DNA of 64,000 nucleotides from an uncultured Bacteroidia bacterium (GTDB taxonomy: Bacteria > Bacteroidota > Bacteroidia > Bacteroidales > UBA932): positions 85,995-149,994 of the forward strand of contig CACZHP010000008.1 in the NCBI GenBank assembly GCA_902780935.1. The letters are read 5' to 3'. Made by a program: the position numbers and the translations under genes. The notes under the pieces were generated by a model. It was not told the DNA's origin and searched no databases. It was given only the letters and a program-made list of their open reading frames with translations. This document shows positions 1-64,000 of this stretch, one piece after another. Positions within the stretch are counted from its first letter, which is position 1. Each line of letters begins with the position of its first letter.

Positions 1-76
1 CGAGAACGGCTACATGATCCTCTCCGGCGAGACAAAGATCCACACCTACAACAAGGATAGGATCATCGAAGACTGA
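1..76 (+). CDS. 3' end of an unidentified gene
   Basis: The window opens inside a reading frame (codons from base 2) that ends at TGA 74-76. The last 24 residues include the stretches ENGYMILSGE and YNKDRIIED. Too little is present to name the protein. It runs in the same direction as the aminotransferase gene 26 bases downstream and may belong to the same transcript. Confidence 0.5.
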   Translation, partial: ENGYMILSGETKIHTYNKDRIIED

Positions 77-102
77 CACACTAACTAATAACCATAAGAG
101 AT

Positions 103-1149
103 ATGCCTAATATAGATTGGAACAACTTATCATTCAGCTACACCCGCACCAGGACTATCGTGTATAGCCGCTGCGTGGACGGCAAGTGGGAGACTCCGGT
201 CGTGACCGAGGACTTCAACCTGGTCCTCAACCCTTTCGCTGGCGTGTTCCATTACGCTCCTTCCTGCTTCGAGGGCCTGAAGGTCTTCCGGGGCGTTGAC
301 GGCAGGATCAGGATGTTCCGTCCGGACATGAACGCCAAGAGAATGGAGAGCGGGGCGAGATACCTCGACATGCCCTATCCGTCTGAGGAGATGTTCATAG
401 ACATGTGCGTCCGCTGCGTCAAGGGCAACATGGAGTTCATACCTCCCTATGAGGCCTCAGGAGCGTCTCTGTATCTCCGCCCGGTCCTTTTCGGCTGGAA
501 CCCCCAGCTGGGGATTCGCTCCGCGAAGGATGTCATGTTTGTTGTGATGTGCTCCCCGGTCGGGACATATTCAGGAGACAAGAGCCTGACTCCCGCCACC
601 GCGGTGATCTCCCGCAACTATGACAGGTCCGCCCATTTCGGATCCGGCGGCTACAAGCTCGGAGCCAACTACGCCCAGTCACTCCACGCCTACAACGTTG
701 CCCATAACGAAGGCTACCGGGAGCTCCTGTTCCTGGACTCCTCCACAAAGGCCACCATCGAGGAGTTCGGCTCGTCCAATTTCTTCGCCATCAAGGGCGA
801 CACTTACATCACTCCCGACTCCCACAGCGTCCTTCCCTCGATCACTAACGACAGTCTCCGCATTGTCGCCGCCGACATGGGCATGAAGGTTGAGAAACGT
901 CCTGTCTATGTCGAGGAACTAGCTGGTTTCGATGAGGTTAACTCCTGCGGAACCGCTGTCGTCATCACTCCTGTGTATTCTATCGACGACAAGCCCGCCC
1001 TGGAGAGTCCCGAGGTGACGCACCGCTATACCTTCGGCTCGCCGGACAAGTGCGGGGAGAAGAGCGAGAAACTGTACCGCAAGATCATCGGCATCCAGAA
1101 AGGCCTTGAGCCCGATCCGAGGGGCTGGTGTATCTTCATCGAGGAATAA
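103..1149 (+). CDS. ilvE: branched-chain amino acid aminotransferase
   Basis: A 348-residue fold-type IV PLP aminotransferase that interconverts Leu/Ile/Val with their 2-oxoacids using 2-oxoglutarate/glutamate. The length and the segments FHYAPSCFEGLK near residue 50, YLRPVLFGW near 125 and GGYKLGANYA are typical of the eukaryote-like branched-chain family; K185 in the last segment is the expected PLP lysine. EEFGSSNFFAI follows, as usual in this family. Immediately downstream lie a small TPR protein and the four subunits of a ferredoxin-linked 2-oxoacid oxidoreductase, so the amino group and then the carboxylate of branched-chain amino acids could be handled by one operon. Confidence 0.93.
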   Translation: MPNIDWNNLSFSYTRTRTIVYSRCVDGKWETPVVTEDFNLVLNPFAGVFHYAPSCFEGLKVFRGVDGRIRMFRPDMNAKRMESGARYLDMPYPSEEMFIDMCVRCVKGNMEFIPPYEASGASLYLRPVLFGWNPQLGIRSAKDVMFVVMCSPVGTYSGDKSLTPATAVISRNYDRSAHFGSGGYKLGANYAQSLHAYNVAHNEGYRELLFLDSSTKATIEEFGSSNFFAIKGDTYITPDSHSVLPSITNDSLRIVAADMGMKVEKRPVYVEELAGFDEVNSCGTAVVITPVYSIDDKPALESPEVTHRYTFGSPDKCGEKSEKLYRKIIGIQKGLEPDPRGWCIFIEE

Positions 1150-1158
1150 GACCTGACG

Positions 1159-1434
1159 ATGATTGACCTCGACGCCATAGAGGCTGTTCTCCGGGACGGT
1201 GACGCTGACGAGGCCATACGGCTTCTTCAGTATCACATCAATGTCTCCAAGGCGCCTTCCGACAGGGCTTACTACTTGCTGGGCAACGCGTTCCGCAAGA
1301 AAGGTGACTGGCAGGGAGCGATCAACAACTACCTCGAGGCGATGGCCATCAATCCGGAAAGTCCGGCGAAGAACGCGTACGCTATCGCCAACGACATCCT
1401 GGACTTCTATAACAAGGACATGTACAATCAATAA
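1159..1434 (+). CDS. small TPR-repeat protein
   Basis: A 91-residue soluble protein with no signal peptide. Residues about 35-70 form a clear TPR unit (AYYLLGNAFRKKGDWQGA followed by INNYLEAMAINPES), with a partial repeat before it. It sits between ilvE and the ferredoxin subunit with gaps of 9 and 16 bases, so co-translation is likely. Small TPR proteins are commonly seen beside this oxidoreductase in Bacteroidales; the role is unknown, perhaps scaffolding or assembly of the complex (inference). Confidence 0.75.
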   Translation: MIDLDAIEAVLRDGDADEAIRLLQYHINVSKAPSDRAYYLLGNAFRKKGDWQGAINNYLEAMAINPESPAKNAYAIANDILDFYNKDMYNQ

Positions 1435-1450
1435 TAACACTTAAGGTATT

Positions 1451-1681
1451 ATGGCTAAAATGAAAGGGGCGACCGTCGTCGACACCGAGAGATGCAAGGG
1501 ATGCAACCTCTGCGTCGTCGCCTGTCCGCTCGACGTACTCGCCCTCACCAGCAAGGAAGTGAACCGCAAGGGCTACAACTACGCCCACGAGGTTCTCTCA
1601 GACACCTGCACCGGCTGCGCCTCCTGCGCCACCGTATGCCCGGACGGGTGTATAACCGTTTACCGTCTTAAAACCGAGTAA
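1451..1681 (+). CDS. 4Fe-4S ferredoxin subunit of 2-oxoacid:ferredoxin oxidoreductase (delta)
   Basis: A 76-residue protein with two complete 4Fe-4S motifs, CKGCNLCVVACP near residues 16-27 and CTGCASCATVCP near 55-66. It is the electron-transfer (delta, VorC/KorD-type) subunit carrying electrons from the TPP site to ferredoxin. It directly precedes the alpha subunit with a 4-base gap, in the order delta-alpha-beta-gamma typical of four-subunit VOR/KOR enzymes. Confidence 0.9.
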   Translation: MAKMKGATVVDTERCKGCNLCVVACPLDVLALTSKEVNRKGYNYAHEVLSDTCTGCASCATVCPDGCITVYRLKTE

Positions 1682-1685
1682 AGCC

Positions 1686-2765
1686 ATGGCAGATCAGGAA
1701 ATCACTTTGATGAAAGGCAATGAGGCCATTGCCCACGCCGCGATCCGCTGCGGTTGCGACGGTTATTTCGGCTATCCTATCACTCCCCAGTCGGAGGTGC
1801 TTGAGACCCTCGCCGAGCAGAAGCCCTGGGAGACCACCGGCATGGTGGTGCTCCAGGCCGAGAGCGAGGTATCCTCTATCAACATGGTTTACGGAGGCGC
1901 CTGCACCGGAAAGAAGGTCATGACATCTTCTTCAAGCCCGGGCGTGAGCCTGATGCAGGAAGGCATCTCCTACATGGCCGGAGCCGAGCTTCCCGCCCTG
2001 ATTGTCAACGTCATGCGCGGAGGCCCCGGCCTGGGTACCATCCAGCCCAGCCAGTCGGATTATTTCCAGGCCTGCAAGGGTGGCGGCCACGGCGACTATC
2101 ACCTGATAGTCCTCGCTCCCGCATCCGTCCAGGAAATGGCTGATTTCGTGGATCTTGCGTTCACTCTGGCGTTCCGTTACCGCAATCCGGCGATGATTCT
2201 CGCAGACGGAGCCATCGGCCAGATGATGGAGAAGGTCGTCCTTCCTCCTTTCAAGCCTCGCCGCACCGAGGAGGAGATTATCAGGGAGTGCCCTTGGGCC
2301 ACCACCGGACGCATAGGCGGCAGGAAGCCCAATATCATCACCTCCCTTGAGCTCCGCTCCGAGGAGATGGAGGTCATCAACCTGCGGATCCAGGCCAAGT
2401 ACCGCGAGATCGAGGCCAAGGAAGTCCGTTACGAGGAGTTCATGCTCGACGACGCCGAATATGCCATCGTGGCTTTCGGCTCAGCCGCGCGTATTGCTAA
2501 GAAGAGCATCGAGATCGCCCGTTCCCAGGGGATCAAGGTAGGCCTGCTTCGTCCGATCACCCTCTGGCCGTTCCCTACTGAGGAGGTCAAGAGGCTCGCC
2601 GGCAAGGTGAAGGGCATCCTGTCCCTTGAGATCAACGCCGGACAGATGGTCGAGGATATCCGCCTCGCTGTCGAGGGCAAGGTCCCTGTCCGCCATTTCG
2701 GCCGCCTCGGAGGCATAATCCCTGATCCCGATGAAGTCGTTGAGGTTCTTAAAAGCTCATTCTAA
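1686..2765 (+). CDS. vorB: 2-oxoacid:ferredoxin oxidoreductase alpha subunit (VorB-type)
   Basis: A 359-residue alpha subunit, the usual length for 3-methyl-2-oxobutanoate:ferredoxin oxidoreductase VorB. It opens with LMKGNEAIAHAAIRCGCDGY and FGYPITPQSEVLE, the pyrimidine-binding start of the family, and has the C-terminal transketolase-like segment GLLRPITLWPFP. With the beta, gamma and delta subunits it should convert branched-chain 2-oxoacids plus CoA to acyl-CoA, CO2 and reduced ferredoxin. Linkage to ilvE favours branched-chain substrates, but a 2-oxoglutarate enzyme (KorA) cannot be excluded from sequence alone. Confidence 0.85.
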   Translation: MADQEITLMKGNEAIAHAAIRCGCDGYFGYPITPQSEVLETLAEQKPWETTGMVVLQAESEVSSINMVYGGACTGKKVMTSSSSPGVSLMQEGISYMAGAELPALIVNVMRGGPGLGTIQPSQSDYFQACKGGGHGDYHLIVLAPASVQEMADFVDLAFTLAFRYRNPAMILADGAIGQMMEKVVLPPFKPRRTEEEIIRECPWATTGRIGGRKPNIITSLELRSEEMEVINLRIQAKYREIEAKEVRYEEFMLDDAEYAIVAFGSAARIAKKSIEIARSQGIKVGLLRPITLWPFPTEEVKRLAGKVKGILSLEINAGQMVEDIRLAVEGKVPVRHFGRLGGIIPDPDEVVEVLKSSF

Positions 2766-2777
2766 AAAACGGAAGCC

Positions 2778-3551
2778 ATGACAAGAGAAGAAATCATAGA
2801 GAAAGGCCAGGTGGTCTATAAGAAGCCGGTCCTTTTGAACGATACCCCCATGCACTACTGCCCTGGCTGCAGCCACGGAGTGGTCCACAAGCTGGTTTCC
2901 GAGGTGATCGAGGAGATGGGCATGACCGACAAGACGATAGCCATATCCCCGGTCGGCTGCGCCGTGTTCGCCTACAAGTACATCGATGTGGACTGGCAGG
3001 AGGCCGCCCACGGCAGGGCCCCGGCACTCGCCAGCGCCACCAAGCGCCTCTGGCCGGACAGGCTGGTGTTCACCTACCAGGGTGACGGAGACCTCGCCTG
3101 CATAGGCACAGCGGAGACTATCCACGCTCTCAACAGGGCCGAGAATATCACCATAATATTCATCAACAACGCCATCTACGGCATGACCGGAGGCCAGATG
3201 GCCCCGACCACCCTCCTGGGGATGAAGACTGCCACCTGCCCTTACGGAAGGGAGGTCAAGCTCCACGGCTACCCGCTGAAGATCACGGAGATAGCCGCCA
3301 CCCTCGACGGCACCTGTTACGTCACCCGCCAGGCTGTCCACACCGTGGCCGCCATCAACAGGGCGAAGAAGGCGATCAGGAAGGCGTTCGAGTACTCCAT
3401 GCAGGGCAAGGGCTCCAATCTGGTGGAGATCGTCTCAACTTGCAACTCCGGCTGGAAGATGAGCCCGGAGAAGGCCAACAAGTGGATGGAAGAGAATATG
3501 TTCGAGTTCTACCATCTTGGGGATCTCAAAGACACCGGTGCCGTTAAATAA
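2778..3551 (+). CDS. 2-oxoacid:ferredoxin oxidoreductase beta subunit (TPP-binding)
   Basis: A 257-residue TPP-binding beta subunit. It shows CPGCSHGVVH near residue 30, and the TPP/Mg motif GDGDLACIGTAETIHAL followed by INNAIYGMTGGQ near residues 97-135. It is the catalytic partner of the upstream alpha subunit (12-base gap) and is followed directly by the gamma subunit. The short length without a fused gamma domain matches the four-subunit enzyme type. Confidence 0.9.
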   Translation: MTREEIIEKGQVVYKKPVLLNDTPMHYCPGCSHGVVHKLVSEVIEEMGMTDKTIAISPVGCAVFAYKYIDVDWQEAAHGRAPALASATKRLWPDRLVFTYQGDGDLACIGTAETIHALNRAENITIIFINNAIYGMTGGQMAPTTLLGMKTATCPYGREVKLHGYPLKITEIAATLDGTCYVTRQAVHTVAAINRAKKAIRKAFEYSMQGKGSNLVEIVSTCNSGWKMSPEKANKWMEENMFEFYHLGDLKDTGAVK

Positions 3552-3563
3552 ACATTGAAGACC

Positions 3564-4106
3564 ATGACAGAAGAGATAATTATCGCCGGATTCGGAGGAC
3601 AGGGAGTCCTCTCGATGGGAAAGATCCTGGCTTATGCCGGTCTTATGGAAGGCAAGGAAGTCACCTGGATGCCGGCCTACGGGCCTGAGCAGAGGGGTGG
3701 CACGGCCAATGTCACCGTGATCGTCAGCGATGCCCCCGTGTCCTCGCCGATCCTCTCAAGCTACGACACCGCCATCGTGCTGAACCAGCCCTCGCTGGAG
3801 AAGTTCGAGCCTAAGGTTAAGCCGGGAGGAGTGATCATCTATGACGGCTACGGCATCAACGAGCCTCCGACCAGGAAGGATATCGACATCTACCGGATAG
3901 ACGCCATGGACGCCGCCGCCGAGATGAACCTCATCAAGACCTTCAACATGATTGTCCTGGGAGGCCTCCTGAAGATTCATCCTGTGGTCGGAATCGAGAG
4001 CGTCCTCGCCGCCTTGCGCAAGACCCTCCCCGAGCGGCACCACCACCTCATTCCCAAGAATGAGGAGGCCATCCGCAAGGGAATGGAGATCATCAGAAAA
4101 CTCTAG
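3564..4106 (+). CDS. 2-oxoacid:ferredoxin oxidoreductase gamma subunit
   Basis: A 180-residue gamma subunit with the nucleotide-fold start IIIAGFGGQGVLSMG and the family segment YGPEQRGGTANVTVIVSD. I chose ATG 3564; a TTG at 3555 in the same frame would add only three residues before the conserved start. It ends the operon. Its stop codon overlaps the 3' end of the converging TonB receptor gene by 14 bases, so the two genes share their termini. Confidence 0.9.
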   Translation: MTEEIIIAGFGGQGVLSMGKILAYAGLMEGKEVTWMPAYGPEQRGGTANVTVIVSDAPVSSPILSSYDTAIVLNQPSLEKFEPKVKPGGVIIYDGYGINEPPTRKDIDIYRIDAMDAAAEMNLIKTFNMIVLGGLLKIHPVVGIESVLAALRKTLPERHHHLIPKNEEAIRKGMEIIRKL

Positions 4107-6069
4107 TGTAGCCCATTGAGGGTAACACCGGAAGGAAACTTATTGTTTTAGGACCCGGGCCGTCCTCCCCGTCACCAGTGACCAGGAAGACAAGGTTCGG
4201 GTTCTTCCTGTTGTAGGCGTTGTACACTCCCAGGCTCCAAATCCTTTCCCCCCGGTGTTTGGACTTATGGTTCGTTAACCCGAGGTCGAGCCTGTGGGAA
4301 GGCGGCAGACGACAGTTCCCTCTGCGGGGCATGCTCCCGTCCTTTTCCGGGATTGTAAACGCTCCTCCGGTGGAATATGTCCAAGTCGCTCCTGCTTCCC
4401 AGCCCTTTCCGAGAGTCCGGTTGATGACGGCGGATGCGCTGTGGCGGCAGTCGTGGCGGCTTGGGAACCATTCCCCGCCGCTGATCCGGCTCCCGGGGAA
4501 GCGCCGTTCGCTTTCCGACAGGGTGTAGCCAAGCCACCCGGTCGTCTTGCCGGCGCTTTTCCGGGCATACAGCTCGATCCCTCGGGAACGGGAGATCCCC
4601 GCGGCGACCTCGTCCTCCCAGGTGGAGAAGTTCTCGATGAAGCTTATCCCGTCCTTGTATTCAAGGACTCCAGAGGTTCTTTTCCAGTAGGCCTCGATTG
4701 AGACTTCAAGTCCATTGGCCCCGTTGAGGCTCATCCCGGCTGAGAGCTGGTCCGAGACTTCCGGCCCTATCTTCCTCGTGACCGGCACGATCATGTCCAC
4801 CGGGAGGATGGCGATAGGGGATGAGAGTTGGTGGATGTGCTGGGAAACTCTTGAATATCCGATCTTTACGGTTGGCTTTGAGTCCTTTCCCACGCTGATT
4901 GACAGTCTGGGTTCGGGGCTGGGACGGGTTTTCCCCAGGGCGCTGAAGACGGTCAGCCTTATCCCGGTGTTGAGGGTGAGCCATGCGGCTGGCCGGATGT
5001 TGTCTTCAGCGTACAGCGCCGCCTCGAGCCCGCGGAGATTCCCGGCCATCCCGTCGTCAGCCTCCGGCCGGAAGCGGTGCAGGATGGCCTCCGTCCCGAA
5101 CCGGAGGCCATGGATCCCGCTCCCGGTGAGCCGGAAATCCGCTTTCGCGAGGAAGTCCCCGATCCCTGTCCGGAGGCTTTCTCGCCTGGATCCGGGAGCC
5201 TTGTATCCCATCCCGGTAGAGTACGAGCTGTACGCCGCTACCGTCTCCCATGCAAGATTCCCGCCCCAGTCCCTTTTCCAGGAGACTGACGCCATGGTGG
5301 TGCCCCAAGCGAAGTCGCTCTTCTCGTCCCCTTCCTTGTAGTAGAACTTGTCTTTGCTGCTGAAAGAACTGAAGCTGAGCGAGTTCCTTTCGTCAAAACG
5401 CCCAGTCACCCTGGCGTGGAAGTCGTGGAAATACAGATTGGCCGGGATGTTGAAAGCCCTCAGGATACCGTCCATCAGGAGGGTGTGCATCCCCCTTCCG
5501 CTGACTGAATATGATATATTCCCGCCCGGCGACACGCCGTCAAAATGGATTTTGTCGCTCAAAGTGCCCACGCCGAGGCAAAGCCTTTTTCTCCCGTCGG
5601 CCTCCGGTTGTACGGTGCGGAACTCCAGCACGCTTGAGGACCTTCCTCCGAATCTCGCCGGGAAGTCACCCTTATGGATGGTCACCTCCTCTACTGCCTC
5701 GGTCTGGAAAGGGGAGAGAAGGCCAAGCAGGTGGCCCTGGCTGTGGACCGGCACCCCGTCCAGGAGAACGAGGTTCTCGTCCGGACCTCCTCCCCGGACA
5801 TATATACCCGAAAGGCCCTCATTTCCAGCTTGCACTCCGGGGAGCAGCTGGATGGCTTTCATCACATCAGCTTCCCCGAGGAGGGCTAGGCAGCCCTTTA
5901 TCGTCCCTGCCGGGACCACGATGGTTCCGGTCCCGGCCCTGATAGCTTCTTTGCTGGCCGACACCACAGCTTCCTTGAGGACGAGGCTTGTGTCAGCCGC
6001 GGTCTGCGCTTTTGAGGTATTGAAGAAGAAAATGGCGGGAATCGCGAGCAGGGCCTTGAGGTTTTTCAT
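4093..6069 (-). CDS. TonB-dependent receptor, plug and barrel
   Basis: A 658-residue outer-membrane receptor. Residues 1-21 form a signal peptide ending ...NTSKAQ. The plug (about 45-150) is recognisable from GIYVRGGGPDENLVLLDGVP and EVTIHKGDFPARFGGRSSS; the rest is a beta-barrel with alternating aromatic strands. It lacks the CarboxypepD_reg-like N-terminal domain and SusD partner of SusC-type receptors and is much shorter than they are. The substrate is unknown, and there is no transport gene next to it. The gene is monocistronic, converging on the oxidoreductase operon with a 14-base overlap. Confidence 0.82.
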   Translation of the reverse strand: MKNLKALLAIPAIFFFNTSKAQTAADTSLVLKEAVVSASKEAIRAGTGTIVVPAGTIKGCLALLGEADVMKAIQLLPGVQAGNEGLSGIYVRGGGPDENLVLLDGVPVHSQGHLLGLLSPFQTEAVEEVTIHKGDFPARFGGRSSSVLEFRTVQPEADGRKRLCLGVGTLSDKIHFDGVSPGGNISYSVSGRGMHTLLMDGILRAFNIPANLYFHDFHARVTGRFDERNSLSFSSFSSKDKFYYKEGDEKSDFAWGTTMASVSWKRDWGGNLAWETVAAYSSYSTGMGYKAPGSRRESLRTGIGDFLAKADFRLTGSGIHGLRFGTEAILHRFRPEADDGMAGNLRGLEAALYAEDNIRPAAWLTLNTGIRLTVFSALGKTRPSPEPRLSISVGKDSKPTVKIGYSRVSQHIHQLSSPIAILPVDMIVPVTRKIGPEVSDQLSAGMSLNGANGLEVSIEAYWKRTSGVLEYKDGISFIENFSTWEDEVAAGISRSRGIELYARKSAGKTTGWLGYTLSESERRFPGSRISGGEWFPSRHDCRHSASAVINRTLGKGWEAGATWTYSTGGAFTIPEKDGSMPRRGNCRLPPSHRLDLGLTNHKSKHRGERIWSLGVYNAYNRKNPNLVFLVTGDGEDGPGPKTISFLPVLPSMGYTRVF

Positions 6070-6140
6070 GATTCTTGCAGGTTTGGGGCGAATATGAAGC
6101 TTTTTTCCCTTTCTTCCTTCAAGTTGGAAGGGGTTTTTAT

Positions 6141-6148
6141 TAAATTTG
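6141..6148 (+). promoter_or_regulatory. -7 box TAAATTTG directly before the M23 gene
   Basis: A perfect TAnnTTTG match that ends only 4 bases before ATG 6153. Transcription would start at or near the start codon, giving a leaderless or nearly leaderless mRNA. The upstream TTG at 6124-6126 is too close (14 bases) for a canonical -33 element, so this could also be chance in an AT-rich gap. Confidence 0.45.
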
Positions 6149-6152
6149 CAAG

Positions 6153-7403
6153 ATGGCTAAAAATTATCTTTCAATAGTTTTTGTTTTTTTGGCGGCCGGC
6201 GCGTTGCTGCTTTCTCCTGGCTGCCGGAAAAAGCCTGCCGAGACTCCGGCGGAGGTTCCTGCCGCGGTTCTTTCCCCCGAGGGTTTCCGTACCGGAGACT
6301 ACGACATGATGGAGGACAAGATCCGTCCGGGGGAGGCCTTTACCTCCTTGATGGTAAGGCTTGGGATGGAAGCTGATGACGCCCTGTCCCTGGCGGCCAT
6401 TTGCGATACCATTTTCGACGTCAGGAAGATGCGGGCAGGCAACACTGTCAGCGCCTATTACAGCATAGACACCGCCTCCATGGACTCGACATCCGTGGTC
6501 GCCCTTAAATATGTGGTCTATAAACGGGACAAGACCCGCGGAACCGTCTTCAAGACCTCCGACTCGCTCGCTGTCTGGAATTTCTCCCGCCCTGTCGAGA
6601 CCTTCCGCAGGTACTCGGATGTGACCATCACGTCCTCCTTGTGGAACGACATGACCGCTGCCGGAGCCCCGACCAGCCTGATTGTGGCTTTGTCGGAGAT
6701 TTACGCCTGGTCTGTGGACTTTTTCGCTCTTCAGGAAGGGGACAGGTTCAAGATCCTTTATGATGAGAGCGAGTGTGACGGGGAGATTGTCTCCGTCGAT
6801 CCCATCTATTATGCGGAATTCATCCGGGGGGACCATGTCGTCCCCGCCATCATGTTCGACCAGGGAGACGGAGGAGGAAGGTATTGGAACTCAGATGGTT
6901 CCAGCCTTCGGAAAGCCTTTCTGAAAGCGCCTTTGAAGTTCACTCGGATCAGTTCCGGGTTCTCATATCACCGGAAACATCCCGTATCCGGCAAGGTGAG
7001 AGCCCACACGGCGGTGGATTACGCCGCTCCGACCGGAACCCCGGTCATGTCCATCGGTGACGGGACAGTCCTCAGCGCCGGGTGGACCAACGGCGGCGGC
7101 AACACCGTGAAGATCCGTCACAACGCCACATACACGACGTCCTACATGCATCTTTCCCGTTATGCCAAGGGGGTCAAGGCCGGGACCCATGTGAGCCAGG
7201 GCGATGTGATCGGCTATGTAGGGGCGACGGGTGTCGCGACCGGCCCCCATCTCGACTTCAGGGTCTGGAAGGACGGCACACCTGTGAATCCTCTCACTCT
7301 GGATTCTCCTTCGGGTGAGCCCATCAGGCCGGAGAACCTCCCCGCACTGGATTCAGTCCATGTGGTTTATAAGAATATAATTGATTCATTGATAGCAAGA
7401 TAA
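6153..7403 (+). CDS. M23-family peptidoglycan peptidase lipoprotein
   Basis: A 416-residue lipoprotein: hydrophobic residues 6-21, then LLSPGC with the lipidated Cys near 24 and a proline/glutamate-rich linker. Residues about 45-260 resemble the OapA/LysM-like N-terminal region of DipM/MepM-type proteins, and 265-390 form the M23 LytM domain. Zinc residues H285 and D289 lie in HTAVDYAAPTG. The usual HxH reads GPHLDFRVW, so the last His ligand is Asp (D368). This may alter metal binding or make the protein an activator rather than an enzyme. The MscS gene follows after 4 bases. Confidence 0.88.
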   Translation: MAKNYLSIVFVFLAAGALLLSPGCRKKPAETPAEVPAAVLSPEGFRTGDYDMMEDKIRPGEAFTSLMVRLGMEADDALSLAAICDTIFDVRKMRAGNTVSAYYSIDTASMDSTSVVALKYVVYKRDKTRGTVFKTSDSLAVWNFSRPVETFRRYSDVTITSSLWNDMTAAGAPTSLIVALSEIYAWSVDFFALQEGDRFKILYDESECDGEIVSVDPIYYAEFIRGDHVVPAIMFDQGDGGGRYWNSDGSSLRKAFLKAPLKFTRISSGFSYHRKHPVSGKVRAHTAVDYAAPTGTPVMSIGDGTVLSAGWTNGGGNTVKIRHNATYTTSYMHLSRYAKGVKAGTHVSQGDVIGYVGATGVATGPHLDFRVWKDGTPVNPLTLDSPSGEPIRPENLPALDSVHVVYKNIIDSLIAR

Positions 7404-7407
7404 TAAT

Positions 7408-10041
7408 ATGCGAACAAGAAAAGGCTTCCTATACATCCTGCTCCCGGTCCTGCTGTTGCTTATCCCCTCCGGCCGCTCCGGGGCGGTATTCAACGAGAGG
7501 GACATAACCAGGACCATCAAAGTGCTCCGTTATGAGCTCAGCAAAGCTTACACGGACATGGAGAGAAGCCAGGCTGGCTTCGAGGCCCAGCAGGACAGGC
7601 AGCATGAGGAACTGATCAAACTCGTGAAGGACTGCGACGAGCTCTCGCTGATGCTCTATTCCCAGAAGCAGGACTTCACCTTTGACCTTACCTACGCTCT
7701 CCGCCGGGTCACTGACCAGTACCACAATTTCACCCAGAGCAAGATCCCTTTCGACAACATCGTCTCCTATTTCGATATCGAGATCGATCGCTATGACAGG
7801 CTGTTGAAGGCTCTGAAGATCATACCTCCGGAACTGATGTCCGTGCCGGACAGCCTCGGCCCCTCCCTCCTGGGGATGCTGGCCATGACCTTGCACATCG
7901 GAGCCTTGACCGATTTCCCGGTAGCCGACCTGCAGGCTGTCTCCCGTCCGGAGAGCGAGGATGAGCCCCTGTTTGATTTCCAGCTGGACAGCACTGCCCG
8001 GATCGACAGGGACAGCTGCATCTTCTACGCCACCAGGCTCCTGGACATGTTCACCGAAGCCCGTGGGATGCTGGTGAAGGACAAGGAATACTACGAGACC
8101 ACCGACAACCGCCTCAGGGAGGCGTACGACTATGCCCAGAACAGGTACAAGATAATCCAGAAAAAGATATTCGTCGAGGGGCAGAGGGACTTCTGGTACG
8201 TGCTGACCCATTTCAAGCAGTTCTCTGCCAAGGCGTTGATGGATTATAAAGACAAGTATTCCAGGGACTTCCATGGCCAGACCATCCACAGTGAGTGGAG
8301 GGGACCCATAGTGATAGGATTCTCCTTCATCATCCTTGTGTACCTTGCCCTGGCCGCCCTCGTCAGCTGGTTGGCGACCAAGGGACTCAAGCGCCGGGTC
8401 GGCCTTTTCAAGACCGAGGGCTTCGCCAGCAGGGAGCTTGTGTTCAGCCTGCTGGTCGCTATTGTTCTGTTCGTCGTTCTTCTGCTTCTGGCTGCGGCGA
8501 CTCCCAAGATCGGGACGAACTTCTTCAAGATGGCCTCATCCCTTTTGATTGAATATTGCCTCCTCCTTGTCGCCCTGTTGGGCTCAATGTTGGTGAGGAG
8601 TCTTGGATCGCGGCTCAACCGCGGCCTGTTCATCTACATCCCGGTCCTGGCCCTGGGGCTTCTGATCATCGCTTTCAGGATCATATTCATTCCCAACAGC
8701 CTGATCAACCTCGTTTTCCCTCCGATCCTGCTGCTGTTCGGCCTCTGGCAGTGGCGGATGTTCGGAAAGCATGCCGCCCACGTCGCCAAGGCTGACAGAG
8801 CGCTTGCTGCCGCGTCGTTGGTGGTCACGGCCGTGACACTTGTCCTATCCCTGGCCGGATATGCCCTCATGGGGCTTCAGGTGTACATCTGGTGGATCTT
8901 CCAACTCGCTGTCCTCCAGGTGATTCTCGCTGCCAAGCAGCTTTTGGGAGTCTATCGTTCGCAGACTATCCGCAAGCGGGTAAGGGCCTACAAGATGAAG
9001 CATCCCTCCGAGATCGGCGGCAAGGAGGCCTCCTTCCTTGTCACCTGGCTGTACGACCTTTGCGACATGGTGCTGATCCCAGTAATGATAGTATTCTCTT
9101 TCCCTGTCTGCCTGTACATGGCCTCCAGGGTGTTCGATCTCACCGAGATATGCCGGACGGCGTTCTTCTACCCCTTCCTGACGACCAACGCCATAACCCT
9201 GTCCCTTTATAAGGTCCTGCTGGCGGTCGCTCTGTTCTTCGTGTTCAGGTACATAGAGTACGCCGCCAGGTCCCTCTACAGGGTGTTCAAGTTCAGGGAC
9301 TATGTCTCCAGATCCGGCACCGGCCTGATCCGGTCCAACGAAGTCAACCTCACCATGGCGAACAATGTGATATGGCTTCTCTCTTGGGGCGCTTATGTCG
9401 TCGTCATGATCGGGGTGCTGAAGATCCCGACGAAGTCGATAAGCGTGGTCGCCGCAGGTCTTGCTGCCGGCATGGGATTCGCCATGAAGGACATCCTGAA
9501 CAACTTCTTCTATGGGGTTCAGCTCATGTCAGGCCGCCTGAGGGTGGGGGACACCATAGAGTGCGACGGCATAAGGGGTAATGTCGAGAATATCAGCTAC
9601 CAGACCACGACAATTATGGCCATAGACGGCAGCCTGATTGCGTTCCCTAACAGCACCCTATTCTCCAAGACCTTCAAGAACCTCACCAGGAGCGATGCTT
9701 ATGAATATGTCTCCCTTCCCGTCGGCGTGGCCTACGGGACCGATGTGGATAAGGCCCGGCGGGTCATCTTGCGCGCGCTCAAGCCTTTGTGCAGGCCGGA
9801 CAAGTTCGGACGCGACACGGTCAAGCCATCTTACGGGATACAGGTCACTCTCGGAAGTTTTGGGGACAGCAGCGTAGATCTCAATATCAAGCAGTTTGTC
9901 CTTGTCGACCAAAGGTACGCCTATGTGGCGAGAGCCAATGAGCTGATCTACAAGGCTCTGGCGGACAACGGGATCGTTATTCCTTTCCCCCAAAGGGACG
10001 TGCATATTGTGAAAGATTTGGAAACTCCTGATAAACAATAG
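7408..10041 (+). CDS. large MscS-family mechanosensitive channel
   Basis: An 877-residue membrane protein. After a signal-like start comes a helical periplasmic domain (about 30-285, rich in charged coiled-coil sequence), then roughly ten hydrophobic segments (about 295-680). The MscS core follows: the pore helix VVAAGLAAGMGFAMKDILNN near 685-705 and the beta domain GVQLMSGRLRVGDTIECDG with GSLIAFPNSTLFSKTFKN. This is the MscK/YbdG-like large architecture. It should release solutes under hypo-osmotic stress. It lies 4 bases after the envelope peptidase gene and 6 bases before purN, so all three are probably one transcript. Confidence 0.9.
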   Translation: MRTRKGFLYILLPVLLLLIPSGRSGAVFNERDITRTIKVLRYELSKAYTDMERSQAGFEAQQDRQHEELIKLVKDCDELSLMLYSQKQDFTFDLTYALRRVTDQYHNFTQSKIPFDNIVSYFDIEIDRYDRLLKALKIIPPELMSVPDSLGPSLLGMLAMTLHIGALTDFPVADLQAVSRPESEDEPLFDFQLDSTARIDRDSCIFYATRLLDMFTEARGMLVKDKEYYETTDNRLREAYDYAQNRYKIIQKKIFVEGQRDFWYVLTHFKQFSAKALMDYKDKYSRDFHGQTIHSEWRGPIVIGFSFIILVYLALAALVSWLATKGLKRRVGLFKTEGFASRELVFSLLVAIVLFVVLLLLAAATPKIGTNFFKMASSLLIEYCLLLVALLGSMLVRSLGSRLNRGLFIYIPVLALGLLIIAFRIIFIPNSLINLVFPPILLLFGLWQWRMFGKHAAHVAKADRALAAASLVVTAVTLVLSLAGYALMGLQVYIWWIFQLAVLQVILAAKQLLGVYRSQTIRKRVRAYKMKHPSEIGGKEASFLVTWLYDLCDMVLIPVMIVFSFPVCLYMASRVFDLTEICRTAFFYPFLTTNAITLSLYKVLLAVALFFVFRYIEYAARSLYRVFKFRDYVSRSGTGLIRSNEVNLTMANNVIWLLSWGAYVVVMIGVLKIPTKSISVVAAGLAAGMGFAMKDILNNFFYGVQLMSGRLRVGDTIECDGIRGNVENISYQTTTIMAIDGSLIAFPNSTLFSKTFKNLTRSDAYEYVSLPVGVAYGTDVDKARRVILRALKPLCRPDKFGRDTVKPSYGIQVTLGSFGDSSVDLNIKQFVLVDQRYAYVARANELIYKALADNGIVIPFPQRDVHIVKDLETPDKQ

Positions 10042-10047
10042 GTTGAT

Positions 10048-10617
10048 ATGGTGAATATGGCTATCTTCGTCTCCGGTGGAGGCACCAATTGCGAGAATAT
10101 CATTAAGTATTTCGAGGGCTCCGAGATCGCCCGGCCAGCCCTTGTCGTCAGCAACAAGGCTTCCGTCGGGGCGGTCGCGAAGGCTGAGCGCCTCGGAGTT
10201 CCTGTCGAGGTGGTTCCGAAGGCCGGACTGAACGATCCGGATGTCATTTTGCCCCTTCTGGACAGATATTCAATCGACTTTATCGTGCTGGCCGGCTTCC
10301 TGCTCGTGATCCCGGGCTTCCTTATAGACAAGTATGACCACCGGATGATCAACCTCCATCCGGCGCTCCTTCCTAAGTTCGGCGGGATCGGAATGTACGG
10401 CCACCATGTTCATGAGGCTGTCAAGGCGTCTGGGGAGACTGAGACCGGAATGACGGTCCACTGGGTCACCAGGGAGGTTGACGGGGGAAGCATAATAGCC
10501 CAGTTCAGCACACCTATTTCTCCTGAGGACACTCCCGACGACATCGCCGCCAAGGAGCATGTCCTGGAGATGGAGCATTTTCCGGCAGTTATTGAGAACC
10601 TGCTTGCGGATCTGTGA
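10048..10617 (+). CDS. purN: phosphoribosylglycinamide formyltransferase
   Basis: A 189-residue GAR transformylase (purine synthesis, 10-formyl-THF dependent). MAIFVSGGGTNCENI binds the phosphate of GAR. LAGFLLVIPGFLI, then NLHPALLPKFGGIG with the catalytic Asn and His, and HWVTREVDGGSIIAQ with the catalytic Asp are all present. The length is typical. ATG 10048 was used; ATG 10057 would remove three residues and is equally close to the conserved start. Confidence 0.94.
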   Translation: MVNMAIFVSGGGTNCENIIKYFEGSEIARPALVVSNKASVGAVAKAERLGVPVEVVPKAGLNDPDVILPLLDRYSIDFIVLAGFLLVIPGFLIDKYDHRMINLHPALLPKFGGIGMYGHHVHEAVKASGETETGMTVHWVTREVDGGSIIAQFSTPISPEDTPDDIAAKEHVLEMEHFPAVIENLLADL

Positions 10618-10638
10618 GTGATATTGGAAAGAATTCAC

Positions 10639-10646
10639 TAAATTCG
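10639..10646 (+). promoter_or_regulatory. -7 box TAAATTCG before the Stealth-type gene
   Basis: TAAATTCG ends 8 bases before ATG 10655, with no clear -33 TTTG at 19-20 bases. The same octamer, with TTCG replacing TTTG, is the -7 box of pckA, where the -33 box is convincing. It would give the surface-sugar pair its own promoter with a very short leader. Confidence 0.4.
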
Positions 10647-10654
10647 CGTCAGGT

Positions 10655-11533
10655 ATGGATGTGGTGATCACATATGTGGATGGGAACGATCCTTTTTGGA
10701 AGGAGGATTACATGAATGCTGTCGGAGGAGACGTCCTTTCCAAAAGATTCCGCGACTGGGGCACCTTGAAGTACCTTTTGAGGGGGATAGGAAAGTTCCT
10801 CCCATACGTCCGGAAAGTGCATCTGGTAGTCTCCAGGGACAGCCAGGTCCCGTCTTGGGTCAACCGTTCGGAGGTCAATGTGGTTCTCCACCGTGACATA
10901 ATCCCCGAGGCTTATCTCCCCACGTTCAACTCGAGCATGATCGAGATGTTCCTTCACAGGATCGAAGGCCTTGATGAGAAGTTCCTCTATTTCAATGACG
11001 ACATGTTCCCGATGCGTCCTCTTCCTGAAGACGCTTTCTTCAAGGGCGGCAAGCCGTCCATAGGGTTCCATAAGGTTTTTTTCGGAGGGAGCGCCTACAA
11101 GAAGCTTGTATTCATGTCTGACGCTCTCGCCAGGGAGGCTCTCGGGATGCGTCCTGGCCTTTATGCGGTCAGGCCTCAGCATGTCTGTTCCCCTATGCTC
11201 AAGAGCCTCTGCGAGGAACTTTTCAGGAAGGTTGAGGATCAGATAATGGCCTCCCTTTCACCCTTGCGGGACAAGCGGAACTACAACCAGTATCTGTTCA
11301 TGGATTATATGTATTACGGCGGGAATGTCGTGGCTGAGCCGCTGTCCAACAAGCATTTCTCGCTTGCCGCCTCATCCGTGGACAGGATCGCCCGGTTCAT
11401 CGCCAATCCTACCGCCAGCCTGGTCTGTATCAATGATGTCAGCATGAGCGAGGGTCGTTTCAATGCCATCAAACCTAAAATGCTCGGCGCTTTTGAGTCA
11501 GCGCTGCCGGAAGTGTCTGAATATGAATCCTAA
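10655..11533 (+). CDS. Stealth-family hexose-1-phosphate transferase
   Basis: A 292-residue protein that starts with DVVITYVDGNDPFW (Stealth conserved region 1) and continues with FRDWGTLKYLLRGIGKFLPY and FLYFNDDMFPM (region 2, with the acidic catalytic cluster). These proteins, related to GlcNAc-1-phosphotransferases, build phosphodiester-linked capsule or surface polysaccharides from UDP-sugars. No signal peptide or membrane helix is seen, as expected for a cytosolic transferase. The GT2 gene downstream overlaps its end by 11 bases, so the two are translationally coupled. No complete capsule locus surrounds them. Confidence 0.87.
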   Translation: MDVVITYVDGNDPFWKEDYMNAVGGDVLSKRFRDWGTLKYLLRGIGKFLPYVRKVHLVVSRDSQVPSWVNRSEVNVVLHRDIIPEAYLPTFNSSMIEMFLHRIEGLDEKFLYFNDDMFPMRPLPEDAFFKGGKPSIGFHKVFFGGSAYKKLVFMSDALAREALGMRPGLYAVRPQHVCSPMLKSLCEELFRKVEDQIMASLSPLRDKRNYNQYLFMDYMYYGGNVVAEPLSNKHFSLAASSVDRIARFIANPTASLVCINDVSMSEGRFNAIKPKMLGAFESALPEVSEYES

Positions 11534-12467
11534 GGTGTCAGTGATAGTCCCCATCTATGGGGTTGAGGTTTTCATCCGGAGGTGCGTCGAGTCTCTTTGC
11601 TCGCAGGACTATGATAATTACGAGCTGGTCTTCGTGGATGACGGCTCGCCGGACAGTTCGGTGGACATCCTTGCGGAAGTCCTTGATGCTCATCCTGAAG
11701 TAAGGGCTAAGTCGCTGATAATAAGACAGAAGAATGCAGGCCTACCCAAGGCCAGGATGGCCGGTCTGGGCGTCGCTACAGGCGACTATGTGATTCATGT
11801 GGATTCTGACGACTGGGTGGAACCGGATTACCTTAGCCAGCTGGTCGGGAAGGCTGTCGAAGAGGGTGCGGATGTGGTCTATTGCGATTATTTCAAGGAA
11901 TATGATTGCAAGCCCGCCAAGATCGAGGTGGAGAATGATTTCACTCCTGCCGACGGCCCTTCCGCGGTCAAGGCCGTGAATAACGGGGTCATCCGGGCGT
12001 ATATGTGGAACAAGCTGGTCCGAAGAGAGTTATATGACCTTGATAATATGATCGTCCCAATCAGGGGGTATCATGAGGATATAGTTTTCCAGACCCAGAT
12101 ATTGTGTCACGCGGCCAAATGTGTCCATCTGAGAAAGCCCCTTTACCATTACCGTAGGAGGAGGTCAGGCTCTCTGACAAGGGCGTCACTGGTCAATTCA
12201 AGGCATTATTCGGCTGAGAACATGCTCTATCTTTACGAGCGCCTTCCCAAAGACAGGGAACCGGTCACGTCGAGCGGCATCTACATCCTTCTCCGCGCCG
12301 GGTGGTATTGCTGCGTCACCCTATGGCTCAAGAAACTCGCCGAACACCCGGATGTGGTTGACATCCTCGCCGGGATGGACTATGTCCACGGTTGCAGGGT
12401 ACCGATCGCCAAACAGGCCTACACGAAACTCTGCTGCAAACTGATAAAACTCTTTTCGAAGCGCTGA
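11523..12467 (+). CDS. family 2 glycosyltransferase
   Basis: A 314-residue GT-A glycosyltransferase. The start KVSVIVPIYGVEVFIRRCVE, the nucleotide-sugar motif FVDDGSPDSS and the metal-binding VDSDDW near residue 97 are classic GT2. ATG 11523 is chosen because the conserved fold begins right there; an upstream in-frame ATG at 11463 would add 20 residues translated from inside the Stealth gene. The C-terminal third is basic with no membrane segment. It probably adds a sugar to the same surface glycan as the Stealth protein. Confidence 0.9.
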   Translation: MNPKVSVIVPIYGVEVFIRRCVESLCSQDYDNYELVFVDDGSPDSSVDILAEVLDAHPEVRAKSLIIRQKNAGLPKARMAGLGVATGDYVIHVDSDDWVEPDYLSQLVGKAVEEGADVVYCDYFKEYDCKPAKIEVENDFTPADGPSAVKAVNNGVIRAYMWNKLVRRELYDLDNMIVPIRGYHEDIVFQTQILCHAAKCVHLRKPLYHYRRRRSGSLTRASLVNSRHYSAENMLYLYERLPKDREPVTSSGIYILLRAGWYCCVTLWLKKLAEHPDVVDILAGMDYVHGCRVPIAKQAYTKLCCKLIKLFSKR

Positions 12468-12469
12468 AG

Positions 12470-12919
12470 CTAGCTTAGAAGCCGCTTGACGACTGTGGAG
12501 ATGGTACGTCCGTCGGACTGGCCGGCGAGGGCCTTGTTGGCCGCTCCCATGACCTTGCCCATGTCCTTGATCGAGGTCGCCCCGACCTCGGCGATGATCG
12601 CCTTCACCTTCTCCTCGACCTCTGCCTCTGAAAGCTGTTTGGGAAGATACTTTTCCATTACGGCCGCCTCAGCAAGCTCATTGTCAGCGAGTTCCTGACG
12701 GCCGGCGGCGGTGAACTGCTCGGCGGACTCCTTGCGCTGCTTGATAAGCTTCTGGATCATCTTCAGGATGTCGGCGTCGGTGACCTCCTTGCTTCCGCAT
12801 TCGGATGTCTTGTAAATCAGGATCTCTCCTTTTATCGCTCTTGTGGCTGCGGTCGCCACGGCATCATGGGCCTTCATAGCGGTCTTGATGTCTTCTTGGA
12901 TCTGTTGTTCCAGTGCCAT
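12470..12919 (-). CDS. GatB/YqeY domain protein
   Basis: A 149-residue helical YqeY-family protein (tail domain of GatB; function possibly linked to tRNA amidation or quality control). Segments MALEQQIQEDIKTAMKAHD, EQFTAAGRQELADNELAE and AAVMEKYLPKQLSE are typical. A frame extension to 12958 exists, but a minus-strand -7 box at 12946-12953 places the mRNA start inside it, so ATG 12919 is the start. It converges on the GT2 gene with a 2-base gap and is divergent from the glycosidase gene. Confidence 0.92.
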   Translation of the reverse strand: MALEQQIQEDIKTAMKAHDAVATAATRAIKGEILIYKTSECGSKEVTDADILKMIQKLIKQRKESAEQFTAAGRQELADNELAEAAVMEKYLPKQLSEAEVEEKVKAIIAEVGATSIKDMGKVMGAANKALAGQSDGRTISTVVKRLLS

Positions 12920-12935
12920 GATTTTTCTATATTTG
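12905..12935 (+). promoter_or_regulatory. promoter of the 1000-residue glycosidase
   Basis: TTG at 12905-12907, a 20-base spacer and TATATTTG at 12928-12935 match the Bacteroidota promoter. The predicted start is about 35 bases before ATG 12977. It overlaps the 5' end of yqeY on the other strand, so the two divergent promoters interleave. Confidence 0.65.
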
Positions 12936-12945
12936 TCGTATACCA

Positions 12946-12953
12946 CAAAGTTA
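12946..12953 (-). promoter_or_regulatory. -7 box TAACTTTG for yqeY
   Basis: Read on the minus strand this is TAACTTTG, a perfect TAnnTTTG, 26 bases upstream of ATG 12919. No clear -33 TTTG was seen. Its position decides the yqeY start. Confidence 0.55.
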
Positions 12954-12976
12954 AACACTTTCTCTTAATATTTCTT

Positions 12977-15900
12977 ATGAAAACGTCGCATATTCTTCTG
13001 GCAGGAGCCGTAGCGGCGGCCATGTCCATCCTTCCCCTAACGGCGGGTGCCCAAGCGGTTCCTTCAGCCGAACTATACGGCACAGGCGCCTGGAATGCCG
13101 ATTCCTTGGGCAACCACAGGGTTGTGCTGAGTGTTGACAAACCTTCGGACGCTGTCCTGGCTGACATCCAGTGGCGCAGGCGTGACCTTGATCCTCAGGA
13201 CAAGGATATCATCGTGATCGACGCTGCCACTGGGGAGAGGATAAGCAATGTCTTCCGCCTGGAGACGAACCGGGAGAGGGGGAGGATTGTTTTCCAGCCC
13301 AAGACTGTTCCGGGCCGGTACTATGTGTATTACCTGAGGAACGTGATGAGCGGCAGCCGGGCTTACCCGACGGTCAAGTATCCTCCTTTCAAGGAGACGG
13401 CTTCTGAGGAGTGGGTCAGGAAAAACAAGCTGTCAGCTCGGAAACTTCCTCGCCTCCCGCAAGCGGAAGTAGTTCAATTTCAGGCTATAGGCCAGATGCA
13501 CAGCTTTTATCCGATGGAGGTGATAGCGACTTCCGCCGAGAAAGCGAGGCTGCTCGGAAGCCATCCGGGGGAGAGCTATGTGATATTCACGGAAGATAGG
13601 AAGTTCCCCATCAGGATGACCACGGATATTCCTTACAAATGGATAGCTGACGACCGCCACGACACTTTCACCGGCCAGGCCGACAAGGGAGAGTATTACG
13701 TCTTCCAGATCGGCCTCTGGGCAGCCAGGTCTGAGATCAATGGTGTGAAAGTCAGCTATTCGGACCTTATCAATCCATCGACCGGGGAGAGGATTCCCTC
13801 ATCTGCTTTCACATGTTTCAATACGGAAGGCACGAATGTGAAAGGAGAGGCTTTCGAGAAGAACCTGTGTGTCGCCAAGGATAAGGTCCAGGCCCTTTGG
13901 ATCGGGGCCCAGCTGCCGGAGAAGATGTCTGCTGGGACTTACCGTGGGACTGTCACGGTGTCCGCCGCCAACGCTGAGTCCAAGAAGGTTGATGTGGCTC
14001 TGGAAGTGTCTGACAATGTGATAGAAAACCACGGCGACAACGAGCCCTGGAGACACTCCCGTCTTCGCTGGCTCAACTCCAGGATCGGCTTCGACGACGA
14101 GGTTGTAGCCCCGTACCTGCCCCTTGAGATGAAGGACCGGACAATCTCATGCCTCGGCCGGAAGGTCAGTCTTTCTCCCCTCGGGCTGCCGGAGGAGATC
14201 ACCAGCTATTTCAAGGAGACCATGACGGGGATAGGGACTGAAGGCCGCCCTGTGCTTGCCGCGCCGATGGAACTGGCGGCGGATGGCGGGGAATGGGAGA
14301 ACCTGAGCTTCGAGATCACAAAGCGTCACCGTGGTGCGATCGGGTGGAAGGCTCTCAACCAGAATGACTTGTTCCTTATGGAACTGGAAGGGGAGATGGA
14401 AGCTGACGGGAATATCGAGTATAAGGCCATCCTTGTCGCGAGGAAGGATGCCACGGTGCGGGATATAGCTTTGAAAACCAACCTCGCTCCCGGAATAGGG
14501 AAGTACATGATGGGTCTTGGCGAAAAGGGCGGTTTCTGCCCCGGGAATCTCCACTGGAAATGGGATGTCCAGAAGAACCAGGACGGCCCCTGGATCGGCG
14601 ATGTCAACGCCGGACTGCAGATCCGCTTCTATGACAACAAATATGACCGCCCGCTGAACACGAATTTCTATCAGCAGAAGCCTCTCGTAATGCCAGCGTC
14701 ATGGTGCAACGACGGGAAGGGAGGGATCGACATCTCATCCTCGGCCGATGGGACTTTTATTAATTCATATTCAGGTGAAAGACAGGTGAGTAAGGGGGAT
14801 AACCTCTACTACTATTTTAAGGTTGCGATCACTCCTTTCCGCCCCATCGACACCGATCGGCAGTGGAGGGAGAGGTACCACCACAGCTATGACTTCATCG
14901 AGAATGTCTCGAAGGCCGGGGCGACGGTGGTTAATATCCATCACGCTACGGGGATCAATCCCTTCATCAACTATCCTTTCCTCCGTCCCGCCGAGATGAA
15001 AGCATATATAGACGGGGCCCACGCCAAGGGGATGAAGGTCAAGATCTACGACACAGTCCGCGAGCTGACGAACAGCTGTGTGGAGATATTCGCCCTCCGG
15101 AGCCTCGGGGACGAGATATTCTCGAAAGGGCCCGGTGGGGGATATTCTTGGCTCCAGGAGCATTACGACCAAGATTATATCGGCGCTTGGTTCGTAGATT
15201 TCCTCAAGGATGCGGCGATTGTCAACACGGGGGTTTCCAGATGGCATAATTACTATCTGGAAGGTCTTGACTGGCTTGTGCGGAACGTTGGGATTGACGG
15301 GGTTTATATCGATGACCTGGCCTTTGACCGCATGACTATGAAGCGTATAAGGAAGATCCTGGACAGGGCTAATCCCGGGGCGCTCATCGACCTCCATTCC
15401 GCCAACCAGTACAACCCCAGGGACGGGTTCGCGAACAGCGCCAACCTCTATCTGGAGCATTTCCCTTATCTGGACAGGCTCTGGTTCGGGGAATATTTCA
15501 ACTATGATTTCCCTCCGGAGTTCTGGCTCATTGAGGTCTCCGGGATTCCTTACGGCCTTATGGGCGAGATGCTTGAGGGCGGCGGAAATCCTTGGAGAGG
15601 AATGCTTTACGGGATGACGGGCAGAAGTCCTCGAGTCAATAATACTCCTATGTGGAAGTTCTGGGACTCATTCGGGATGGCGGGTTCGGAGATGATCGGT
15701 TACTGGGTGAAGGACAATCCTGTAAAGACAGGTTCCGACAAGACCCTGGCCACTATCTACCGCCGCTTCGGTGAGAGGACGCTTATCTCGCTGGCCACCT
15801 GGGAAGACGCTGACGCTCAAGTGGTTCTGTCAGTTGACTGGCAAGCCCTCGGCCTCGACCCCTCGAAAGTCACCCTTCATGCCCCGGAAATTAAAGACTT

Positions 15901-15979
15901 CCAGGAGGAAACCTCCTGGAAGCCCGGTGATATAATCACAGTCCCTAAAGGAAAGGGCCTGCTGATTGTCGTGGAATAA
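12977..15979 (+). CDS. secreted glycoside hydrolase-like protein (DUF6067-type)
   Basis: A 1000-residue exported protein; the signal peptide MKTSHILLAGAVAAAMSI... ends near AGAQA. Residues about 30-400 look like beta-sandwich material. About 600-900 form a TIM-barrel region with AHAKGMKVKIYDTVREL, GIDGVYIDDLAFDRMTM, GALIDLHSANQYNPRDG and YLEHFPYLDRLWFGEYFNYD, the hallmarks of the DUF6067 'glycoside hydrolase domain' proteins of Bacteroidota gut strains. The paired acids in YIDDLAFDR are candidate catalytic residues. A beta domain closes the chain (YRRFGERTLISLATWEDAD). The substrate is unknown. It is transcribed alone and abuts pckA, which runs the opposite way, with no gap. Confidence 0.8.
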   Translation: MKTSHILLAGAVAAAMSILPLTAGAQAVPSAELYGTGAWNADSLGNHRVVLSVDKPSDAVLADIQWRRRDLDPQDKDIIVIDAATGERISNVFRLETNRERGRIVFQPKTVPGRYYVYYLRNVMSGSRAYPTVKYPPFKETASEEWVRKNKLSARKLPRLPQAEVVQFQAIGQMHSFYPMEVIATSAEKARLLGSHPGESYVIFTEDRKFPIRMTTDIPYKWIADDRHDTFTGQADKGEYYVFQIGLWAARSEINGVKVSYSDLINPSTGERIPSSAFTCFNTEGTNVKGEAFEKNLCVAKDKVQALWIGAQLPEKMSAGTYRGTVTVSAANAESKKVDVALEVSDNVIENHGDNEPWRHSRLRWLNSRIGFDDEVVAPYLPLEMKDRTISCLGRKVSLSPLGLPEEITSYFKETMTGIGTEGRPVLAAPMELAADGGEWENLSFEITKRHRGAIGWKALNQNDLFLMELEGEMEADGNIEYKAILVARKDATVRDIALKTNLAPGIGKYMMGLGEKGGFCPGNLHWKWDVQKNQDGPWIGDVNAGLQIRFYDNKYDRPLNTNFYQQKPLVMPASWCNDGKGGIDISSSADGTFINSYSGERQVSKGDNLYYYFKVAITPFRPIDTDRQWRERYHHSYDFIENVSKAGATVVNIHHATGINPFINYPFLRPAEMKAYIDGAHAKGMKVKIYDTVRELTNSCVEIFALRSLGDEIFSKGPGGGYSWLQEHYDQDYIGAWFVDFLKDAAIVNTGVSRWHNYYLEGLDWLVRNVGIDGVYIDDLAFDRMTMKRIRKILDRANPGALIDLHSANQYNPRDGFANSANLYLEHFPYLDRLWFGEYFNYDFPPEFWLIEVSGIPYGLMGEMLEGGGNPWRGMLYGMTGRSPRVNNTPMWKFWDSFGMAGSEMIGYWVKDNPVKTGSDKTLATIYRRFGERTLISLATWEDADAQVVLSVDWQALGLDPSKVTLHAPEIKDFQEETSWKPGDIITVPKGKGLLIVVE

Positions 15980-17584
<1,605 letters not shown>

Positions 17585-17632
17585 AATAAAAAACGAATTT
17601 ATTTAGTTGAACTTATTCCTTTAAAACGCCCG

Positions 17633-17664
17633 CGAATTTACTGAAAAAAAGCGCATACTTCAAA
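17633..17664 (-). promoter_or_regulatory. pckA promoter
   Basis: On the minus strand, TTTG (17661-17664), a 20-base spacer and TAAATTCG (17633-17640) give a near-ideal Bacteroidota promoter whose -7 box has C in place of the third T. A second TAAATTCG lies at 17594-17601, 9 bases before the start codon, and might be a secondary start site. The leader from the main promoter would be about 43 bases. Confidence 0.75.
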
Positions 17665-17684
17665 CCTGATGGCGATTAATTTCG

Positions 17685-17692
17685 TACATTTG
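17685..17692 (+). promoter_or_regulatory. -7 box TACATTTG before recQ
   Basis: A perfect TAnnTTTG in the pckA-recQ divergent gap, giving a leader of about 80 bases to ATG 17779. The position where its -33 box should lie is the complement of pckA's TTTG (CAAA), so the two promoters may compete; no good -33 is seen for recQ. Confidence 0.45.
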
Positions 17693-17778
17693 TGAACGCG
17701 GAATTATTTCCTGCAAATTATTTGCCATGGATGTTCGCAAGTTGTTGTTATAAAACGATTTAAAATTTTTAATTAATA

Positions 17779-19707
17779 ATGTCGCCGGCTGATGTGCTGA
17801 AGGATTATTGGGGGTACGATAGTTTCCGCCCAATGCAGGAGGAGATTATCTCGGCCGCCCTGGAGGGGAAGGATGTGCTGGCGATCCTGCCCACGGGCGG
17901 TGGGAAGTCCGTCTGTTTCCAGGTGCCGGGAATCATGGCGGAGGGCCTGACCATTGTGGTGACCCCGCTGATCGCCCTGATGAAGGACCAGGTCCAGAAC
18001 CTGGAGAAGAGGGGAGTGAGGGCTCTGGCAATCCATGCCGGGATGTCCCGTCATGAGGTGGATCTGGCTCTTAACAACGCCGCTTACGGGGATTACAAGT
18101 TCCTGTACCTTTCCCCTGAACGTCTGGGGACCCGCCTTTTCCAGTCTTATCTTGACATACTGAATGTCAGCTACATAGTAGTCGATGAGGCGCATTGCAT
18201 CTCACAGTGGGGATATGATTTCAGGCCGGACTATCTAAAGATAGGTGACCTGCGAGAGAGAATTGACGCTCCGGTGATAGCCTTGACCGCGACTGCTACC
18301 CCCACCGTGGCTGACGACATCATGGACAAACTGGGTTTCCGGGAGAAGCTCCTCCTGAAGAGCGGTTTCGAGAGACCGAACCTGAGTTATATCGTGCGGC
18401 ATGTGGAGGACAAGAACTCGCAGATCCTGAATATCTGCCGGGGTGTCCCTGGCAGTGGGATAGTCTATGCCCGCAACAGGGCAAAGTGCGAGGAGCTTGC
18501 AGCCATGCTCAAGGCCGAGGGGATCAGTGCGGAGTTCTATCACGCCGGTCTCGGATCCCACGCCCGGAGCGAGCGTCAGGAGGCCTGGAAGGCCGGCAGG
18601 ACACAGGTTATGGTCTGTACAAACGCTTTCGGAATGGGCATCGACAAGCCGGATGTGCGGTTCGTGGCTCATTATGACCTTCCGGATAGTCCGGAGGCGT
18701 ATTTCCAGGAGGCCGGAAGGGCAGGCAGGGACGGGAAGCGCTCTTATGCCTTGCTTCTTTGGAACGGGATCGACACCCGCCGCCTTTCCCAGATCGGAAA
18801 TGTCTCTTTCCCTTCCCTTGAATACATAGGGAACATATACCAGAAGCTTCACGCTTTCTTTGAGATTCCTTACGATGCCGGGATCGGCCGCCAGTTGAAG
18901 TTCTCACTGGAGGACTTTTGCAAGGCGTTCGGGTTCCAGCGCGCTCCGGTGTTCCATTCCCTGAAATATCTCGAGCGTTCCGGGCACCTGACGTATTCGG
19001 AAGAGGTGGACATCCCGACGAAGGTCAGGATCTCCGCTGACCGGAAGTCGTTGTATGACATTGACTTGCCCAGTCAGGAGATGGCTTCTCTGCTGGACTT
19101 GCTGATGCGGACATATCCGGGAATATTCTCTTTCCTCCAGACTCTTGACGAGGATTATCTGGCCGGCCGTCTCGGAACCACCGTGCCAGGGCTGCGACAG
19201 CTATTATATTCGCTCTCCCTTGAACATGTCATCTCTTATGTGCCGGCTGCTCATTCGGATGTGGTGTTTCTGCACCATGACAGGTTGAGGCCGGGGAATG
19301 TGGATCTCATGCCGGAGCGCTACAAGATGCTCAGGGATAATTTCCGTTCCCGGTCGGAGGCGATGCTTGAATATGCGTCCGAGACATCCGAGTGCCGCTC
19401 CCGCTACCTCCTGCGCTACTTCGGCCAGACCGACACCACCGACTGCGGCACTTGCGACATTTGTCGTGGCAGACAGGCTCTGGCAGTCCAGACTCCTCGC
19501 TTCGCTCGGCCCCTCCCATCTCTTGGAGAGTGCGTGAAAACAAGTTTTCCCTCCCTCTCCTGCGATATGGGCCCCTCCCTCTTGCGTGACAGACCTGTCT
19601 GCCACGTCAGCCAGTATTTCCGATTCGTCCGGTGCGGCCAGTCTGGCAGGCTCAACCCATGCCACCCTCGGCATTGTAAGAGGGGGGACCGGAGCGGAAC
19701 GAAGTGA
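17779..19707 (+). CDS. recQ: ATP-dependent DNA helicase RecQ, 3' end altered by repeat insertion
   Basis: Superfamily 2 helicase. Walker A is LPTGGGKSVCFQ, the DEAH box is VVDEAHCISQWGYDFRPDY, and motif VI reads QEAGRAGRDGK. The RQC zinc site ends at CGTCDICRGR near residue 562. From codon 563 the frame runs into palindromic repeat DNA (family P1) and then P2, ending at TGA 19705-19707 after about 80 unrelated residues. The natural winged-helix tail lies further on in another frame (19538-19999). The helicase core and zinc module are intact, so a shortened protein could still work; alternatively a single-base indel in the repeats interrupts an otherwise open fusion. Confidence 0.85.
   Translation: MSPADVLKDYWGYDSFRPMQEEIISAALEGKDVLAILPTGGGKSVCFQVPGIMAEGLTIVVTPLIALMKDQVQNLEKRGVRALAIHAGMSRHEVDLALNNAAYGDYKFLYLSPERLGTRLFQSYLDILNVSYIVVDEAHCISQWGYDFRPDYLKIGDLRERIDAPVIALTATATPTVADDIMDKLGFREKLLLKSGFERPNLSYIVRHVEDKNSQILNICRGVPGSGIVYARNRAKCEELAAMLKAEGISAEFYHAGLGSHARSERQEAWKAGRTQVMVCTNAFGMGIDKPDVRFVAHYDLPDSPEAYFQEAGRAGRDGKRSYALLLWNGIDTRRLSQIGNVSFPSLEYIGNIYQKLHAFFEIPYDAGIGRQLKFSLEDFCKAFGFQRAPVFHSLKYLERSGHLTYSEEVDIPTKVRISADRKSLYDIDLPSQEMASLLDLLMRTYPGIFSFLQTLDEDYLAGRLGTTVPGLRQLLYSLSLEHVISYVPAAHSDVVFLHHDRLRPGNVDLMPERYKMLRDNFRSRSEAMLEYASETSECRSRYLLRYFGQTDTTDCGTCDICRGRQALAVQTPRFARPLPSLGECVKTSFPSLSCDMGPSLLRDRPVCHVSQYFRFVRCGQSGRLNPCHPRHCKRGDRSGTK
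19467..19604 (+). repeat. palindromic element P1, copy A (inside recQ)
   Basis: 138 bp bounded by perfect 11-bp inverted arms, TGGCAGACAGG (19467-19477) and CCTGTCTGCCA (19594-19604). The interior carries the P1 core: CCCTCCCATCTCT, GGAGAGT, the central palindrome GAAAACAAGTTTTC at 19536-19549 and GGGCCCCTCCCTCTTGCG. Related copies lie at 29297-29447 and 47551-47724. It is read in the same frame as in mtaB (LPSLGECVKTSF here, LPSLGESVKTSF there). Confidence 0.9.
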
Positions 19708-19999
19708 AGCGAGCGGTGGGGCCGAGCGTAGCGAGGCGGTTGAGCCGCCAGAGCTGGCAGCACCGGTAGCACCGGTCATAGCTTCTGTCGCCGAAGTTCC
19801 AAATCCTATAGAGCCGCCAGAGCTGGCAGCATCGGTTGAGGAGGCGATTGTGCGGTTCATCGAGGGAAAAGGGGGAGCGTATAGGGTTGCGGATGTGGTG
19901 GCGGAGTTCGGGAATCCGGCGAAGGGTTATCCTCAGGACTATCTAGAGGTGCTGCGGCACCTGATTGACGACGGGGTGGTTCCACCACCTGGCGGCTAA
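19538..19999 (+). pseudogene. recQ: frameshifted 3' part of recQ (C-terminal winged-helix region)
   Basis: Frame 2 is open from 19538 to TAA 19997-19999. It reads through the P2 palindrome as ALA/GLU-rich sequence and then gives a sensible RecQ tail from about 19832 (VEEAIVRFIEGKGG, YRVADVVAEFGNPAKGYP, DYLEVLRHLIDDG). It lacks its own start and is offset by one base from the helicase frame. One indel between 19538 and 19705 would rejoin the two. The tail retains good protein-like composition, suggesting the shift is recent, programmed or an assembly error. Confidence 0.7.
19629..19766 (+). repeat. palindromic element P2, copy A (inside recQ)
   Basis: 138 bp with 13-bp arms, CCGGTGCGGCCAG (19629-19641) and CTGGCAGCACCGG (19754-19766), 12 of 13 complementary. 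The interior (ACCCATGCCACCCTCGGCA, then TGTAAGAGGGGGGACCGG, then AAGCGAGCGGTGGGGCCGAG) is nearly identical to 47732-47873. The right end, GAGCCGCCAGAGCTGGCAGC, is repeated 69 bp downstream (19742 and 19811), a spacing divisible by three. Confidence 0.88.
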
Positions 20000-20066
20000 A
20001 GGGCTGATTATGAATTAATAAGATATAAATTAAGTGCCGGAAGGCCGTACTTAGAAATAAGCTAAT

Positions 20067-23000
20067 ATGATGAAATACAATCTGTTGACTGCCAGCTTAA
20101 TCCTGCTGCTGTTCTCCTGCGGCTCTCCCCAGAAGAACGATTCTTTGAACAACAGTGACACCGAATTGGCCCGAGCCATCCTCGCCGACAAGACACTTGA
20201 CAAAGTCGAGAAGATGGGTAAAGAACTGCTGTCCAAAGGCTACAACGCCGGCAGCGGCTATTCCGAAGTCTGGATCCGGGACATGAACACCTTCATCGAG
20301 ACATCCCTCGAGGTGGTCGAGCCCTCCGACGTCAAGAAAGCCCTTAGCTATTTCCTGCTGCTCCAACAGCCTAATGACGAGATAATTGACGGGTATGTCC
20401 TGAAAGGAAGGGTCGATTGGTACGACCCGAATCAATATTATTCCGACAACGATCCGGACCATGTCGGCTTCAAAAACACGGTTGAGACTGACCAGGAGAC
20501 ATCCCTGGTCCAGGCGGTTCGGAAATATGTCGAGAAGACCGGTGATATCGATTTCCTCTCCGAGGACATGGCCGGGAAGACCGTGTACCAGAGACTGAAG
20601 GCGGCGATGGAATATCTCCTGAGGGAGAAATACGACAGCAAGTACGGTCTCTTGACCGGGGCGCTGACATCAGACTGGGGCGATGTGGAGAATGATCCTG
20701 AGAACTGCGTGGACATAGGCCCCGGCTCCATTGTGACGATAGACATCTATGACAACGCCATGATGGTCATCGCCCTGCGGGATCTTCAGGCACTTACCGG
20801 CGATCCGGCGGAGAAAGCATATTGGAAGGGACTTGGGGAGAGTTTCTCAAGGAATATTCGGAAATATCTCTGGGACAAGAAGAACCAGCGCTTCATCCCG
20901 CATATTTACCCCGATGGGAAGCCTGAGGCCGTCAATTTCGACGAGGATATGATTTACTATCATGGAGGCACCGCGATTGCTATCGAAGCCGGCCTGCTGA
21001 CAAAGGAGGAGATCGCGAAGGTCAACTCTGACATGCTGGATAACGTCAAGGCCTCCGGAATGCCTTCAATAGGGCTCACGGTCTATCCGCCCTATCCCTA
21101 TGGCTTCTTCCCCGGTTTTTATCCCGGCGGAATGGCTAATCCTTACAGCTACCAGAACGGCGGGGACTGGACCTGGTTCGGCGGCAGGATGATCCAGCAA
21201 CTTGTCGGAAACGGGTTTGTCCAGGAAGCCTATCAGGAAATACGTCCGATGATAGACAGGGTAATCGTCAACGGCGACTTCTACGAATGGTATGGCCCCG
21301 GCGGTGTTCCCAGCGGATCGGCGGCGTTCAAAGGCTCTGCCGGAGTACTCTGCAAAGCCATCAGGCTATTAAGGGCTTGGGCGATGGAGCATTCTGAAGG
21401 CGAAGTGGAGAATCTTTCGCAATATGTCAACCCCTTGATAGGCAGCGCCCATTGCCGCTGGTTCCATGTGGCTCCAGGTGCCCTGCCTTTCGGCCTCGCG
21501 AAACCAGGCCCCTCAACGAACGGCAGCTACGGCAACAAATCCGGTTGGGAAGCCACCGGTTACGACTATCGCCACACCTCGATCGAGGGTTTCCCGTGCC
21601 TGCATGAGTTCCAAGTCGGAGGCATAGTGCTGATGCCTACGACAGGGGTGCTGAAGACCGTACCGGGGACCTTGGACGGGGCTGTGGACGGTTACCGCTC
21701 TGCGTTCAGCCACGAGAATGAAACCGCTGCCCCGGGGTACTACTCCGTTTGGCTGGACGACTATGGGATTAAGGCGGAAGTGACTGCTACCAAGAGGGTG
21801 GCTTACCAGCGTTTCAATTTCCCCGGAGGGGAGGAAGGGCATCTGCTTTTTGACATAGGCAACCGCCAGGGCGAGAGTGGCCCTGCCAAGGACGCTGAGG
21901 TCGTTATCCGTGAGGACGGGACCGTTGAGGGCTGGGTGCGTACCCTGCCCGTCTATAGTGACAAGTACCAGGACGGGGCGACAGTGACCATGTTCTTCTC
22001 GGCCGACCTTGACAAAAAGCCTTCAGAGTCAGGTACTTTCGTTGGCAAAAAAGTCTTCTCTGGCGCGAAGTCCGCAAAGGGTGTCGGAGCAGGGGCATAT
22101 CTCAGTTTCCCGGCAGGAACCGGAACCGTCACCACCCGGGTCGGCCTGTCATATACCTCTATTGAGAATGCCCGCCTGAACCGTGAGAGCGAGACGGAGG
22201 GAGGAAAATTAGGCTTCGACGAGGCCAGGACACGCTCCGCCCGGACATGGGAGTCTTACCTCGGAAGGATCCGGGTGAAGACAGCCTCGGTCGAAGACAA
22301 GGTTAAGTTCTACACCGGGCTCTACCACGCTGTCCTCGGGAGGGGATTGGCCAGCGATGTCAACGGGGATTACCCGACCCACGACGGTGGGATAGGGCAT
22401 CTGCCGAAAGGTCCCGACGGGGGTCCAGCGTTCTCATTTGTCAACTCCGACGGAATTTGGGGAGGCCAGTGGAACCTGACACAGGTTTGGGCGCTTGCGT
22501 ATCCGGAATATCTTTCGGACTTCGTCAACACGCATATTCAAGTCTATAAGGATTCCGGATGGCTCGGCGATGGGATAGCCTGCAGCCGGTACGTCTCCGG
22601 AGTCGGTACCAACCAGCTCGGCAACACCATCGCAGCCGCTTACATGCGGGGCATCAGGACTTTCGACGTGGAGGCAGGATATGCGGCGGCCCGGAAGAAC
22701 GAGCTCGACGGCGAGAACCGCCCGATGGGCGCCGGGAAGATGGACACCGACCAGTTCGTCAGACTCGGATATGTCCCTCACAAGGACTCCGGACCATGGC
22801 CGGACGAGGGGTGGATGTTCTCCGCTTCCCACACCCTGGAATATTGCTTCGGAGCCTATGCGGTCGCCCAGATGGCCAGGGAACTCGGCAAGACTGAGGA
22901 CTATGACCGCCTGATGGAACTGTCTAAGGGATGGGAGAATATCTACGACGACAAGGAAAATCTCATCCACCCCAAGTGGGAGAACGGGGAGTTCATCGGT

Positions 23001-23678
23001 GACTTCAACCCGATGCAGGTCTGGAGGGGATTCCAGGAGGGCAATGCTTACCAATATACCTTCTATGTGCCGCACGATCCGAAGAGCCTGATAGCGAAGA
23101 TGGGTGCCGAGGAGTTTTCCGCCCGTCTGGACAGCATCTTCGCCCGTTCTGAGGCGAATATATTCAGCGGAGGAAAGACCATCGACGCCTTTGCTGGTCT
23201 CCAGACTTACTACAACCAGGGTAACCAGCCCTGCCTCCACATCCCTTGGCTTTTCAACCAGGCTGGTCGTCCTTCCCTTACCCAGAAGTGGGTGAGAGCC
23301 ATCCTTGACGACTTCTATGGCACTGACGGCATCCACGGCTACGGTTACGGTCAGGATGAGGACCAGGGCCAGCTCGGCGCCTGGTATGTGATCTCATCCC
23401 TGGGTCTTTTCGATGTCGCCGGCCTGTGCGACAAGGACGCCGCTTTCGCCCTGGGAAGCCCCAAGTTCGACGAGGTGACTATCACCCTTGACGAGCGCTA
23501 TTACCCCGGAAGAACATTCACGATTGTGACAAGTGACAATTCCAGGATTAATAAATATGCACAAAGCTATGTCCTTAACGGACAGGAACTTCACACACCG
23601 TTTATCCCATTTGACAAAGTCGTCTCCGGAGGAAGGCTAGAGGTCGGGATGGGGATGAGTCCCAAAGACAGTTATTGA
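20067..23678 (+). CDS. two-domain glycosidase lipoprotein: (alpha/alpha)6 domain fused to GH92 mannosidase
   Basis: A 1203-residue lipoprotein (LLLFSCGSPQ lipobox, Cys near 18). Residues about 30-445 form a six-hairpin glycosidase-like domain (YSEVWIRDMNTFIETSLEVV, LTSDWGDVEN, YQNGGDWTWFGGRM, GDFYEWYGPGG). From about 450 a complete GH92 alpha-mannosidase follows: YVNPLIGSAHCRWFHVAPGA, the catalytic-acid segment EGNAYQYTFYVPHD near 990 and GQDEDQGQLGAWYVISSLG near 1095, which holds the expected catalytic aspartates. GH92 enzymes are Ca-dependent exo-mannosidases acting on N-glycans and mannans. The front domain suggests a second activity on the same glycan. There is no SusCD pair or other GH beside it. 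Confidence 0.88.
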   Translation: MMKYNLLTASLILLLFSCGSPQKNDSLNNSDTELARAILADKTLDKVEKMGKELLSKGYNAGSGYSEVWIRDMNTFIETSLEVVEPSDVKKALSYFLLLQQPNDEIIDGYVLKGRVDWYDPNQYYSDNDPDHVGFKNTVETDQETSLVQAVRKYVEKTGDIDFLSEDMAGKTVYQRLKAAMEYLLREKYDSKYGLLTGALTSDWGDVENDPENCVDIGPGSIVTIDIYDNAMMVIALRDLQALTGDPAEKAYWKGLGESFSRNIRKYLWDKKNQRFIPHIYPDGKPEAVNFDEDMIYYHGGTAIAIEAGLLTKEEIAKVNSDMLDNVKASGMPSIGLTVYPPYPYGFFPGFYPGGMANPYSYQNGGDWTWFGGRMIQQLVGNGFVQEAYQEIRPMIDRVIVNGDFYEWYGPGGVPSGSAAFKGSAGVLCKAIRLLRAWAMEHSEGEVENLSQYVNPLIGSAHCRWFHVAPGALPFGLAKPGPSTNGSYGNKSGWEATGYDYRHTSIEGFPCLHEFQVGGIVLMPTTGVLKTVPGTLDGAVDGYRSAFSHENETAAPGYYSVWLDDYGIKAEVTATKRVAYQRFNFPGGEEGHLLFDIGNRQGESGPAKDAEVVIREDGTVEGWVRTLPVYSDKYQDGATVTMFFSADLDKKPSESGTFVGKKVFSGAKSAKGVGAGAYLSFPAGTGTVTTRVGLSYTSIENARLNRESETEGGKLGFDEARTRSARTWESYLGRIRVKTASVEDKVKFYTGLYHAVLGRGLASDVNGDYPTHDGGIGHLPKGPDGGPAFSFVNSDGIWGGQWNLTQVWALAYPEYLSDFVNTHIQVYKDSGWLGDGIACSRYVSGVGTNQLGNTIAAAYMRGIRTFDVEAGYAAARKNELDGENRPMGAGKMDTDQFVRLGYVPHKDSGPWPDEGWMFSASHTLEYCFGAYAVAQMARELGKTEDYDRLMELSKGWENIYDDKENLIHPKWENGEFIGDFNPMQVWRGFQEGNAYQYTFYVPHDPKSLIAKMGAEEFSARLDSIFARSEANIFSGGKTIDAFAGLQTYYNQGNQPCLHIPWLFNQAGRPSLTQKWVRAILDDFYGTDGIHGYGYGQDEDQGQLGAWYVISSLGLFDVAGLCDKDAAFALGSPKFDEVTITLDERYYPGRTFTIVTSDNSRINKYAQSYVLNGQELHTPFIPFDKVVSGGRLEVGMGMSPKDSY

Positions 23679-23711
23679 TGATTTTGCAACCTGGTTGCAT
23701 GCGATAATTGT

Positions 23712-23719
23712 TACATTCG
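23712..23719 (+). promoter_or_regulatory. -7 box TACATTCG for the copper-type receptor operon
   Basis: TACATTCG lies 20 bases before GTG 23740 and downstream of an in-frame ATG at 23695. If it is the -7 box, transcription starts near 23725, so the ATG cannot be the start and GTG 23740 is preferred. The -33 match is weak. Confidence 0.5.
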
Positions 23720-23739
23720 CAAGTTTTAAAATATTACTT

Positions 23740-25740
23740 GTGAACAAGCCGTTGTTACTTATATTGGGACTTTGCCTATCCGTTCCGGTTCTTGCCCAAT
23801 CAGTCGAGGACCAGAAGGACAGGACTGATACTCTGAATGCCACCGTGTTCACATCCAGACGCAATGCGGGGGCGCTTTCCAAAGGTAAGGATCTTCGAAC
23901 GGAGGTTATAAGCTCCGCCGGACTTATGAAACTCGCCTGCTGCAACCTCGCCGAGAGTTTCGAAAACTCGGCCAGCGTCACGGTCGGATATTCCGATGCT
24001 GTCACCGGGGCCCGCCAGATCCGCCTTTTGGGCCTTTCCGGAGTGTATCTCCAGATGCTGGAGGAGAACCGTCCTGTGATGCGTGGACTGAGCGCCCCTT
24101 TCGGGCTTTCCTTTGTCCCCGGACCCTGGATGGAGAGCATCCAGATTGCGAAAGGATCACCTTCGGTCATCAACGGTACCGAGTCCATGACCGGCCAGAT
24201 CAACACCGAGTTCCGCAAGCCAACGGACGAGATTCCGCTGTTCATCAATGTCGTCGGCATGTCCGACACCAAGACAGATTTCAATCTCGCCTCCTCGCTC
24301 CAGTTCGGAGACAAGCTGTCCACGGTTACCCTTGCCCATGCGGAAGGCAACTTCAAGTCCCATGACATGAATATGGACGGTTTCCTGGACGACCCGATGA
24401 GAAAGCAGGTCAACCTGGGCAGCCGATGGCTGTGGTACACTCCGGAACTGGTGATTCATTGGGGTGCGAGCGCCCTGTACGACTCGAGGATAGGAGGACA
24501 GGAAGTCGGCTGGAAGTCAGACATCTCAAACAAGAGAGTCAACGCCTACATCAAAATCGGACATCCTTTCCGGGAGGACAACTCATCGAGCCTGGCGTTC
24601 ATCGGCGACTACACTTTCAACGACATGGACGCGGGTTTCGGCCCGGCCATGTACGGTGGACGGCAGCACTCGGGATTCCTGAACCTGATGTTCCGGGACG
24701 CTTTCGCTGAGCGCCATGACTTGACCCTCGGTCTGAGCTCCACCTTGGACGGTTATTCTGAAACCCTCCGGAGGAGCCTCCCCAACAAGGTGGAAAACTC
24801 TTTCCACGATCTCAAAACCAATCTGATTGACCTGAGGGCTTATGGCGAATACACCTTCCATGTGGAAGAGAAGTTCTCTGCGATCCTCGGCCTTAACGGG
24901 GACTGGTTCAAGGACTATGGTTTCCGTTTCTCCCCGAGGCTGACACTGAAGTACCAGCCCCTCGAGGCGGTCATCCTCAGGGCAAACGGTGGCAGGGGGC
25001 TTAGGAACGCGCTTCCGCTGATTGACAATTTCGGAGTGTTCTCAACCGGCAAGGCATTCCGTGGGGACTATATCTCCCATCCCCTGGAGGACTCCTGGAC
25101 TTTCGGAGGCAACGCCACCTTCTACATCAATGAGAGCGACTACCTGAGCCTGGATTATTTCTCCACCCGTTTCACCGACCAGCTTGTCGTCGATAGGGAG
25201 CGGCGGCCAGGTGAGATAGCTTTCTATCCGCTGGACGGGAAGTCGTTCAGTGACAGCTACCAGGCAGACATCCACTTCGAGCCATCATCCCACTTCACGG
25301 TGGACCTGACCGCGAGGTACACCGATGCAAGGACCACCTACAGCTCATCCGGACTTCGCGAGGTCCCGCTCACCAGCCGTTTCAAGGGAGTGGTCAACCT
25401 CCAGTACAAGACCAATCTCGGCAAGTGGGTTTTCGACCTTACAGGTTCGGTCAACGGATCTGCCAGGGTCTATGACTTCATGCTCGACCTGTATCCTGAG
25501 GGAAGGACTCCGGTCTATCCTCTCCTGTATGCCCAGGTGACTCGCCGGTTTAAAGGCTTTGATGTGTATCTCGGCGGGGAGAACCTTACGGGCTCCCGCC
25601 AGAAAGACGTAATTCTTGGCACGAGAATGGCAGACGGGATGGTGGACACGAGTTCCTCCGACTTCGACGCCAGCGCCGTCTGGGGTCCCCTTATGGGTGC
25701 GACGGTCTATGCCGGAATTCGTGTAACAATTTGGAAATAA
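23740..25740 (+). CDS. TonB-dependent receptor of the HMA-linked (probable copper) type
   Basis: A 666-residue receptor starting at GTG: KPLLLILGLCLSVPVLAQS is a good signal peptide, whereas an upstream ATG at 23695 adds 15 residues and precedes the likely promoter. The plug has KLACCNLAESFENSASV with a Cys pair, then GARQIRLLGLSGVYLQMLEENRPVMRGLS and SPSVINGTESMTGQIN. This Cys-pair plug is characteristic of Bacteroidota receptors encoded next to a small heavy-metal-associated protein, which is the next gene here. Copper is the likely substrate or ligand (inference from family and neighbour). There is no carboxypeptidase-like N-terminal domain. Confidence 0.85.
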   Translation: MNKPLLLILGLCLSVPVLAQSVEDQKDRTDTLNATVFTSRRNAGALSKGKDLRTEVISSAGLMKLACCNLAESFENSASVTVGYSDAVTGARQIRLLGLSGVYLQMLEENRPVMRGLSAPFGLSFVPGPWMESIQIAKGSPSVINGTESMTGQINTEFRKPTDEIPLFINVVGMSDTKTDFNLASSLQFGDKLSTVTLAHAEGNFKSHDMNMDGFLDDPMRKQVNLGSRWLWYTPELVIHWGASALYDSRIGGQEVGWKSDISNKRVNAYIKIGHPFREDNSSSLAFIGDYTFNDMDAGFGPAMYGGRQHSGFLNLMFRDAFAERHDLTLGLSSTLDGYSETLRRSLPNKVENSFHDLKTNLIDLRAYGEYTFHVEEKFSAILGLNGDWFKDYGFRFSPRLTLKYQPLEAVILRANGGRGLRNALPLIDNFGVFSTGKAFRGDYISHPLEDSWTFGGNATFYINESDYLSLDYFSTRFTDQLVVDRERRPGEIAFYPLDGKSFSDSYQADIHFEPSSHFTVDLTARYTDARTTYSSSGLREVPLTSRFKGVVNLQYKTNLGKWVFDLTGSVNGSARVYDFMLDLYPEGRTPVYPLLYAQVTRRFKGFDVYLGGENLTGSRQKDVILGTRMADGMVDTSSSDFDASAVWGPLMGATVYAGIRVTIWK

Positions 25741-25757
25741 TTGATAATTAAAGTGAT

Positions 25758-26093
25758 ATGAAAAGAGTTCTGTTTTCTGTTCTTTCAGCTCTTCTTCTTG
25801 CGGCTCCCGTCGCCCTCTCCGCTTCAGAGCCCGCCGCGTCATATTCATTTGACAAGAAGAAGACCAATTCCGTCACAGTGACCTACAACGTTAACATGCA
25901 CTGCGACAAGTGTGTCAACAAGATCAAGGAGAACATCTCCTTCATGAAAGGGGTTGAGGACCTGAAAGTCTCCCTTGACGAGAAGACGGTGGTGATAAAA
26001 TACAATCCCGCCAAGACGGACGAGCCCACTCTCGTGAAGGCCATTGAGAAGTGCGGATATACTGCGGAAAAAGTGGAGAAAGTGGATAAATGA
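25758..26093 (+). CDS. exported heavy-metal-associated (HMA) domain protein
   Basis: A 111-residue protein with a signal peptide (MKRVLFSVLSALLLAAPVALSAS) followed by one HMA fold. The metal-binding loop is MHCDKC, in place of the common MxCxxC with Thr/Gly; the rest (VNKIKENISFMKGVEDLKVS, VVIKYNPAKT, KAIEKCGYTAEKV) fits the babbab fold. It probably binds Cu(I) in the periplasm, handing metal from or to the upstream receptor (17-base gap). Its end overlaps the LD-carboxypeptidase start (ATGA). Confidence 0.9.
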   Translation: MKRVLFSVLSALLLAAPVALSASEPAASYSFDKKKTNSVTVTYNVNMHCDKCVNKIKENISFMKGVEDLKVSLDEKTVVIKYNPAKTDEPTLVKAIEKCGYTAEKVEKVDK

Positions 26094-27244
26094 GATACCG
26101 TCGCCTTTTAGCCGTCCTCTTAGTCTGGGCGGCTTTTTTCACCTCATGCTCTAAGGACAATAAGTTGATGCCTGTCAGTCTGAGCTGTCAGGCTCCGCCT
26201 TTCTTGACTCCGGGCGACAAGGTCGCTTTGCTGTCCCCATCATACTATGTCCCGCAGTCCAAGGTCGACAGTGCGGCAGCGGTCATCCGTTCCTGGGGAT
26301 ATGAGCCGGTCATTGGCCCGAATGTCGGTAAGGAATATCTCGGCAAGTACGCCGGGACTCCCGAGGAGCGCGAGTCTGACATTCTCTGGGCCCTGCATGA
26401 TCCTGAGATAAAGGCTATTATCTGCAATAGGGGAGGTTACGGAACCATCCGGTTTGTGGACAGGCTTGATCTGAACGAGCTTAGAAAGCATCCAAAATGG
26501 CTGGTCGGGTTCAGCGACATCACCACCCTTCATGAGATGGAGACCATGGCCGGCGTGATGAGCGTCCACGGCACAATGGGTACCTTCCTGGCCAAATCAG
26601 GGGGTCTGGACCGCACCAGCCTCCTTGTGAAAGATATCCTCTCCGGAACCATACCGCACTATGAGGTTCCTTCCCATCCCAATGACATTCCCGGCAAGGC
26701 GACCGGTGTGCTTGTGGGGGGCAATCTGTGTACCTTTTCACCGATTTTGGGAACTGTTGCGGACGCGACCAGGGGGAAAGACATCATCCTTTTCATCGAG
26801 GAGGTTGAGGAGAATATGAGCCATATTGACAGGCTCATCAACACCTTGGCTCTCAACGGGGTGTTCGACCGCTGCAAAGGTGTGATTCTGGGAGAGTTCA
26901 CCGATTGCGAGGCCAATCTGGATTTTTCCAGCGTCGAGGAGATGGTATGCTCTTATTTGAAGGACTACAATATCCCTGTATGCTGCGGGTTCCCTGCCGG
27001 GCATGATGACGTGAATCTCCCGTTGGTGATGGGCTCCCCGGTGACATTGGATGTCACCGGGGAAGGTTCATCGCTCTCGTTCAAAGTGGGAGGAGCCGAC
27101 AAATGGGTCCAGGTGGCCGACGCTCTCGCGGCGTCTGACACGACTAAGACAGTCGCTGGTGACATGGAGTTCCCTGAAAAGAAGCAGTCGGAAATCGTCC
27201 GGGCCTTCAATTTCGCCCGCTATTACAAAGGCATCAGGAAATAG
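26090..27244 (+). CDS. LD-carboxypeptidase (peptidase S66) lipoprotein
   Basis: A 384-residue S66 peptidase with a lipoprotein signal (WAAFFTSCSKDN). The family cleaves the terminal D-Ala from muramoyl-tetrapeptides. Visible motifs are NRGGYGTIRFVDRLDL, the nucleophile region WLVGFSDITTLHEM, GVLVGGNLCTFSPILGT, the acidic IEEVEENMSHIDR and AGHDDVNLPLVMG with the catalytic His. A C-terminal extension of about 45 residues follows the S66 fold. Coupling to the HMA gene through a 4-base overlap is unusual; murein recycling and metal uptake have no obvious link. Confidence 0.88.
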   Translation: MRYRRLLAVLLVWAAFFTSCSKDNKLMPVSLSCQAPPFLTPGDKVALLSPSYYVPQSKVDSAAAVIRSWGYEPVIGPNVGKEYLGKYAGTPEERESDILWALHDPEIKAIICNRGGYGTIRFVDRLDLNELRKHPKWLVGFSDITTLHEMETMAGVMSVHGTMGTFLAKSGGLDRTSLLVKDILSGTIPHYEVPSHPNDIPGKATGVLVGGNLCTFSPILGTVADATRGKDIILFIEEVEENMSHIDRLINTLALNGVFDRCKGVILGEFTDCEANLDFSSVEEMVCSYLKDYNIPVCCGFPAGHDDVNLPLVMGSPVTLDVTGEGSSLSFKVGGADKWVQVADALAASDTTKTVAGDMEFPEKKQSEIVRAFNFARYYKGIRK

Positions 27245-27246
27245 AC

Positions 27247-28350
27247 CTATTCTATGACAAGCCCGTCGTAGGCCGGGCGGACAATCGAGTGGATGTGCTG
27301 TTCCGAGCACATGCGCTCGAGTTCCTTGTCGAATACTTCGTGGACAGGGAAGGAATGTGAGAGGTGGGTGAGCCAGGTATGTTCGGCGCGGATGCGGTCG
27401 GCGAGGTCGAGGGTTTCCTGGAGACTGAAGTGGGAATGATGTCTGTTGTAGCCTACCGTGTTGAGGGTCAGGTGTTTCAGCCCTTCCAGTTTGGCGAATT
27501 CACTTTCCGGGAGCGTGCTCATGTCGGTAATATACGCTATGTCCCCGAACCGGAATCCCAGCACCGGCAATTTATCATGCAGTCCCCGTATCGGAATAAT
27601 CGTCACCTCTGTCGCTGACGGCTCAGCTGTTTCGAATCTGTCGTCAGGCTCTGACAGACCTGACGACAGCTCGCCATCGTTTGCTGCAGGCGGCAATGCG
27701 CCTGGGCGGACATTTTCCCGGATAGGGCGCGAAGCGCAGGGAGCCCAGGCGCCTTTTGCCGACTGCAGTGACACATCGGCAGCTACCGCTTTCGGGGCTT
27801 CGTCGATCATATCGTCAAGCGAGCGGGCTGTGGGGATGAGGCTGCCGTCGGGGAGGCGGTAGTGGTAACCGATGTCGTGGACCCAGACGAGTTCCTTGTC
27901 GGCGGTGTCTTTCCGGAGTATGAACGGACGCTCGTCGATGACGTGCAGCATCCATTCGGGAGCTCCGGGATATTTCGGGAACTTGAAGACATAGGGATAT
28001 TCCCGGATAAGGTCCTCGAGGACATTCCTCTCGCAGTAAATCTCTGCGGCGCGGCGGTCCACATAATTCAGCGAGCGCACATCATCGAGCCCTCCCGTGT
28101 GGTCCTTGTGGTTGTGGGTCAGCAGGATAGCATCGAGATGGCTAATCCCGAGCCGGAGCATCTGCATCCGGAAGTCGGGACCCGCGTCCACGAGAATACT
28201 CAGTCCTTCATATTCAACGAATGCCGATGCCCTGAACCTCTTGTCACGCTCGTCTTTCGAGCGGCACACCTCGCACTTGCATCCGATAATCGGTACTCCC
28301 TGGGAAGTTCCGGTCCCGAGAAATGTCAGCCTTGCCCTGCCACCTGTCAT
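27247..28350 (-). CDS. MBL-fold metallohydrolase (PhnP-like) with a repeat-derived insert
   Basis: A 367-residue metallo-beta-lactamase-fold phosphodiesterase-like protein. GTGTSQGVPIIGCKCEVC is the family start, and LLTHNHKDHTGGLDD carries the metal ligands. DIAYITDMSTL and LTHLSHSFPVHE complete the metal site. Residues about 175-245 are extra, splitting the usual short link before TIIPIRGLHDKLPVLGFRFG. About 195-238 of these are encoded by two palindromes (27638-27669 and 27684-27768). The frame is intact and the flanking fold conserved, so the protein is probably active with a surface loop. It is last in the operon, overlapping mtaB by 4 bases. Confidence 0.87.
   Translation of the reverse strand: MTGGRARLTFLGTGTSQGVPIIGCKCEVCRSKDERDKRFRASAFVEYEGLSILVDAGPDFRMQMLRLGISHLDAILLTHNHKDHTGGLDDVRSLNYVDRRAAEIYCERNVLEDLIREYPYVFKFPKYPGAPEWMLHVIDERPFILRKDTADKELVWVHDIGYHYRLPDGSLIPTARSLDDMIDEAPKAVAADVSLQSAKGAWAPCASRPIRENVRPGALPPAANDGELSSGLSEPDDRFETAEPSATEVTIIPIRGLHDKLPVLGFRFGDIAYITDMSTLPESEFAKLEGLKHLTLNTVGYNRHHSHFSLQETLDLADRIRAEHTWLTHLSHSFPVHEVFDKELERMCSEQHIHSIVRPAYDGLVIE
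27638..27669 (-). repeat. small hairpin resembling the ends of P1 without a core
   Basis: Perfect 11-bp arms, CTGTCGTCAGG (27638-27648) and CCTGACGACAG (27659-27669), around the 10-base loop CTCTGACAGA. P1 copies A and C share the same arm-interior junctions (CAGG then CTCTG on the left, GA then CCTG on the right), so this looks like a P1 element lacking the interior. Confidence 0.75.
27684..27768 (-). repeat. 85-bp palindrome inside the MBL gene
   Basis: Arms of about 26 bp: CTGCAGGCGGCAATGCGCC.. on the left against ..GGCGCCTTTTGCCGACTGCAG on the right, complementary except for a few positions, with an inner GCGCGAAGCGC segment. It is unlike the other families in the window. It starts 14 bases after the small hairpin, so the insert is two modules in a row. 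Confidence 0.85.
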
Positions 28351-29810
28351 AGGATAATATCTTCTATCGTGTTGACTTTCAATGGATCGTACGGCCTCTC
28401 GATCCTGATGTAATTGCCTGAATATCCGCCCATCATCCCGTCTTTGACGTCAGACTCCCAAAGAACTTGCGAAAGGCGTCCCTTGTTCTTCTTGATAAAG
28501 TCCTCGTGCAGCTCCTCGCAGAGGCTCTCGAGCCTGGCCACCCTCTGAGTCTTGACAGAGTCCCTGACTTGGTCCTTCCAACCTGCCGCCACGGTACCTG
28601 GCCTTCTGGAGTAGGGGAACACATGGATGAACGCTGGTTTAATGCGGTCCTTGAGGAATGAATATGTCTTCTCAAACAGCTCGTCAGTCTCTCCGGGAAG
28701 TCCGGCGATCACGTCTATCCCGAAGAAGACGTACGGCTTGAGGTTGCCCTGGGGCTCTCCTGGCCTGGGATCCATCACGGAGCGGATGTAGTCAATCCTG
28801 TCGGCGAAGAAATCCGTCGAGTAGCGCCTCCTGACCCTTTGGAGGATCTCGTCGGCCCCGGACTGTAGGGGAATGTGGAAATGGGGCTGGAACTTCGTCC
28901 CGGAGGCGATCCAGTCCACAATCTCTTCTGTGATAAGGTTTGGCTCAATCGACGAAATCCTGTATCGCTCAATTCCTTCCACGTCGTTGAGGCGCTTCAG
29001 CAGCTCGAGGAAACTCTCGCCGGTTGTCCTCCCGAAGTCACCGGTGTTGACTCCTGTGATGACTATCTCCTTGACTCCGGTTGAGGCGATTGCCTTCGCC
29101 TGGGCGATGGCGTCGGCGATGGGAATGTTGCGGGACAGGCCGCGGGCGTAGGGGACGGTGCAGTAGGCGCAGAAGTTGTCGCAGCCGTCCTGCACCTTCA
29201 GGAACGACCGCGTCCGCTCCTCGGAGGAGTACGCCTCCAGGATCGGCGCTTGTAGTCGAGGGAGGTCATTGTCCCCGGAAGTTTCTGTTGGTTGATCCGA
29301 GGGGTATAGTCCCCCCGCCGGGCCTGGCCGCCCGTGGCCAGGTGAGCGGGAGGGGCCCAGATCGCCGGAGGGGAAGGGAAAACTTGTTTTCACTGACTCT
29401 CCAAGAGATGGGAGGGATTTACCCGCCGGGGAGACTATACCCTCCGGAACTCCCTCTGACATGGGAAAAACATCCAGCAGGGACAGCGTGTCGGGGACGA
29501 TGCGGGTCTTGTCGGTGGCGCCGAATACAAGCGCCACACCCTCAATAGCTTCCAACTCCTCCCGACGCAGCTGCGCATAGCAGCCCGTCACCACGATCCT
29601 CGCCTCAGGCGACACCCGATGGACCTTGCGGATCACATTGCGGCACTTCTTCTCGGCCCGCTCTGTCACCGAGCAAGTGTTGACCAGATACACGTCCGCC
29701 TTATCCTCCCACTGGACGACCTCAAGACCAGCCGCCACGAAACCCCGCTCGTAAGTGGAAGTCTCAGCGTAATTGAGCTTGCAACCAAGTGTGAGGAAGG
29801 CTATTTTCAT
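28347..29810 (-). CDS. mtaB: tRNA (N6-threonylcarbamoyladenosine37-C2)-methylthiotransferase MtaB with repeat insert
   Basis: A 487-residue radical-SAM methylthiotransferase that converts t6A37 to ms2t6A37. The UPF0004 cluster cysteines lie in TLGCKLNYAE, NTCSVTERAEKKC and VTGCYAQLRREE. The radical-SAM motif is DGCDNFCAYCTVP, followed by GVNTGDFG and HIPLQSGADEILQRVRR. It is about 50 residues longer than usual; the extra residues 122-172 are encoded by P1 copy B at 29297-29447. The insert lies in the linker between the N-terminal domain and the radical-SAM barrel, a place likely to tolerate it. It overlaps the MBL gene by 4 bases. Confidence 0.93.
   Translation of the reverse strand: MKIAFLTLGCKLNYAETSTYERGFVAAGLEVVQWEDKADVYLVNTCSVTERAEKKCRNVIRKVHRVSPEARIVVTGCYAQLRREELEAIEGVALVFGATDKTRIVPDTLSLLDVFPMSEGVPEGIVSPAGKSLPSLGESVKTSFPFPSGDLGPSRSPGHGRPGPAGGLYPSDQPTETSGDNDLPRLQAPILEAYSSEERTRSFLKVQDGCDNFCAYCTVPYARGLSRNIPIADAIAQAKAIASTGVKEIVITGVNTGDFGRTTGESFLELLKRLNDVEGIERYRISSIEPNLITEEIVDWIASGTKFQPHFHIPLQSGADEILQRVRRRYSTDFFADRIDYIRSVMDPRPGEPQGNLKPYVFFGIDVIAGLPGETDELFEKTYSFLKDRIKPAFIHVFPYSRRPGTVAAGWKDQVRDSVKTQRVARLESLCEELHEDFIKKNKGRLSQVLWESDVKDGMMGGYSGNYIRIERPYDPLKVNTIEDIIL
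29297..29447 (-). repeat. palindromic element P1, copy B (inside mtaB)
   Basis: 151 bp. The left arm, GGGTATAGTC plus CCCCCGCCGGG (29302-29322), pairs with the right arm CCCGCCGGGGAGACTATACCC (29422-29442) at 19 of 21 positions; pairing continues imperfectly to both ends. The core palindrome GAAAACTTGTTTTC is at 29378-29391. The arms differ entirely from copies A and C, whereas the core matches them. It is read as GKSLPSLGESVKTSFPFPSG in MtaB. Confidence 0.9.
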
Positions 29811-29812
29811 CG

Positions 29813-30220
29813 TCAGAATGTCTCGTTGATGCCGTTGTTTTCAAGAATATCGGCGCCGGAAGTCGCCGTGACCCTTGACCAGGCGCACACACCTCCGACC
29901 GGCGGATTCTTTTTCGAGACTCTCACCTGGACGAACCAGAAACCCAGTCCGGCCCCTTCTATGGCGTCCACGATCCTCGCGGCGACATTCTCAAGCAGGT
30001 TCGAGGGTGTGGCCATCTCGGCCGCTACTATCTCATAGATTTTGCTGTAGTCCGCAGTCTTGGAGAGGTCATCTGTCTTCGCGGCTTTTTTGGCGTCCAC
30101 CTTGCCTCTGAAATCGACCACGAAGGTGTTGCCTTCCTTCCGCTCGCTCTCAAGGCAGCCATGGAAGGCGTGGAACTCCATTCCGGTAAGCTCTATCGTC
30201 AGGTCTTTGTCTATCAACAT
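29813..30220 (-). CDS. folB: dihydroneopterin aldolase
   Basis: A 135-residue folate enzyme producing 6-hydroxymethyl-dihydropterin and glycolaldehyde. LTGMEFHAFHGCLESERKEG has the family start with the catalytic-site His/Gly region. DYSKIYEIV, SNLLENVAARIVDAI with the conserved Glu, and VRVSKKNPPVGG complete the fold. ATG 30220 was chosen over a TTG at 30235 that would overlap the stop of the upstream gene. It lies between the rsmI-like and mtaB genes in one minus-strand operon. Confidence 0.9.
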   Translation of the reverse strand: MLIDKDLTIELTGMEFHAFHGCLESERKEGNTFVVDFRGKVDAKKAAKTDDLSKTADYSKIYEIVAAEMATPSNLLENVAARIVDAIEGAGLGFWFVQVRVSKKNPPVGGVCAWSRVTATSGADILENNGINETF

Positions 30221-30235
30221 ATCGCTAAGAATCAA

Positions 30236-30958
30236 CTATTTCGCCAGTATCAAGAAAACGCAAGGCCTCTTGCCTATCACGGTCCGGGAGGAATGCCATT
30301 CCTTGACGGTCCGGGTCAGGATCGTCTCGTCGGGCTGGGTGATGTTGGCCGCCGCGCAGAGCCGTGTTGAAGGCTGAAGGACTGCCAGGAGATCCTCCAT
30401 CATAGAGTCGTTGCGGTACGGAGTCTCGATAAATATTTCGGTCTGGTGGAGTCGGGCGGAGTCTTTTTCGACCTCCCTAATGGCCTTCCGCCTCTCCTCT
30501 GGTTTCGCTGGGAGATATCCCCTGAAAGCGAAACTTTGCCCGTTGAGTCCGGAAGCCATGAGAGCCATCATTAAAGATGAGGGACCGACCAATGGAACCA
30601 CCTTGATACCATGGCGATGACAGGCGTCCACGAGAAGAGCTCCTGGATCCGCCACAGCGGGCAGTCCGGCCTCGGAGATGAGTCCCACGTCGGCGGGGGA
30701 ACCGTCCGGAGCGGAGAACATCTCCAGCAACAACTCGACCTCCTCAGGCCTGGTGTGTTCGTTCAACTCCCTGAACTCAAGCTCGCCGATATGTCCCTTC
30801 AGTCCGGCCGCCGAAAGGTACCGGCGGGCAGTGCGGGTCTCTTCGACCACATATTTCCGGATACTCTTAAGACGCTCCAGGACGGGGCCGGGGATGACCT
30901 CGGCCGGATCGGAGTCGCCCAACGGGGAAGGAATCAGGTACAGAACGCCTCTTGCCAT
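30236..30958 (-). CDS. RsmI-like SAM-dependent methyltransferase
   Basis: A 240-residue tetrapyrrole-methylase-fold enzyme of the RsmI group (2'-O methylation of C1402 in 16S rRNA is the activity of the type member). GVLYLIPSPLGD, VVEETRTARRYL, GLISEAGLPAVADPG and PLVGPSSLMMALMASG line the SAM site. It lacks the C-terminal tail of RsmI, and EETR replaces the more usual EDTR, as in the shorter Bacteroidota paralogue; its exact target is therefore uncertain. First gene of the rsmI-folB-mtaB-MBL operon. Confidence 0.82.
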   Translation of the reverse strand: MARGVLYLIPSPLGDSDPAEVIPGPVLERLKSIRKYVVEETRTARRYLSAAGLKGHIGELEFRELNEHTRPEEVELLLEMFSAPDGSPADVGLISEAGLPAVADPGALLVDACHRHGIKVVPLVGPSSLMMALMASGLNGQSFAFRGYLPAKPEERRKAIREVEKDSARLHQTEIFIETPYRNDSMMEDLLAVLQPSTRLCAAANITQPDETILTRTVKEWHSSRTVIGKRPCVFLILAK

Positions 30959-30976
30959 AGCTGTCCGCGAATATAC

Positions 30977-32215
30977 TCAATTTCTGTCACTCTTCCGAAC
31001 GATCCTGACTATCGCCTTGTCCAAGCTCTCGGAGGGCTCGATGATGTTGTAGTCCTTCCAGAATTCCGGATCATAGTTCTGGGCAGCCTTGTCGGACAGG
31101 ACCTCCCTTCCGCCGAAGGCTTCCTTGCGGGGAATCGGCTCCACGGCCTCGGAATGGCGGTCAGTTGTGACGAGCTCGCTCACGGCGGTGTAGTCGCTCC
31201 TGAAGAGTTTTTTCTTCCAGTCGCACTTGAAACGCATCACGGAACGGACGTAACTCACCCTGGACACGCCTTCGGAGAGGGTATAGTCGTACTGGATCGA
31301 GACCTGGGTCGGAGTGAACCTCAGACCCGCTGGTTTGCTGATAAGGATCGACTGGGTGACCTTATCCTTGTCGCGCATGTCGTAGTCCAGCTCGAATCTG
31401 GTGAAAGCGAAGGTCTCGCGGTCGATGTAGATGACACCTTCGTAAAGAGGGTAGGGGGTTGAATTCCTGGGAATCAGCTTGATGGCGAACTGGAGCCGGT
31501 CGCCGATCGTGGCGGGAAGCCCCATCTGCAGTTCATAGTTCGAGAGTTCGTCGGCGGTCAGGAGGTCGTTATTCTTGACTATGTCCAGGACCACCGCCTG
31601 GGTCGGGCCACCTACGACTTTCACGGCCAGGGTGTCCCTCTTGCCGGGGCTCTCGAGGATCCTGCTCTTGTCCACGGCGATCCTGTCGCCCGCTATGCCG
31701 CCCCTGTAGTAAGAGGTCTTGTACATCCTGGAAACGGCTTCCGAGACGTACACGTAGCGGTGTTTTTTCTGGACAGTCTCCCGGTAAAAGCAGTCGAACA
31801 GCTCCGGAGTTTTTGGGTAATTGTCTTTTATCTTCGAGATCGCCCTCTCTAGGACACTGTACGGATCCGCGATCACGAGGGCTCCCTCCAGGGTGAGATC
31901 CCCTTTGGGCATCCTGACTTTCAGCGGGGTGCCGTCTTTCGGGAATATGAGCCTCACGGTCTTGTAGCCCAGGAGGGTGAAATCGACAGTCTCCGGCTCG
32001 GTGGCGGACTTCAAGGTGAAAGCGCCGTCCGAGTTGGTCACGGTGGCGTATCTCATGCCGGTGAAGGTGACACCGACGTACTGGAGGGGACGCCCGGTCT
32101 CGGCGTCGACAACGGTTCCGCTGACGCTGTACGGGAGCTGCGCCTGGTCAGTCTGGGCATATGATAAGAAACTGACCAGCAGTAGGATGGGGAAGAATAA
32201 AGCTTTCAGTCTCAT
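30977..32215 (-). CDS. exported carboxypeptidase-regulatory-like domain protein (DUF5686-like)
   Basis: A 412-residue exported protein with signal peptide MRLKALFFPILLLVSFLSYAQ. Residues about 30-105 form a CarboxypepD_reg-like beta-sandwich (SGTVVDAETGRPLQYVGVTF, NSDGAFTLKS, LLGYKTVRLIFP). The rest contains DCFYRETVQKKHRYVYVSEA and YPLYEGVIYIDRETFAFTRFE, typical of cell-surface proteins annotated carboxypeptidase-like or DUF5686 in Bacteroidota. The function is unknown. It precedes the rsmI-like gene by 18 bases and is divergent from the alkaline phosphatase gene. Confidence 0.72.
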   Translation of the reverse strand: MRLKALFFPILLLVSFLSYAQTDQAQLPYSVSGTVVDAETGRPLQYVGVTFTGMRYATVTNSDGAFTLKSATEPETVDFTLLGYKTVRLIFPKDGTPLKVRMPKGDLTLEGALVIADPYSVLERAISKIKDNYPKTPELFDCFYRETVQKKHRYVYVSEAVSRMYKTSYYRGGIAGDRIAVDKSRILESPGKRDTLAVKVVGGPTQAVVLDIVKNNDLLTADELSNYELQMGLPATIGDRLQFAIKLIPRNSTPYPLYEGVIYIDRETFAFTRFELDYDMRDKDKVTQSILISKPAGLRFTPTQVSIQYDYTLSEGVSRVSYVRSVMRFKCDWKKKLFRSDYTAVSELVTTDRHSEAVEPIPRKEAFGGREVLSDKAAQNYDPEFWKDYNIIEPSESLDKAIVRIVRKSDRN

Positions 32216-32272
32216 AATGATTCATTATTGCGATATGCGTATTGCAATATACGAAAAATCCGGGCTTTTTGT

Positions 32273-32280
32273 TATTTTCG
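32273..32280 (+). promoter_or_regulatory. -7 box TATTTTCG before the alkaline phosphatase gene
   Basis: TATTTTCG (TAnnTTCG form) ends 16 bases before ATG 32297. It lies inside the longer open frame that would begin at 32228, supporting ATG 32297. No clear -33 box. Confidence 0.45.
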
Positions 32281-32296
32281 CGAAAATATTCAAAAC

Positions 32297-33394
32297 ATGA
32301 AGAGATTTTTCCTTATCCTCCTTGCGATACTCGTGCCGTTCGCCAATGGTATCTCCGCTGAGAAAGCCCCAAAGAAAGAGAAAGTCAAGAACGTCATCCT
32401 CATTATTGGAGATGGCATGGGCCTAGCTGCGGCCAGCTCTTGGATGATTGACAATCACTACGCTCCTACATGCTTCGACAGGGCCCAGTTTGTCGGAATC
32501 AGCAAGACATATTCAGCCAACAGCAGGGTCACCGACTCCGCCGCCTCCGGCACCGCAATGGCTTGCGGAGTCAAGACCGACAACAGCATGCTCGGCCAGC
32601 TCCCTGACGGCACACCCGCTCCCAGCCTCGCCGTACTCGCGAAAGAGAAAGGTCTCTCCGCCGGAATCGTGGTGACCTCGCATGTCTGCGATGCCACCCC
32701 GTCAGCTTTCTACGCCCATGTGCCGAAGAGGGGCATGAGCACCGAAATCATTCAGGGAATGCTGAAGGAAAGGCTTGACGTGGTCGCAGGTGGCGGTAGA
32801 AAGTATTTCACTGATCCTGAGAAGGTTCCTGAGAATATGATCGAAAAGGCCCAGCGCGAGGGCTTCACATATTGCTCCACTCCCGAGGAGTTCTACCAGA
32901 CGAAGGCGACCCCTATTCTCGGTCTTTTCTCCGACGGGAGCTACCCGATGGCCATAGAGCGTGATACTGACTTCTTAAGGGACGCCGCGATGCACACCAT
33001 CGACATCCTTGACGACAACAAGAAGGGTTTCTTCGCCATGATCGAGGGCTCGCATATTGACCACGCCGAGCACGCCAACAACGCCGAGCAGCTGACCTTC
33101 GAGATGGAGGAGTTCGACAAGCTCCTGAACGCCGTGTTCGATTATGCCGACACCCATAAGGGAACCCTGGTGGTGATAACCGCCGACCATGAGACCGGTG
33201 GAGTCACCCTCCTTCCCGGAAGCAAGGATTTCACCAAGGGTGACACCGGGATCGATGTCAAGTTCGCGACTACCGGCCATTCCGGCATTCCCGTGCCGAT
33301 CTACGCCTACGGTGCCTCGGCATGGCGTTTCGGCCAGGTGATGGAAAACATCGAGATATTCTCGAGGATCAAGGCCCTCCTTCTGGAGAAGTAG
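32297..33394 (+). CDS. alkaline phosphatase
   Basis: A 365-residue PhoA-superfamily phosphomonoesterase. Signal peptide MKRFFLILLAILVPFANGISA. NVILIIGDGMGLAAASSW holds the first metal Asp; VTDSAASGTAMACG holds the nucleophile Ser; IEGSHIDHAEHANN, TADHETGGVTLLP and TTGHSGIPVPIYAYG supply the remaining metal ligands. ATG 32297 is preferred since the residues translated from 32228 are not signal-like and include the probable promoter. The protein should be periplasmic, releasing phosphate from esters; no PHO-box-like site was recognised. Confidence 0.93.
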   Translation: MKRFFLILLAILVPFANGISAEKAPKKEKVKNVILIIGDGMGLAAASSWMIDNHYAPTCFDRAQFVGISKTYSANSRVTDSAASGTAMACGVKTDNSMLGQLPDGTPAPSLAVLAKEKGLSAGIVVTSHVCDATPSAFYAHVPKRGMSTEIIQGMLKERLDVVAGGGRKYFTDPEKVPENMIEKAQREGFTYCSTPEEFYQTKATPILGLFSDGSYPMAIERDTDFLRDAAMHTIDILDDNKKGFFAMIEGSHIDHAEHANNAEQLTFEMEEFDKLLNAVFDYADTHKGTLVVITADHETGGVTLLPGSKDFTKGDTGIDVKFATTGHSGIPVPIYAYGASAWRFGQVMENIEIFSRIKALLLEK

Positions 33395-33395
33395 C

Positions 33396-36300
33396 CTAAT
33401 TCCCTGAAAAAGCTGAAAGTATGGAAGCCAGGAGGATATTGATGTCCCCCTGGTTTTTCATTGTCTCGATCGGGAAGCCCAGGCTGGCGACCTTGTATTT
33501 AGCGGCATTGAAGAAGACTCCAGCGGGGATGTCTGTGTCGCCATATTTGAGGAAAGTCACAGCGGATTCGGATGCCGGGGCGATCCCGTCCGGGGTCTCG
33601 ACGTTGTAGATGAACTTGTTCCTTTCCCTGTAGAACTCCATGGTGACAAGCTTGCCCTTGAGGGGGAGTACGCTGTTGCGTACCGGACGGATGGTCCCGG
33701 CTCTTGAAGCGTAATTGCCTGCCCACCTGAATCCGAGTACAGTCATTGCAAAGGATTGGGCCTCAGCCGCTTCCGTAGGGTTGACCTGGATCGGGAACAC
33801 CTTGTCCCACACGTCGGTCGCTATGTTCGCCCCAGAAACGATGAGGTTCCCGCCTGATTCGCAGAAGCTCTTGAGGCTCATTCTCATGGCCTTAGGGAAA
33901 ACTTGGTGGCGGGTCCTTGTCTTTCCGTCTCCGACCGGAGTTGTGACCTGTTTGCCGCAGATCAGGTCAAGAGCGAAGTCCTTCCCCTGAGTCAGAACCC
34001 CTCCGGCGAAGGCAGCTGAACTTGAGGAATGGAAGGCGTAGCCGGCCTGGAGGAACGCCTTCCCGTGGATGGCGGTGAAGTCGAAGGTGTTTCCCGGCAC
34101 GACCTCGCCGGCATGGTCGCTGAACGAGCCTCCGAAACCGGGATTGTCATCGTCCACCCATGGGAGTTCCCTGCGTATCTGGTACTGGTCCCCAATATAA
34201 TTGATTTCCCGCATGTAAGGCACACCGGCGTCGAGGTTATTCAGGAACCCGGCGTAGTCCGGGGTGTCGAACCAGGCGGGAGGTGAGACTCGGGTGAAAT
34301 TGTTCACGATCAGGACGCTTTGTCCAGCGGCAGCGGCGGGATTCCCGCTCTCCGGAACCCCGGCGCTCAGGACTTCGGAAGGGAAGGACAGGCCCCCGTC
34401 ATTGAAGGCTATTATCCTGAAACTGTACAACTTCCCTGGCTGTATGGAGAGGTTGTAGAGGCATCTGCCGTTCTCCGAGGTGAAGTCCATGGGTCTGCCA
34501 GCGTCAAAGGCTCCGTCCCCGATTCTTGTCTGGAGGATAAAACCTGTCGGGACGGCCGTAGGTTCAAGAGAGTCGGCGGTGGCTGTCCAACTGAGCTGGA
34601 TCACAGCCTCTTTGCCTGGCTCCACCTCCCCCTCGAACGAGGTGGCGAACGAACTAACCGGGAGAGGCTGGACGACGTAGTCGTGGCCATACCGGGCGCT
34701 GAGGTATTTGAGTATGCCCTTGTAGGCAGCTCGGCTCACGGCGAACCGGAACGAGGGGTCATGCCCGTGCTTCATATCCTCGAAATTCTGGTGCGAGAGC
34801 ATCTCCAGGATCATCCCTGGCACCGTTGTAGTCCTTGACTCGCTGTATGACCTGTCCCAAAGGCCCCTGCGTGTCCATCGGGGGTTGTAAACGGTTCGGA
34901 TGTCATCCACTATCTGGGTCTGCACGAAGTCCGAGAGCATGCGCCCCTGCCAGCGGCTCTCATTATTAGGATACTTGTCATTCCCGTCCGCCTTAAGGGT
35001 GTAGATGGCGAGGGTCCCCACGATCGAGTCGCCGGGGAAGGTGCCGGCGTCGGAGTGGAAGGCGAACGACATGTCCACGGGGATCCTGAGGCCTTCCTTC
35101 TGGGGATTGGTCCTTGACCCGCCGGACATCCAGTCCACCCAGGCGCCTCTCTCCGCGAAATCCGCGGTGTAGTCGCCCTCATGGAGGTTCAAGAGGGTGG
35201 TGTCCGCTCCGGCCCACTGCATCCAGTAATATGCCCCCTCGGCAAAAGAGGGGAGACCGGACAGGGTATATTCGCCCGGAGAAACGTCCTTGGGACCCCT
35301 GGCGACCTTTCCCATTCCTCCACCGAACCTCACCGCGTCAGCGGTCACGACGGTGTTGGCCCCGACCTCATGACCGGCAGGGACGCTGTTGTCCAGGGCC
35401 ACATAGCCCTGGGAGCCTTTGTCAAACTCGAAGGTGCCGAGGTAAATCCAGGTGCCTCCGCCCATTTTCTGGTTGAGGAGGAATTCGCTCGACCCGCCGA
35501 GGTGGTTAACGGTGTAATGGGCTGACTTTGAGCTGTTCGGCAGGGATTTGTAGGAGACATAAACCGAATATTCACCCCTTTCGGGAATGTCGGGGACCCA
35601 TCTCGCCACGGAGCGTTCACCCTCATCCCCGGTCTGGCAGACGGCCTGCCTGGCGGTACCTGCCCTGAAAGGGTTGTCCCTGCCGGTGTAGATGGCCTTG
35701 AAGTCGGCGAATCCGGTGCCGGCGTCATGCCAGGAGCCTTCCTCGGAATAGAAACCGACGGTCCGGACACCCTCCCCGCGGCCTTCCTTGAAAGCCGGGT
35801 CATTGTCGGCGATGATCTCGTTGGTCTGGGGATCCCTTTCCCTCGGGGTCATCAGATAGGCTCCGGCGTTCTCAAGCATCGGCATCAGGAAGGGGAGGAC
35901 ATAACTTTGGGTGTACATGTCCTCGACAGTCTGGAAGAGGGGAGCCCTCTGCCATCTCCACCTGTCGGTGTTCTCGTCGTAATACCTCCCGTGGCTTTGC
36001 CAGAGGGCGATGACCCTGCCGGAGAGGCCCTTGTCAAACTCCCTTGCACCGACTTTTGTGATGAAACGGTCCTGGGTCCTCTTGTCCTTGGTCCGAAACA
36101 TCGAGGACCGGGGTCTGCCACTGTTGTCGATCTTGGGCATCACGTACGAGTCGATCTTGTTGTTCCCGACATAGATATCCCCGACGGAAGACGTCGCCCA
36201 GGCCTCCGGAAAAAGGTCTTTCAGGGTTTTCTTGAACCACCTCACGTCCGAGTCCCTCCATGGATAGTCACCGAAAGTGGTGGTCATATGGAAGTCCAGC

Positions 36301-36476
36301 GAATTGTCCCGTTTGACTATCTTTTTGGCCTTGACCTCGCTGGCGACGGTGGTCCTCTCCCTCAGGAGGGTCCGCATGGAGTCGAGCGCGGGCTTGAATT
36401 CGGCTACAGTCTGTGCGCCGAGCCAGGCTTGGCAGGAGAGGATCAAAGAAAGGGTGAGTATGGTCTTCCGGAACAT
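33396..36476 (-). CDS. amidase-like protein with golvesin/Xly-type and FnIII-like domains
   Basis: A 1026-residue exported protein (signal peptide to about AWLGAQ). VIALWQSHGRYYDENTDRWR and SFAFHSDAGTF are the split metal-binding halves of an N-acetylmuramoyl-L-alanine amidase-like fold. Between them lies a golvesin/Xly carbohydrate-binding-like domain (GEYSVYVSYKSLPNSSKSAH, GGTWIYLGTFEFDKGS). A FnIII-like domain (VIQLSWTATAD) and a C-terminal glutamine-amidotransferase-like region (GGNLIVSGANIATDVW) follow. Such proteins are often labelled xanthan lyase, but no lyase domain is seen here. It probably acts on envelope or dietary glycans. It is last in a five-gene operon. Confidence 0.72.
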   Translation of the reverse strand: MFRKTILTLSLILSCQAWLGAQTVAEFKPALDSMRTLLRERTTVASEVKAKKIVKRDNSLDFHMTTTFGDYPWRDSDVRWFKKTLKDLFPEAWATSSVGDIYVGNNKIDSYVMPKIDNSGRPRSSMFRTKDKRTQDRFITKVGAREFDKGLSGRVIALWQSHGRYYDENTDRWRWQRAPLFQTVEDMYTQSYVLPFLMPMLENAGAYLMTPRERDPQTNEIIADNDPAFKEGRGEGVRTVGFYSEEGSWHDAGTGFADFKAIYTGRDNPFRAGTARQAVCQTGDEGERSVARWVPDIPERGEYSVYVSYKSLPNSSKSAHYTVNHLGGSSEFLLNQKMGGGTWIYLGTFEFDKGSQGYVALDNSVPAGHEVGANTVVTADAVRFGGGMGKVARGPKDVSPGEYTLSGLPSFAEGAYYWMQWAGADTTLLNLHEGDYTADFAERGAWVDWMSGGSRTNPQKEGLRIPVDMSFAFHSDAGTFPGDSIVGTLAIYTLKADGNDKYPNNESRWQGRMLSDFVQTQIVDDIRTVYNPRWTRRGLWDRSYSESRTTTVPGMILEMLSHQNFEDMKHGHDPSFRFAVSRAAYKGILKYLSARYGHDYVVQPLPVSSFATSFEGEVEPGKEAVIQLSWTATADSLEPTAVPTGFILQTRIGDGAFDAGRPMDFTSENGRCLYNLSIQPGKLYSFRIIAFNDGGLSFPSEVLSAGVPESGNPAAAAGQSVLIVNNFTRVSPPAWFDTPDYAGFLNNLDAGVPYMREINYIGDQYQIRRELPWVDDDNPGFGGSFSDHAGEVVPGNTFDFTAIHGKAFLQAGYAFHSSSSAAFAGGVLTQGKDFALDLICGKQVTTPVGDGKTRTRHQVFPKAMRMSLKSFCESGGNLIVSGANIATDVWDKVFPIQVNPTEAAEAQSFAMTVLGFRWAGNYASRAGTIRPVRNSVLPLKGKLVTMEFYRERNKFIYNVETPDGIAPASESAVTFLKYGDTDIPAGVFFNAAKYKVASLGFPIETMKNQGDINILLASILSAFSGN

Positions 36477-36479
36477 TCT

Positions 36480-36881
36480 TCAGGACAGTCTCTTATTCGT
36501 GAATATGATTATGAGGACGCAGACCAGGGCCACACCAAGTCCGGCGGCGTCGGCGGCGAAGTCCCATGCGTCACCGCTGCGGTAGGTAGTGAGGGACTGC
36601 CCGAGCTCTGTCGCGACGGCCATCAGCGCGCCGGCGGCCAACGCTCCGAAGGCGAGCAGGAGGGCCTGCGCACGTCTCCGGGGCAAGGAGGCGAAAGACA
36701 TGTAGAAGAGGAACACGAAGGGCAGGAACATCACGAAATGGACGACTTTATCGGTCGGGATGCCGAACAAGTCCTTCTGTACCTTTGGCAGGCTGTCAAA
36801 GTGGCCGAAGCAACACCAGACGACCATCCCCAGATAGGCCAGGAACAGGATCAGGAATATTCGGTCACTTTTGGCTCTCAT
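36480..36881 (-). CDS. VanZ-family membrane protein
   Basis: A 133-residue protein with four hydrophobic segments (about 8-27, 44-63, 72-92, 108-127). The VanZ signature is present: TDKVVHFVMFLPFVFLFY and TELGQSLTTYRSGDAWDFAADAAG. VanZ confers low-level teicoplanin resistance in enterococci, but stand-alone homologues in Bacteroidota have no known role. It lies 3 bases from the amidase gene and 6 from the CBM9-like gene, so it is part of an envelope operon. Confidence 0.85.
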   Translation of the reverse strand: MRAKSDRIFLILFLAYLGMVVWCCFGHFDSLPKVQKDLFGIPTDKVVHFVMFLPFVFLFYMSFASLPRRRAQALLLAFGALAAGALMAVATELGQSLTTYRSGDAWDFAADAAGLGVALVCVLIIIFTNKRLS

Positions 36882-36887
36882 CGGGAA

Positions 36888-37544
36888 CTACTTGAGAATC
36901 AGCTCTCCGAAGTACTCCGGCCGGTGGAAGTCCGGCTTCGGGGTGCCGACGGGGTTCCAGCTCAGGAAATGGGGATGGGCGGTCAGATCGCCGCATTTGT
37001 AGAAATTGCCCCTGACGCTGACCGGGAGATTGTCCGGATCGATCCCGATGATCTCGAAGGGGATCAGCATCACTACCGTCCAACCGAAGATCTTCCCGTT
37101 GATTTCCAGCGGCTTCCGCTCAAGGGAACTGTACCTTATGACTCTTCCGACGACGCTGGGGTCCAGAGGGGTCCTGTCCTGTCTGCCTGGTCCGTTTGCG
37201 GCGAGCAGGGAACCTACGCACGTGAGCTCGAAGTTGTAATACGTGCCGTCGAAGGGGTTGGTGATGAAAAACTCACAGCAGCTGTCTTCCCAGCTCCTCC
37301 CGTTGTCCTCCATGGCCACCGCCCGGAGATCCAGCCCCCGGACGTGGTACATGACGGCCAGATGGGTCTTGCTCCTCGCGACCGACCCGTTGCAGTCGGG
37401 AGCGTAAGGCGCGTCCTTTGGCCAGTTGTTCTCGCAGACGGCGAACTTCGCCGCTTTCTCCTCCATCGTGAGATCCAGCTCTTGGAGGCTCATGTCCTGG
37501 AGTCCCTCTATCACCGGGACCTTTATTCTTTTTATGTTTTTCAT
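36888..37544 (-). CDS. CBM9-like domain protein
   Basis: A 218-residue protein without a signal peptide that reads as one carbohydrate-binding module 9-like beta-sandwich: YAPDCNGSVARSKTHLAVMYHV, EDNGRSWEDSCCEFFITNP, FDGTYYNFELTCVGSLLAA, then VMLIPFEIIGIDP and NFYKCGDLTAHPHFLSWNPV. This cytosolic CBM9-like family is common in Bacteroidota and not biochemically assigned. It sits between the ABC exporter and VanZ genes. Confidence 0.8.
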   Translation of the reverse strand: MKNIKRIKVPVIEGLQDMSLQELDLTMEEKAAKFAVCENNWPKDAPYAPDCNGSVARSKTHLAVMYHVRGLDLRAVAMEDNGRSWEDSCCEFFITNPFDGTYYNFELTCVGSLLAANGPGRQDRTPLDPSVVGRVIRYSSLERKPLEINGKIFGWTVVMLIPFEIIGIDPDNLPVSVRGNFYKCGDLTAHPHFLSWNPVGTPKPDFHRPEYFGELILK

Positions 37545-37563
37545 CTCTTTATGGATATTGATA

Positions 37564-39414
37564 TTACAAAGCTTGCATGTCGTTCAATTTGCGGTAGTGG
37601 CCTCCCAGAGCCAGGAGGTCCTCGTGGGTGCCTCTCTCCACTATCCTGCCCTCATCCATCACGATGATCTCGTCGGCGCTCCGGATCGTTGAGAGCCTGT
37701 GGGCTATCGCTACGGTGGTCCTCGTGCTCATGAGCCTGTCCAGGGCCTCCTGTACTATCTTCTCGGACTCGGTGTCGAGCGAGGCCGTAGCCTCGTCCAG
37801 GATGAGGATGGGCGGGTTCTTCAGGATTGCACGGGCTATGCTTATCCTCTGTCGCTGCCCGCCGGAGAGCTTGACACCCCGGTCCCCGATCACGAACTGG
37901 TACCCTCCGTCCTTCTCCATGATGAAATCGTGGGCGTTGGCAATCTTTGCCGCCTCGATGACCTGTTCCATAGTCGCACCCTCCACTCCGAAGGCTATGT
38001 TGTTGAATATGGTGTCATTGAATAGGATGGACTCCTGGTTGACATTGCCGATCAGCCCCCTGAGGGCGGATATTCCCACCTCCTTGATGGGGGTGCCGTC
38101 TATTTTTATCGACCCTTCCACCGGATCGTAAAACCTGGGAATCAGGTCCACCAGGGTGGTCTTCCCGGCTCCGGAGGCCCCGACGATGGCTACCGTCTTG
38201 CCTTTGGGAATGTCCAGGCAGATGTCGCTCAGGATCATCTTCGACCCGTCAGGGTAGCGGAACCCGACATGCTCGAAGGAGATCCTGTCGTTGAACCCGC
38301 GCAGGGGAACGGGGGAGGGAATCTCGGTGATGTTGTTGCCGGCGTCCAGGATCTTGTTGATCCTCTCCATCGACGCCATACCTTTTGGAATGGCGTAACT
38401 TGCTTTGGAGAAATCCTTTATCGGGTTGATGATGCTGTACAGGATCACCATGTAGTAGATGAAGATCGGGGCGTCGATGATGGAGTTGCCCTTGAGGATC
38501 AGCGTGCCGCCGAAGAAGAGGGCTATTGTGATCAGGACCGTTCCGAGGAACTCGCTCACCGGGTGGGCGAGGGCCTGCCGCATGGAGACCCTGCTGGTCT
38601 TCCCCCGCATGGCCTCGGTCACCGCGTCAAACCTTGCGGACATCTTCTTCTCGGCGATGAAGGCCTTCACGACCCGGAGGCCTCCGAGGGTTTCTTCAAC
38701 CTGGGCCATAACGTCGCTCCAGAGGTTCTGCACGTCGAGAGACTGCCGCTTGAGGTTCTTCCCGATGACCCCCATGGCCCAGATCATCAGCGGGGCGAAG
38801 ATGATGGTGAAGGCAGTCATCTGCCAGCTGATGGCCACCAGGGCTATGAAATAGATCAGGATCAGGATCGGGTTCTTAATCAGCATCTCCAGCGAGCCGG
38901 CCACCGAGTTCTCCACCTCTTGCACGTCACCGCTCATCCTCGCGATGATGTCACCCTTCTTTTCCTCTGAGAAAAAGCCCAGCGGAAGGGCGAGGATCTT
39001 GTTGTATATCTCCATCCTGAGGCGCTTGACAACCCCGGTGCGGATAGGAATCATGACTGCGGAGGAGCCGAAATAGCAGGCGGTCTTCAAGGCGGTCATC
39101 ACGACCAGGAACAGGCAGAGGAAGAACAGGACCTTGATCTCGCCGTACTGGGCGATGTTGACCTCGAGAAAGTGGTAGAGGTTCTGCATCACGCTGTTGC
39201 CGATGTCCTTCAAAGGCTTGTGCCAGACCTCGTTCCATGGGGTGAAGACATAGGTCTTGTCCGTCATCCGGAACAGGATGCGGAGCATCGGCACGATCAT
39301 GGCGAACGAGAAGATGTTAAACACCGCCGATAGGATGTTCAGTACCACCGATCCCCAGAGATATTTCCTGAAAGGCGCGATGTAACGCCTCATCATATTC
39401 ATGAAACCTTTCAT
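37564..39414 (-). CDS. ABC exporter, fused permease and ATPase (MsbA-like)
   Basis: A 616-residue half-transporter. A six-helix type-1 exporter domain (about 20-330) is followed by the ATPase: Walker A VGASGAGKTTLVDL, Q-loop VNQESILFNDT, signature KLSGGQRQRISIARA, Walker B LILDEATASLD and switch AHRLSTI. Bacteroidota encode several of these; lipid A or glycolipid flipping is one option, but the substrate cannot be read from sequence. It follows the M28 gene with a 2-base gap. Confidence 0.92.
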   Translation of the reverse strand: MKGFMNMMRRYIAPFRKYLWGSVVLNILSAVFNIFSFAMIVPMLRILFRMTDKTYVFTPWNEVWHKPLKDIGNSVMQNLYHFLEVNIAQYGEIKVLFFLCLFLVVMTALKTACYFGSSAVMIPIRTGVVKRLRMEIYNKILALPLGFFSEEKKGDIIARMSGDVQEVENSVAGSLEMLIKNPILILIYFIALVAISWQMTAFTIIFAPLMIWAMGVIGKNLKRQSLDVQNLWSDVMAQVEETLGGLRVVKAFIAEKKMSARFDAVTEAMRGKTSRVSMRQALAHPVSEFLGTVLITIALFFGGTLILKGNSIIDAPIFIYYMVILYSIINPIKDFSKASYAIPKGMASMERINKILDAGNNITEIPSPVPLRGFNDRISFEHVGFRYPDGSKMILSDICLDIPKGKTVAIVGASGAGKTTLVDLIPRFYDPVEGSIKIDGTPIKEVGISALRGLIGNVNQESILFNDTIFNNIAFGVEGATMEQVIEAAKIANAHDFIMEKDGGYQFVIGDRGVKLSGGQRQRISIARAILKNPPILILDEATASLDTESEKIVQEALDRLMSTRTTVAIAHRLSTIRSADEIIVMDEGRIVERGTHEDLLALGGHYRKLNDMQAL

Positions 39415-39416
39415 TG

Positions 39417-40421
39417 TCAGAGTATTTTTTCCAGCCAGTGGAAGATGAGGAATATCCTTTTCTTGAATATAGAATAGTTGAGACTCAGCGCGTTATCCTC
39501 AACCTTATTGGTCTTCATGGTGATCCCGGAGGTGAAGACCACGCAGTCGGCTCCGGCCCTGGAGAAGACCCCCTGGTCGCCGATCTTCGAGAGGAACATC
39601 TCGGTGAATCCCTCGCTGCCGTAGTAGTCGAAGCCAAGGTCCATGTGGAGACCGTCGGTGTCGTTGGCCCGGATGAGCTCATACTTGTGACGGCCGTCGC
39701 TGAGCATTATGAGGTAGTCCTTCCGGCCCCTGTGAAGAGGGGAGAGGGAGCTCCCGAGGATGTCCAGCACCACCGCGCAATGGATTTTGGAGGGGGTGAT
39801 CGTCTCCCCGCTGACAGGATCCTTCAGCCTGCCCTCCTGGACATCGCTCCAGAAAGCCTCGGCCCCCTGGGAGTTCCTTTCACGGGCGTCGAAGGCCACG
39901 AATATCAGGTTCTTCCCGTATGAGCGCCCCAATTCTTTCATCCTTGCGAACATGTCGGCGAAGCTGACCATCGCCACCACACCGGAGGCGTTGCTGTCAG
40001 CTCCTGGATAGACCGTACCGGCGATTATCCCATGGCTGTCGTAATGGGCAGTCACAAGGACATAGGACTCTTGCAGCCCGGCTCTTTTTCCCGGCATGAA
40101 ACCTATTATGTTGTGGCCGGCCTTGTCACCGACTCCGAAGGACCTGCTCCATTTCCCGCCCATCTTCATCAGCCCGGCTTTCCGGAACCGCCTCGCTACC
40201 CAGAACGCGGCCTCATTGGCCCCGGAAGACCCCGTCGCCCTTCCCTGGAAGAGAGTGTCGCAGAGGAACTCGACTTCGCGTTGGAGTTTCTCGACCGAGA
40301 TTATCCTCTCGGCGTTCTTCCCGGAGGGAATCATTTTGGGGGATGAAGACTGCGCCTGGAGGGTCCCACAGGCGACTGTAAGGAATATGTATATGAAAAA
40401 AAGACGCGATTTCGTTTTCAA
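39417..40421 (-). CDS. exported M28-family metallopeptidase
   Basis: A 334-residue exported aminopeptidase-like protein. The zinc-site segments are LVTAHYDSHG, YPGADSNASGVVAMV, FVAFDARERNSQGAEAFW and VVLDILGSSLSPLH. The usual EE of the third motif is RE, and no clear final zinc-ligand His is found near FTSGITMKTNKVED, so activity is uncertain. No ATG fits; TTG 40421 gives a compact signal peptide (KTKSRLFFIYIFLTVACGTLQAQ), while TTG 40454 would add 11 residues that overlap the divergent promoter. First gene of the M28-ABC-CBM9-VanZ-amidase operon. Confidence 0.8.
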   Translation of the reverse strand: MKTKSRLFFIYIFLTVACGTLQAQSSSPKMIPSGKNAERIISVEKLQREVEFLCDTLFQGRATGSSGANEAAFWVARRFRKAGLMKMGGKWSRSFGVGDKAGHNIIGFMPGKRAGLQESYVLVTAHYDSHGIIAGTVYPGADSNASGVVAMVSFADMFARMKELGRSYGKNLIFVAFDARERNSQGAEAFWSDVQEGRLKDPVSGETITPSKIHCAVVLDILGSSLSPLHRGRKDYLIMLSDGRHKYELIRANDTDGLHMDLGFDYYGSEGFTEMFLSKIGDQGVFSRAGADCVVFTSGITMKTNKVEDNALSLNYSIFKKRIFLIFHWLEKIL

Positions 40422-40436
40422 GGCACGATAAATGTT

Positions 40437-40444
40437 TATCTTTG
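40437..40444 (+). promoter_or_regulatory. -7 box TATCTTTG before the TPR gene
   Basis: A perfect TAnnTTTG 48 bases before ATG 40493, giving a leader of about 43 bases. The -33 region has TTTTC rather than TTTG. It overlaps the extreme 5' end of the divergent M28 gene's longer frame. Confidence 0.55.
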
Positions 40445-40492
40445 CAACTGACAAAAATAGGAATTTTACCCCTTATTATAAAATAAATCGCC

Positions 40493-42523
40493 ATGAAAAG
40501 GCTGGCTTTGTCCCTGACGCTCCTCTTTGTGCTGCTTCCGCTCTGCCGGGCGCAGTACGACAAGGATGTTTTTATGTTCAGGGGGCGGCAGGCTCTTTCC
40601 GAAGGCCGGTACGCCGACGCCATCAGCCAGTTCAACATTCTCGCTCGGCTCGACACGTCCGACTGCTGGGTTTTCTTCTACAGAGGGATCTCGAAGTACA
40701 ACCTTGGCGACATCAGGGGAGCCCAGACGGATTTCGACACCTCGGTGCGGCTCAATCCCGTGTTCACCAACGGGTACCATTTCAGGGCTATAACCCTCAG
40801 CCGTTCAGGCAAGTACGACGAGGCGCTGGAGAACCTTGACAGGGCGATGGAGCTCCGTCCCGGACTGATCGGCCTGTATTTCAGCCGGGGAGTCACCTAT
40901 TTCCTCGCGCAGCGGTTCGAGAACGCGGTGGAGGATTTCGACAAATACATCAGGAAGGAACCGAAGGACCCGTCGGCTTATCTCAACAGGGGAGCATCCT
41001 ATCTTTTCCTGAGTGACACCACCAAGGCCCTTTCCGACTACAACCGGGCCATCCAGCTGGACCGCTTCGATCCTGAGGGGTATATCCGCAGGGGGCGCGT
41101 CTATGCCCTCCAGAAGAACTATAAGGGAGCCATCTCAGACATGGACAAGGCGATCTCGCTGGACACCACCAATACTTTCGCCTATTTCAACCGGGCGCTG
41201 ATGTATTACGAGTCAAATGATTACAATGCCGCGATGAGGGACCTGAACAGGGTCCTCGAGGAAGAACCCGGCAATGCCCTGACCCTCTACAACAGGAGCC
41301 TGATAAGCGCCCAGGTGGGCAATTTCGAGGATGCCCTCGCGGACATGGACCATGTCATTAACATCAATCCGGACAACGTCCTGGCGTATTACAACAGGGC
41401 TTCCTACTTCGTCCAGATGGGCCGGTGGCTGGATGCCCTGGACGACTACGATAAGGCGATTGAGCTCTATCCAGACTTCGCCAAGGCCTACCTGAACCGT
41501 TCCTACGTCAAAAATATGCTCGGACGGACCAAGTCCTCCAAGCAGGACTACGACACTGCCCAGCGGAAGGTCAGGGAGTACCGTGCCAAGACGGCCTCCG
41601 AAGCCGCCTCATTCGCCGACACCACCAAGAAATACAGCTCCTTGATAGCGCTTGACGCTGATTTCGCCAAGAAAGGCTTTGAGAACGAGCTGCTCCAGAA
41701 CAGGGACATCAACATCCGGCTCAAGCCGCTGTACAAGTTCAGTCTCTCCGCCACGAAGGACACCAAGAACATCGCCTTGCGCAACCGGTATGAGAACCTG
41801 CTGATAGATAAGTTCATATCTGATTCGCCAATCAATATGGCGATCTCCAACTCGGACTCCATCGCGGCGCCGGTGTTCGCACAGGGGATCGACGCCTCGA
41901 TCTACGGCGACTCGTATCTGGCCGCCGGGGATCCGAAGAGCCTGACGGAGGCTGACAGGCAGTTCATCAGGGGCCTGTACAGCGTGCAGTCCAAGCAGTT
42001 CTCAACCGCCTTGAACCAGTTTGACGCCGCGGTGAACTCCGCTCCCGAGGGGAAATATTCGGAATACTACAAGGCCTTCTATTATCTGAACAGGGGAGTC
42101 CTGCGGGCCGAGATGATCGACTTCATCTCGTCCATCGAGAACAACGTCCAGACCCTCACTATGGACGACCAGGGGACGACCAGGGCCAGGGTGCGGGACC
42201 AGGTCAGCCGCACTTACGACTATTCCGAGGCCATTGACGACATGCTCAGCGCCGACAGGCTCCTTCCCGGAGTGCCGTACATCTATTTCAATCTCGGTAA
42301 CCTTTACTGCCTCTCCTCGAAGTTCGTGGAGTCTGTCGATAATTACACCAAGGCAATCAATGTCTTCCCGTACATGGGAGACGCCTTCTACAACCGGGGT
42401 CTTGTGCTTATCTATCTGAAAGACAAGGAGAAGGGTTGCATCGACCTGTCAAGGGCCGGCGAACTCGGCGTGGGGGATGCCTACAGCGTGATATCCAAAT
42501 ACTGCGAGGAGGAGAAGAACTGA
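40493..42523 (+). CDS. exported TPR-repeat protein
   Basis: A 676-residue protein with a signal peptide ending ...LLPLCRAQ. About ten tandem TPR units run through residues 25-360 (for example NGYHFRAITLSRSGKYDEAL, YLNRGASYLFLSDTTKALSD, YYNRASYFVQMGRWLDALDD). A non-TPR middle part follows, then more TPRs near 475-520 and 585-660. Probably a periplasmic protein-interaction scaffold; the partner is unknown. Its stop overlaps the next start as TGATG. Confidence 0.85.
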   Translation: MKRLALSLTLLFVLLPLCRAQYDKDVFMFRGRQALSEGRYADAISQFNILARLDTSDCWVFFYRGISKYNLGDIRGAQTDFDTSVRLNPVFTNGYHFRAITLSRSGKYDEALENLDRAMELRPGLIGLYFSRGVTYFLAQRFENAVEDFDKYIRKEPKDPSAYLNRGASYLFLSDTTKALSDYNRAIQLDRFDPEGYIRRGRVYALQKNYKGAISDMDKAISLDTTNTFAYFNRALMYYESNDYNAAMRDLNRVLEEEPGNALTLYNRSLISAQVGNFEDALADMDHVININPDNVLAYYNRASYFVQMGRWLDALDDYDKAIELYPDFAKAYLNRSYVKNMLGRTKSSKQDYDTAQRKVREYRAKTASEAASFADTTKKYSSLIALDADFAKKGFENELLQNRDINIRLKPLYKFSLSATKDTKNIALRNRYENLLIDKFISDSPINMAISNSDSIAAPVFAQGIDASIYGDSYLAAGDPKSLTEADRQFIRGLYSVQSKQFSTALNQFDAAVNSAPEGKYSEYYKAFYYLNRGVLRAEMIDFISSIENNVQTLTMDDQGTTRARVRDQVSRTYDYSEAIDDMLSADRLLPGVPYIYFNLGNLYCLSSKFVESVDNYTKAINVFPYMGDAFYNRGLVLIYLKDKEKGCIDLSRAGELGVGDAYSVISKYCEEEKN

Positions 42524-43347
42524 TGCTGAGGTTCATGAGCTTCTCCAGCGGCAGCAACGGCAATTGCTATTTCCTCCATGACGGGACGAGCGGGATCATT
42601 ATCGACGCCGGAGTGAGTCTCCGCCGGCTCAAGAAATACTTGACAGAGAGAGGTTTCAGCCTCAATTCATTCCAGGCTATACTGGTCACCCACGACCATC
42701 TGGACCACATCCGCCATCTCGGATCGTGGTGCAAGCGGCTCGGGAAACCTGTCTATGCCACCGCTGTCCTCCATGATGCGCTGGCTCATCACACTTTCAC
42801 CAGTGACTGGATCGCTCCCTGCAGGAGGATCCTGAATGAGGGGGAGACTGTAGTCGATCTCGGTACGGGGCAGGCGGGACCATCGGTGCGGTATTTCGTG
42901 GTGCCGCATGACGCTACCCAGACTGTCGGATACTTCATCGAGTGGAATGATGTAGGGTTCTTCCTGATGACCGATGCCGGGAGGGTGACGCCAGAGGCTT
43001 TGGAATATGCCTCCGGCGCTGACGCTGTCGTGTTCGAGTCCAACTACGACATGGGGATGCTGATTGGTGGGCCGTACCCGCATGAGTTGAAGATGAGAAT
43101 ATGCAAGGGGAACGGGCACTTGTCGAACGACGAGTGCGCGGAGGCGGTGCGGCGGTTCTGGCATCCGGGGCTTAAGAATATATTCCTTTGTCACCTCAGT
43201 GAGAACAACAACACGCCGGCGCTGGCTTTTGAGGCCACCGCGGAGGCGCTGCGCTCTATCCCGGCCGGCGACGGCCTCTCCGCCAAGGACATCACAAACC
43301 TCCAAACCCTTCCCCGCACCACCCCCTCGCGGATTTATATTCTTTAA
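42523..43347 (+). CDS. MBL-fold hydrolase of the YycJ/WalJ type
   Basis: A 274-residue metallo-beta-lactamase-fold protein. MLRFMSFSSGSNGNCYFLHD is the YycJ-type start; VTHDHLDHIRHL carries the metal ligands; HDATQTVGYFIEWN, FLMTDAGRVT and FLCHLSENNNTPALA complete the site. YycJ/WalJ is a 5'-3' exonuclease linked to WalRK regulation or DNA repair in Firmicutes; in Bacteroidota the role is untested. ATG 42523 overlaps the TPR stop (TGATG), indicating coupled translation. Confidence 0.88.
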   Translation: MLRFMSFSSGSNGNCYFLHDGTSGIIIDAGVSLRRLKKYLTERGFSLNSFQAILVTHDHLDHIRHLGSWCKRLGKPVYATAVLHDALAHHTFTSDWIAPCRRILNEGETVVDLGTGQAGPSVRYFVVPHDATQTVGYFIEWNDVGFFLMTDAGRVTPEALEYASGADAVVFESNYDMGMLIGGPYPHELKMRICKGNGHLSNDECAEAVRRFWHPGLKNIFLCHLSENNNTPALAFEATAEALRSIPAGDGLSAKDITNLQTLPRTTPSRIYIL

Positions 43348-43386
43348 GGCGCATTAGGCGCGATCCCTCCTAAGGGGCGCCTTTGT
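43347..43386 (+). terminator. possible hairpin after the YycJ-type gene
   Basis: AAGGCGC (from 43347) pairs with GCGCCTT (about 43377-43383), enclosing a second GGCGC/GCGCC pairing, followed by only a short T-run. It could be a weak terminator between the MBL gene and the glutathione peroxidase gene. Confidence 0.35.
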
Positions 43387-43436
43387 GTAGGTACATAATT
43401 TGCAGGGGGTGGAGTGGCTTAATAATACCGAAAAGA

Positions 43437-44045
43437 ATGAGACTTAACAGATTGGTGGCGGCGGTGGCCGCTATGGCTATGGCCGCGACAATGTGCGCCC
43501 AGAGCATCTATGACATCAAGGTCAAAGACATGGACGGGAAAGAGGTGTCCATGTCAGAGTACAAGGGAAAAGTCCTGCTGATAGTCAACACTGCGACGAA
43601 ATGCGGCTTCACCCCCCAGTACGAGGAACTCCAGGAAATCTACGACAAGTTCAAGGACAAGGGCTTCGTGATTCTCGACTTCCCTTGCAACCAGTTCGGT
43701 GAGCAGGCCCCCGGCGACATCGCCTCGATTCATCAGTTCTGCACCGAAAAGTATTCCACGACCTTTCCCCAGTTCGACAAGATCGATGTAAACGGTGAGA
43801 ACGAGAGCCCTCTGTTCGCCTTCCTGAAGTCAAAGCAAGCCTTCAAGGGCTTCGGCAACGGCCAGCAGGCCAAGTTCATGGACGAGATGCTCAAGAAGAA
43901 GGATCCGGACTATGCGTCCAAACCCGACATCAAATGGAACTTCACCAAGTTCCTCGTCGATGCCAACGGCAACGTGGTCGCCCGCTTCGAGCCCACCGTC
44001 AGCATGAACCTGGTCAGCACGATGGTCAGCTCAAAGCTTTACTAG
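43437..44045 (+). CDS. exported glutathione peroxidase family protein
   Basis: A 202-residue thiol peroxidase with a signal peptide (RLNRLVAAVAAMAMAATMCA). The peroxidatic Cys is in NTATKCGFTPQYEEL; ILDFPCNQFGEQAPG supplies the Gln and a probable resolving Cys; DIKWNFTKFLVD supplies the Trp/Asn. It is a Cys (not Sec) enzyme and so likely reduces peroxides with thioredoxin-like donors. ATG 43437 is the start that leaves a proper signal peptide. It converges on the M64 gene with overlapping stop codons. Confidence 0.93.
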   Translation: MRLNRLVAAVAAMAMAATMCAQSIYDIKVKDMDGKEVSMSEYKGKVLLIVNTATKCGFTPQYEELQEIYDKFKDKGFVILDFPCNQFGEQAPGDIASIHQFCTEKYSTTFPQFDKIDVNGENESPLFAFLKSKQAFKGFGNGQQAKFMDEMLKKKDPDYASKPDIKWNFTKFLVDANGNVVARFEPTVSMNLVSTMVSSKLY

Positions 44046-45370
44046 TCAGCTATTTCCTTGGTATAGAAATCCACCATCCACCTGATCGCCTCCCGGCAGA
44101 CAGGACAGAAAGAAGGATAGGTGTTGGTCAGCATCCGGCAGTCCGGGAAACCTCTCCAGACACCTTTGCTCTGATAGCCGCCGCCCTCGTAGAGGTCGAC
44201 GGCTGTCTTTTTGCCGACAGTCTTCTTTCCTCTCCAGTCGATGGTGGTGTCGTCCGCCTTGAACTTCTTCCCCACGAGATGGCGCCACTTGGAGTCGAAA
44301 TCCTTCATTGTCGTGATATTCCGCTCCCAGGGCTCGACATCGGGGTAGTAATATTCCTCATACTGGTCGTCGTAGTAATACTCGTCGGCCAGTCCGGCAA
44401 AGCTATGCCCGAACTCATGGACCACCACCGGACGGAAACCGGAGTGGTGGGCGGTGGTGAGGGTGTAAGAATTGTATATTCCTCCGCCACCGTAAGTGTC
44501 TGTGTTGGCGAGGATTATAAGATGCTCGTAGGGGATTCCGGCAAGCAGGTCGTGGAGCTGGAAAAGGTGGAGGGTCGTCAGGTAGCGCTCGGTGTAGAAA
44601 GAGTCGAAATTGGATCCCACGGCGGTCTCCTTCCATAGTCCTTCCCTCGGTACGCTGACACCGCTGTCTTTCGACGGGGCCTTGACGCAGACCAGGTTGA
44701 AGCGGTCTTTCAACTCATTGTAAGGAGCGTGGGCCCAGAGGCTCTCCATGGCCTCGCGGGCGTCCGCCATGAACCTGTCCATCTCCGCCTCAGTGTAACC
44801 CTCGGCAACGATCGCCACGTCGATCCGCTCGTCGCATTTAGGATCGGCGGAAAGGTCGTCGCCTCCCTTCCAGATCCACTCGTGGGGAGCCGGATTCATC
44901 CCGACCGGCCTGATGAGGATGTCTTTGGGATCCACCTCATGGGTGAACTCGCAGCTGACATGGCCGTCCCTGAAGTCGAATAGCTGGACAGTGATTTCAG
45001 CTTTCTCCGCCGGCATGGGGGCGAGGAAGACGTTCTCGAAGGCCTTGCTGACCTTTGTGGCCTCTTCTGTGGGCTGCCACTCCTGGAAGAGGGTAGAGAA
45101 GGAGGTGCGGTAAACTACCTCGCCGCCGACCTTCATTATCAACTGGCCGTTGCCCCTGACGGGTACCTTGTCCATGTTGACCCTCTTTCCGGCCCAGCCT
45201 TCGACCGAGCATAGCTCGGCGAGGGTGATGGACTGGGTCTTGGCGTTGCCGCTGAAAATATAGTTGAGGCGCAGGGTGCGGGAGAAGTCCAGAGACTCTT
45301 CGCTTCGCTCAGAATGACAGGGGATTGTGAGGGTGGCGAGGGCGATCGCCAGTGTGAGGAACCTTTTCAT
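44042..45370 (-). CDS. M64-family metallopeptidase (IgA peptidase-like) with repeat at the signal-peptide junction
   Basis: A 442-residue exported zinc peptidase of the M64 clan. VVVHEFGHSFAGLADEYYYDD is the HExxH...D/E zinc motif, and IDVAIVAEGYTEAEMDRF and HLIILANTDTYGGGGIYNS are characteristic of the family. A C-terminal YPSFCPVCREAIRWM follows. After the hydrophobic signal segment (LTLAIALATLTIP) come the residues CHSERSEES, encoded by a P5 repeat at 45294-45320, right where signal peptidase would cut. Cleavage after the insert would leave the mature protein unchanged. It is the last gene of the dnaN-side minus-strand run. Confidence 0.88.
   Translation of the reverse strand: MKRFLTLAIALATLTIPCHSERSEESLDFSRTLRLNYIFSGNAKTQSITLAELCSVEGWAGKRVNMDKVPVRGNGQLIMKVGGEVVYRTSFSTLFQEWQPTEEATKVSKAFENVFLAPMPAEKAEITVQLFDFRDGHVSCEFTHEVDPKDILIRPVGMNPAPHEWIWKGGDDLSADPKCDERIDVAIVAEGYTEAEMDRFMADAREAMESLWAHAPYNELKDRFNLVCVKAPSKDSGVSVPREGLWKETAVGSNFDSFYTERYLTTLHLFQLHDLLAGIPYEHLIILANTDTYGGGGIYNSYTLTTAHHSGFRPVVVHEFGHSFAGLADEYYYDDQYEEYYYPDVEPWERNITTMKDFDSKWRHLVGKKFKADDTTIDWRGKKTVGKKTAVDLYEGGGYQSKGVWRGFPDCRMLTNTYPSFCPVCREAIRWMVDFYTKEIAD
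45294..45320 (-). repeat. P5 repeat (SERSEES type) in the M64 gene
   Basis: GACTCTTCGCTTCGCTCAG followed by AATGACAG, matching the P5 consensus seen at 59848, 60394 and 61920. It encodes HSERSEES on the minus strand. Confidence 0.8.
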
Positions 45371-45376
45371 ATTCAG

Positions 45377-46624
45377 TTATTTAAGAAGTCTCTTGAGTCC
45401 TTTTCCAACGCGCTCTATAGCTTCAACGAACCGCTCTCTGGGGCAGGCCATATTGATCCTGACGAAGCCGTCCAACCCGTACATCGCGCCGCCGTTTATC
45501 CAGACTTTCTCGTTCTCGATAAGGCTCTTCTCGATCTCTATCGAGGGCATCTTGATGGCGCTCACATCGACCCAAGCCAGATAAGTTCCCTCGACTTTGG
45601 TGACGGGGAACAGTGGCAGCTCCCGCTCGAAATAATCTAGCATGAACCTGTAATTGCCCTGGAGATATTCCATGAGTTCCTTGATCCAATGCTCGCCCTC
45701 GTTGTAGGCGGCCTGGAGGGCGAGGACTCCGAAGGGGTTGAGGTCGCAGTGCTCCCAGACGTTTATCACCTTGTCGATCTGTTTCCTCCAGTCGGGATTG
45801 TTGGTGATGAGATTGGATATTCCCAGACCGGCGATGTTGAAGGACTTGCTGGGGGAATTCATGGTGATCGTGTTGTCCTGGTCGATGGTGGCCATCGGCG
45901 TGAAGTGGTAGCCGGGCATTTCCAGTTCGCAGTGGATCTCGTCGCTGACGATAATGACCCCGTTGCGGCGGCAGATGTCCGCCACCTTCTGAAGGTCCTC
46001 TTTGGGCCAGACTCTTCCGCAGGGGTTGTGGGGGTTGCAGAAGAGGAGAACCTTGGCCATCGGGTCTGAGGCCCTCCTCTCAAGGTCCTCAAAATCAATG
46101 TACCAGGTGGCCTGGTCGCCTTCGGTGTCGTAGATGAGCTTGTTGGGCGACAGCTCGCAGCCGATGTTGCGGACCGAGGAGAAGAAGCAGTTGTAGGCGG
46201 GAGACTGGATGATCACCTTCGGCAGTTCCCCATTTGGTCCCTTGCCTCCGTTCGGCTTCTCGACCACATTTCCCTCAGCGTCAACCTCATAGTGGGTCAA
46301 GGCGTACATCACGATGGACATTCCAGGCACGATTCCGTCCACGGGAATATACCAGTCTTTCTCGGTGTGCCAGCCTCGGCGGCGCTGCCACCAGTCTATC
46401 GCCGCCTCGTAGTAGCTGTCTGGAATATGGGTGTATCCAAATACCCCGTGATCAACCCTGCGGCGCAGGACATCTATAATTTCCGGCGCCACCTTGAAGT
46501 CCATGTCGGCCACCCAGAGGGGGATAACATCCTCGCTGATAGGCCCTGCGGGGCTCTCGGCATCCCATTTCACGCAGTTTGTGCCGCGTCTGACGGTCAT
46601 CTCGTCAAAATCGTATTTTCCCAT
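45377..46624 (-). CDS. MalY/PatB-type aminotransferase (probable cystathionine beta-lyase)
   Basis: A 415-residue fold-type I PLP enzyme. FDEMTVRRGTNCVKWD and PLWVADMDFKVAPEI are the MalY/PatB start; LLFCNPHNPCGRVW and VSDEIHCELEMPG bind the cofactor; TMNSPSKSFNIAGLG holds the PLP lysine. MalY/PatB enzymes cleave cystathionine or cysteine and release ammonia, pyruvate and thiol; an aminotransferase role is possible too. It lies between the binding-lipoprotein and M64 genes with gaps of 12 and 6 bases. Confidence 0.9.
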   Translation of the reverse strand: MGKYDFDEMTVRRGTNCVKWDAESPAGPISEDVIPLWVADMDFKVAPEIIDVLRRRVDHGVFGYTHIPDSYYEAAIDWWQRRRGWHTEKDWYIPVDGIVPGMSIVMYALTHYEVDAEGNVVEKPNGGKGPNGELPKVIIQSPAYNCFFSSVRNIGCELSPNKLIYDTEGDQATWYIDFEDLERRASDPMAKVLLFCNPHNPCGRVWPKEDLQKVADICRRNGVIIVSDEIHCELEMPGYHFTPMATIDQDNTITMNSPSKSFNIAGLGISNLITNNPDWRKQIDKVINVWEHCDLNPFGVLALQAAYNEGEHWIKELMEYLQGNYRFMLDYFERELPLFPVTKVEGTYLAWVDVSAIKMPSIEIEKSLIENEKVWINGGAMYGLDGFVRINMACPRERFVEAIERVGKGLKRLLK

Positions 46625-46636
46625 ATCGTCGTTTAT

Positions 46637-48277
46637 TTAATTTATTTGTCTGTAATATAGCGTCTCGTCGGCTTCACCTTGGTTGTCCGGGTGGAGGATG
46701 GTCGCGAGGTCCTGGAGGACGAGGTCGGGGCGGGCGACGCCGCTTTGCCAGATGTCGTTGCCGCCTTTGGGATTAACCCTTTTGTTGTCGTTCCAGACCA
46801 CGGTGAAGCTGCCGTAGCCGAGTTCCAGGGCGTTGCCCTCGATGTTTCCGAGCATGTCCTTGAATATCGGGTTGACTCCCAGGAGGTCTTCCCGGCTGTG
46901 ACACCAGCCCACGTTGAGCCAGCAGTCGGCTTCTTTGCTCAGGGAATATGCTTTCTCGACGGACATCACGCTCGAAGCCGATTTCCCGCTCTCGCTGCCA
47001 AGCACGATGCCTCCGGCGTCGCTGATCATGGCCGAAAGGTAGTTGTCTGTCGAGGGGACGAACCATTGGTCGTTGTAGGGAATGTTGAGCAGGACTTTCC
47101 TGGGCGGAACGTGTTGGTTCGCGATATCTTTGGCGATCGCGTTGTAGTTTTCCTTGACGGCATTTAGCGCTGAGTCGGCGGCTGCCATCTGGCCGGTCAG
47201 GGCTCCGAAGAGGCGGATGTAGGCGGCTCGGGCCAGCGGGTGGCGCTCGAGGTGCTCGTTGACCGTAAATACCTTTATTCCAAGTTGTTCCAGCTTCGCC
47301 TCAAACGGCGACTTCGCTCCCGACACCGCATACGTCAGCACCACCTCCGGCCTCAGCCCCACGATCTTCTCATAGTCCGGCGCACCATCGTACCCGACGT
47401 CGGCTATCGCCGACGTCGGCTGACGCCTGTCTACCCCCCTGCGCCCCCTAGGGGGACTGAGGGGCGTTCCCCTCAGACTCCCTGAGTCGCTTCGCTCCGA
47501 GTCACCAGCGGCAACTGTCGGAGCCAGCTCTGAAGTCTCGACCGGAGATTGCGATCTGGCGGCAGGCTCTGACAGTCCGGACTCCTCGCTTCGCGAGGCC
47601 CCTCCCATCTCTCGGAGAGTCTGTGAAAACAAGTTTTCACCGCCTCTCCTTCGATCTGGGCCCCTCCCTCTTGCGTGACGAGGGCGTCCACGGTCCGGAC
47701 TTGCCAGACCTGCCGCCAGATCGCTAGCTAGGGCCGCCGAGACCAGTCTGGATGGCGAGACCCATGCCACCCTCGGCACTGTAAGAGGGGGGACCGGAGC
47801 GGAGCGGAGCGAAGCGAGCGGTGGGGCCGAGCGGAGCGAGGCGGTCGAGCCGCCAGAGCTGGTCTCGGAGGCCGCTAAGCCTGCTGAAGCTGCCAGAGCC
47901 TGCCTACTGCCGAAGAGGGCGGTCGAGCATCCAGGACTGGTCTCGGCGGCTGCCAGGCCCTCGTCACGCCAAAGATAATCGGGACCGGAGATGCCGACGA
48001 TGCGGTCGGTGGCGTCGAGGGCATCGAGGAATCCGTAGTGGGAAGTGCTCATGACGATGAGACGGCTAAGGGGACGGTCGATGATGAGGGAGTCCCTTGA
48101 GCCGTCAAAAGGGGAGACGGACACCGCTTTCCATCCCCCATCAGGTCTCTCAAATATCTCCAGGAAAGCCGGCTCCCCGGCATCCCCCGCCGCCTCGGCA
48201 ACACGTCTCCCGCCGCAGGAACACACCAAGGCCCCAAGCGCGGCAAACAGTAAGACGAAGCGGTGTAATATATTCAT
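46637..48277 (-). CDS. ABC-type substrate-binding lipoprotein with about 180 repeat-encoded residues
   Basis: A 546-residue lipoprotein (LGALVCSCGGRR lipobox) of the BtuF/FecB class. Residues about 30-106 give the first lobe (RLIVMSTSHYGFLDALDATD, IVGISGPDYLWRDE). The fold resumes at IADVGYDGAPDYEKIVGLRP near 286, continuing with EVVLTYAVSGAKSP and a second lobe to the C-terminus. The roughly 180 residues in between are encoded by consecutive palindromes of families P2, P1 and P4 (47394-47960) and are Ala/Ser/Arg-rich. Without them the protein would be about 366 residues, the family norm. The frame is intact throughout. No permease or ATPase gene is adjacent; ligand (cobalamin, haem or siderophore) unknown. 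Confidence 0.85.
   Translation of the reverse strand: MNILHRFVLLFAALGALVCSCGGRRVAEAAGDAGEPAFLEIFERPDGGWKAVSVSPFDGSRDSLIIDRPLSRLIVMSTSHYGFLDALDATDRIVGISGPDYLWRDEGLAAAETSPGCSTALFGSRQALAASAGLAASETSSGGSTASLRSAPPLASLRSAPVPPLTVPRVAWVSPSRLVSAALASDLAAGLASPDRGRPRHARGRGPDRRRGGENLFSQTLREMGGASRSEESGLSEPAARSQSPVETSELAPTVAAGDSERSDSGSLRGTPLSPPRGRRGVDRRQPTSAIADVGYDGAPDYEKIVGLRPEVVLTYAVSGAKSPFEAKLEQLGIKVFTVNEHLERHPLARAAYIRLFGALTGQMAAADSALNAVKENYNAIAKDIANQHVPPRKVLLNIPYNDQWFVPSTDNYLSAMISDAGGIVLGSESGKSASSVMSVEKAYSLSKEADCWLNVGWCHSREDLLGVNPIFKDMLGNIEGNALELGYGSFTVVWNDNKRVNPKGGNDIWQSGVARPDLVLQDLATILHPDNQGEADETLYYRQIN
47394..47500 (-). repeat. P4 palindromes in the binding-protein gene
   Basis: A cluster of short perfect palindromes: CCGACGTCGG at 47394-47403 and again at 47410-47419, CCCCCTAGGGGG at 47444-47455, and a hairpin CTGAGGGG/CCCCTCAG (47457-47464, 47469-47476) with a 4-base loop, followed by a GACTC...GAGTC pair. 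The first CCGACGTCGG belongs to the conserved protein (IADVG), and the second looks like a duplication at the insertion point. Confidence 0.7.
47551..47724 (-). repeat. palindromic element P1, copy C (inside the binding-protein gene)
   Basis: 174 bp with perfect 16-bp arms, GCGATCTGGCGGCAGG (47551-47566) and CCTGCCGCCAGATCGC (47709-47724). Pairing continues inward through TCTGACAGTCCGGAC to about 30 bp. The core palindrome is GTGAAAACAAGTTTTCAC at 47623-47640, enclosed by GGAGAG/CTCTCC. The gene reads it in the opposite direction to recQ and mtaB (GGENLFSQTLREMGG). Confidence 0.92.
47732..47873 (-). repeat. palindromic element P2, copy C (inside the binding-protein gene)
   Basis: 142 bp with 15-bp arms, GGCCGCCGAGACCAG (47732-47746) and CTGGTCTCGGAGGCC (47859-47873), one mismatch. 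The interior is nearly identical to the recQ copy at 19629-19766, and it follows P1 in the same order and orientation as there. Its right end recurs in degenerate form 78 bp downstream (47847 and 47925), again a multiple of three. Confidence 0.9.
47874..47960 (-). repeat. degenerate duplicate of the P2 right end
   Basis: GGTCGAGCATCCAGGACTGG followed by TCTCGGCGGC repeats, with changes, the end of the preceding P2 element (GGTCGAGCCGCCAGAGCTGG followed by TCTCGGAGGC). A comparable duplicated tail exists in recQ at 19811. This marks the upstream limit of the insert in the gene. Confidence 0.6.
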
Positions 48278-49264
48278 TTAGAAGAGCTTGCCACCTTGAA
48301 ACTTGCCCTGCAACCGAGCCACCGCATCACTCAAGTCGTCCCCCTCGAGAGGCTTGCTCATTGCCGCTTTACGCTCCTTGTCGAAGCGCTCCCGCAGCAA
48401 CGCGAACTGACGCTTGGTGTCCTTGGTGAACTCACCGTTCTCAATCCAGGCAAAGTACGCCGGCTCAGACTCATAGACAGCCTTGGCGGTCTTTCCCTTA
48501 TGCTTTCCGAAACTGATCACAGGCTCCCCGTCAGGCCCCATGACGAGCCTCCCGGCATAATCGACAGTCCTTGGCCTGCCACCAACACCGGAGAGAAAAT
48601 CAACGTCGTTCTTCAAGATCATCTCATGATGCTTGTCCGCCACCTGGTACATCTCCAGCTGGCCTTTAAGCACCTCGTAGGTCGCCATCGTGTCCGCCTC
48701 GGCGGAATGAGCGTTCTCGAAATCCTCGCCACCGCAGTAGAAACGGTAGGCGGCCTTGAGGTTGCGAGGCTCCATGTAGTGGTAGATCGTCTGCACATCG
48801 ACCATGCGCTTGGCATGGAGGTCGATGTCCAGGAGATCCAGCATCTCCTTGGCCTTCGCCTTCTTCTCCTGGGAGGCTTTGGGATCAGCTATCCTCTGGA
48901 CGCAATACGATCTCACCCTCTCGATCTCCTCGGCAAGCAAGGGAAGATCGAACTTAGCCGAGTTGAAACCGGCCAAGTCGCTGTCCCTCAGCCACTCGAC
49001 GACCTCGGGAACAATCTCTATGAACTTTTTCTCCCCGACGAGCATCTCGTCCGTGATCCCGTTGACCTCAGAGGCCCGGGGATCCATCTTTTTCTGGGCG
49101 CAGGCATCATAGTCCCACGGGAAAACCCTCCAGGTCTTCGTCTCGTGGTGGGAGTCAGGGAAAACCTTTACGAAACTAAGCTCGACTATGCAGTCTGTGA
49201 CAATATTAAGCCCCGTGCTCTCTATGTCGAAGAACAACAGGGGCTTCTGAAGATTCAGTTCCAC
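48278..49264 (-). CDS. DnaQ-type 3'-5' exonuclease with C-terminal DUF3820-like region
   Basis: A 328-residue DEDD exonuclease. LLFFDIESTGLNIVTD is ExoI, AGFNSAKFDLPLLAEEIERV is ExoII, and NAHSAEADTMATYEVL is ExoIII (DEDDh). Residues about 240-300, VISFGKHKGKTAKAVYE and YFAWIENGEFTKDTKRQF, form the small DUF3820-type module often found behind such nucleases. It could proofread or trim DNA ends; lying directly between dnaN and the lipoprotein gene fits a replication role. Confidence 0.9.
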   Translation of the reverse strand: MELNLQKPLLFFDIESTGLNIVTDCIVELSFVKVFPDSHHETKTWRVFPWDYDACAQKKMDPRASEVNGITDEMLVGEKKFIEIVPEVVEWLRDSDLAGFNSAKFDLPLLAEEIERVRSYCVQRIADPKASQEKKAKAKEMLDLLDIDLHAKRMVDVQTIYHYMEPRNLKAAYRFYCGGEDFENAHSAEADTMATYEVLKGQLEMYQVADKHHEMILKNDVDFLSGVGGRPRTVDYAGRLVMGPDGEPVISFGKHKGKTAKAVYESEPAYFAWIENGEFTKDTKRQFALLRERFDKERKAAMSKPLEGDDLSDAVARLQGKFQGGKLF

Positions 49265-49276
49265 GATGAGGCCGGA

Positions 49277-50398
49277 TTACTGGACCATTATCGGCATCAG
49301 GATGCCGGTTATCTTCTCGCTGGCGGCGTCTTCCTCGGAAGGGACTATCAACGCTGCCCTGCGGGCGTCGGCGAACTTCATCACGACGGTGTCGCAGCTC
49401 ATGTTGGAGAGGATCTCGCCGAGGAAGGTCGATTTGAAGCCGATGGTCAGCTCGTCGCCGTTGTAGTCGCAGGGGACTTTCTCATAAGCGGCGATCGCGA
49501 AGCCCAGATCTTGGGCGGTGATCTCCATCTGGCCGGGCTTGAGGTCCAGTTTGATGTGGTTGGAGGCCTTGTTGGCGCAGACGGCCACGCGGCGCACCGT
49601 GTTCAGGAACAGGCTCCTGTCGATCTTGAGGACGGAGGAGTTGTTCTGGGGGATCACGTCGCGGTATTTGGGATATTTCCCGACGATCAGCCTGCAGACC
49701 ATCGTGGTCCTTCCGAAGGAGAACACCACGGTGCTGGAATCAAAGGCGACTTCAACGTCGCCATCCTCCTTGTCGACGATGGCCTTCAGCACGTTAGCTG
49801 GCTTCTTGTGGAGGATGAAGGAGCACTTGGCAGCGGCCGTGACATCCTTGGTCGTGTAGCAGATCAGCTTGTGGGAATCGGAGGCCACAAGGGTTGTTGA
49901 ATCGGTGTCGAAGTCGAAGAATATTCCGTTCATCGCCGGACGGATCTCGTCGTCGGCGGTAGCGTAAACGGTGCTGTTGATCCCCTCGATCAGGCTCTTG
50001 GCGGGGAAGACCACCTTCTCGGCGTCCTCGGAGGCACCCTTGATCTCAGGATAGTCCTCGGCGGGGAAATACGGAAGGACGGAATTACCGCTCGTCCAGT
50101 CACACTCTATTGAGGAGTCGCTGGAAGTCCTGATGGAGACCGGCTGATCAGGAAGCTCCTTGAGGAGGTCGATGATATGCCTGGCAGGAACGGCGATACG
50201 GCCTTCCTCCTCGGTGGTGTCAACCTCGATCTCGGTCCTGAGGGTCAGCTCGGAATCGGATGCGGTCACCTCGAGGATGTTGCCTTTGAGGTCAAAAAGG
50301 AAGTTCTCCAGGATCGGGAGGGCGGACTTGGCCGGGATGGCCTTGGAGATATTCATCAGCCCCTTGAGCAGCTCTACGCTGGAAACGTTGAATTTCAT
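49277..50398 (-). CDS. dnaN: DNA polymerase III beta clamp
   Basis: A 373-residue sliding clamp. MKFNVSSVELLKGLMNISK is the canonical start, and ATG 50398 is chosen over a 54-base upstream extension. Other family segments are ARHIIDLLKELPDQP, FPAKSLIEGINSTVYATADD and RPAMNGIFFDFDTD, with the C-terminus KITGILMPIMVQ in the place of the usual MPMRL/V. Processivity factor for replication and repair polymerases. First of five closely spaced minus-strand genes. Confidence 0.96.
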   Translation of the reverse strand: MKFNVSSVELLKGLMNISKAIPAKSALPILENFLFDLKGNILEVTASDSELTLRTEIEVDTTEEEGRIAVPARHIIDLLKELPDQPVSIRTSSDSSIECDWTSGNSVLPYFPAEDYPEIKGASEDAEKVVFPAKSLIEGINSTVYATADDEIRPAMNGIFFDFDTDSTTLVASDSHKLICYTTKDVTAAAKCSFILHKKPANVLKAIVDKEDGDVEVAFDSSTVVFSFGRTTMVCRLIVGKYPKYRDVIPQNNSSVLKIDRSLFLNTVRRVAVCANKASNHIKLDLKPGQMEITAQDLGFAIAAYEKVPCDYNGDELTIGFKSTFLGEILSNMSCDTVVMKFADARRAALIVPSEEDAASEKITGILMPIMVQ

Positions 50399-50455
50399 AT
50401 CGTCATGTTTTTTGATTTCGGTTATGGTCTGGGCCGTTTGGCGCGTGACCAATCA

Positions 50456-50463
50456 CAAATATA
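50456..50463 (-). promoter_or_regulatory. -7 box TATATTTG for dnaN
   Basis: On the minus strand TATATTTG is a perfect -7 box 57 bases upstream of ATG 50398, giving a leader of about 50 bases. The -33 region is not a clear TTTG. Its location rules in ATG 50398 and makes the extension to 50452 very unlikely. Confidence 0.55.
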
Positions 50464-50547
50464 ATAATAATCCTTGGATTTCCTCTCACGGCGTGGCATC
50501 TTATTTGAAAAATACCCCCTCCGGAAAAAGTTTTTAAAAGTAATAAT

Positions 50548-52038
50548 ATGTCAGTAATGAAGAAAAGTATCATCACAGTCCTGCTGTCAGTGCTGCTCAG
50601 CGTGCTGGCGGCCTACGGTGTGCTGAAAGCCGCCACCGTCACGGGCGGGTCAGACAATATGTCGGCTCCCACCTCGAATACAGTCACCAAGACTGTCAAT
50701 CTGGCACAATCGGATTATCCCGACTTGACTTACGCCGCCGAGGCCGCTGTGGAGGCCGTCGTGTATGTGGAAGTGACCGCCACCCAGCAGTATCAGATGG
50801 ACGATCCGTTCTTCCGTTTCTTCTTCGGTGAGAGCGCCCCGCAGTCCAGGCAGGTCCAGGGCAGCGGCTCCGGAGTGATCATCCGTCCGGACGGTTACAT
50901 CGTGACCAACAACCACGTGGTCGCCAACGCTACCAAGATCCAGGTCACCCTGAACAACAACAAGACTTACGACGCCACGGTGATCGGCACCGATCCGGCC
51001 ACTGATGTCGCTCTGATAAAGATTGACGCCCAGGGACTCTCGACCCTTCCGTTCGGCGACTCCGACCAGCTCAGGCTGGGCGAGTGGGTCCTTGCCGTGG
51101 GAAGCCCGATGGGTTACCAGCTCCGCGGCACCATCACGGCCGGCATCGTCAGCGCCAAGGGCCGCCAGATGGGGCATGATCCCAGGGAGAATAACACCCT
51201 CCAGATCGAGTCCTTCATCCAGACCGACGCTGCCGTCAACCCCGGCAACTCCGGCGGAGCCCTGGTCAACAAGACAGGTGAACTGGTGGGCATCAACACC
51301 GCCATCGTCTCCCAGACCGGGTCATATTCCGGATATTCCTTCGCCGTTCCCGCCAACATCGTCAAGAAGGTGGTCGGAGACCTCATCGACTTCGGCTCCG
51401 TCAAGCGCGCTGTGCTCGGAATCCAGATGATAGACCTCTCCGAGGCGCTCGCCAAGAACCTTAAGTACGAGTCCGTTGACGACATGTTGAAAAAATTGAA
51501 ACTTTCTTCGACGGAAGGCGTATATATTGATGAGGTTGTCAAAGGCGGAGCGGCGGACAAGGCCGGAATCCAGAAGGGTGATGTGCTTGTCGCCGTGGGT
51601 GGCCAGAAGGTGAAGAACGGATCGTCCGTCCAGGTCAAGGTCAATTCCTTCCATCCTGGAGACAAGTCCACTCTCACGGTGGTCCGTGACGGAAAGGAGA
51701 AGACTCTCGACGTGACCTTCCAGGGCAGCAGCACCGAGAACGGCACAGTTGTGGGAGACGGCGAGATCGCTTTCTACGGAACTACCCTCAAGCAGGCTCC
51801 CAAGGAGACTCTCGAGAAGCTTGGCTTGAAGAGCGGTGTGCAGGTGACTTCGGTCGGCAGCGGCAAGATGCTTGAGGCCGGCGCTTCGGAAGGACTCATC
51901 ATCACCTACGTCAACGACCAGCCCGTCGCCAAACCTCAGGATGTCGTGGACATCGCCAAGGCCGCCAAGAGGTCTGTCTATATCGAAGGCGTCACCGCCA
52001 ACGGCAGGAAGGCTTTCTTCGGCTTCGGAAAAGACTAA
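50548..52038 (+). CDS. Do-family periplasmic serine protease
   Basis: A 496-residue DegP/HtrA protease. A membrane/signal segment (SIITVLLSVLLSVLAAYGVL) is followed by the trypsin-like domain: IVTNNHVVANATKI holds the His, DPATDVALIKID the Asp and NPGNSGGALVNKTG the nucleophile Ser. PDZ1 spans about 290-390 (GVYIDEVVKGGAADKAGIQKGD) and a divergent PDZ2 about 400-490. It degrades or refolds envelope proteins. It is followed by a strong terminator-like hairpin before rpoD. Confidence 0.94.
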   Translation: MSVMKKSIITVLLSVLLSVLAAYGVLKAATVTGGSDNMSAPTSNTVTKTVNLAQSDYPDLTYAAEAAVEAVVYVEVTATQQYQMDDPFFRFFFGESAPQSRQVQGSGSGVIIRPDGYIVTNNHVVANATKIQVTLNNNKTYDATVIGTDPATDVALIKIDAQGLSTLPFGDSDQLRLGEWVLAVGSPMGYQLRGTITAGIVSAKGRQMGHDPRENNTLQIESFIQTDAAVNPGNSGGALVNKTGELVGINTAIVSQTGSYSGYSFAVPANIVKKVVGDLIDFGSVKRAVLGIQMIDLSEALAKNLKYESVDDMLKKLKLSSTEGVYIDEVVKGGAADKAGIQKGDVLVAVGGQKVKNGSSVQVKVNSFHPGDKSTLTVVRDGKEKTLDVTFQGSSTENGTVVGDGEIAFYGTTLKQAPKETLEKLGLKSGVQVTSVGSGKMLEAGASEGLIITYVNDQPVAKPQDVVDIAKAAKRSVYIEGVTANGRKAFFGFGKD

Positions 52039-52058
52039 GCTTCGGCTACTGATCGAAC

Positions 52059-52099
52059 ATTCCCGGCAGGGCGGTCGTAGCCTTGCCGGGAATTGTTTT
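52059..52099 (+). terminator. rho-independent terminator after degP/htrA
   Basis: A 14-bp stem, ATTCCCGGCAGGGC (52059-52072) with GCCTTGCCGGGAAT (52080-52093), 7-base loop, one mismatch, followed by TGTTTTTTA. It lies 20 bases after the protease stop and 14 bases before rpoD, so rpoD must be read by a promoter hidden here or by read-through. Confidence 0.8.
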
Positions 52100-52112
52100 T
52101 TAGTAAAGATAT

Positions 52113-52973
52113 ATGAGGCAACTTAAGATCACAAAATCCATCACCAACCGCGAGAGCGCGTCCCTGGACAAGTATCTCCAGGAGATCGGCCGCGAGGAAC
52201 TGGTGTCTCCCGAGGAGGAGGTAGAGCTTTCCCAGAGGATCCGCAAGGGCGACCAGGAAGCTCTCGAGAAGCTCACAAGGGCTAACCTGAGGTTCGTCGT
52301 CTCCGTCGCGAAACAGTACCAGAACCAGGGCCTCAGCCTTCCGGACCTTATCAACGAGGGCAACCTCGGCCTGATCAAGGCAGCCGAGAAGTTCGACGAG
52401 ACCAGGGGCTTCAAGTTCATCTCCTACGCCGTGTGGTGGATCCGTCAGTCAATACTCCAGGCCTTGGCCGAGCAGTCCAGGATCGTGAGGCTCCCGCTGA
52501 ACCAGGTGGGTTCCCTGAACAAGATCAACAAGGCTCTCTCCCAGTTCGAGCAGAAGAACGAGAGGGCTCCTTCCAACGAGGAGCTGGCCGAGATGATCGA
52601 CATCCCCCAGGACAAGATCTCTGACACCCTGAGGGTCTCCGGAAGGCATGTCAGCGTGGACGCCCCCTTCGTCGAGGGCGAGGACAACAGCCTGCTGGAC
52701 GTCATCCCCAACGATGACTCCCCGATGGCCGACAGGGGTCTCGTCAACGAGTCCCTCAGCACTGAGATCGAGCGCTCGCTGCAGATCCTGACCTCCCGCG
52801 AGCGGGAGATCATCAAGAGCTTCTTCGGCATCGGATGCCAGGAGATGACCCTTGAGGAGATAGGGGAGAGGCTCGACCTTACCCGCGAGCGTGTCCGTCA
52901 GATCAAGGAGAAGGCGATCCGCAAACTCAAGAAACCCTCAGCGAGCAAACTTCTAAAGACCTATCTCGGATAG
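52113..52973 (+). CDS. rpoD: primary RNA polymerase sigma factor (RpoD/SigA, Bacteroidota type)
   Basis: A 286-residue sigma-70 factor of the short Bacteroidota housekeeping form, lacking most of region 1.1. Region 1.2 is [19 protein letters not shown]; region 2 contains [38 protein letters not shown] and [22 protein letters not shown]; region 4 has [16 protein letters not shown] and [22 protein letters not shown]. It would recognise the TTTG/TAnnTTTG promoters seen here. argS starts 2 bases after its stop. Confidence 0.96.
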
Positions 52974-52974
52974 A

Positions 52975-54759
52975 ATGACTCCAGACATGTTCATAGCCTC
53001 GAAGGCTTCAGAAGCCATAAAGGCGATCTACAATGCTGAAATCGAGCCGTCCGCCCTGCAAGTGGGCGTGACGCGCAAGGAGTTCGAAGGCGACTACACA
53101 CTGGTCGTCTTCCCTCTTTTAAGGATGTCCCGCACCACCCCTGAGAACACCGGCAAGGCGATCGGCGACTGGCTTGTGGCCAACGTGCCGGAAATCAGCG
53201 GGTTCAACTGCGTGAAGGGCTTCCTGAATATTCTTTTCTCGAACCTGTATTGGAATGAGCTTTTCTCGGAGATAGTGTCCACTCCGGATTTCGGCTACCT
53301 TCCCTCCACCGGGAAAAATGTGATGGTCGAGTTCAGCTCGCCCAACACCAACAAGCCCCTGCACCTTGGGCATATTCGCAACAACCTTCTCGGAGACTCC
53401 GTCTCGAGGCTTCTCAAGGCCAGCGGCAACAACGTCATAAAGACCACCATCGTCAACGACCGTGGCATCCACATCTGCAAGTCCATGCTGGCTTGGCAGA
53501 AGGTGGGTCATGGCGCGACACCCGAGTCAGCAGGCAAGAAGGGTGACCATCTTGTCGGGGATATGTACGTGGCTTTCAACGACATATTCAAGAAAGAGGT
53601 TGAAGAGCTCGTCGCCGGGGGAATGGATGAGGAGACCGCCAAGAAAGAGGCTCCCTGCCTGAAGGAGGCCCACGAGATGCTCCGCAAGTGGGAGGCCGGC
53701 GACCCTGAGGTCCGCGACCTCTGGCAGAGGATGAACAAATGGGTTCTCGACGGCTTCGACGAGACCTACGCCGCCCTCGGGATCACTTTTGACAAAGTAT
53801 ATTTCGAGAGCCAGACCTACCTGCTTGGGAAAGAGTTGGTACAGAAGGGATTGGATATGGGAGTTTTCGTCCGTGAGGCCGACGGCTCGGTCTGGTGTGA
53901 CCTCACCGCCGACGGGCTCGACCGCAAACTCCTGCTCCGCTCCGACGGAACTTCAGTCTATATCACCCAGGATCTCGGAACCGCCGAGAGGAGGTTCGCT
54001 GAATATAGCCTCGACTCGCACGTCTATGTCGTGGGCGACGAGCAGAACTACCATTTCCAGGTCCTGAAGCTCATCCTTAAGAAACTTGGATTCTCCTGGG
54101 CTGACGCCATCTATCACCTTTCTTACGGTATGGTGGAGCTGCCTGAGGGTAAGATGAAGTCCAGGGAAGGGACAGTGGTTGACGCCGACGACCTGATAGA
54201 GAAGATGTATCAGGAAGCCAAGGCGACTTCCGAGGAGTCCGGCAAGTTGGACGACATGGACGATGAGGAGAAGGAGAGACTCTTCCGCATGATCGGTCTC
54301 GGAGCCCTGAAGTATTTCATTATCAAGGTGGATCCCAAGAAGACCATGCTCTTCAATCCCAAGGAGTCCATCGACTTCAACGGCAACACCGGGCCTTTTA
54401 TTCAATATACCCACGCCAGGATCCGCTCTATTCTCAGGAAGGCTTCCGAGAGGGGAGTGGCTGTTGCAGGGGAGGTGCCTTCGGTCGAGCTGAGCGCCAA
54501 GGAGGTGCGTCTTATCAAGTTGCTGAACCTCTTCCCGGCGAAGGTGGCAGAGGGTGCGGCCGCATATTCCCCGGCCGTCATCGCCAACTACGCCTACGAC
54601 CTGGCGAAGGAGTTCAACCAGTACTACCACGAGACCCCGATCCTCAAGGAAGAGGATCCTGCGATGCTCCAGGCCCGTCTGGTCCTTATCGACACCCTTT
54701 CTGCGGTCCTTCGCCGCGCCATGGGTATCCTCGGAATCGAGCTTCCTGAGAGAATGTGA
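52975..54759 (+). CDS. argS: arginyl-tRNA synthetase
   Basis: A 594-residue class I synthetase charging tRNA-Arg. The N-terminal Add-1-like domain is at about 5-110; the HIGH-type motif NKPLHLGHIRNNLLGDSVSR is near 130. VGDEQNYHFQVLKLILKKLG is near 355, and the KMSKS equivalent is MKSREGTVVD near 395. The DALR anticodon domain (FIQYTHARIRSILRKA ... YYHETPIL) ends the chain with the usual PERM. It follows rpoD by 2 bases and shares its last base with the ygiQ start. Confidence 0.96.
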   Translation: MTPDMFIASKASEAIKAIYNAEIEPSALQVGVTRKEFEGDYTLVVFPLLRMSRTTPENTGKAIGDWLVANVPEISGFNCVKGFLNILFSNLYWNELFSEIVSTPDFGYLPSTGKNVMVEFSSPNTNKPLHLGHIRNNLLGDSVSRLLKASGNNVIKTTIVNDRGIHICKSMLAWQKVGHGATPESAGKKGDHLVGDMYVAFNDIFKKEVEELVAGGMDEETAKKEAPCLKEAHEMLRKWEAGDPEVRDLWQRMNKWVLDGFDETYAALGITFDKVYFESQTYLLGKELVQKGLDMGVFVREADGSVWCDLTADGLDRKLLLRSDGTSVYITQDLGTAERRFAEYSLDSHVYVVGDEQNYHFQVLKLILKKLGFSWADAIYHLSYGMVELPEGKMKSREGTVVDADDLIEKMYQEAKATSEESGKLDDMDDEEKERLFRMIGLGALKYFIIKVDPKKTMLFNPKESIDFNGNTGPFIQYTHARIRSILRKASERGVAVAGEVPSVELSAKEVRLIKLLNLFPAKVAEGAAAYSPAVIANYAYDLAKEFNQYYHETPILKEEDPAMLQARLVLIDTLSAVLRRAMGILGIELPERM

Positions 54760-56477
54760 TGGATTACATGTTTCCGACCTCGAAGAAGGAAGTCGAGGCC
54801 CTTGGATGGGACTACATCGACATCATCTTCTTCACGGGCGATGCCTTTGTGGACCATCCCTCTTTCGGGACGGCCTGCATCTCCCGTTGGCTCCAGAAAC
54901 ATGGCTACAGGGTGGCGGTCGTGCCGCAACCTAACTGGCGGGACGACCTGCGGGACTTCAAGAAACTCGGAGCCCCGCGCCTTTATTTCGCGGTCAACTC
55001 CGGCGCCATGGACTCCATGGTCAACCATTATACGGCAGGCAAGCGCCTTCGCCACGACGACGCCTACACCCCTGACGGGAAGGCCGGAGCCCGGCCGGAT
55101 TACGCTGTCAGCGTATATTCCCGAATCCTGAAAGAGCTTTATCCGGACGTGCCGGTCGTGATCGGGGGAGTCGAGGCTTCGCTGCGGCGGCTAACGCATT
55201 ACGACTATTGGAAGGACCAGCTCCTGCCGTCGATCCTGGAATGGTGCCCGGCGGATTATCTCTGTTACGGGATGGGGGAGACGACCATGCTTGAGCTGAC
55301 GCGGGCCATCGAGGACCGCCGCAGCCCCCACCAGATCCGTCAGATCCCGCAGATAGCCTTCCGTCTCAGCGGCCGTCCGAAAGCTTCGCCAGGAACACTG
55401 GTCTTGAGCTCGTACGAGGATTGCCTTAAGGATAAGTCCTTGGTGGCCAAGAACTTCCATATTATTGAGACAAATGCCAACATGCTTCACGCGTCGGTGA
55501 TTGTGGAGCCGGTCGGGGACGGGTACGTCCAGGTCAACCCGCCGCTGCCGCCGTCCACGACCGAGGAAATGGACGCTTTCTGGGACCTGCCCTTTACCAA
55601 GCTCCCGCATCCCCGGTATCGGGGGAAAAGGATCCCGGCCTACGACATGATCAAGGACTCCATCATCACCCACCGCGGCTGCTTCGGGGGATGCAACTTC
55701 TGCACGATAGCCGCCCATCAGGGCAAGTTCATCCAGTCCCGCTCGAAGGAATCCATTGTCGCTGAGGTACGTAAGCTCGCCGCGATGCCGGAGTTTTCCG
55801 GGAATATCTCCGACCTCGGAGCCCCGACAGCCAACATGTACATGATGACGGGGAAGGACCCCTCCCTTTGCGCGAAGTGCCGCCGGAAGTCCTGCCTTTT
55901 CCCTTCGGTCTGCGTCAATATGAACCGTTCGCACGCCAAGCTGCTGGATTTGTATAAAGCTGTGGATTCTGTCCCCGGAGTGCGGCATTCCTACATCGGC
56001 AGCGGCATCCGCTACGACCTGTTCCTGACTGAGGAAGGCTTCGTCGATGAGACTTCGAAGCCATATCTGAGGACCCTCGTGCTCGACCACACCTCAGGGC
56101 GCCTGAAAGTGGCCCCGGAGCACACAGAGGACCGGGTTCTGCAATATCTCGGGAAGCCTTCCTTCAGGCTTTTCGAAAGGCTTCGCTACGAGTTCGACAA
56201 GATTTGCCGGGAGAACGGGCGCCGGACCGGGATCGTGCCCTATTTCATCTCATCCCATCCCGGGTGTACGATGAAGGACATGGAGAACCTTTCCCGGCAT
56301 CCCGCCTTGAGAGGAATATTCATGGATCAGGTGCAGGATTTCACCCCCACTCCGATGACCACATCATCGGTCATGTACTACACCGGACTGGATCCCAGGA
56401 CCATGCGCCCGGTGTTCGTGGAGAGGGATCCGGAGAGGAAACGGAGGCAGAAATCATTTTTCTTCAGAAAAAAGTAG
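54759..56477 (+). CDS. YgiQ-family radical SAM protein
   Basis: A 572-residue protein with the N-terminal B12-binding-like UPF0313 region (WDYIDIIFFTGDAFVDHPSFG, VVIGGVEASLRRLTHYDYW) and the radical-SAM cluster HRGCFGGCNFCTIAAHQGK near 310. An extra cysteine set (CAKCRRKSCLFPSVC) follows near 368-382, typical of YgiQ. The function is unknown. ATG 54759 overlaps the argS stop (TGATG); a GTG three bases earlier is possible. Confidence 0.92.
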   Translation: MDYMFPTSKKEVEALGWDYIDIIFFTGDAFVDHPSFGTACISRWLQKHGYRVAVVPQPNWRDDLRDFKKLGAPRLYFAVNSGAMDSMVNHYTAGKRLRHDDAYTPDGKAGARPDYAVSVYSRILKELYPDVPVVIGGVEASLRRLTHYDYWKDQLLPSILEWCPADYLCYGMGETTMLELTRAIEDRRSPHQIRQIPQIAFRLSGRPKASPGTLVLSSYEDCLKDKSLVAKNFHIIETNANMLHASVIVEPVGDGYVQVNPPLPPSTTEEMDAFWDLPFTKLPHPRYRGKRIPAYDMIKDSIITHRGCFGGCNFCTIAAHQGKFIQSRSKESIVAEVRKLAAMPEFSGNISDLGAPTANMYMMTGKDPSLCAKCRRKSCLFPSVCVNMNRSHAKLLDLYKAVDSVPGVRHSYIGSGIRYDLFLTEEGFVDETSKPYLRTLVLDHTSGRLKVAPEHTEDRVLQYLGKPSFRLFERLRYEFDKICRENGRRTGIVPYFISSHPGCTMKDMENLSRHPALRGIFMDQVQDFTPTPMTTSSVMYYTGLDPRTMRPVFVERDPERKRRQKSFFFRKK

Positions 56478-56508
56478 CGCGGGTGTGTCGCGATTAAGAA
56501 AAAAGTCT

Positions 56509-56516
56509 TATTATTG
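56509..56516 (+). promoter_or_regulatory. -7-like box TATTATTG before the small acidic protein gene
   Basis: TATTATTG differs from TAnnTTTG at one position and lies 8 bases before ATG 56525, giving an almost leaderless transcript. Low-scoring, but this 47-base gap holds no better candidate. Confidence 0.3.
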
Positions 56517-56524
56517 CACCCGAA

Positions 56525-56902
56525 ATGAGTAAGAATATGAATCCAGATTTAAGGAGAAGGCATGTCGTGAGTTATGAGAACATGTCGGAGGAATTGGCAG
56601 CCTTGTTTAATGAGAAATATCCCAAAGGGTTCAATGATTACCTTCCGGATCTTGTGCAGTACAAGAAGCCGGATGGTACTCCGTTCAACGCTGTGACGAT
56701 TGAGACTCCTGAGTCAATATATTTAGTCAAGATCAAACTCAAGACCGATGACGCCGAGGCGCTCGAGAGGTGGCTTGAGGGTGAGGAAGACGCTGAGAAT
56801 GAGGAGGTCGCCGGTGCTTCTGCCGATGCTGCCGCTGAGTCCACCCTTCCGGACGACAACATCTCCCAGTACGGCGGAGATGATGGCGGCGACGACGCCT
56901 GA
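56525..56902 (+). CDS. small acidic protein, conserved Bacteroidota type, unknown function
   Basis: A 125-residue protein, no signal peptide. The front (LRRRHVVSYENMSEELAALF, NEKYPKGFNDYLPDLVQY) looks folded, with a short beta section TPFNAVTIETPESIYLVKIKL. The last 40 residues are low-complexity and very acidic (Glu/Asp/Ala/Gly). I recognise no named family. It may be DNA- or RNA-mimic-like because of its charge, but this is only a guess. It follows ygiQ by 47 bases. Confidence 0.75.
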   Translation: MSKNMNPDLRRRHVVSYENMSEELAALFNEKYPKGFNDYLPDLVQYKKPDGTPFNAVTIETPESIYLVKIKLKTDDAEALERWLEGEEDAENEEVAGASADAAAESTLPDDNISQYGGDDGGDDA

Positions 56903-56916
56903 TCTTTTTTGAGTTC

Positions 56917-56997
56917 TTAACGTCCTTAACGTCCTTTACGTCCTTTACGTACCGTACGTCCCTCACGTTCTTTACGTCCTTTACGTCCTTTACGTCC
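56917..56997. repeat. 9-bp tandem repeat, nine units
   Basis: Nine consecutive 9-base units around TTTACGTCC (variants TTAACGTCC, TTTACGTAC, CGTACGTCC, CTCACGTTC). The period is a multiple of three and the minus strand would read Asp-Val-Lys repeats, but no convincing start codon or gene contains it. It begins 15 bases after the small acidic gene. Confidence 0.85.
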
Positions 56998-57016
56998 CGT
57001 GCCCGATTTCTCCGTA

Positions 57017-57144
57017 TTTCCGGCGCGGGATGCTTTTTTATCTGCGGCTGTGCCCGTTTTGGGCCGATTTCCGATGCGGGACGGGGTTTCATGTGCGGCC
57101 GTGCCCGCTTTGGGCCGATTTCCGGCGCGGAACGGGGTTTCATG
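57017..57144. repeat. 51-bp tandem repeat, about 2.5 units
   Basis: Units run from TTTCCGGCGCGGG through TGCGGC, GTGCCCG and TTTGGGCCGA. The second and third units share GGGGTTTCATG, while the first is more diverged. No gene is seen. Confidence 0.75.
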
Positions 57145-57216
57145 GCGTTGCGCTGTTTAGTCCGCTTCCGTCTTCCTCCGCCTCCTTCTCCGCCTCTCTG
57201 AACCGCCCCACCCTTC

Positions 57217-57326
57217 GCCTTCTTCTCCGTCTTCTCCGTCTTCTCCTCCGCCTTCTCCTCCGCCTTCTCCTCCGCCTTCTCCTCCGCCTTCTCCTCCGCC
57301 TTCTCCTCGCCTTCTCCTCGCCTCTC
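57217..57326. repeat. 12-bp low-complexity tandem repeat
   Basis: At least five exact copies of TTCTCCTCCGCC (57241-57300), with degenerate pyrimidine-rich units on both sides. The minus strand would read Glu-Lys-Ala-Glu repeats. It is a strand-asymmetric pyrimidine tract with no gene-like start. Confidence 0.85.
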
Positions 57327-57380
57327 TAAACCGCCCCACCCATCGCCACGCCTTTTGTGTATTCGCACCGCCGTTCATGT

Positions 57381-57654
57381 GCGCCATGTGTCCGGTTCTG
57401 AGGGACATGTGGGGCATATACGCCGTTGAATCGCGCCATGTGTCCGGATTTGAGGGACATGTGGGGCATATACGGCGTTGAAGTGCGCCATGTGTCCGTG
57501 GCTGAGGGACATGTGGGGCATTTAGGGCATTGAAGCGCGCCATGTGTCCGTGGCTGAGGGACATGTGGGGCGATGTGTCCGGGTTTGAGGGACAGATGGG
57601 GCATATAGGGCGTTGAAGCGCGCCATGTGTCCGGGGCTGAAGGACATGTGGGGC
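57381..57654 (+). repeat. left REP-hairpin array (6 units)
   Basis: Six direct copies of a hairpin unit, GCGCCATGTGTCCG then a 6-7 base variable loop then GAGGGACATGTGGGGC, spaced by about 52 bp except a shortened fifth unit. CATGT/ACATG and TCC/GGG pair around one bulged G. The spacer ends in GGCGTTGAAG. The array stops 63 bases before the transposase promoter. Confidence 0.88.
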
Positions 57655-57717
57655 AGAATAGTTAGAATGAGCAGGATGTACAATCGGGAGAGAATGTATA
57701 TGAAGAGCATGAATGCA

Positions 57718-57747
57718 TTGAGCGATGGACGAAATTATGTATATTTG
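57718..57747 (+). promoter_or_regulatory. promoter of the RAYT gene
   Basis: TTG (57718-57720), a 19-base spacer and TATATTTG (57740-57747) form a canonical host-type promoter with a leader of about 16 bases to ATG 57769. The transposase therefore appears to be expressed from a Bacteroidota promoter. Confidence 0.65.
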
Positions 57748-57768
57748 TATAAATAAACTTTAATATTT

Positions 57769-58677
57769 ATGGAAAACTTCGATTTAGAATCTGTCCAAGC
57801 TCAGGACTCGCCACTTGAATTCTGGCTTGTATCCACCGACCACACTACCGACCGGATCTGGTTTAAAGATGACCAGGACTTCAAGGTCGGCATGAATTAC
57901 GTTGCCATAATCGCTATTCTTTCAGGAATTAATGTGCTGGCGTTTATACTCATGTCCAATCATATCCACCTTGTGCTTCAATGTTCGCATGAAGAGGCGG
58001 AGTGGTTCATCGATGAGTTCAAAAGGAGATATTCCGAATACTTGACCAAACGGTATGGGAAGAAGGAGTACCTTCGGGGGATAGATGATGACGTTCGCCC
58101 TCTATACTTGAGTGGAGAGTCTGTTGAGAAAGGCATTGCCTATGTCCTCATGAATAGTGTTGCGGCGAATATATGCCTTTCCGCCACAGGCTACCCTTGG
58201 GGAAGCGCCGGAGCTTATTTCAGAGTGACGGAAACTCGAGGGATCAGGGTTGGAGATATCTCGGTTCGCAAACGCTATAAGATTCTTCATAGCAGAGAGG
58301 AACTGCCTGAGGATGTGATGATTGGGGAGGACGGTTATATTATTCCCCAATCTTTTGTGTCAATTAAATTTGTTGAATCGATATTCAGGACCCCTAAACG
58401 CCTGAATTACTTTCTGTTAAACTCATCTAAGGCAAAAAGGATGAGGGAATTACAAGGTTCTGGTATGCTGATGTTTCGGGATCAGACCATCTTAGCTTCC
58501 CTGCCCGACATGTGCAGGACGCTATTCCATAAGGAGGCGCTATCTTCATTGACGGGTGATGAAATGGAAAGGCTTATTTCTGAAGTGAAATATCGGTTCA
58601 ATGCGGATGTTCCCCAAATTGCGAGAATCCTTGGCTTAGGGTACACGGAGGTTGTGAATATCCTTGAAAAATATTGA
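57769..58677 (+). CDS. REP-associated tyrosine transposase (RAYT / TnpA-REP, Y1 HUH superfamily)
   Basis: A 302-residue protein. The HUH motif is MSNHIHLVLQ near residues 63-72, followed by the helix EWFIDEFKRRYSEYLTKRYG, whose tyrosines are candidates for the catalytic Tyr. The C-terminal part adds VPQIARILGLGYTEVVNIL, a helix-turn-helix-like tail typical of longer RAYTs. The gene is visibly more AT-rich than its neighbours. It is flanked in direct orientation by arrays of a bulged hairpin (57381-57654 and 58702-59418), the arrangement expected of a RAYT with its REP/BIME substrates. RAYTs are usually single-copy and do not move themselves; they cut and may spread REP sequences. Confidence 0.9.
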   Translation: MENFDLESVQAQDSPLEFWLVSTDHTTDRIWFKDDQDFKVGMNYVAIIAILSGINVLAFILMSNHIHLVLQCSHEEAEWFIDEFKRRYSEYLTKRYGKKEYLRGIDDDVRPLYLSGESVEKGIAYVLMNSVAANICLSATGYPWGSAGAYFRVTETRGIRVGDISVRKRYKILHSREELPEDVMIGEDGYIIPQSFVSIKFVESIFRTPKRLNYFLLNSSKAKRMRELQGSGMLMFRDQTILASLPDMCRTLFHKEALSSLTGDEMERLISEVKYRFNADVPQIARILGLGYTEVVNILEKY

Positions 58678-58701
58678 TAAGTGCCAGTGCCATAATGTAT
58701 T

Positions 58702-59418
58702 GCGCCATTTGTCCGGGACTGAGGGACATGTGGGGCATGTAGGGAGTTGAAGTGCGTTGAGGTGCGCCATGTGTCCGGATTTGAGGGACATGTGGGGCAT
58801 TCTGGGCGTTGAGGTGCGCCATGTGTCCGGGGCAGAGGGACATGTGGGGCATAAGGGCGTTGAGGCGCGCCATGTGTCCGTGGCTGAGGGACATGTGGGG
58901 CGTGTAGGGAGTTGAAGGGCGTTGAGGTGCGCCATGTGTCCGGGTTTGAGGGACATGTGGGGCATATAGGGCTTTGAAGTGCGCCATGTGTCTGTGGCTG
59001 AGGGACATGTGGGGCATAAAGGGAGTTGAAGTGCGTTGAAGTGCGCCATGTGTCGGGGTCTGAGGGATATGTGGGGCATAAAGGGCGTTGAAGCGCGCCA
59101 TGTGTCCGGTGCTGAGGGACATGTGGGGCATAAAGGGAGTTGAAGTGCGTTGAGGTGCGCCATGTGTCCGGTGCTGAGGGACATGTGGGGCATAAAGGGA
59201 GTTGAAGTGCGTTGAGGTGCGCCATTTGTCCGGGACTGAGGGACATGTGGGGCATTCTGGGCGTTGAAGGGCGTTGAAGCGCACCATGTGTCCGGTTCTG
59301 AGGGACATGTTGGGCATGTAGGGCGTTGAGGTGCGCCATGTGTCCGGGTTTGAGGGACATGTGGGGAATATAAGGTGTTGAAGCGCGCCATGTGTCCGGG
59401 GCTGAGGGACATGTGGGG
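58702..59418 (+). repeat. right REP-hairpin array (13 units)
   Basis: Thirteen direct copies of the same hairpin unit, beginning 24 bases after the transposase stop. Repeat lengths are 52 or 62 bp; the longer ones contain one additional ten-base GTGCGTTGAA-type block. Arm changes are rare (for example CCATTTGTCC in units 1 and 10) while the loop varies (GGTGCT, GGATTT, GTGGCT and others). All three minus-strand frames happen to be open through much of the array, creating spurious long ORFs. Confidence 0.92.
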
Positions 59419-59457
59419 TGCTGGGGAAGAGGTTCGATGAAGGCTGGGTAGATTTCG

Positions 59458-59490
59458 GCGGGATTGTTGCGGGATTGTTGCGGGATTGTT
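59458..59490. repeat. 11-bp tandem repeat, three exact units
   Basis: Three exact copies of GCGGGATTGTT between the REP array and the ECF sigma gene, followed by GTAACAATT. No gene is present. Confidence 0.8.
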
Positions 59491-59563
59491 GTAACAATTC
59501 GGAAAAGTATTCGTTTATTTAGTGGAGAGCGGAAGTGATGGCGAGCTGCAAATGGCTGCCGGG

Positions 59564-59640
59564 GTTGCGCCAAGTGGCGTGAGGTGGCGTGAGGTTGCGC
59601 CAAGTTACGTGAGATTGCTCCAAGTGGCGTGAGGTTGCGA
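59564..59640. repeat. 20-bp degenerate tandem repeat
   Basis: About four degenerate units of GTTGCGCCAAGTGGCGTGAG (for example ATTGCTCCAAGTGGCGTGAG), ending 38 bases before the sigma factor start. With the 11-bp repeat this fills the leader region of the sigma gene; I see no standard promoter box here. Confidence 0.65.
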
Positions 59641-59677
59641 AAGGTTGGAAGGTTGCGGGGTTTTGATTGGTAACGAG

Positions 59678-60265
59678 ATGACTAGGGAAGAGTCCATAGA
59701 GTTTTATAAGAGGTATTCACGGAAGTTGTTTAATGTCAGCTTCCGGATTGTCGGGGACCATGCTTTGGCGGAGGAGATTATGCAGGACACGGTCTTGAAG
59801 TTCTTCCGGTTTGTCGGGGAGGTGGAGATGGCCGATCGGGTCGGCGGAGATTCTTCGCTGGCGCTCGGAATGACAGGAGGGACGCTCAGAATGACAGATG
59901 TGGCGGGCCTGAAGGCTATCGAGGCGTGGTTGGTGAGGACGTGTGTGAGGGGTTCGATCGATGCTTTGAGGCGGCTCAAGAGGGAGCGGGAGTTTCTGGG
60001 GGAGTATGAGACGTGGCAGGAAAGTGCGGCTGAGGCGGGGCAAGAAAGCTCGAGCGGAGAGAGTGGGCGGATCACAGTGGAGGATGTGAAGAAAGCGATG
60101 GGCGCTCTGCCGTCTCCGTACAGATTAATCCTGACGCTGGTCTTGATAGATGGGCTGGATTATGAGGAGATAAGCGAGATCACTGGGGAGAAGGAAGGTG
60201 CTTTGAGGACGCGTTTCTCAAGGGCAAGGAGGATGCTGGCGGAGAGGCTGAAAGAGGGGCGGTAA
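59678..60265 (+). CDS. ECF-type RNA polymerase sigma factor with repeat insert
   Basis: A 195-residue sigma-70 factor. Region 2 (FYKRYSRKLFNVSFRIVGD, ALAEEIMQDTVLKFFRFVG) and region 4 (ALPSPYRLILTLVLIDGLDYE, EEISEITGEKEGALRTRFSRA) are complete. Between sigma 2.2 and 2.3-2.4, residues about 57-73 (DSSLALGMTGGTLRMTD) come from a P5 repeat; the chain then resumes with AIEAWLVRTCVRGSIDALRR. ATG 59678 was chosen; a TTG at 59645 adds only non-conserved residues. The anti-sigma factor gene follows 16 bases after the stop. Confidence 0.9.
   Translation: MTREESIEFYKRYSRKLFNVSFRIVGDHALAEEIMQDTVLKFFRFVGEVEMADRVGGDSSLALGMTGGTLRMTDVAGLKAIEAWLVRTCVRGSIDALRRLKREREFLGEYETWQESAAEAGQESSSGESGRITVEDVKKAMGALPSPYRLILTLVLIDGLDYEEISEITGEKEGALRTRFSRARRMLAERLKEGR
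59848..59897 (+). repeat. P5 repeat, double form, in the ECF sigma gene
   Basis: GATTCTTCGCTGGCGCTCGG then AATGACAG, followed by a partial second unit GACGCTCAGAATGACAG. The same double arrangement recurs at 61923-61968. Opposite reading direction to the M64 copy. Confidence 0.8.
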
Positions 60266-60281
60266 GGCTGTTAAATTGATT

Positions 60282-60881
60282 ATGGAAATGAATATGAATA
60301 ATTTAGAGGAATACATTAGGTTAAACCGGGAAGCGTTTGATGAGCAGGAAGTTCCGGAAGGGCATCTTTTGCGCTTCGAGGAGCGGCTGGAGACCCTTCG
60401 CTTCGCTCAGGGTGACAGCACTCCGGCGCCGCCACTGGCCACCGGCCGTACTCAGCCGCAGCGAAGCGAGAATGGACGCGGCCGGGGCCAGGTGGCGGGC
60501 CGGAAAAGGCCGTTGATATGGCTTCGCTTCGCTTCAGTGGCTGTGGCAGCGGCAGTGGCGGCGGTTGTCATATTGATGCCCGGGCCGGCCGGGCATGACG
60601 GTAATGTGGCCGGGCATAAGGATTGGTTTGCCGGAGTGGGAAATGACCAGCTCGAGATATGCCAGGCATATTACGGAAAAATGGCGGAATACTATGAGAC
60701 AATCCTGAAGGGGGATTTCGATGGCACGAGGCAGTTCGACCTGGAGGCGATCGCTGGGGAAGGGATCCCATTGGTGGACCAGTTGCCTGATGAAATTGAC
60801 CTGGAGACGAGGGCGGCGGTGCTGAAAGATTATTACGGAGCCCTCCTCGACGGAATGGAAAGATTGAATAAAATATATTAA
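60282..60881 (+). CDS. probable anti-sigma factor, single-pass membrane protein, with repeat insert
   Basis: A 199-residue protein. The cytosolic N-terminus (NNLEEYIRLNREAFDEQEVP, HLLRFEERL) resembles short anti-sigma domains; one membrane helix lies at about 85-105 (FASVAVAAAVAAVVILM). The periplasmic part is helical (YYGKMAEYYETILKGDFD). Residues about 38-74 (LRFAQGDS, PAPPLATGRTQPQRSENGR, GQVAGRK) are repeat-encoded, from P5 followed by P3. The insert extends the linker before the membrane helix. ATG 60282 is preferred to a TTG at 60276. Location directly after the ECF gene supports its role. Confidence 0.78.
   Translation: MEMNMNNLEEYIRLNREAFDEQEVPEGHLLRFEERLETLRFAQGDSTPAPPLATGRTQPQRSENGRGRGQVAGRKRPLIWLRFASVAVAAAVAAVVILMPGPAGHDGNVAGHKDWFAGVGNDQLEICQAYYGKMAEYYETILKGDFDGTRQFDLEAIAGEGIPLVDQLPDEIDLETRAAVLKDYYGALLDGMERLNKIY
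60394..60419 (+). repeat. P5 repeat in the anti-sigma gene
   Basis: CCCTTCGCTTCGCTCAGGGT then GACAGC, the P5 consensus with AGGGT for AGAAT. It is read as LRFAQGDS and directly precedes the P3 element. Confidence 0.75.
60423..60503 (+). repeat. palindromic element P3, copy in the anti-sigma gene
   Basis: 81 bp (27 codons). Arms CCGGCGCCGCCACTGGCC (60423-60440) and GGCCAGGTGGCGGGCCGG (60486-60503). The interior ACCGGCCGTACTCAGCCGC then AGCGAAGCGAGAATGGACGC is identical to the copy at 61840-61920. The outer arm reads CCGGC/GCCGG here and CCGGA/TCCGG there, a compensatory difference. Confidence 0.9.
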
Positions 60882-60894
60882 TAAAGTATTGAAT

Positions 60895-61821
60895 ATGAAA
60901 AGATTAATTATCGTTCTGGCGGCACTGGCCATGGGGCTCGCCGCTTATGCCGGGGATTTTTCCGGCAATTCTGAGAATCCCGGAATCGCTTATACGACAA
61001 AGGAGTACAACCATAAGAATTTCACGGGAATCAGCGTCAGCAGCATCGTGGGTGTCGAGTTGAAAAAGTCGGACACTTGGGGCGTGAGTGTGAATTTACC
61101 CGAGGAACTTGTTGAATATCTGGTAGTTGGTGTTAAGGATAATAACCTTGTCATAGGTTTTAAGACTATCCCTATGAAAGTGCAGAAGCATCTGAGAGAT
61201 TGGAAAGTTACCGCTAATATCTCGATGCCTATCCTGACGAACTTGGAAATGTCAGGGGCGACTAAGTTCTCCACTTCGGACGCGTTTGACATCGGCGAGC
61301 GGACTTTCACGATGGAACTCTCCGGTGCGGCCAAAGCTACGGGAATAAATATCACCGCGAGGGGATTGAAGATGGAGATGGGAGGTGCCACGGGCGCTGA
61401 TGTCACCGGTCTGTTTGATGATGTTAACATCGCGATGGGCGGAGCCTCTAAATGCGATTTCAATATCTCCTCGATCAAACTGAAACAAGAGTTATCTGGC
61501 GCCGCCAAGGCTTATCACAAGGGGGATTTCAATTTCGTAACTCTCGGAGCGTCAGGCGCTGGAGTGTTCTCAATTAAAGGAATGGTCAATAAGATGAATA
61601 TCGATGCATCAGGGGCTGTCAAGGTAGAGACTTATGATGCTGAGATCTCTGACGCTACCGTCAGTTTCTCCGGTGCGGCCTATGGCGAGCTCAATGTGCT
61701 CAAGACTTTGGCTGTCGAATTGAGCGGCGGGGCGAGTGTGCGGTACAAGGATAATGAGGGGCTGGACTTGGATGTCATTTCGATGGGCAGGGGAGCGTCG
61801 CTGAAGCGGGTCGCCAATTAA
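60895..61821 (+). CDS. head GIN domain protein (DUF2807)
   Basis: A 308-residue exported protein; signal peptide MKRLIIVLAALAMGLAAYAG. From residue 30 it is a right-handed beta-helix-like DUF2807 'head GIN' repeat: KNFTGISVSSIVGVELKKSD, NLEMSGATKFSTSDAF, TMELSGAAKATGINITARG, KMEMGGATGADVTG, QELSGAAKAYHKG and so on. The repeated (L/M)(S/G)GA(A/T) steps are regular. Family members are thought to be envelope adhesin or stress proteins, often under ECF control, which fits the preceding sigma/anti-sigma genes. ATG 60895 was chosen over a TTG at 60889. Confidence 0.88.
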   Translation: MKRLIIVLAALAMGLAAYAGDFSGNSENPGIAYTTKEYNHKNFTGISVSSIVGVELKKSDTWGVSVNLPEELVEYLVVGVKDNNLVIGFKTIPMKVQKHLRDWKVTANISMPILTNLEMSGATKFSTSDAFDIGERTFTMELSGAAKATGINITARGLKMEMGGATGADVTGLFDDVNIAMGGASKCDFNISSIKLKQELSGAAKAYHKGDFNFVTLGASGAGVFSIKGMVNKMNIDASGAVKVETYDAEISDATVSFSGAAYGELNVLKTLAVELSGGASVRYKDNEGLDLDVISMGRGASLKRVAN

Positions 61822-61839
61822 TCCGGTCCGCCAACTAGC

Positions 61840-61920
61840 CCGGAGCCGCCACTGGCCACCGGCCGTACTCAGCCGCAGCGAAGCGAGAATGGACGCGGCC
61901 GGGACCAGGTGGCGGTCCGG
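61840..61920 (+). repeat. palindromic element P3, intergenic copy
   Basis: 81 bp, same length as the anti-sigma copy. Arms run from CCGGAGCCGCCACTGG to CCAGGTGGCGGTCCGG. It begins 18 bases after the head GIN stop. An additional GGTCCGCCA just upstream resembles a remnant left arm. A P5 repeat follows with no gap, reversing the P5-P3 order seen in the anti-sigma gene. Confidence 0.88.
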
Positions 61921-61968
61921 AGATTCTTCGCTGCGCTCAGAATGACAGTAGGCGTTCAGAATGACAGC
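61920..61968 (+). repeat. P5 repeat, double form, intergenic
   Basis: GATTCTTCGCTGCGCTCAG then AATGACAG, followed by GCGTTCAGAATGACAG, the same two-unit form as in the ECF sigma gene. It lies 15 bases from the 3' end of the thioesterase-like gene. Confidence 0.8.
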
Positions 61969-61983
61969 AGCTCAAGGACCGGG

Positions 61984-62547
61984 CTAGGCGGTCTGGAGCA
62001 TGGCGCGGCAGAGGGTGTCGGCGCCGGAGCGGGCGAGGAACAGGAAGCTTGAGTCGCAGATCTTCTTGTAGGCGACGGAAAAGTCCTGACGCTCCATGGC
62101 TTTCTCCCTGAAATCCATCTCGATCCTGAGCTGGAGACCCATCGCGGATTCGGCATCAGGCATCGCATCCCTGAATTTGCTTATGAAACGCCTGGCCAGA
62201 CGGGACGGATTCTCCGCGATTTCGGTTTTCTGAGCCGAATTGGGGAGAATCCATTCTATTTTACACCTTCCAATCTCATGTCCCTCAGTATCAGTGATAG
62301 AAACATTTCTGTTTAATAGCGTAACAATATTGTTAAGCCCCGAATCGACCATAATATTGATCGTTTCGCCTTCCAACGGGCGCTCATCTATCTCAAAAGA
62401 ACACCTGGAGAGGAGGCACATCCAGTACCCTTCGCCGATTATTGTCCTGTGGGCGGCATTAAGGATGTATCCGCATAATGAAGCGACAGTAACCCTCCCG
62501 TCTGAAGCGACGGAATCTTTTCCGATCGAATACTCAAAAGTTTTCAT
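61984..62547 (-). CDS. acyl-ACP thioesterase-like protein with an internal deletion
   Basis: A 187-residue relative of bacterial FatA-type thioesterases, which are normally about 245 residues with two hotdog domains. The first hotdog is present (EYSIGKDSVASDGRVTVASL, GYWMCLLSRCSFEIDERPLE, EIGRCKIEWILPN). The extreme C-terminus (RIEMDFREKAMERQDFSVAY, FLFLARSGADTLCRAMLQ) aligns with the usual end. The start of the second hotdog, which in the family carries the DxNxHVN catalytic segment, is absent. The enzyme is therefore probably inactive in hydrolysis or altered. ATG 62547 is used; a TTG at 62571 would add eight residues. Confidence 0.7.
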   Translation of the reverse strand: MKTFEYSIGKDSVASDGRVTVASLCGYILNAAHRTIIGEGYWMCLLSRCSFEIDERPLEGETINIMVDSGLNNIVTLLNRNVSITDTEGHEIGRCKIEWILPNSAQKTEIAENPSRLARRFISKFRDAMPDAESAMGLQLRIEMDFREKAMERQDFSVAYKKICDSSFLFLARSGADTLCRAMLQTA

Positions 62548-62599
62548 GTCTTCTGTCGATATTAAGTTCAACTATTCTTGCGATGCCTAATGGCTGAAA

Positions 62600-62607
62600 C
62601 AAAAATA
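62600..62607 (-). promoter_or_regulatory. -7 box TATTTTTG for the thioesterase-like gene
   Basis: On the minus strand TATTTTTG lies 52 bases upstream of ATG 62547, with TTTTCG (62627-62632) 19 bases further upstream as a possible -33 box. Confidence 0.5.
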
Positions 62608-62669
62608 TAAAACTATGTCCTTGGGACGAAAATGTTGTGGTATTAGTGCTTAAAAATGTGATAAAACCA

Positions 62670-62699
62670 TTGTTTGGCGGAAAAATTGGGTTAATTTTG
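62670..62699 (+). promoter_or_regulatory. promoter of the LytTR regulator gene
   Basis: TTG (62670-62672), a 19-base spacer and a perfect -7 box TAATTTTG (62692-62699). Transcription would start near 62705, within the inverted repeat described separately; the leader is about 50 bases. Confidence 0.65.
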
Positions 62700-62731
62700 T
62701 GACGAAATTAATGCGGTTTTGATTTCGTCAC
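62699..62731 (+). promoter_or_regulatory. 10-bp perfect inverted repeat at the LytTR transcription start
   Basis: GTGACGAAAT (62699-62708) and ATTTCGTCAC (62722-62731) are perfect complements separated by 13 bases. The left arm touches the -7 box, so a bound dimer would block the promoter, and in RNA it would form a hairpin in the 5' leader. Autoregulation by the encoded LytTR protein is possible, but LytTR sites are usually direct repeats. Confidence 0.6.
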
Positions 62732-62756
62732 TTTGTTTTTGAAGTAAATATGTGAT

Positions 62757-63575
62757 ATGGACACTACGCTGAGGATCTCAAAAGGCTACGGGAATCAGGT
62801 CAAATATGCCCTGATCCTGCCCGCTTTCTTTTTCTTTTTCATATTCGTTTACCACCCCTTCTCTTTCAGGGATTTCTTCAACGTTGGCGGGAAGACTTGG
62901 ACCTTCCACCTTCTGATGCTGACTTGCATTATGATCGGTGTCCTGGCTTTGACGCGGCTGGTGTTCAGCGCCTTGTATAAATATATCCCTTTCCGATGGT
63001 GGCATTATCTGATCTGGTGCCTCGGCGAGGTGCTTGTGACCTCGTTCTTCTTCGCGCTCTATATCACCTTGTTCTATATGAAAAGCGGCGGTATGCCGTA
63101 TTTCAATGCCCTTCCGTACGCTTTCAACTTGGTTTTGATGACGTTGATATATCCCTATATCATTTCGATAGCGGTCCGGGTGATCATCAATAAGAATTCC
63201 GACCTCGAGAATGTGGTAAAGGAACCTGAGGAGACGTTGCTTAAGTTCTATGATGAGCACAAGAGGCTTAAACTGACGATTGACCCTGCGGCCGTCATGT
63301 TTATCGCCGCGGACGAGAACTACATCAAAATCAATTATTTGGAGAACGACCGGGTCCGGGTTTACCAGCTGCGGAACTCGATGAAGAGTTTCGAGGCTGA
63401 CGCCGCCAAGCACGGGTTCGTGCGCTGCCACAGGTCATATTACGTCAACCCCCGGCACGTCAAGTTGTTGAGCCGGGGGAAGGACGGGATTATCTATACT
63501 GAGTTCATTCGGGAGGGCGTTGGCCGCATCCCTGTCAGCAAGCAATATTACCAGAAACTGGCCGACATGCTTTAA
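62757..63575 (+). CDS. LytTR-family membrane transcription regulator
   Basis: A 272-residue protein with four membrane helices in residues about 15-145 (ALILPAFFFFFIFVYHPF, LMLTCIMIGVLALTRLVF, LGEVLVTSFFFALYITLF, LMTLIYPYIISIAVRVII). A LytTR DNA-binding domain spans about 165-270 (FIAADENYIKINYLENDR, RVYQLRNSMKSFEADAAKHG, FVRCHRSYYVNPRHVKLLSR, RIPVSKQYYQKL). There is no response-regulator receiver domain and no adjacent kinase, so the membrane part probably senses a signal and controls the tethered domain. The end overlaps the converging S9 peptidase gene by 4 bases. Confidence 0.9.
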   Translation: MDTTLRISKGYGNQVKYALILPAFFFFFIFVYHPFSFRDFFNVGGKTWTFHLLMLTCIMIGVLALTRLVFSALYKYIPFRWWHYLIWCLGEVLVTSFFFALYITLFYMKSGGMPYFNALPYAFNLVLMTLIYPYIISIAVRVIINKNSDLENVVKEPEETLLKFYDEHKRLKLTIDPAAVMFIAADENYIKINYLENDRVRVYQLRNSMKSFEADAAKHGFVRCHRSYYVNPRHVKLLSRGKDGIIYTEFIREGVGRIPVSKQYYQKLADML

Positions 63576-64000
63576 TACTCGAAGCCGAAGTACTCGCCCT
63601 TGCGGTCGGTGGGGACGCCGGACTTCATCCATGCGGGCATCGGGGCGCCCTTCAGGTAGTGGTCGAAGAACTGCTGGAGCCTGCGGGACAGGTCCTTGCA
63701 GTTGCGCCTCTCCACGAGGTTGTGGGCCTCGTCATTATATTCAAGCATCCAGACTGGCTTCCCGAGGCGCCGCAGGTCGGAGAAATATTCGATTCCCTGG
63801 TACCACGGCACGGCGCCGTCGTTGTCGTTGTGCATGATCAGGAGCGGGGTCTGGACCTTGTCGGCGTGGAAGATCGGGGAGTTCTCGATGTAGAGCTCAA
63901 GGCCGCCATCGTCCCAGAGGGTCTTGCCGATTCGGCTCTGGCCGTTCTCATATTGCCCGGCCCTCGTCATGCCTGATTCCCAACGGATTCCGCCGTAAGC
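63572..64000 (-). CDS. prolyl-oligopeptidase family (S9) peptidase, C-terminal part
   Basis: The gene enters from beyond the right edge; 142 codons and TAA 63572-63574 are visible. LLIMHNDNDGAVPWYQGIEY contains the catalytic Asp and YNDEAHNLVERRNCKDLSRR the catalytic His of the alpha/beta-hydrolase domain; YGGIRWESG just inside the window edge lies shortly after where the nucleophile Ser would be. The tail PMPAWMKSGVPTDRKGEYFG is typical of large secreted S9 peptidases in Bacteroidota. Confidence 0.85.
   Translation of the reverse strand, partial: AYGGIRWESGMTRAGQYENGQSRIGKTLWDDGGLELYIENSPIFHADKVQTPLLIMHNDNDGAVPWYQGIEYFSDLRRLGKPVWMLEYNDEAHNLVERRNCKDLSRRLQQFFDHYLKGAPMPAWMKSGVPTDRKGEYFGFEY

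What the first reader, a model, noticed from the sequence alone, without database searches (positions are those of the whole stretch)
19467..61968. Several families of palindromic DNA modules are embedded in protein-coding genes, mostly in frame
Seven of roughly fifty genes here carry repeat-derived segments: recQ, an MBL hydrolase, mtaB, an M64 peptidase, a binding lipoprotein, an ECF sigma factor and its anti-sigma factor. At least five sequence families occur, several more than once, and one composite copy is intergenic. In six of the seven genes the frame stays open and the flanking protein motifs continue normally. Rickettsia palindromic elements (RPE) are the known precedent for in-gene palindromes that become peptide; these sequences, and the way modules abut in arrays, look different. 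The inserts fall at loops, domain linkers or the signal-peptide junction, as expected if selection removes harmful insertions.
Basis: partly seen in the sequence, partly recalled or inferred. Interest (0 to 1): 0.88.

Follow-up and report, generated by a model that had tools for sequence, protein, structure and literature searches.

The report
Flipping hairpins spliced into bacterial genes
A group of gut bacteria of ruminants carries small hairpin-shaped DNA elements that sit, usually in frame, inside ordinary enzyme genes; each copy has its own private stem and its centre often points the other way in a related species, which offers a way to watch how proteins survive inserted DNA.

Summary
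The seven named genes carry repeat-derived segments. For six of them same-genus orthologues lacking the segment were found (for the MBL gene by spacing only; recQ not tested). The recQ frame is broken here but open in a relative. A covariance model finds it in 30 of 37 same-genus genomes and in 0 of 24 genomes of other genera. P5 is a separate REP-like repeat; P4 and P6 are further types. Two features were unexpected. First, within length classes cores are 89-97% identical between loci while the outer stems are private to each locus (about 30% identity), yet palindromic. Second, at 18 of 30 orthologous site groups the core occurs in both orientations, mostly within similar arms. Copies spanned by a long reading frame mostly have an 80-nt core (65 of 75; other copies 8 of 50) that can be read in either orientation. 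Loops of PurH, IspH, AroC, TrmO and MtaB hold different modules in different species. Best reading: REP/RPE-like mobile palindromes, later remodelled by replication template switching. In-gene palindromes are known; private arms and flipping look new. The moving enzyme is unknown.

The parts
19468..19834 (.). insert in recQ: two cloverleaf elements, 19470-19620 (-) and 19634-19761 (+), plus linking sequence; the recQ frame (17779-19707) does not continue into the C-terminal part, which is open in another frame (19586-19999)
   Evidence: model R1 E 6e-9 and 4e-38; ORFs; a relative (L246, G066) has the frame open
27668..27784 (.). palindrome with 35-nt tip of a further type (P6) inside the MBL-fold hydrolase gene 27247-28350 (-)
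   Evidence: strong inverted repeat with a tip like that of L063:4695-4774; NCBIfam NF002553, two stretches, 261 bits below its cut-off of 386; spacing 86 here against -55 to -133 in six same-genus loci, relative to L083
29296..29448 (+). cloverleaf element (P3 form) in mtaB 28347-29810 (-), in frame, between the UPF0004 and radical SAM domains
   Evidence: R1 E 6e-4; linker 237 nt here against 30-171 nt in the 27 of 29 other loci that gave both flanks; disordered in the AlphaFold model
45287..45320 (-). P5 (REP-like) in the M64 peptidase gene 44042-45370 (-), just after the signal peptide
   Evidence: family D15; present in G066, absent in G068, G070 and G033, a shorter CHSE peptide in G017
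47411..47959 (.). composite insert in the periplasmic-binding lipoprotein gene 46637-48277 (-): R1 elements 47559-47716 (-) and 47739-47866 (+), a weaker R1 match 47925-48054, and a C/G-rich module near 47436-47504
   Evidence: R1 E 3e-16, 9e-36 and 6e-4; 549 nt here, 255 nt in G017, 12-63 nt in the other 11 of 13 loci given to the script
59849..59898 (+). P5-derived segment (two partial copies) in the ECF sigma gene 59645-60265
   Evidence: sequence; also in G066, not seen in the eight other same-genus orthologues printed
60385..60504 (+). P5 (60385-60418) and P4 (60423-60504) in the anti-sigma gene 60276-60881
   Evidence: families D8 and D15; the G066 orthologue lacks P5 and P4 except the residues GQVAGRKRP that span the P4 right arm; a P5-like peptide ETLRYAQGD is present in G065
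61840..61948 (+). intergenic composite copy: P4 (61840-61921) followed by P5 (61915-61948)
   Evidence: families D8 (96% to 60423-60504) and D15
57769..58677 (+). Y1/RAYT-type transposase gene, candidate mobilising enzyme of some palindromes; flanked by its own palindromic tandem array (57305-57660 and 58688-59440)
   Evidence: PF01797 E 3e-4, below its cut-off; NF047646 REP-associated tyrosine transposase 27.9 bits, cut-off 80; array

Best explanation
These are non-autonomous, REP/RPE-like mobile palindromes of one bacterial genus. Shown: a conserved core of three hairpins (in P1: ACC-NN-TGCCACCCTCGGCA-NNN-TAAGAGGGNGGG-hairpin B-GGTGGGG-hairpin C-GGT) stands on an outer stem of 25-30 bp; the stem sequence is private to each locus but stays palindromic; the core is found in both orientations at many orthologous sites; copies within long reading frames are mostly of one length class that can be read in either orientation. 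Inferred: copies insert by an unidentified enzyme, copies that break a frame are mostly removed by selection, and replication template switching between the arms then keeps them complementary, may extend them into host DNA, and inverts the core as a spacer.
For: Arms: 111 of 125 readable P1 copies reach the 99th percentile of 600 mispaired arms, median score 22 against 3. Median core identity 97, 91 and 89% (66-, 76- and 80-nt classes) against ungapped arm identity 32, 28 and 36%. Covariation: 85.7% of 676 cells paired against 73.0% shuffled; score 0.280 against 0.107 shuffled and 0.104 for the best slid control; 16 of 26 pairs with changes on both sides. In same-orientation orthologues, of 135 inner arm pairs that changed, 74 changed on both sides and still pair, 61 did not. 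Orientation: 18 of 30 orthologous site groups hold both, with no inconsistent edge (trivial for groups of two); arm identity of opposite pairs is 0.71 against 0.38 for unrelated sites, 39 of 55 above the 95th percentile of unrelated sites. In-gene class: 65 of 75 copies spanned by a stop-free frame of 200 or more codons have the 80-nt core, against 8 of 50 others; 68 of 75 use two particular frames, one per strand. Linker lengths are multiples of three in 28/28 mtaB, 20/20 IspH, 17/17 PurH, 19/19 TrmO and 16/17 AroC rows, empty sites included. Template switching is reported to homogenise arms and invert spacers in yeast genes (PMC8604942, abstract and passages) and to create and maintain hairpins (PMC8794818, passages).
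Against: No transposition was observed and no enzyme is tied to the core. Insertion and deletion are not always told apart: the empty AroC allele of G066 could be a deletion between short direct repeats, and TrmO (L358), IspH (L318) and probably TrmO of G081 (L355) look like deletion footprints. Host copying into an arm is suggested in four cases only: AroC G000/G066 and G074/G069, L022/L088, anti-sigma G000/G066; in each a one-arm remnant is the other reading, and several empties have neither arm. The number of pair types is only slightly above shuffles (32 against 28.0; 36 of 500 shuffles reach it) and outer-stem and hairpin-B cells are paired in 79.8 and 72.2%. Template-switch spacer inversions in the yeast passages were 2-5 bases, not 66-93 nt. 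Of the 55 opposite pairs, 16 have arms no more alike than the 95th percentile of unrelated sites and may be independent insertions; pairs within a group are not independent. The frame test and the gene/intergenic labels are mechanical and can err in G+C-rich DNA.
Confidence: 0.6

Rival explanations
1. Ordinary REP/REPIN elements moved in trans by RAYT-type Y1 transposases; the stems drift neutrally and stay paired because the hairpin is needed for mobility. No template switching is needed.
For: Three Y1_Tnp matches in the own genome, one below the cut-off, one of them beside a ksgA gene that carries an element. Among 37 same-genus genomes, 25 of 30 with R1 matches have a Y1 match against 2 of 7 without. 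In 6 of the 15 P2-type rows GTAG precedes hairpin A.
Against: The window RAYT is flanked by an unrelated palindromic array. Five genomes with R1 matches have no Y1 match, and 19 of 24 genomes of other genera have Y1 matches but no R1 match; incomplete assemblies and shared ancestry confound the counts. P1 has no GTAG tag. Near-random stems beside 97% identical cores and frequent flipping are not explained by drift alone.
Confidence: 0.25
2. The core is a structured RNA (regulatory or terminator-like) kept by selection at each site; the variable closing stem is what any RNA family shows.
For: Strong covariation; some intergenic stems carry A-runs and T-runs like terminators, for example L047.
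Against: Both orientations occur in long frames (44 and 31 of 75) and at 18 of 30 site groups; presence and absence vary between relatives; no Rfam match at gathering level in 5 sources.
Confidence: 0.08
3. A hairpin-targeting element: cores insert into the loops of hairpins that were already at the locus.
For: Natural small inverted repeat TTGGT-GGCG-ACCAA at the AroC site of the empty relative.
Against: In 842 kb, 64 of 84 strong palindromes contain the P1 hairpin A motif and only 9 have loops under 20 nt (the loci were chosen for P1); clean empties L259 and L264 show no hairpin.
Confidence: 0.07

Closest known systems
Rickettsia palindromic elements (RPE)
   Same: About 105-146 bp, long stem-loop, in frame in many conserved protein genes, also intergenic (PMC2229807, passages)
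   Different: Other phylum and, so far as seen, other sequence (homology not tested); RPE palindromes are reported to lose repeat identity with time (PMC6649704, passages) whereas these arms stay complementary; private arms and core flipping were not in the passages seen
GTAG- and CGTC-tagged REPs, including intragenic REPs
   Same: Short palindromes, intragenic copies in housekeeping genes of several species; CGTC families include Bacteroidetes and lack a dedicated transposase (PMC3733652, passages). P5 resembles this type
   Different: REPs are described as 20-40 bp with a tag at one end; the P1-P3 unit is a three-hairpin core on a private stem
Correia elements (Neisseria)
   Same: A shorter form with open frames is intragenic while a longer one with stops is almost only intergenic (PMC2229807, passages), comparable to the 80-nt and 66/76-nt cores here
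   Different: Correia elements have a terminal inverted repeat of 24 bp listed as a family property; here the arms differ at each locus
Template-switch inverted repeats (yeast genes; rRNA hairpins)
   Same: Arm homogenisation and spacer inversion, in yeast inside coding sequence (PMC8604942; PMC8794818; passages)
   Different: There the inverted spacers are a few bases and not mobile; here the spacer is a repeated element of 66-93 nt
Coding palindromes of Nematomorpha mitochondria
   Same: Perfect inverted repeats in coding genes, maintained, gained and lost between species (PMC6649704, abstract and passages)
   Different: No conserved core is mentioned in what was seen

Membership tests
RPE | in-frame palindromic insert in conserved protein genes | tested here: met
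RPE | unit of about 105-146 bp | tested here: met
   core 66-93 nt (80, 66 and 76 the commonest) plus two arms of about 25-30 nt
RPE | sequence homology to Rickettsia RPE families | not tested
   no Rickettsia sequence was compared
GTAG REP (RAYT system) | GTAG tag at one end | tested here: inconclusive
   absent in P1; GTAG precedes hairpin A in 6 of 15 P2-type rows
GTAG REP (RAYT system) | RAYT gene flanked by the same element | tested here: inconclusive
   window RAYT has a different array; the C17 RAYT lies downstream of ksgA with a P2 copy
CGTC REP (for P5) | CGTC head, 8-9 bp stem, 4-5 nt loop | tested here: inconclusive
   P5 mostly has a TGTC head and stem variants CATTCT/AGAATC and CATCCT/AGGATC
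MITE | terminal inverted repeats shared by all copies | tested here: not met
   arms are locus-specific, 28-36% median identity
MITE | target-site duplication | tested here: inconclusive
   CTATAG/CTACAG flank L242; no general duplication seen in the four loci aligned
Template-switch inverted repeat | arms homogenised and spacer inverted between relatives | tested here: met
   as a pattern between species, no event observed
Site-specific invertible DNA | conserved inverted sites at the ends of the inverting segment | tested here: not met
   arms not conserved between loci
Site-specific invertible DNA | dedicated invertase | not tested
   no invertase was searched for

The most novel reading that the evidence does not exclude
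A mobile palindrome that acquires a private stem at each landing site, by copying host DNA next to it in inverted orientation from a mini inverted repeat, and then turns its core back and forth, so that one host protein can carry either of two alternative insert peptides. That would be an insertion signature (inverted rather than direct target duplication) not known for bacterial mobile elements, to my recollection.
Probability: 0.3. Interest if true: 0.88.

Novelty: new variant of a known kind. Interest (0 to 1): 0.74.

Why it matters
It shows many conserved enzymes (by reading of the translations, among them chorismate synthase, PurH, IspH, IspE, MetH, KsgA, MtaB, TrmO) of uncultured ruminant bacteria accepting foreign peptides of tens of residues, several at the same loop but differently in each species: a natural experiment on which protein loops tolerate insertion. 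It also gives a bacterial system, with many sites and many species, in which template-switch remodelling of long palindromes can be measured. Annotation pipelines will meet the same peptides (ASLRSAPPLAS, ATLGTVRGGTGAERSEASGGAERSE, CHSERSEES) in unrelated proteins and should not read them as homology.

Tried and rejected
Rejected: five independent families. P1 and P2 align, and one covariance model finds P1, P2 and P3 places. Rejected: arms as pre-existing terminators, since clean empties lack them. Left open: host-derived arms. A systematic look for arms in empty alleles (33 rows) was mixed: matches run into one or both arms in AroC of G066, TrmO of G066 and G081, L102 (where P5 replaces part of a P1 copy), IspH of G066 and partly PurH; several of these hold element-type arm letters and look like deletion footprints; other rows match neither arm. 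Tried: a constant polarity of the one-base bulge in the arms; it was not constant (none 70, left 38, right 14 of 122) and no claim is made. Rfam: nothing at gathering level in 5 sources, two weak matches (E 0.94 and 0.4) on one short stretch. One further R1 match in the window, 40166-40241 (E 0.16), is taken as chance. The P1 signature gave 0 matches in viral contigs and a P1 query found nothing in plasmids. Paper searches returned nothing; others gave the precedents cited; their listings showed no description in rumen Bacteroidales, but only listed papers were seen. Rows dropped: 6 P1 pattern matches without a readable right end and those too near a locus end were left out of the 125; identical copies from overlapping loci were counted once; of 125 copies 24 with distinct arms entered the alignment. 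In the site groups some copies may sit at slightly different places of one gene (L022 and L088 are about 60 nt apart), and the group L026/L053 is labelled gene although L026 lies before a start codon.
Full report
What is there. The window is a stretch of contig C8 of a 3.05-Mb genome, G000. The 106 named contig stretches with the same signature are all titled Bacteroidales or Bacteroidia, many from rumen, omasum or abomasum. Orthologues of the same genus lack the segments: MtaB linker 237 nt here against 30-171 nt in the 27 of 29 other loci that gave both flanks; lipoprotein 549 nt here, 255 in G017, 12-63 in 11 others; the P5 segments of sigma and M64 are shared only with G066 among the orthologues printed, apart from a shorter CHSE peptide in M64 of G017, and the anti-sigma insert is absent from its G066 orthologue except for one arm-like segment, while a P5-like peptide is present in G065. 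For the MBL gene the evidence is spacing only. RecQ has no empty comparison; its frame is broken in G000 and open in G066.

Families. An alignment of 24 P1 copies chosen for distinct arms and four P2-type copies gives one structure: outer stem, hairpin A (TGCCACCCTCGGCA), hairpin B of variable length, hairpin C. Pair counts: 85.7% of 676 cells paired against 73.0% in shuffles, 16 of 26 pairs changed on both sides, score 0.280 against 0.107 shuffled and at most 0.104 slid; the number of pair types is only slightly above shuffles (32 against 28.0). All 9 pairs of the outer stem counted have changes on both sides, with 79.8% of cells paired. The sequences were cut at the core by me, so the arms are in register by construction, but the letters were not fitted to the structure. 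Model R1 finds 37 places in G000, has matches in 30 of 37 same-genus genomes (own included) and in 0 of 24 genomes of other genera, under strict filters. In the window it recovers the P1, P2 and P3 places, the one in mtaB weakly (E 6e-4). The exact P1 signature is narrower: 24 in G000, 15 in G017, 7 in G033, 0 in 58 other relatives. P5 is a different REP-like repeat with 74 copies; P4 occurs twice in the window and in PurH of two relatives; P6 in the MBL gene and L063.

Private arms. Of 125 P1 copies with readable ends, 111 have flanking inverted arms scoring at or above the 99th percentile of arms paired between different copies; two (L134, L135) score 8 and 4. Cores are nearly identical between loci and arms nearly random: medians 97 against 32% (66-nt class, 23 copies), 91 against 28% (76-nt, 21), 89 against 36% (80-nt, 73), arms compared without gaps. 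Many 80-nt copies share an inner arm and differ mainly in the outer part (read). Long palindromes without a core are rare: 9 of 84 have loops under 20 nt in 842 kb, against 0 strong palindromes in 233 kb of shuffled sequence, with the caution that these loci were mostly chosen for P1.

Insertion in genes. A stop-free frame of at least 200 codons spans 75 of 125 copies; 65 of these have the 80-nt core, against 8 of the other 50. The frame is (+,2) in 41 and (-,0) in 27 of 75. This is a mechanical test; host names were read from the translations, and only those of the window were checked against libraries, so names such as IspH, IspE, AroC, PurH, MetH, KsgA, TrmO and RsmF are recalled family knowledge. 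At four host loops in up to 21 related genomes the linker is a multiple of three in 72 of 73 rows, empty ones included; the exception, L389, is an alignment that resumes late. PurH is the extreme: over 17 genomes the same loop holds P1 in either orientation, P4, P5, a further C/G-rich module, short remnants, or little more than the plain loop. AlphaFold2 places the MtaB insert in a linker of very low confidence with the two domains well predicted; the MiaB structure 7mjz aligns on both sides of it, query residues 3-109 and 201-453.

Flipping. Among loci fetched, 30 groups of orthologous sites hold two or more filled copies; 18 groups contain both orientations (10 of 18 labelled gene, 8 of 12 labelled intergenic), and the orientation labels are consistent within every group, trivially so for pairs. 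Arms of opposite pairs are alike (median 0.71; same-orientation 0.81; unrelated sites 0.38), and 39 of 55 exceed the 95th percentile of unrelated sites, so most look like inversion of the core inside inherited arms, while the other 16 may be separate insertions. In same-orientation orthologues 388 inner arm pairs were unchanged, 74 changed on both sides and still pair, 61 changed on one side or broke.

Mechanism. Two processes seem needed. Dispersal: the cores are repeated, absent from relatives at many sites, and not seen in viral contigs or plasmids. No enzyme is shown; Y1/RAYT matches are present in 25 of 30 R1-positive and 2 of 7 R1-negative same-genus genomes, but also in 19 of 24 genomes of other genera that lack R1, a weak association confounded by assembly completeness and kinship. 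Remodelling: template switching between arms is reported to make arms complementary and to invert the spacer (PMC8604942, passages; PMC8794818, passages) and fits the private palindromic arms and the flips. A copy of host DNA into an arm is suggested by AroC: G066 has CCTTTGGT-GGCGACCAAGAG, and G000 has CCTTTGGTCGCC-element-TGGCGACCAAGAG, but a deletion in G066 would give the same picture. Selection for open frames explains the in-gene class.

Known and new. In-frame palindromes in genes are established for Rickettsia and, as intragenic REPs, for several other species, with a length-class split in Correia elements (PMC2229807, PMC3733652; passages seen). New here, as far as my searches go: the three-hairpin family, found so far in one genus, locus-private arms, core flipping at orthologous sites, and the reuse of the same host loops by different modules.

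Noticed in passing
57305-59440: RAYT-type transposase gene (57769-58677) embedded in a tandem array of 52/62-bp units, each holding a palindrome like CCATGTGTCC..GGGACATGTGG; whether units are dispersed elsewhere was not searched.
   Followed up: partly
56904-57009, 57174-57320, 59565-59647: Short tandem repeats (9-, 12- and 10-bp units) crowd the same intergenic stretch around the RAYT.
   Followed up: no
L170:2227-4437 (G000 C17): ksgA with an in-frame P2 element lies directly upstream of a second RAYT-type gene; G033 also has a Y1 match (C8:29719-29982) near an element at C8:28083-28210.
   Followed up: partly
L009:1400-1700: A P1 core in G000 is itself interrupted by another C/G-rich module, a nested insertion.
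   Followed up: no
L415-L418 (G000 C45:6202-6449): Four P5 copies in one stop-free frame of 261 codons, giving repeated CHSERSEES peptides.
   Followed up: no
L059:4471-4596, L108:3490-3614, L108:4704-4808: A+T-rich palindromes with small loops, possibly MITEs of another type.
   Followed up: no
L358 (TrmO), L318 (IspH), L177 (MtaB): Short palindromic or one-arm remnants at sites filled in relatives; they look like in-frame deletion footprints.
   Followed up: partly
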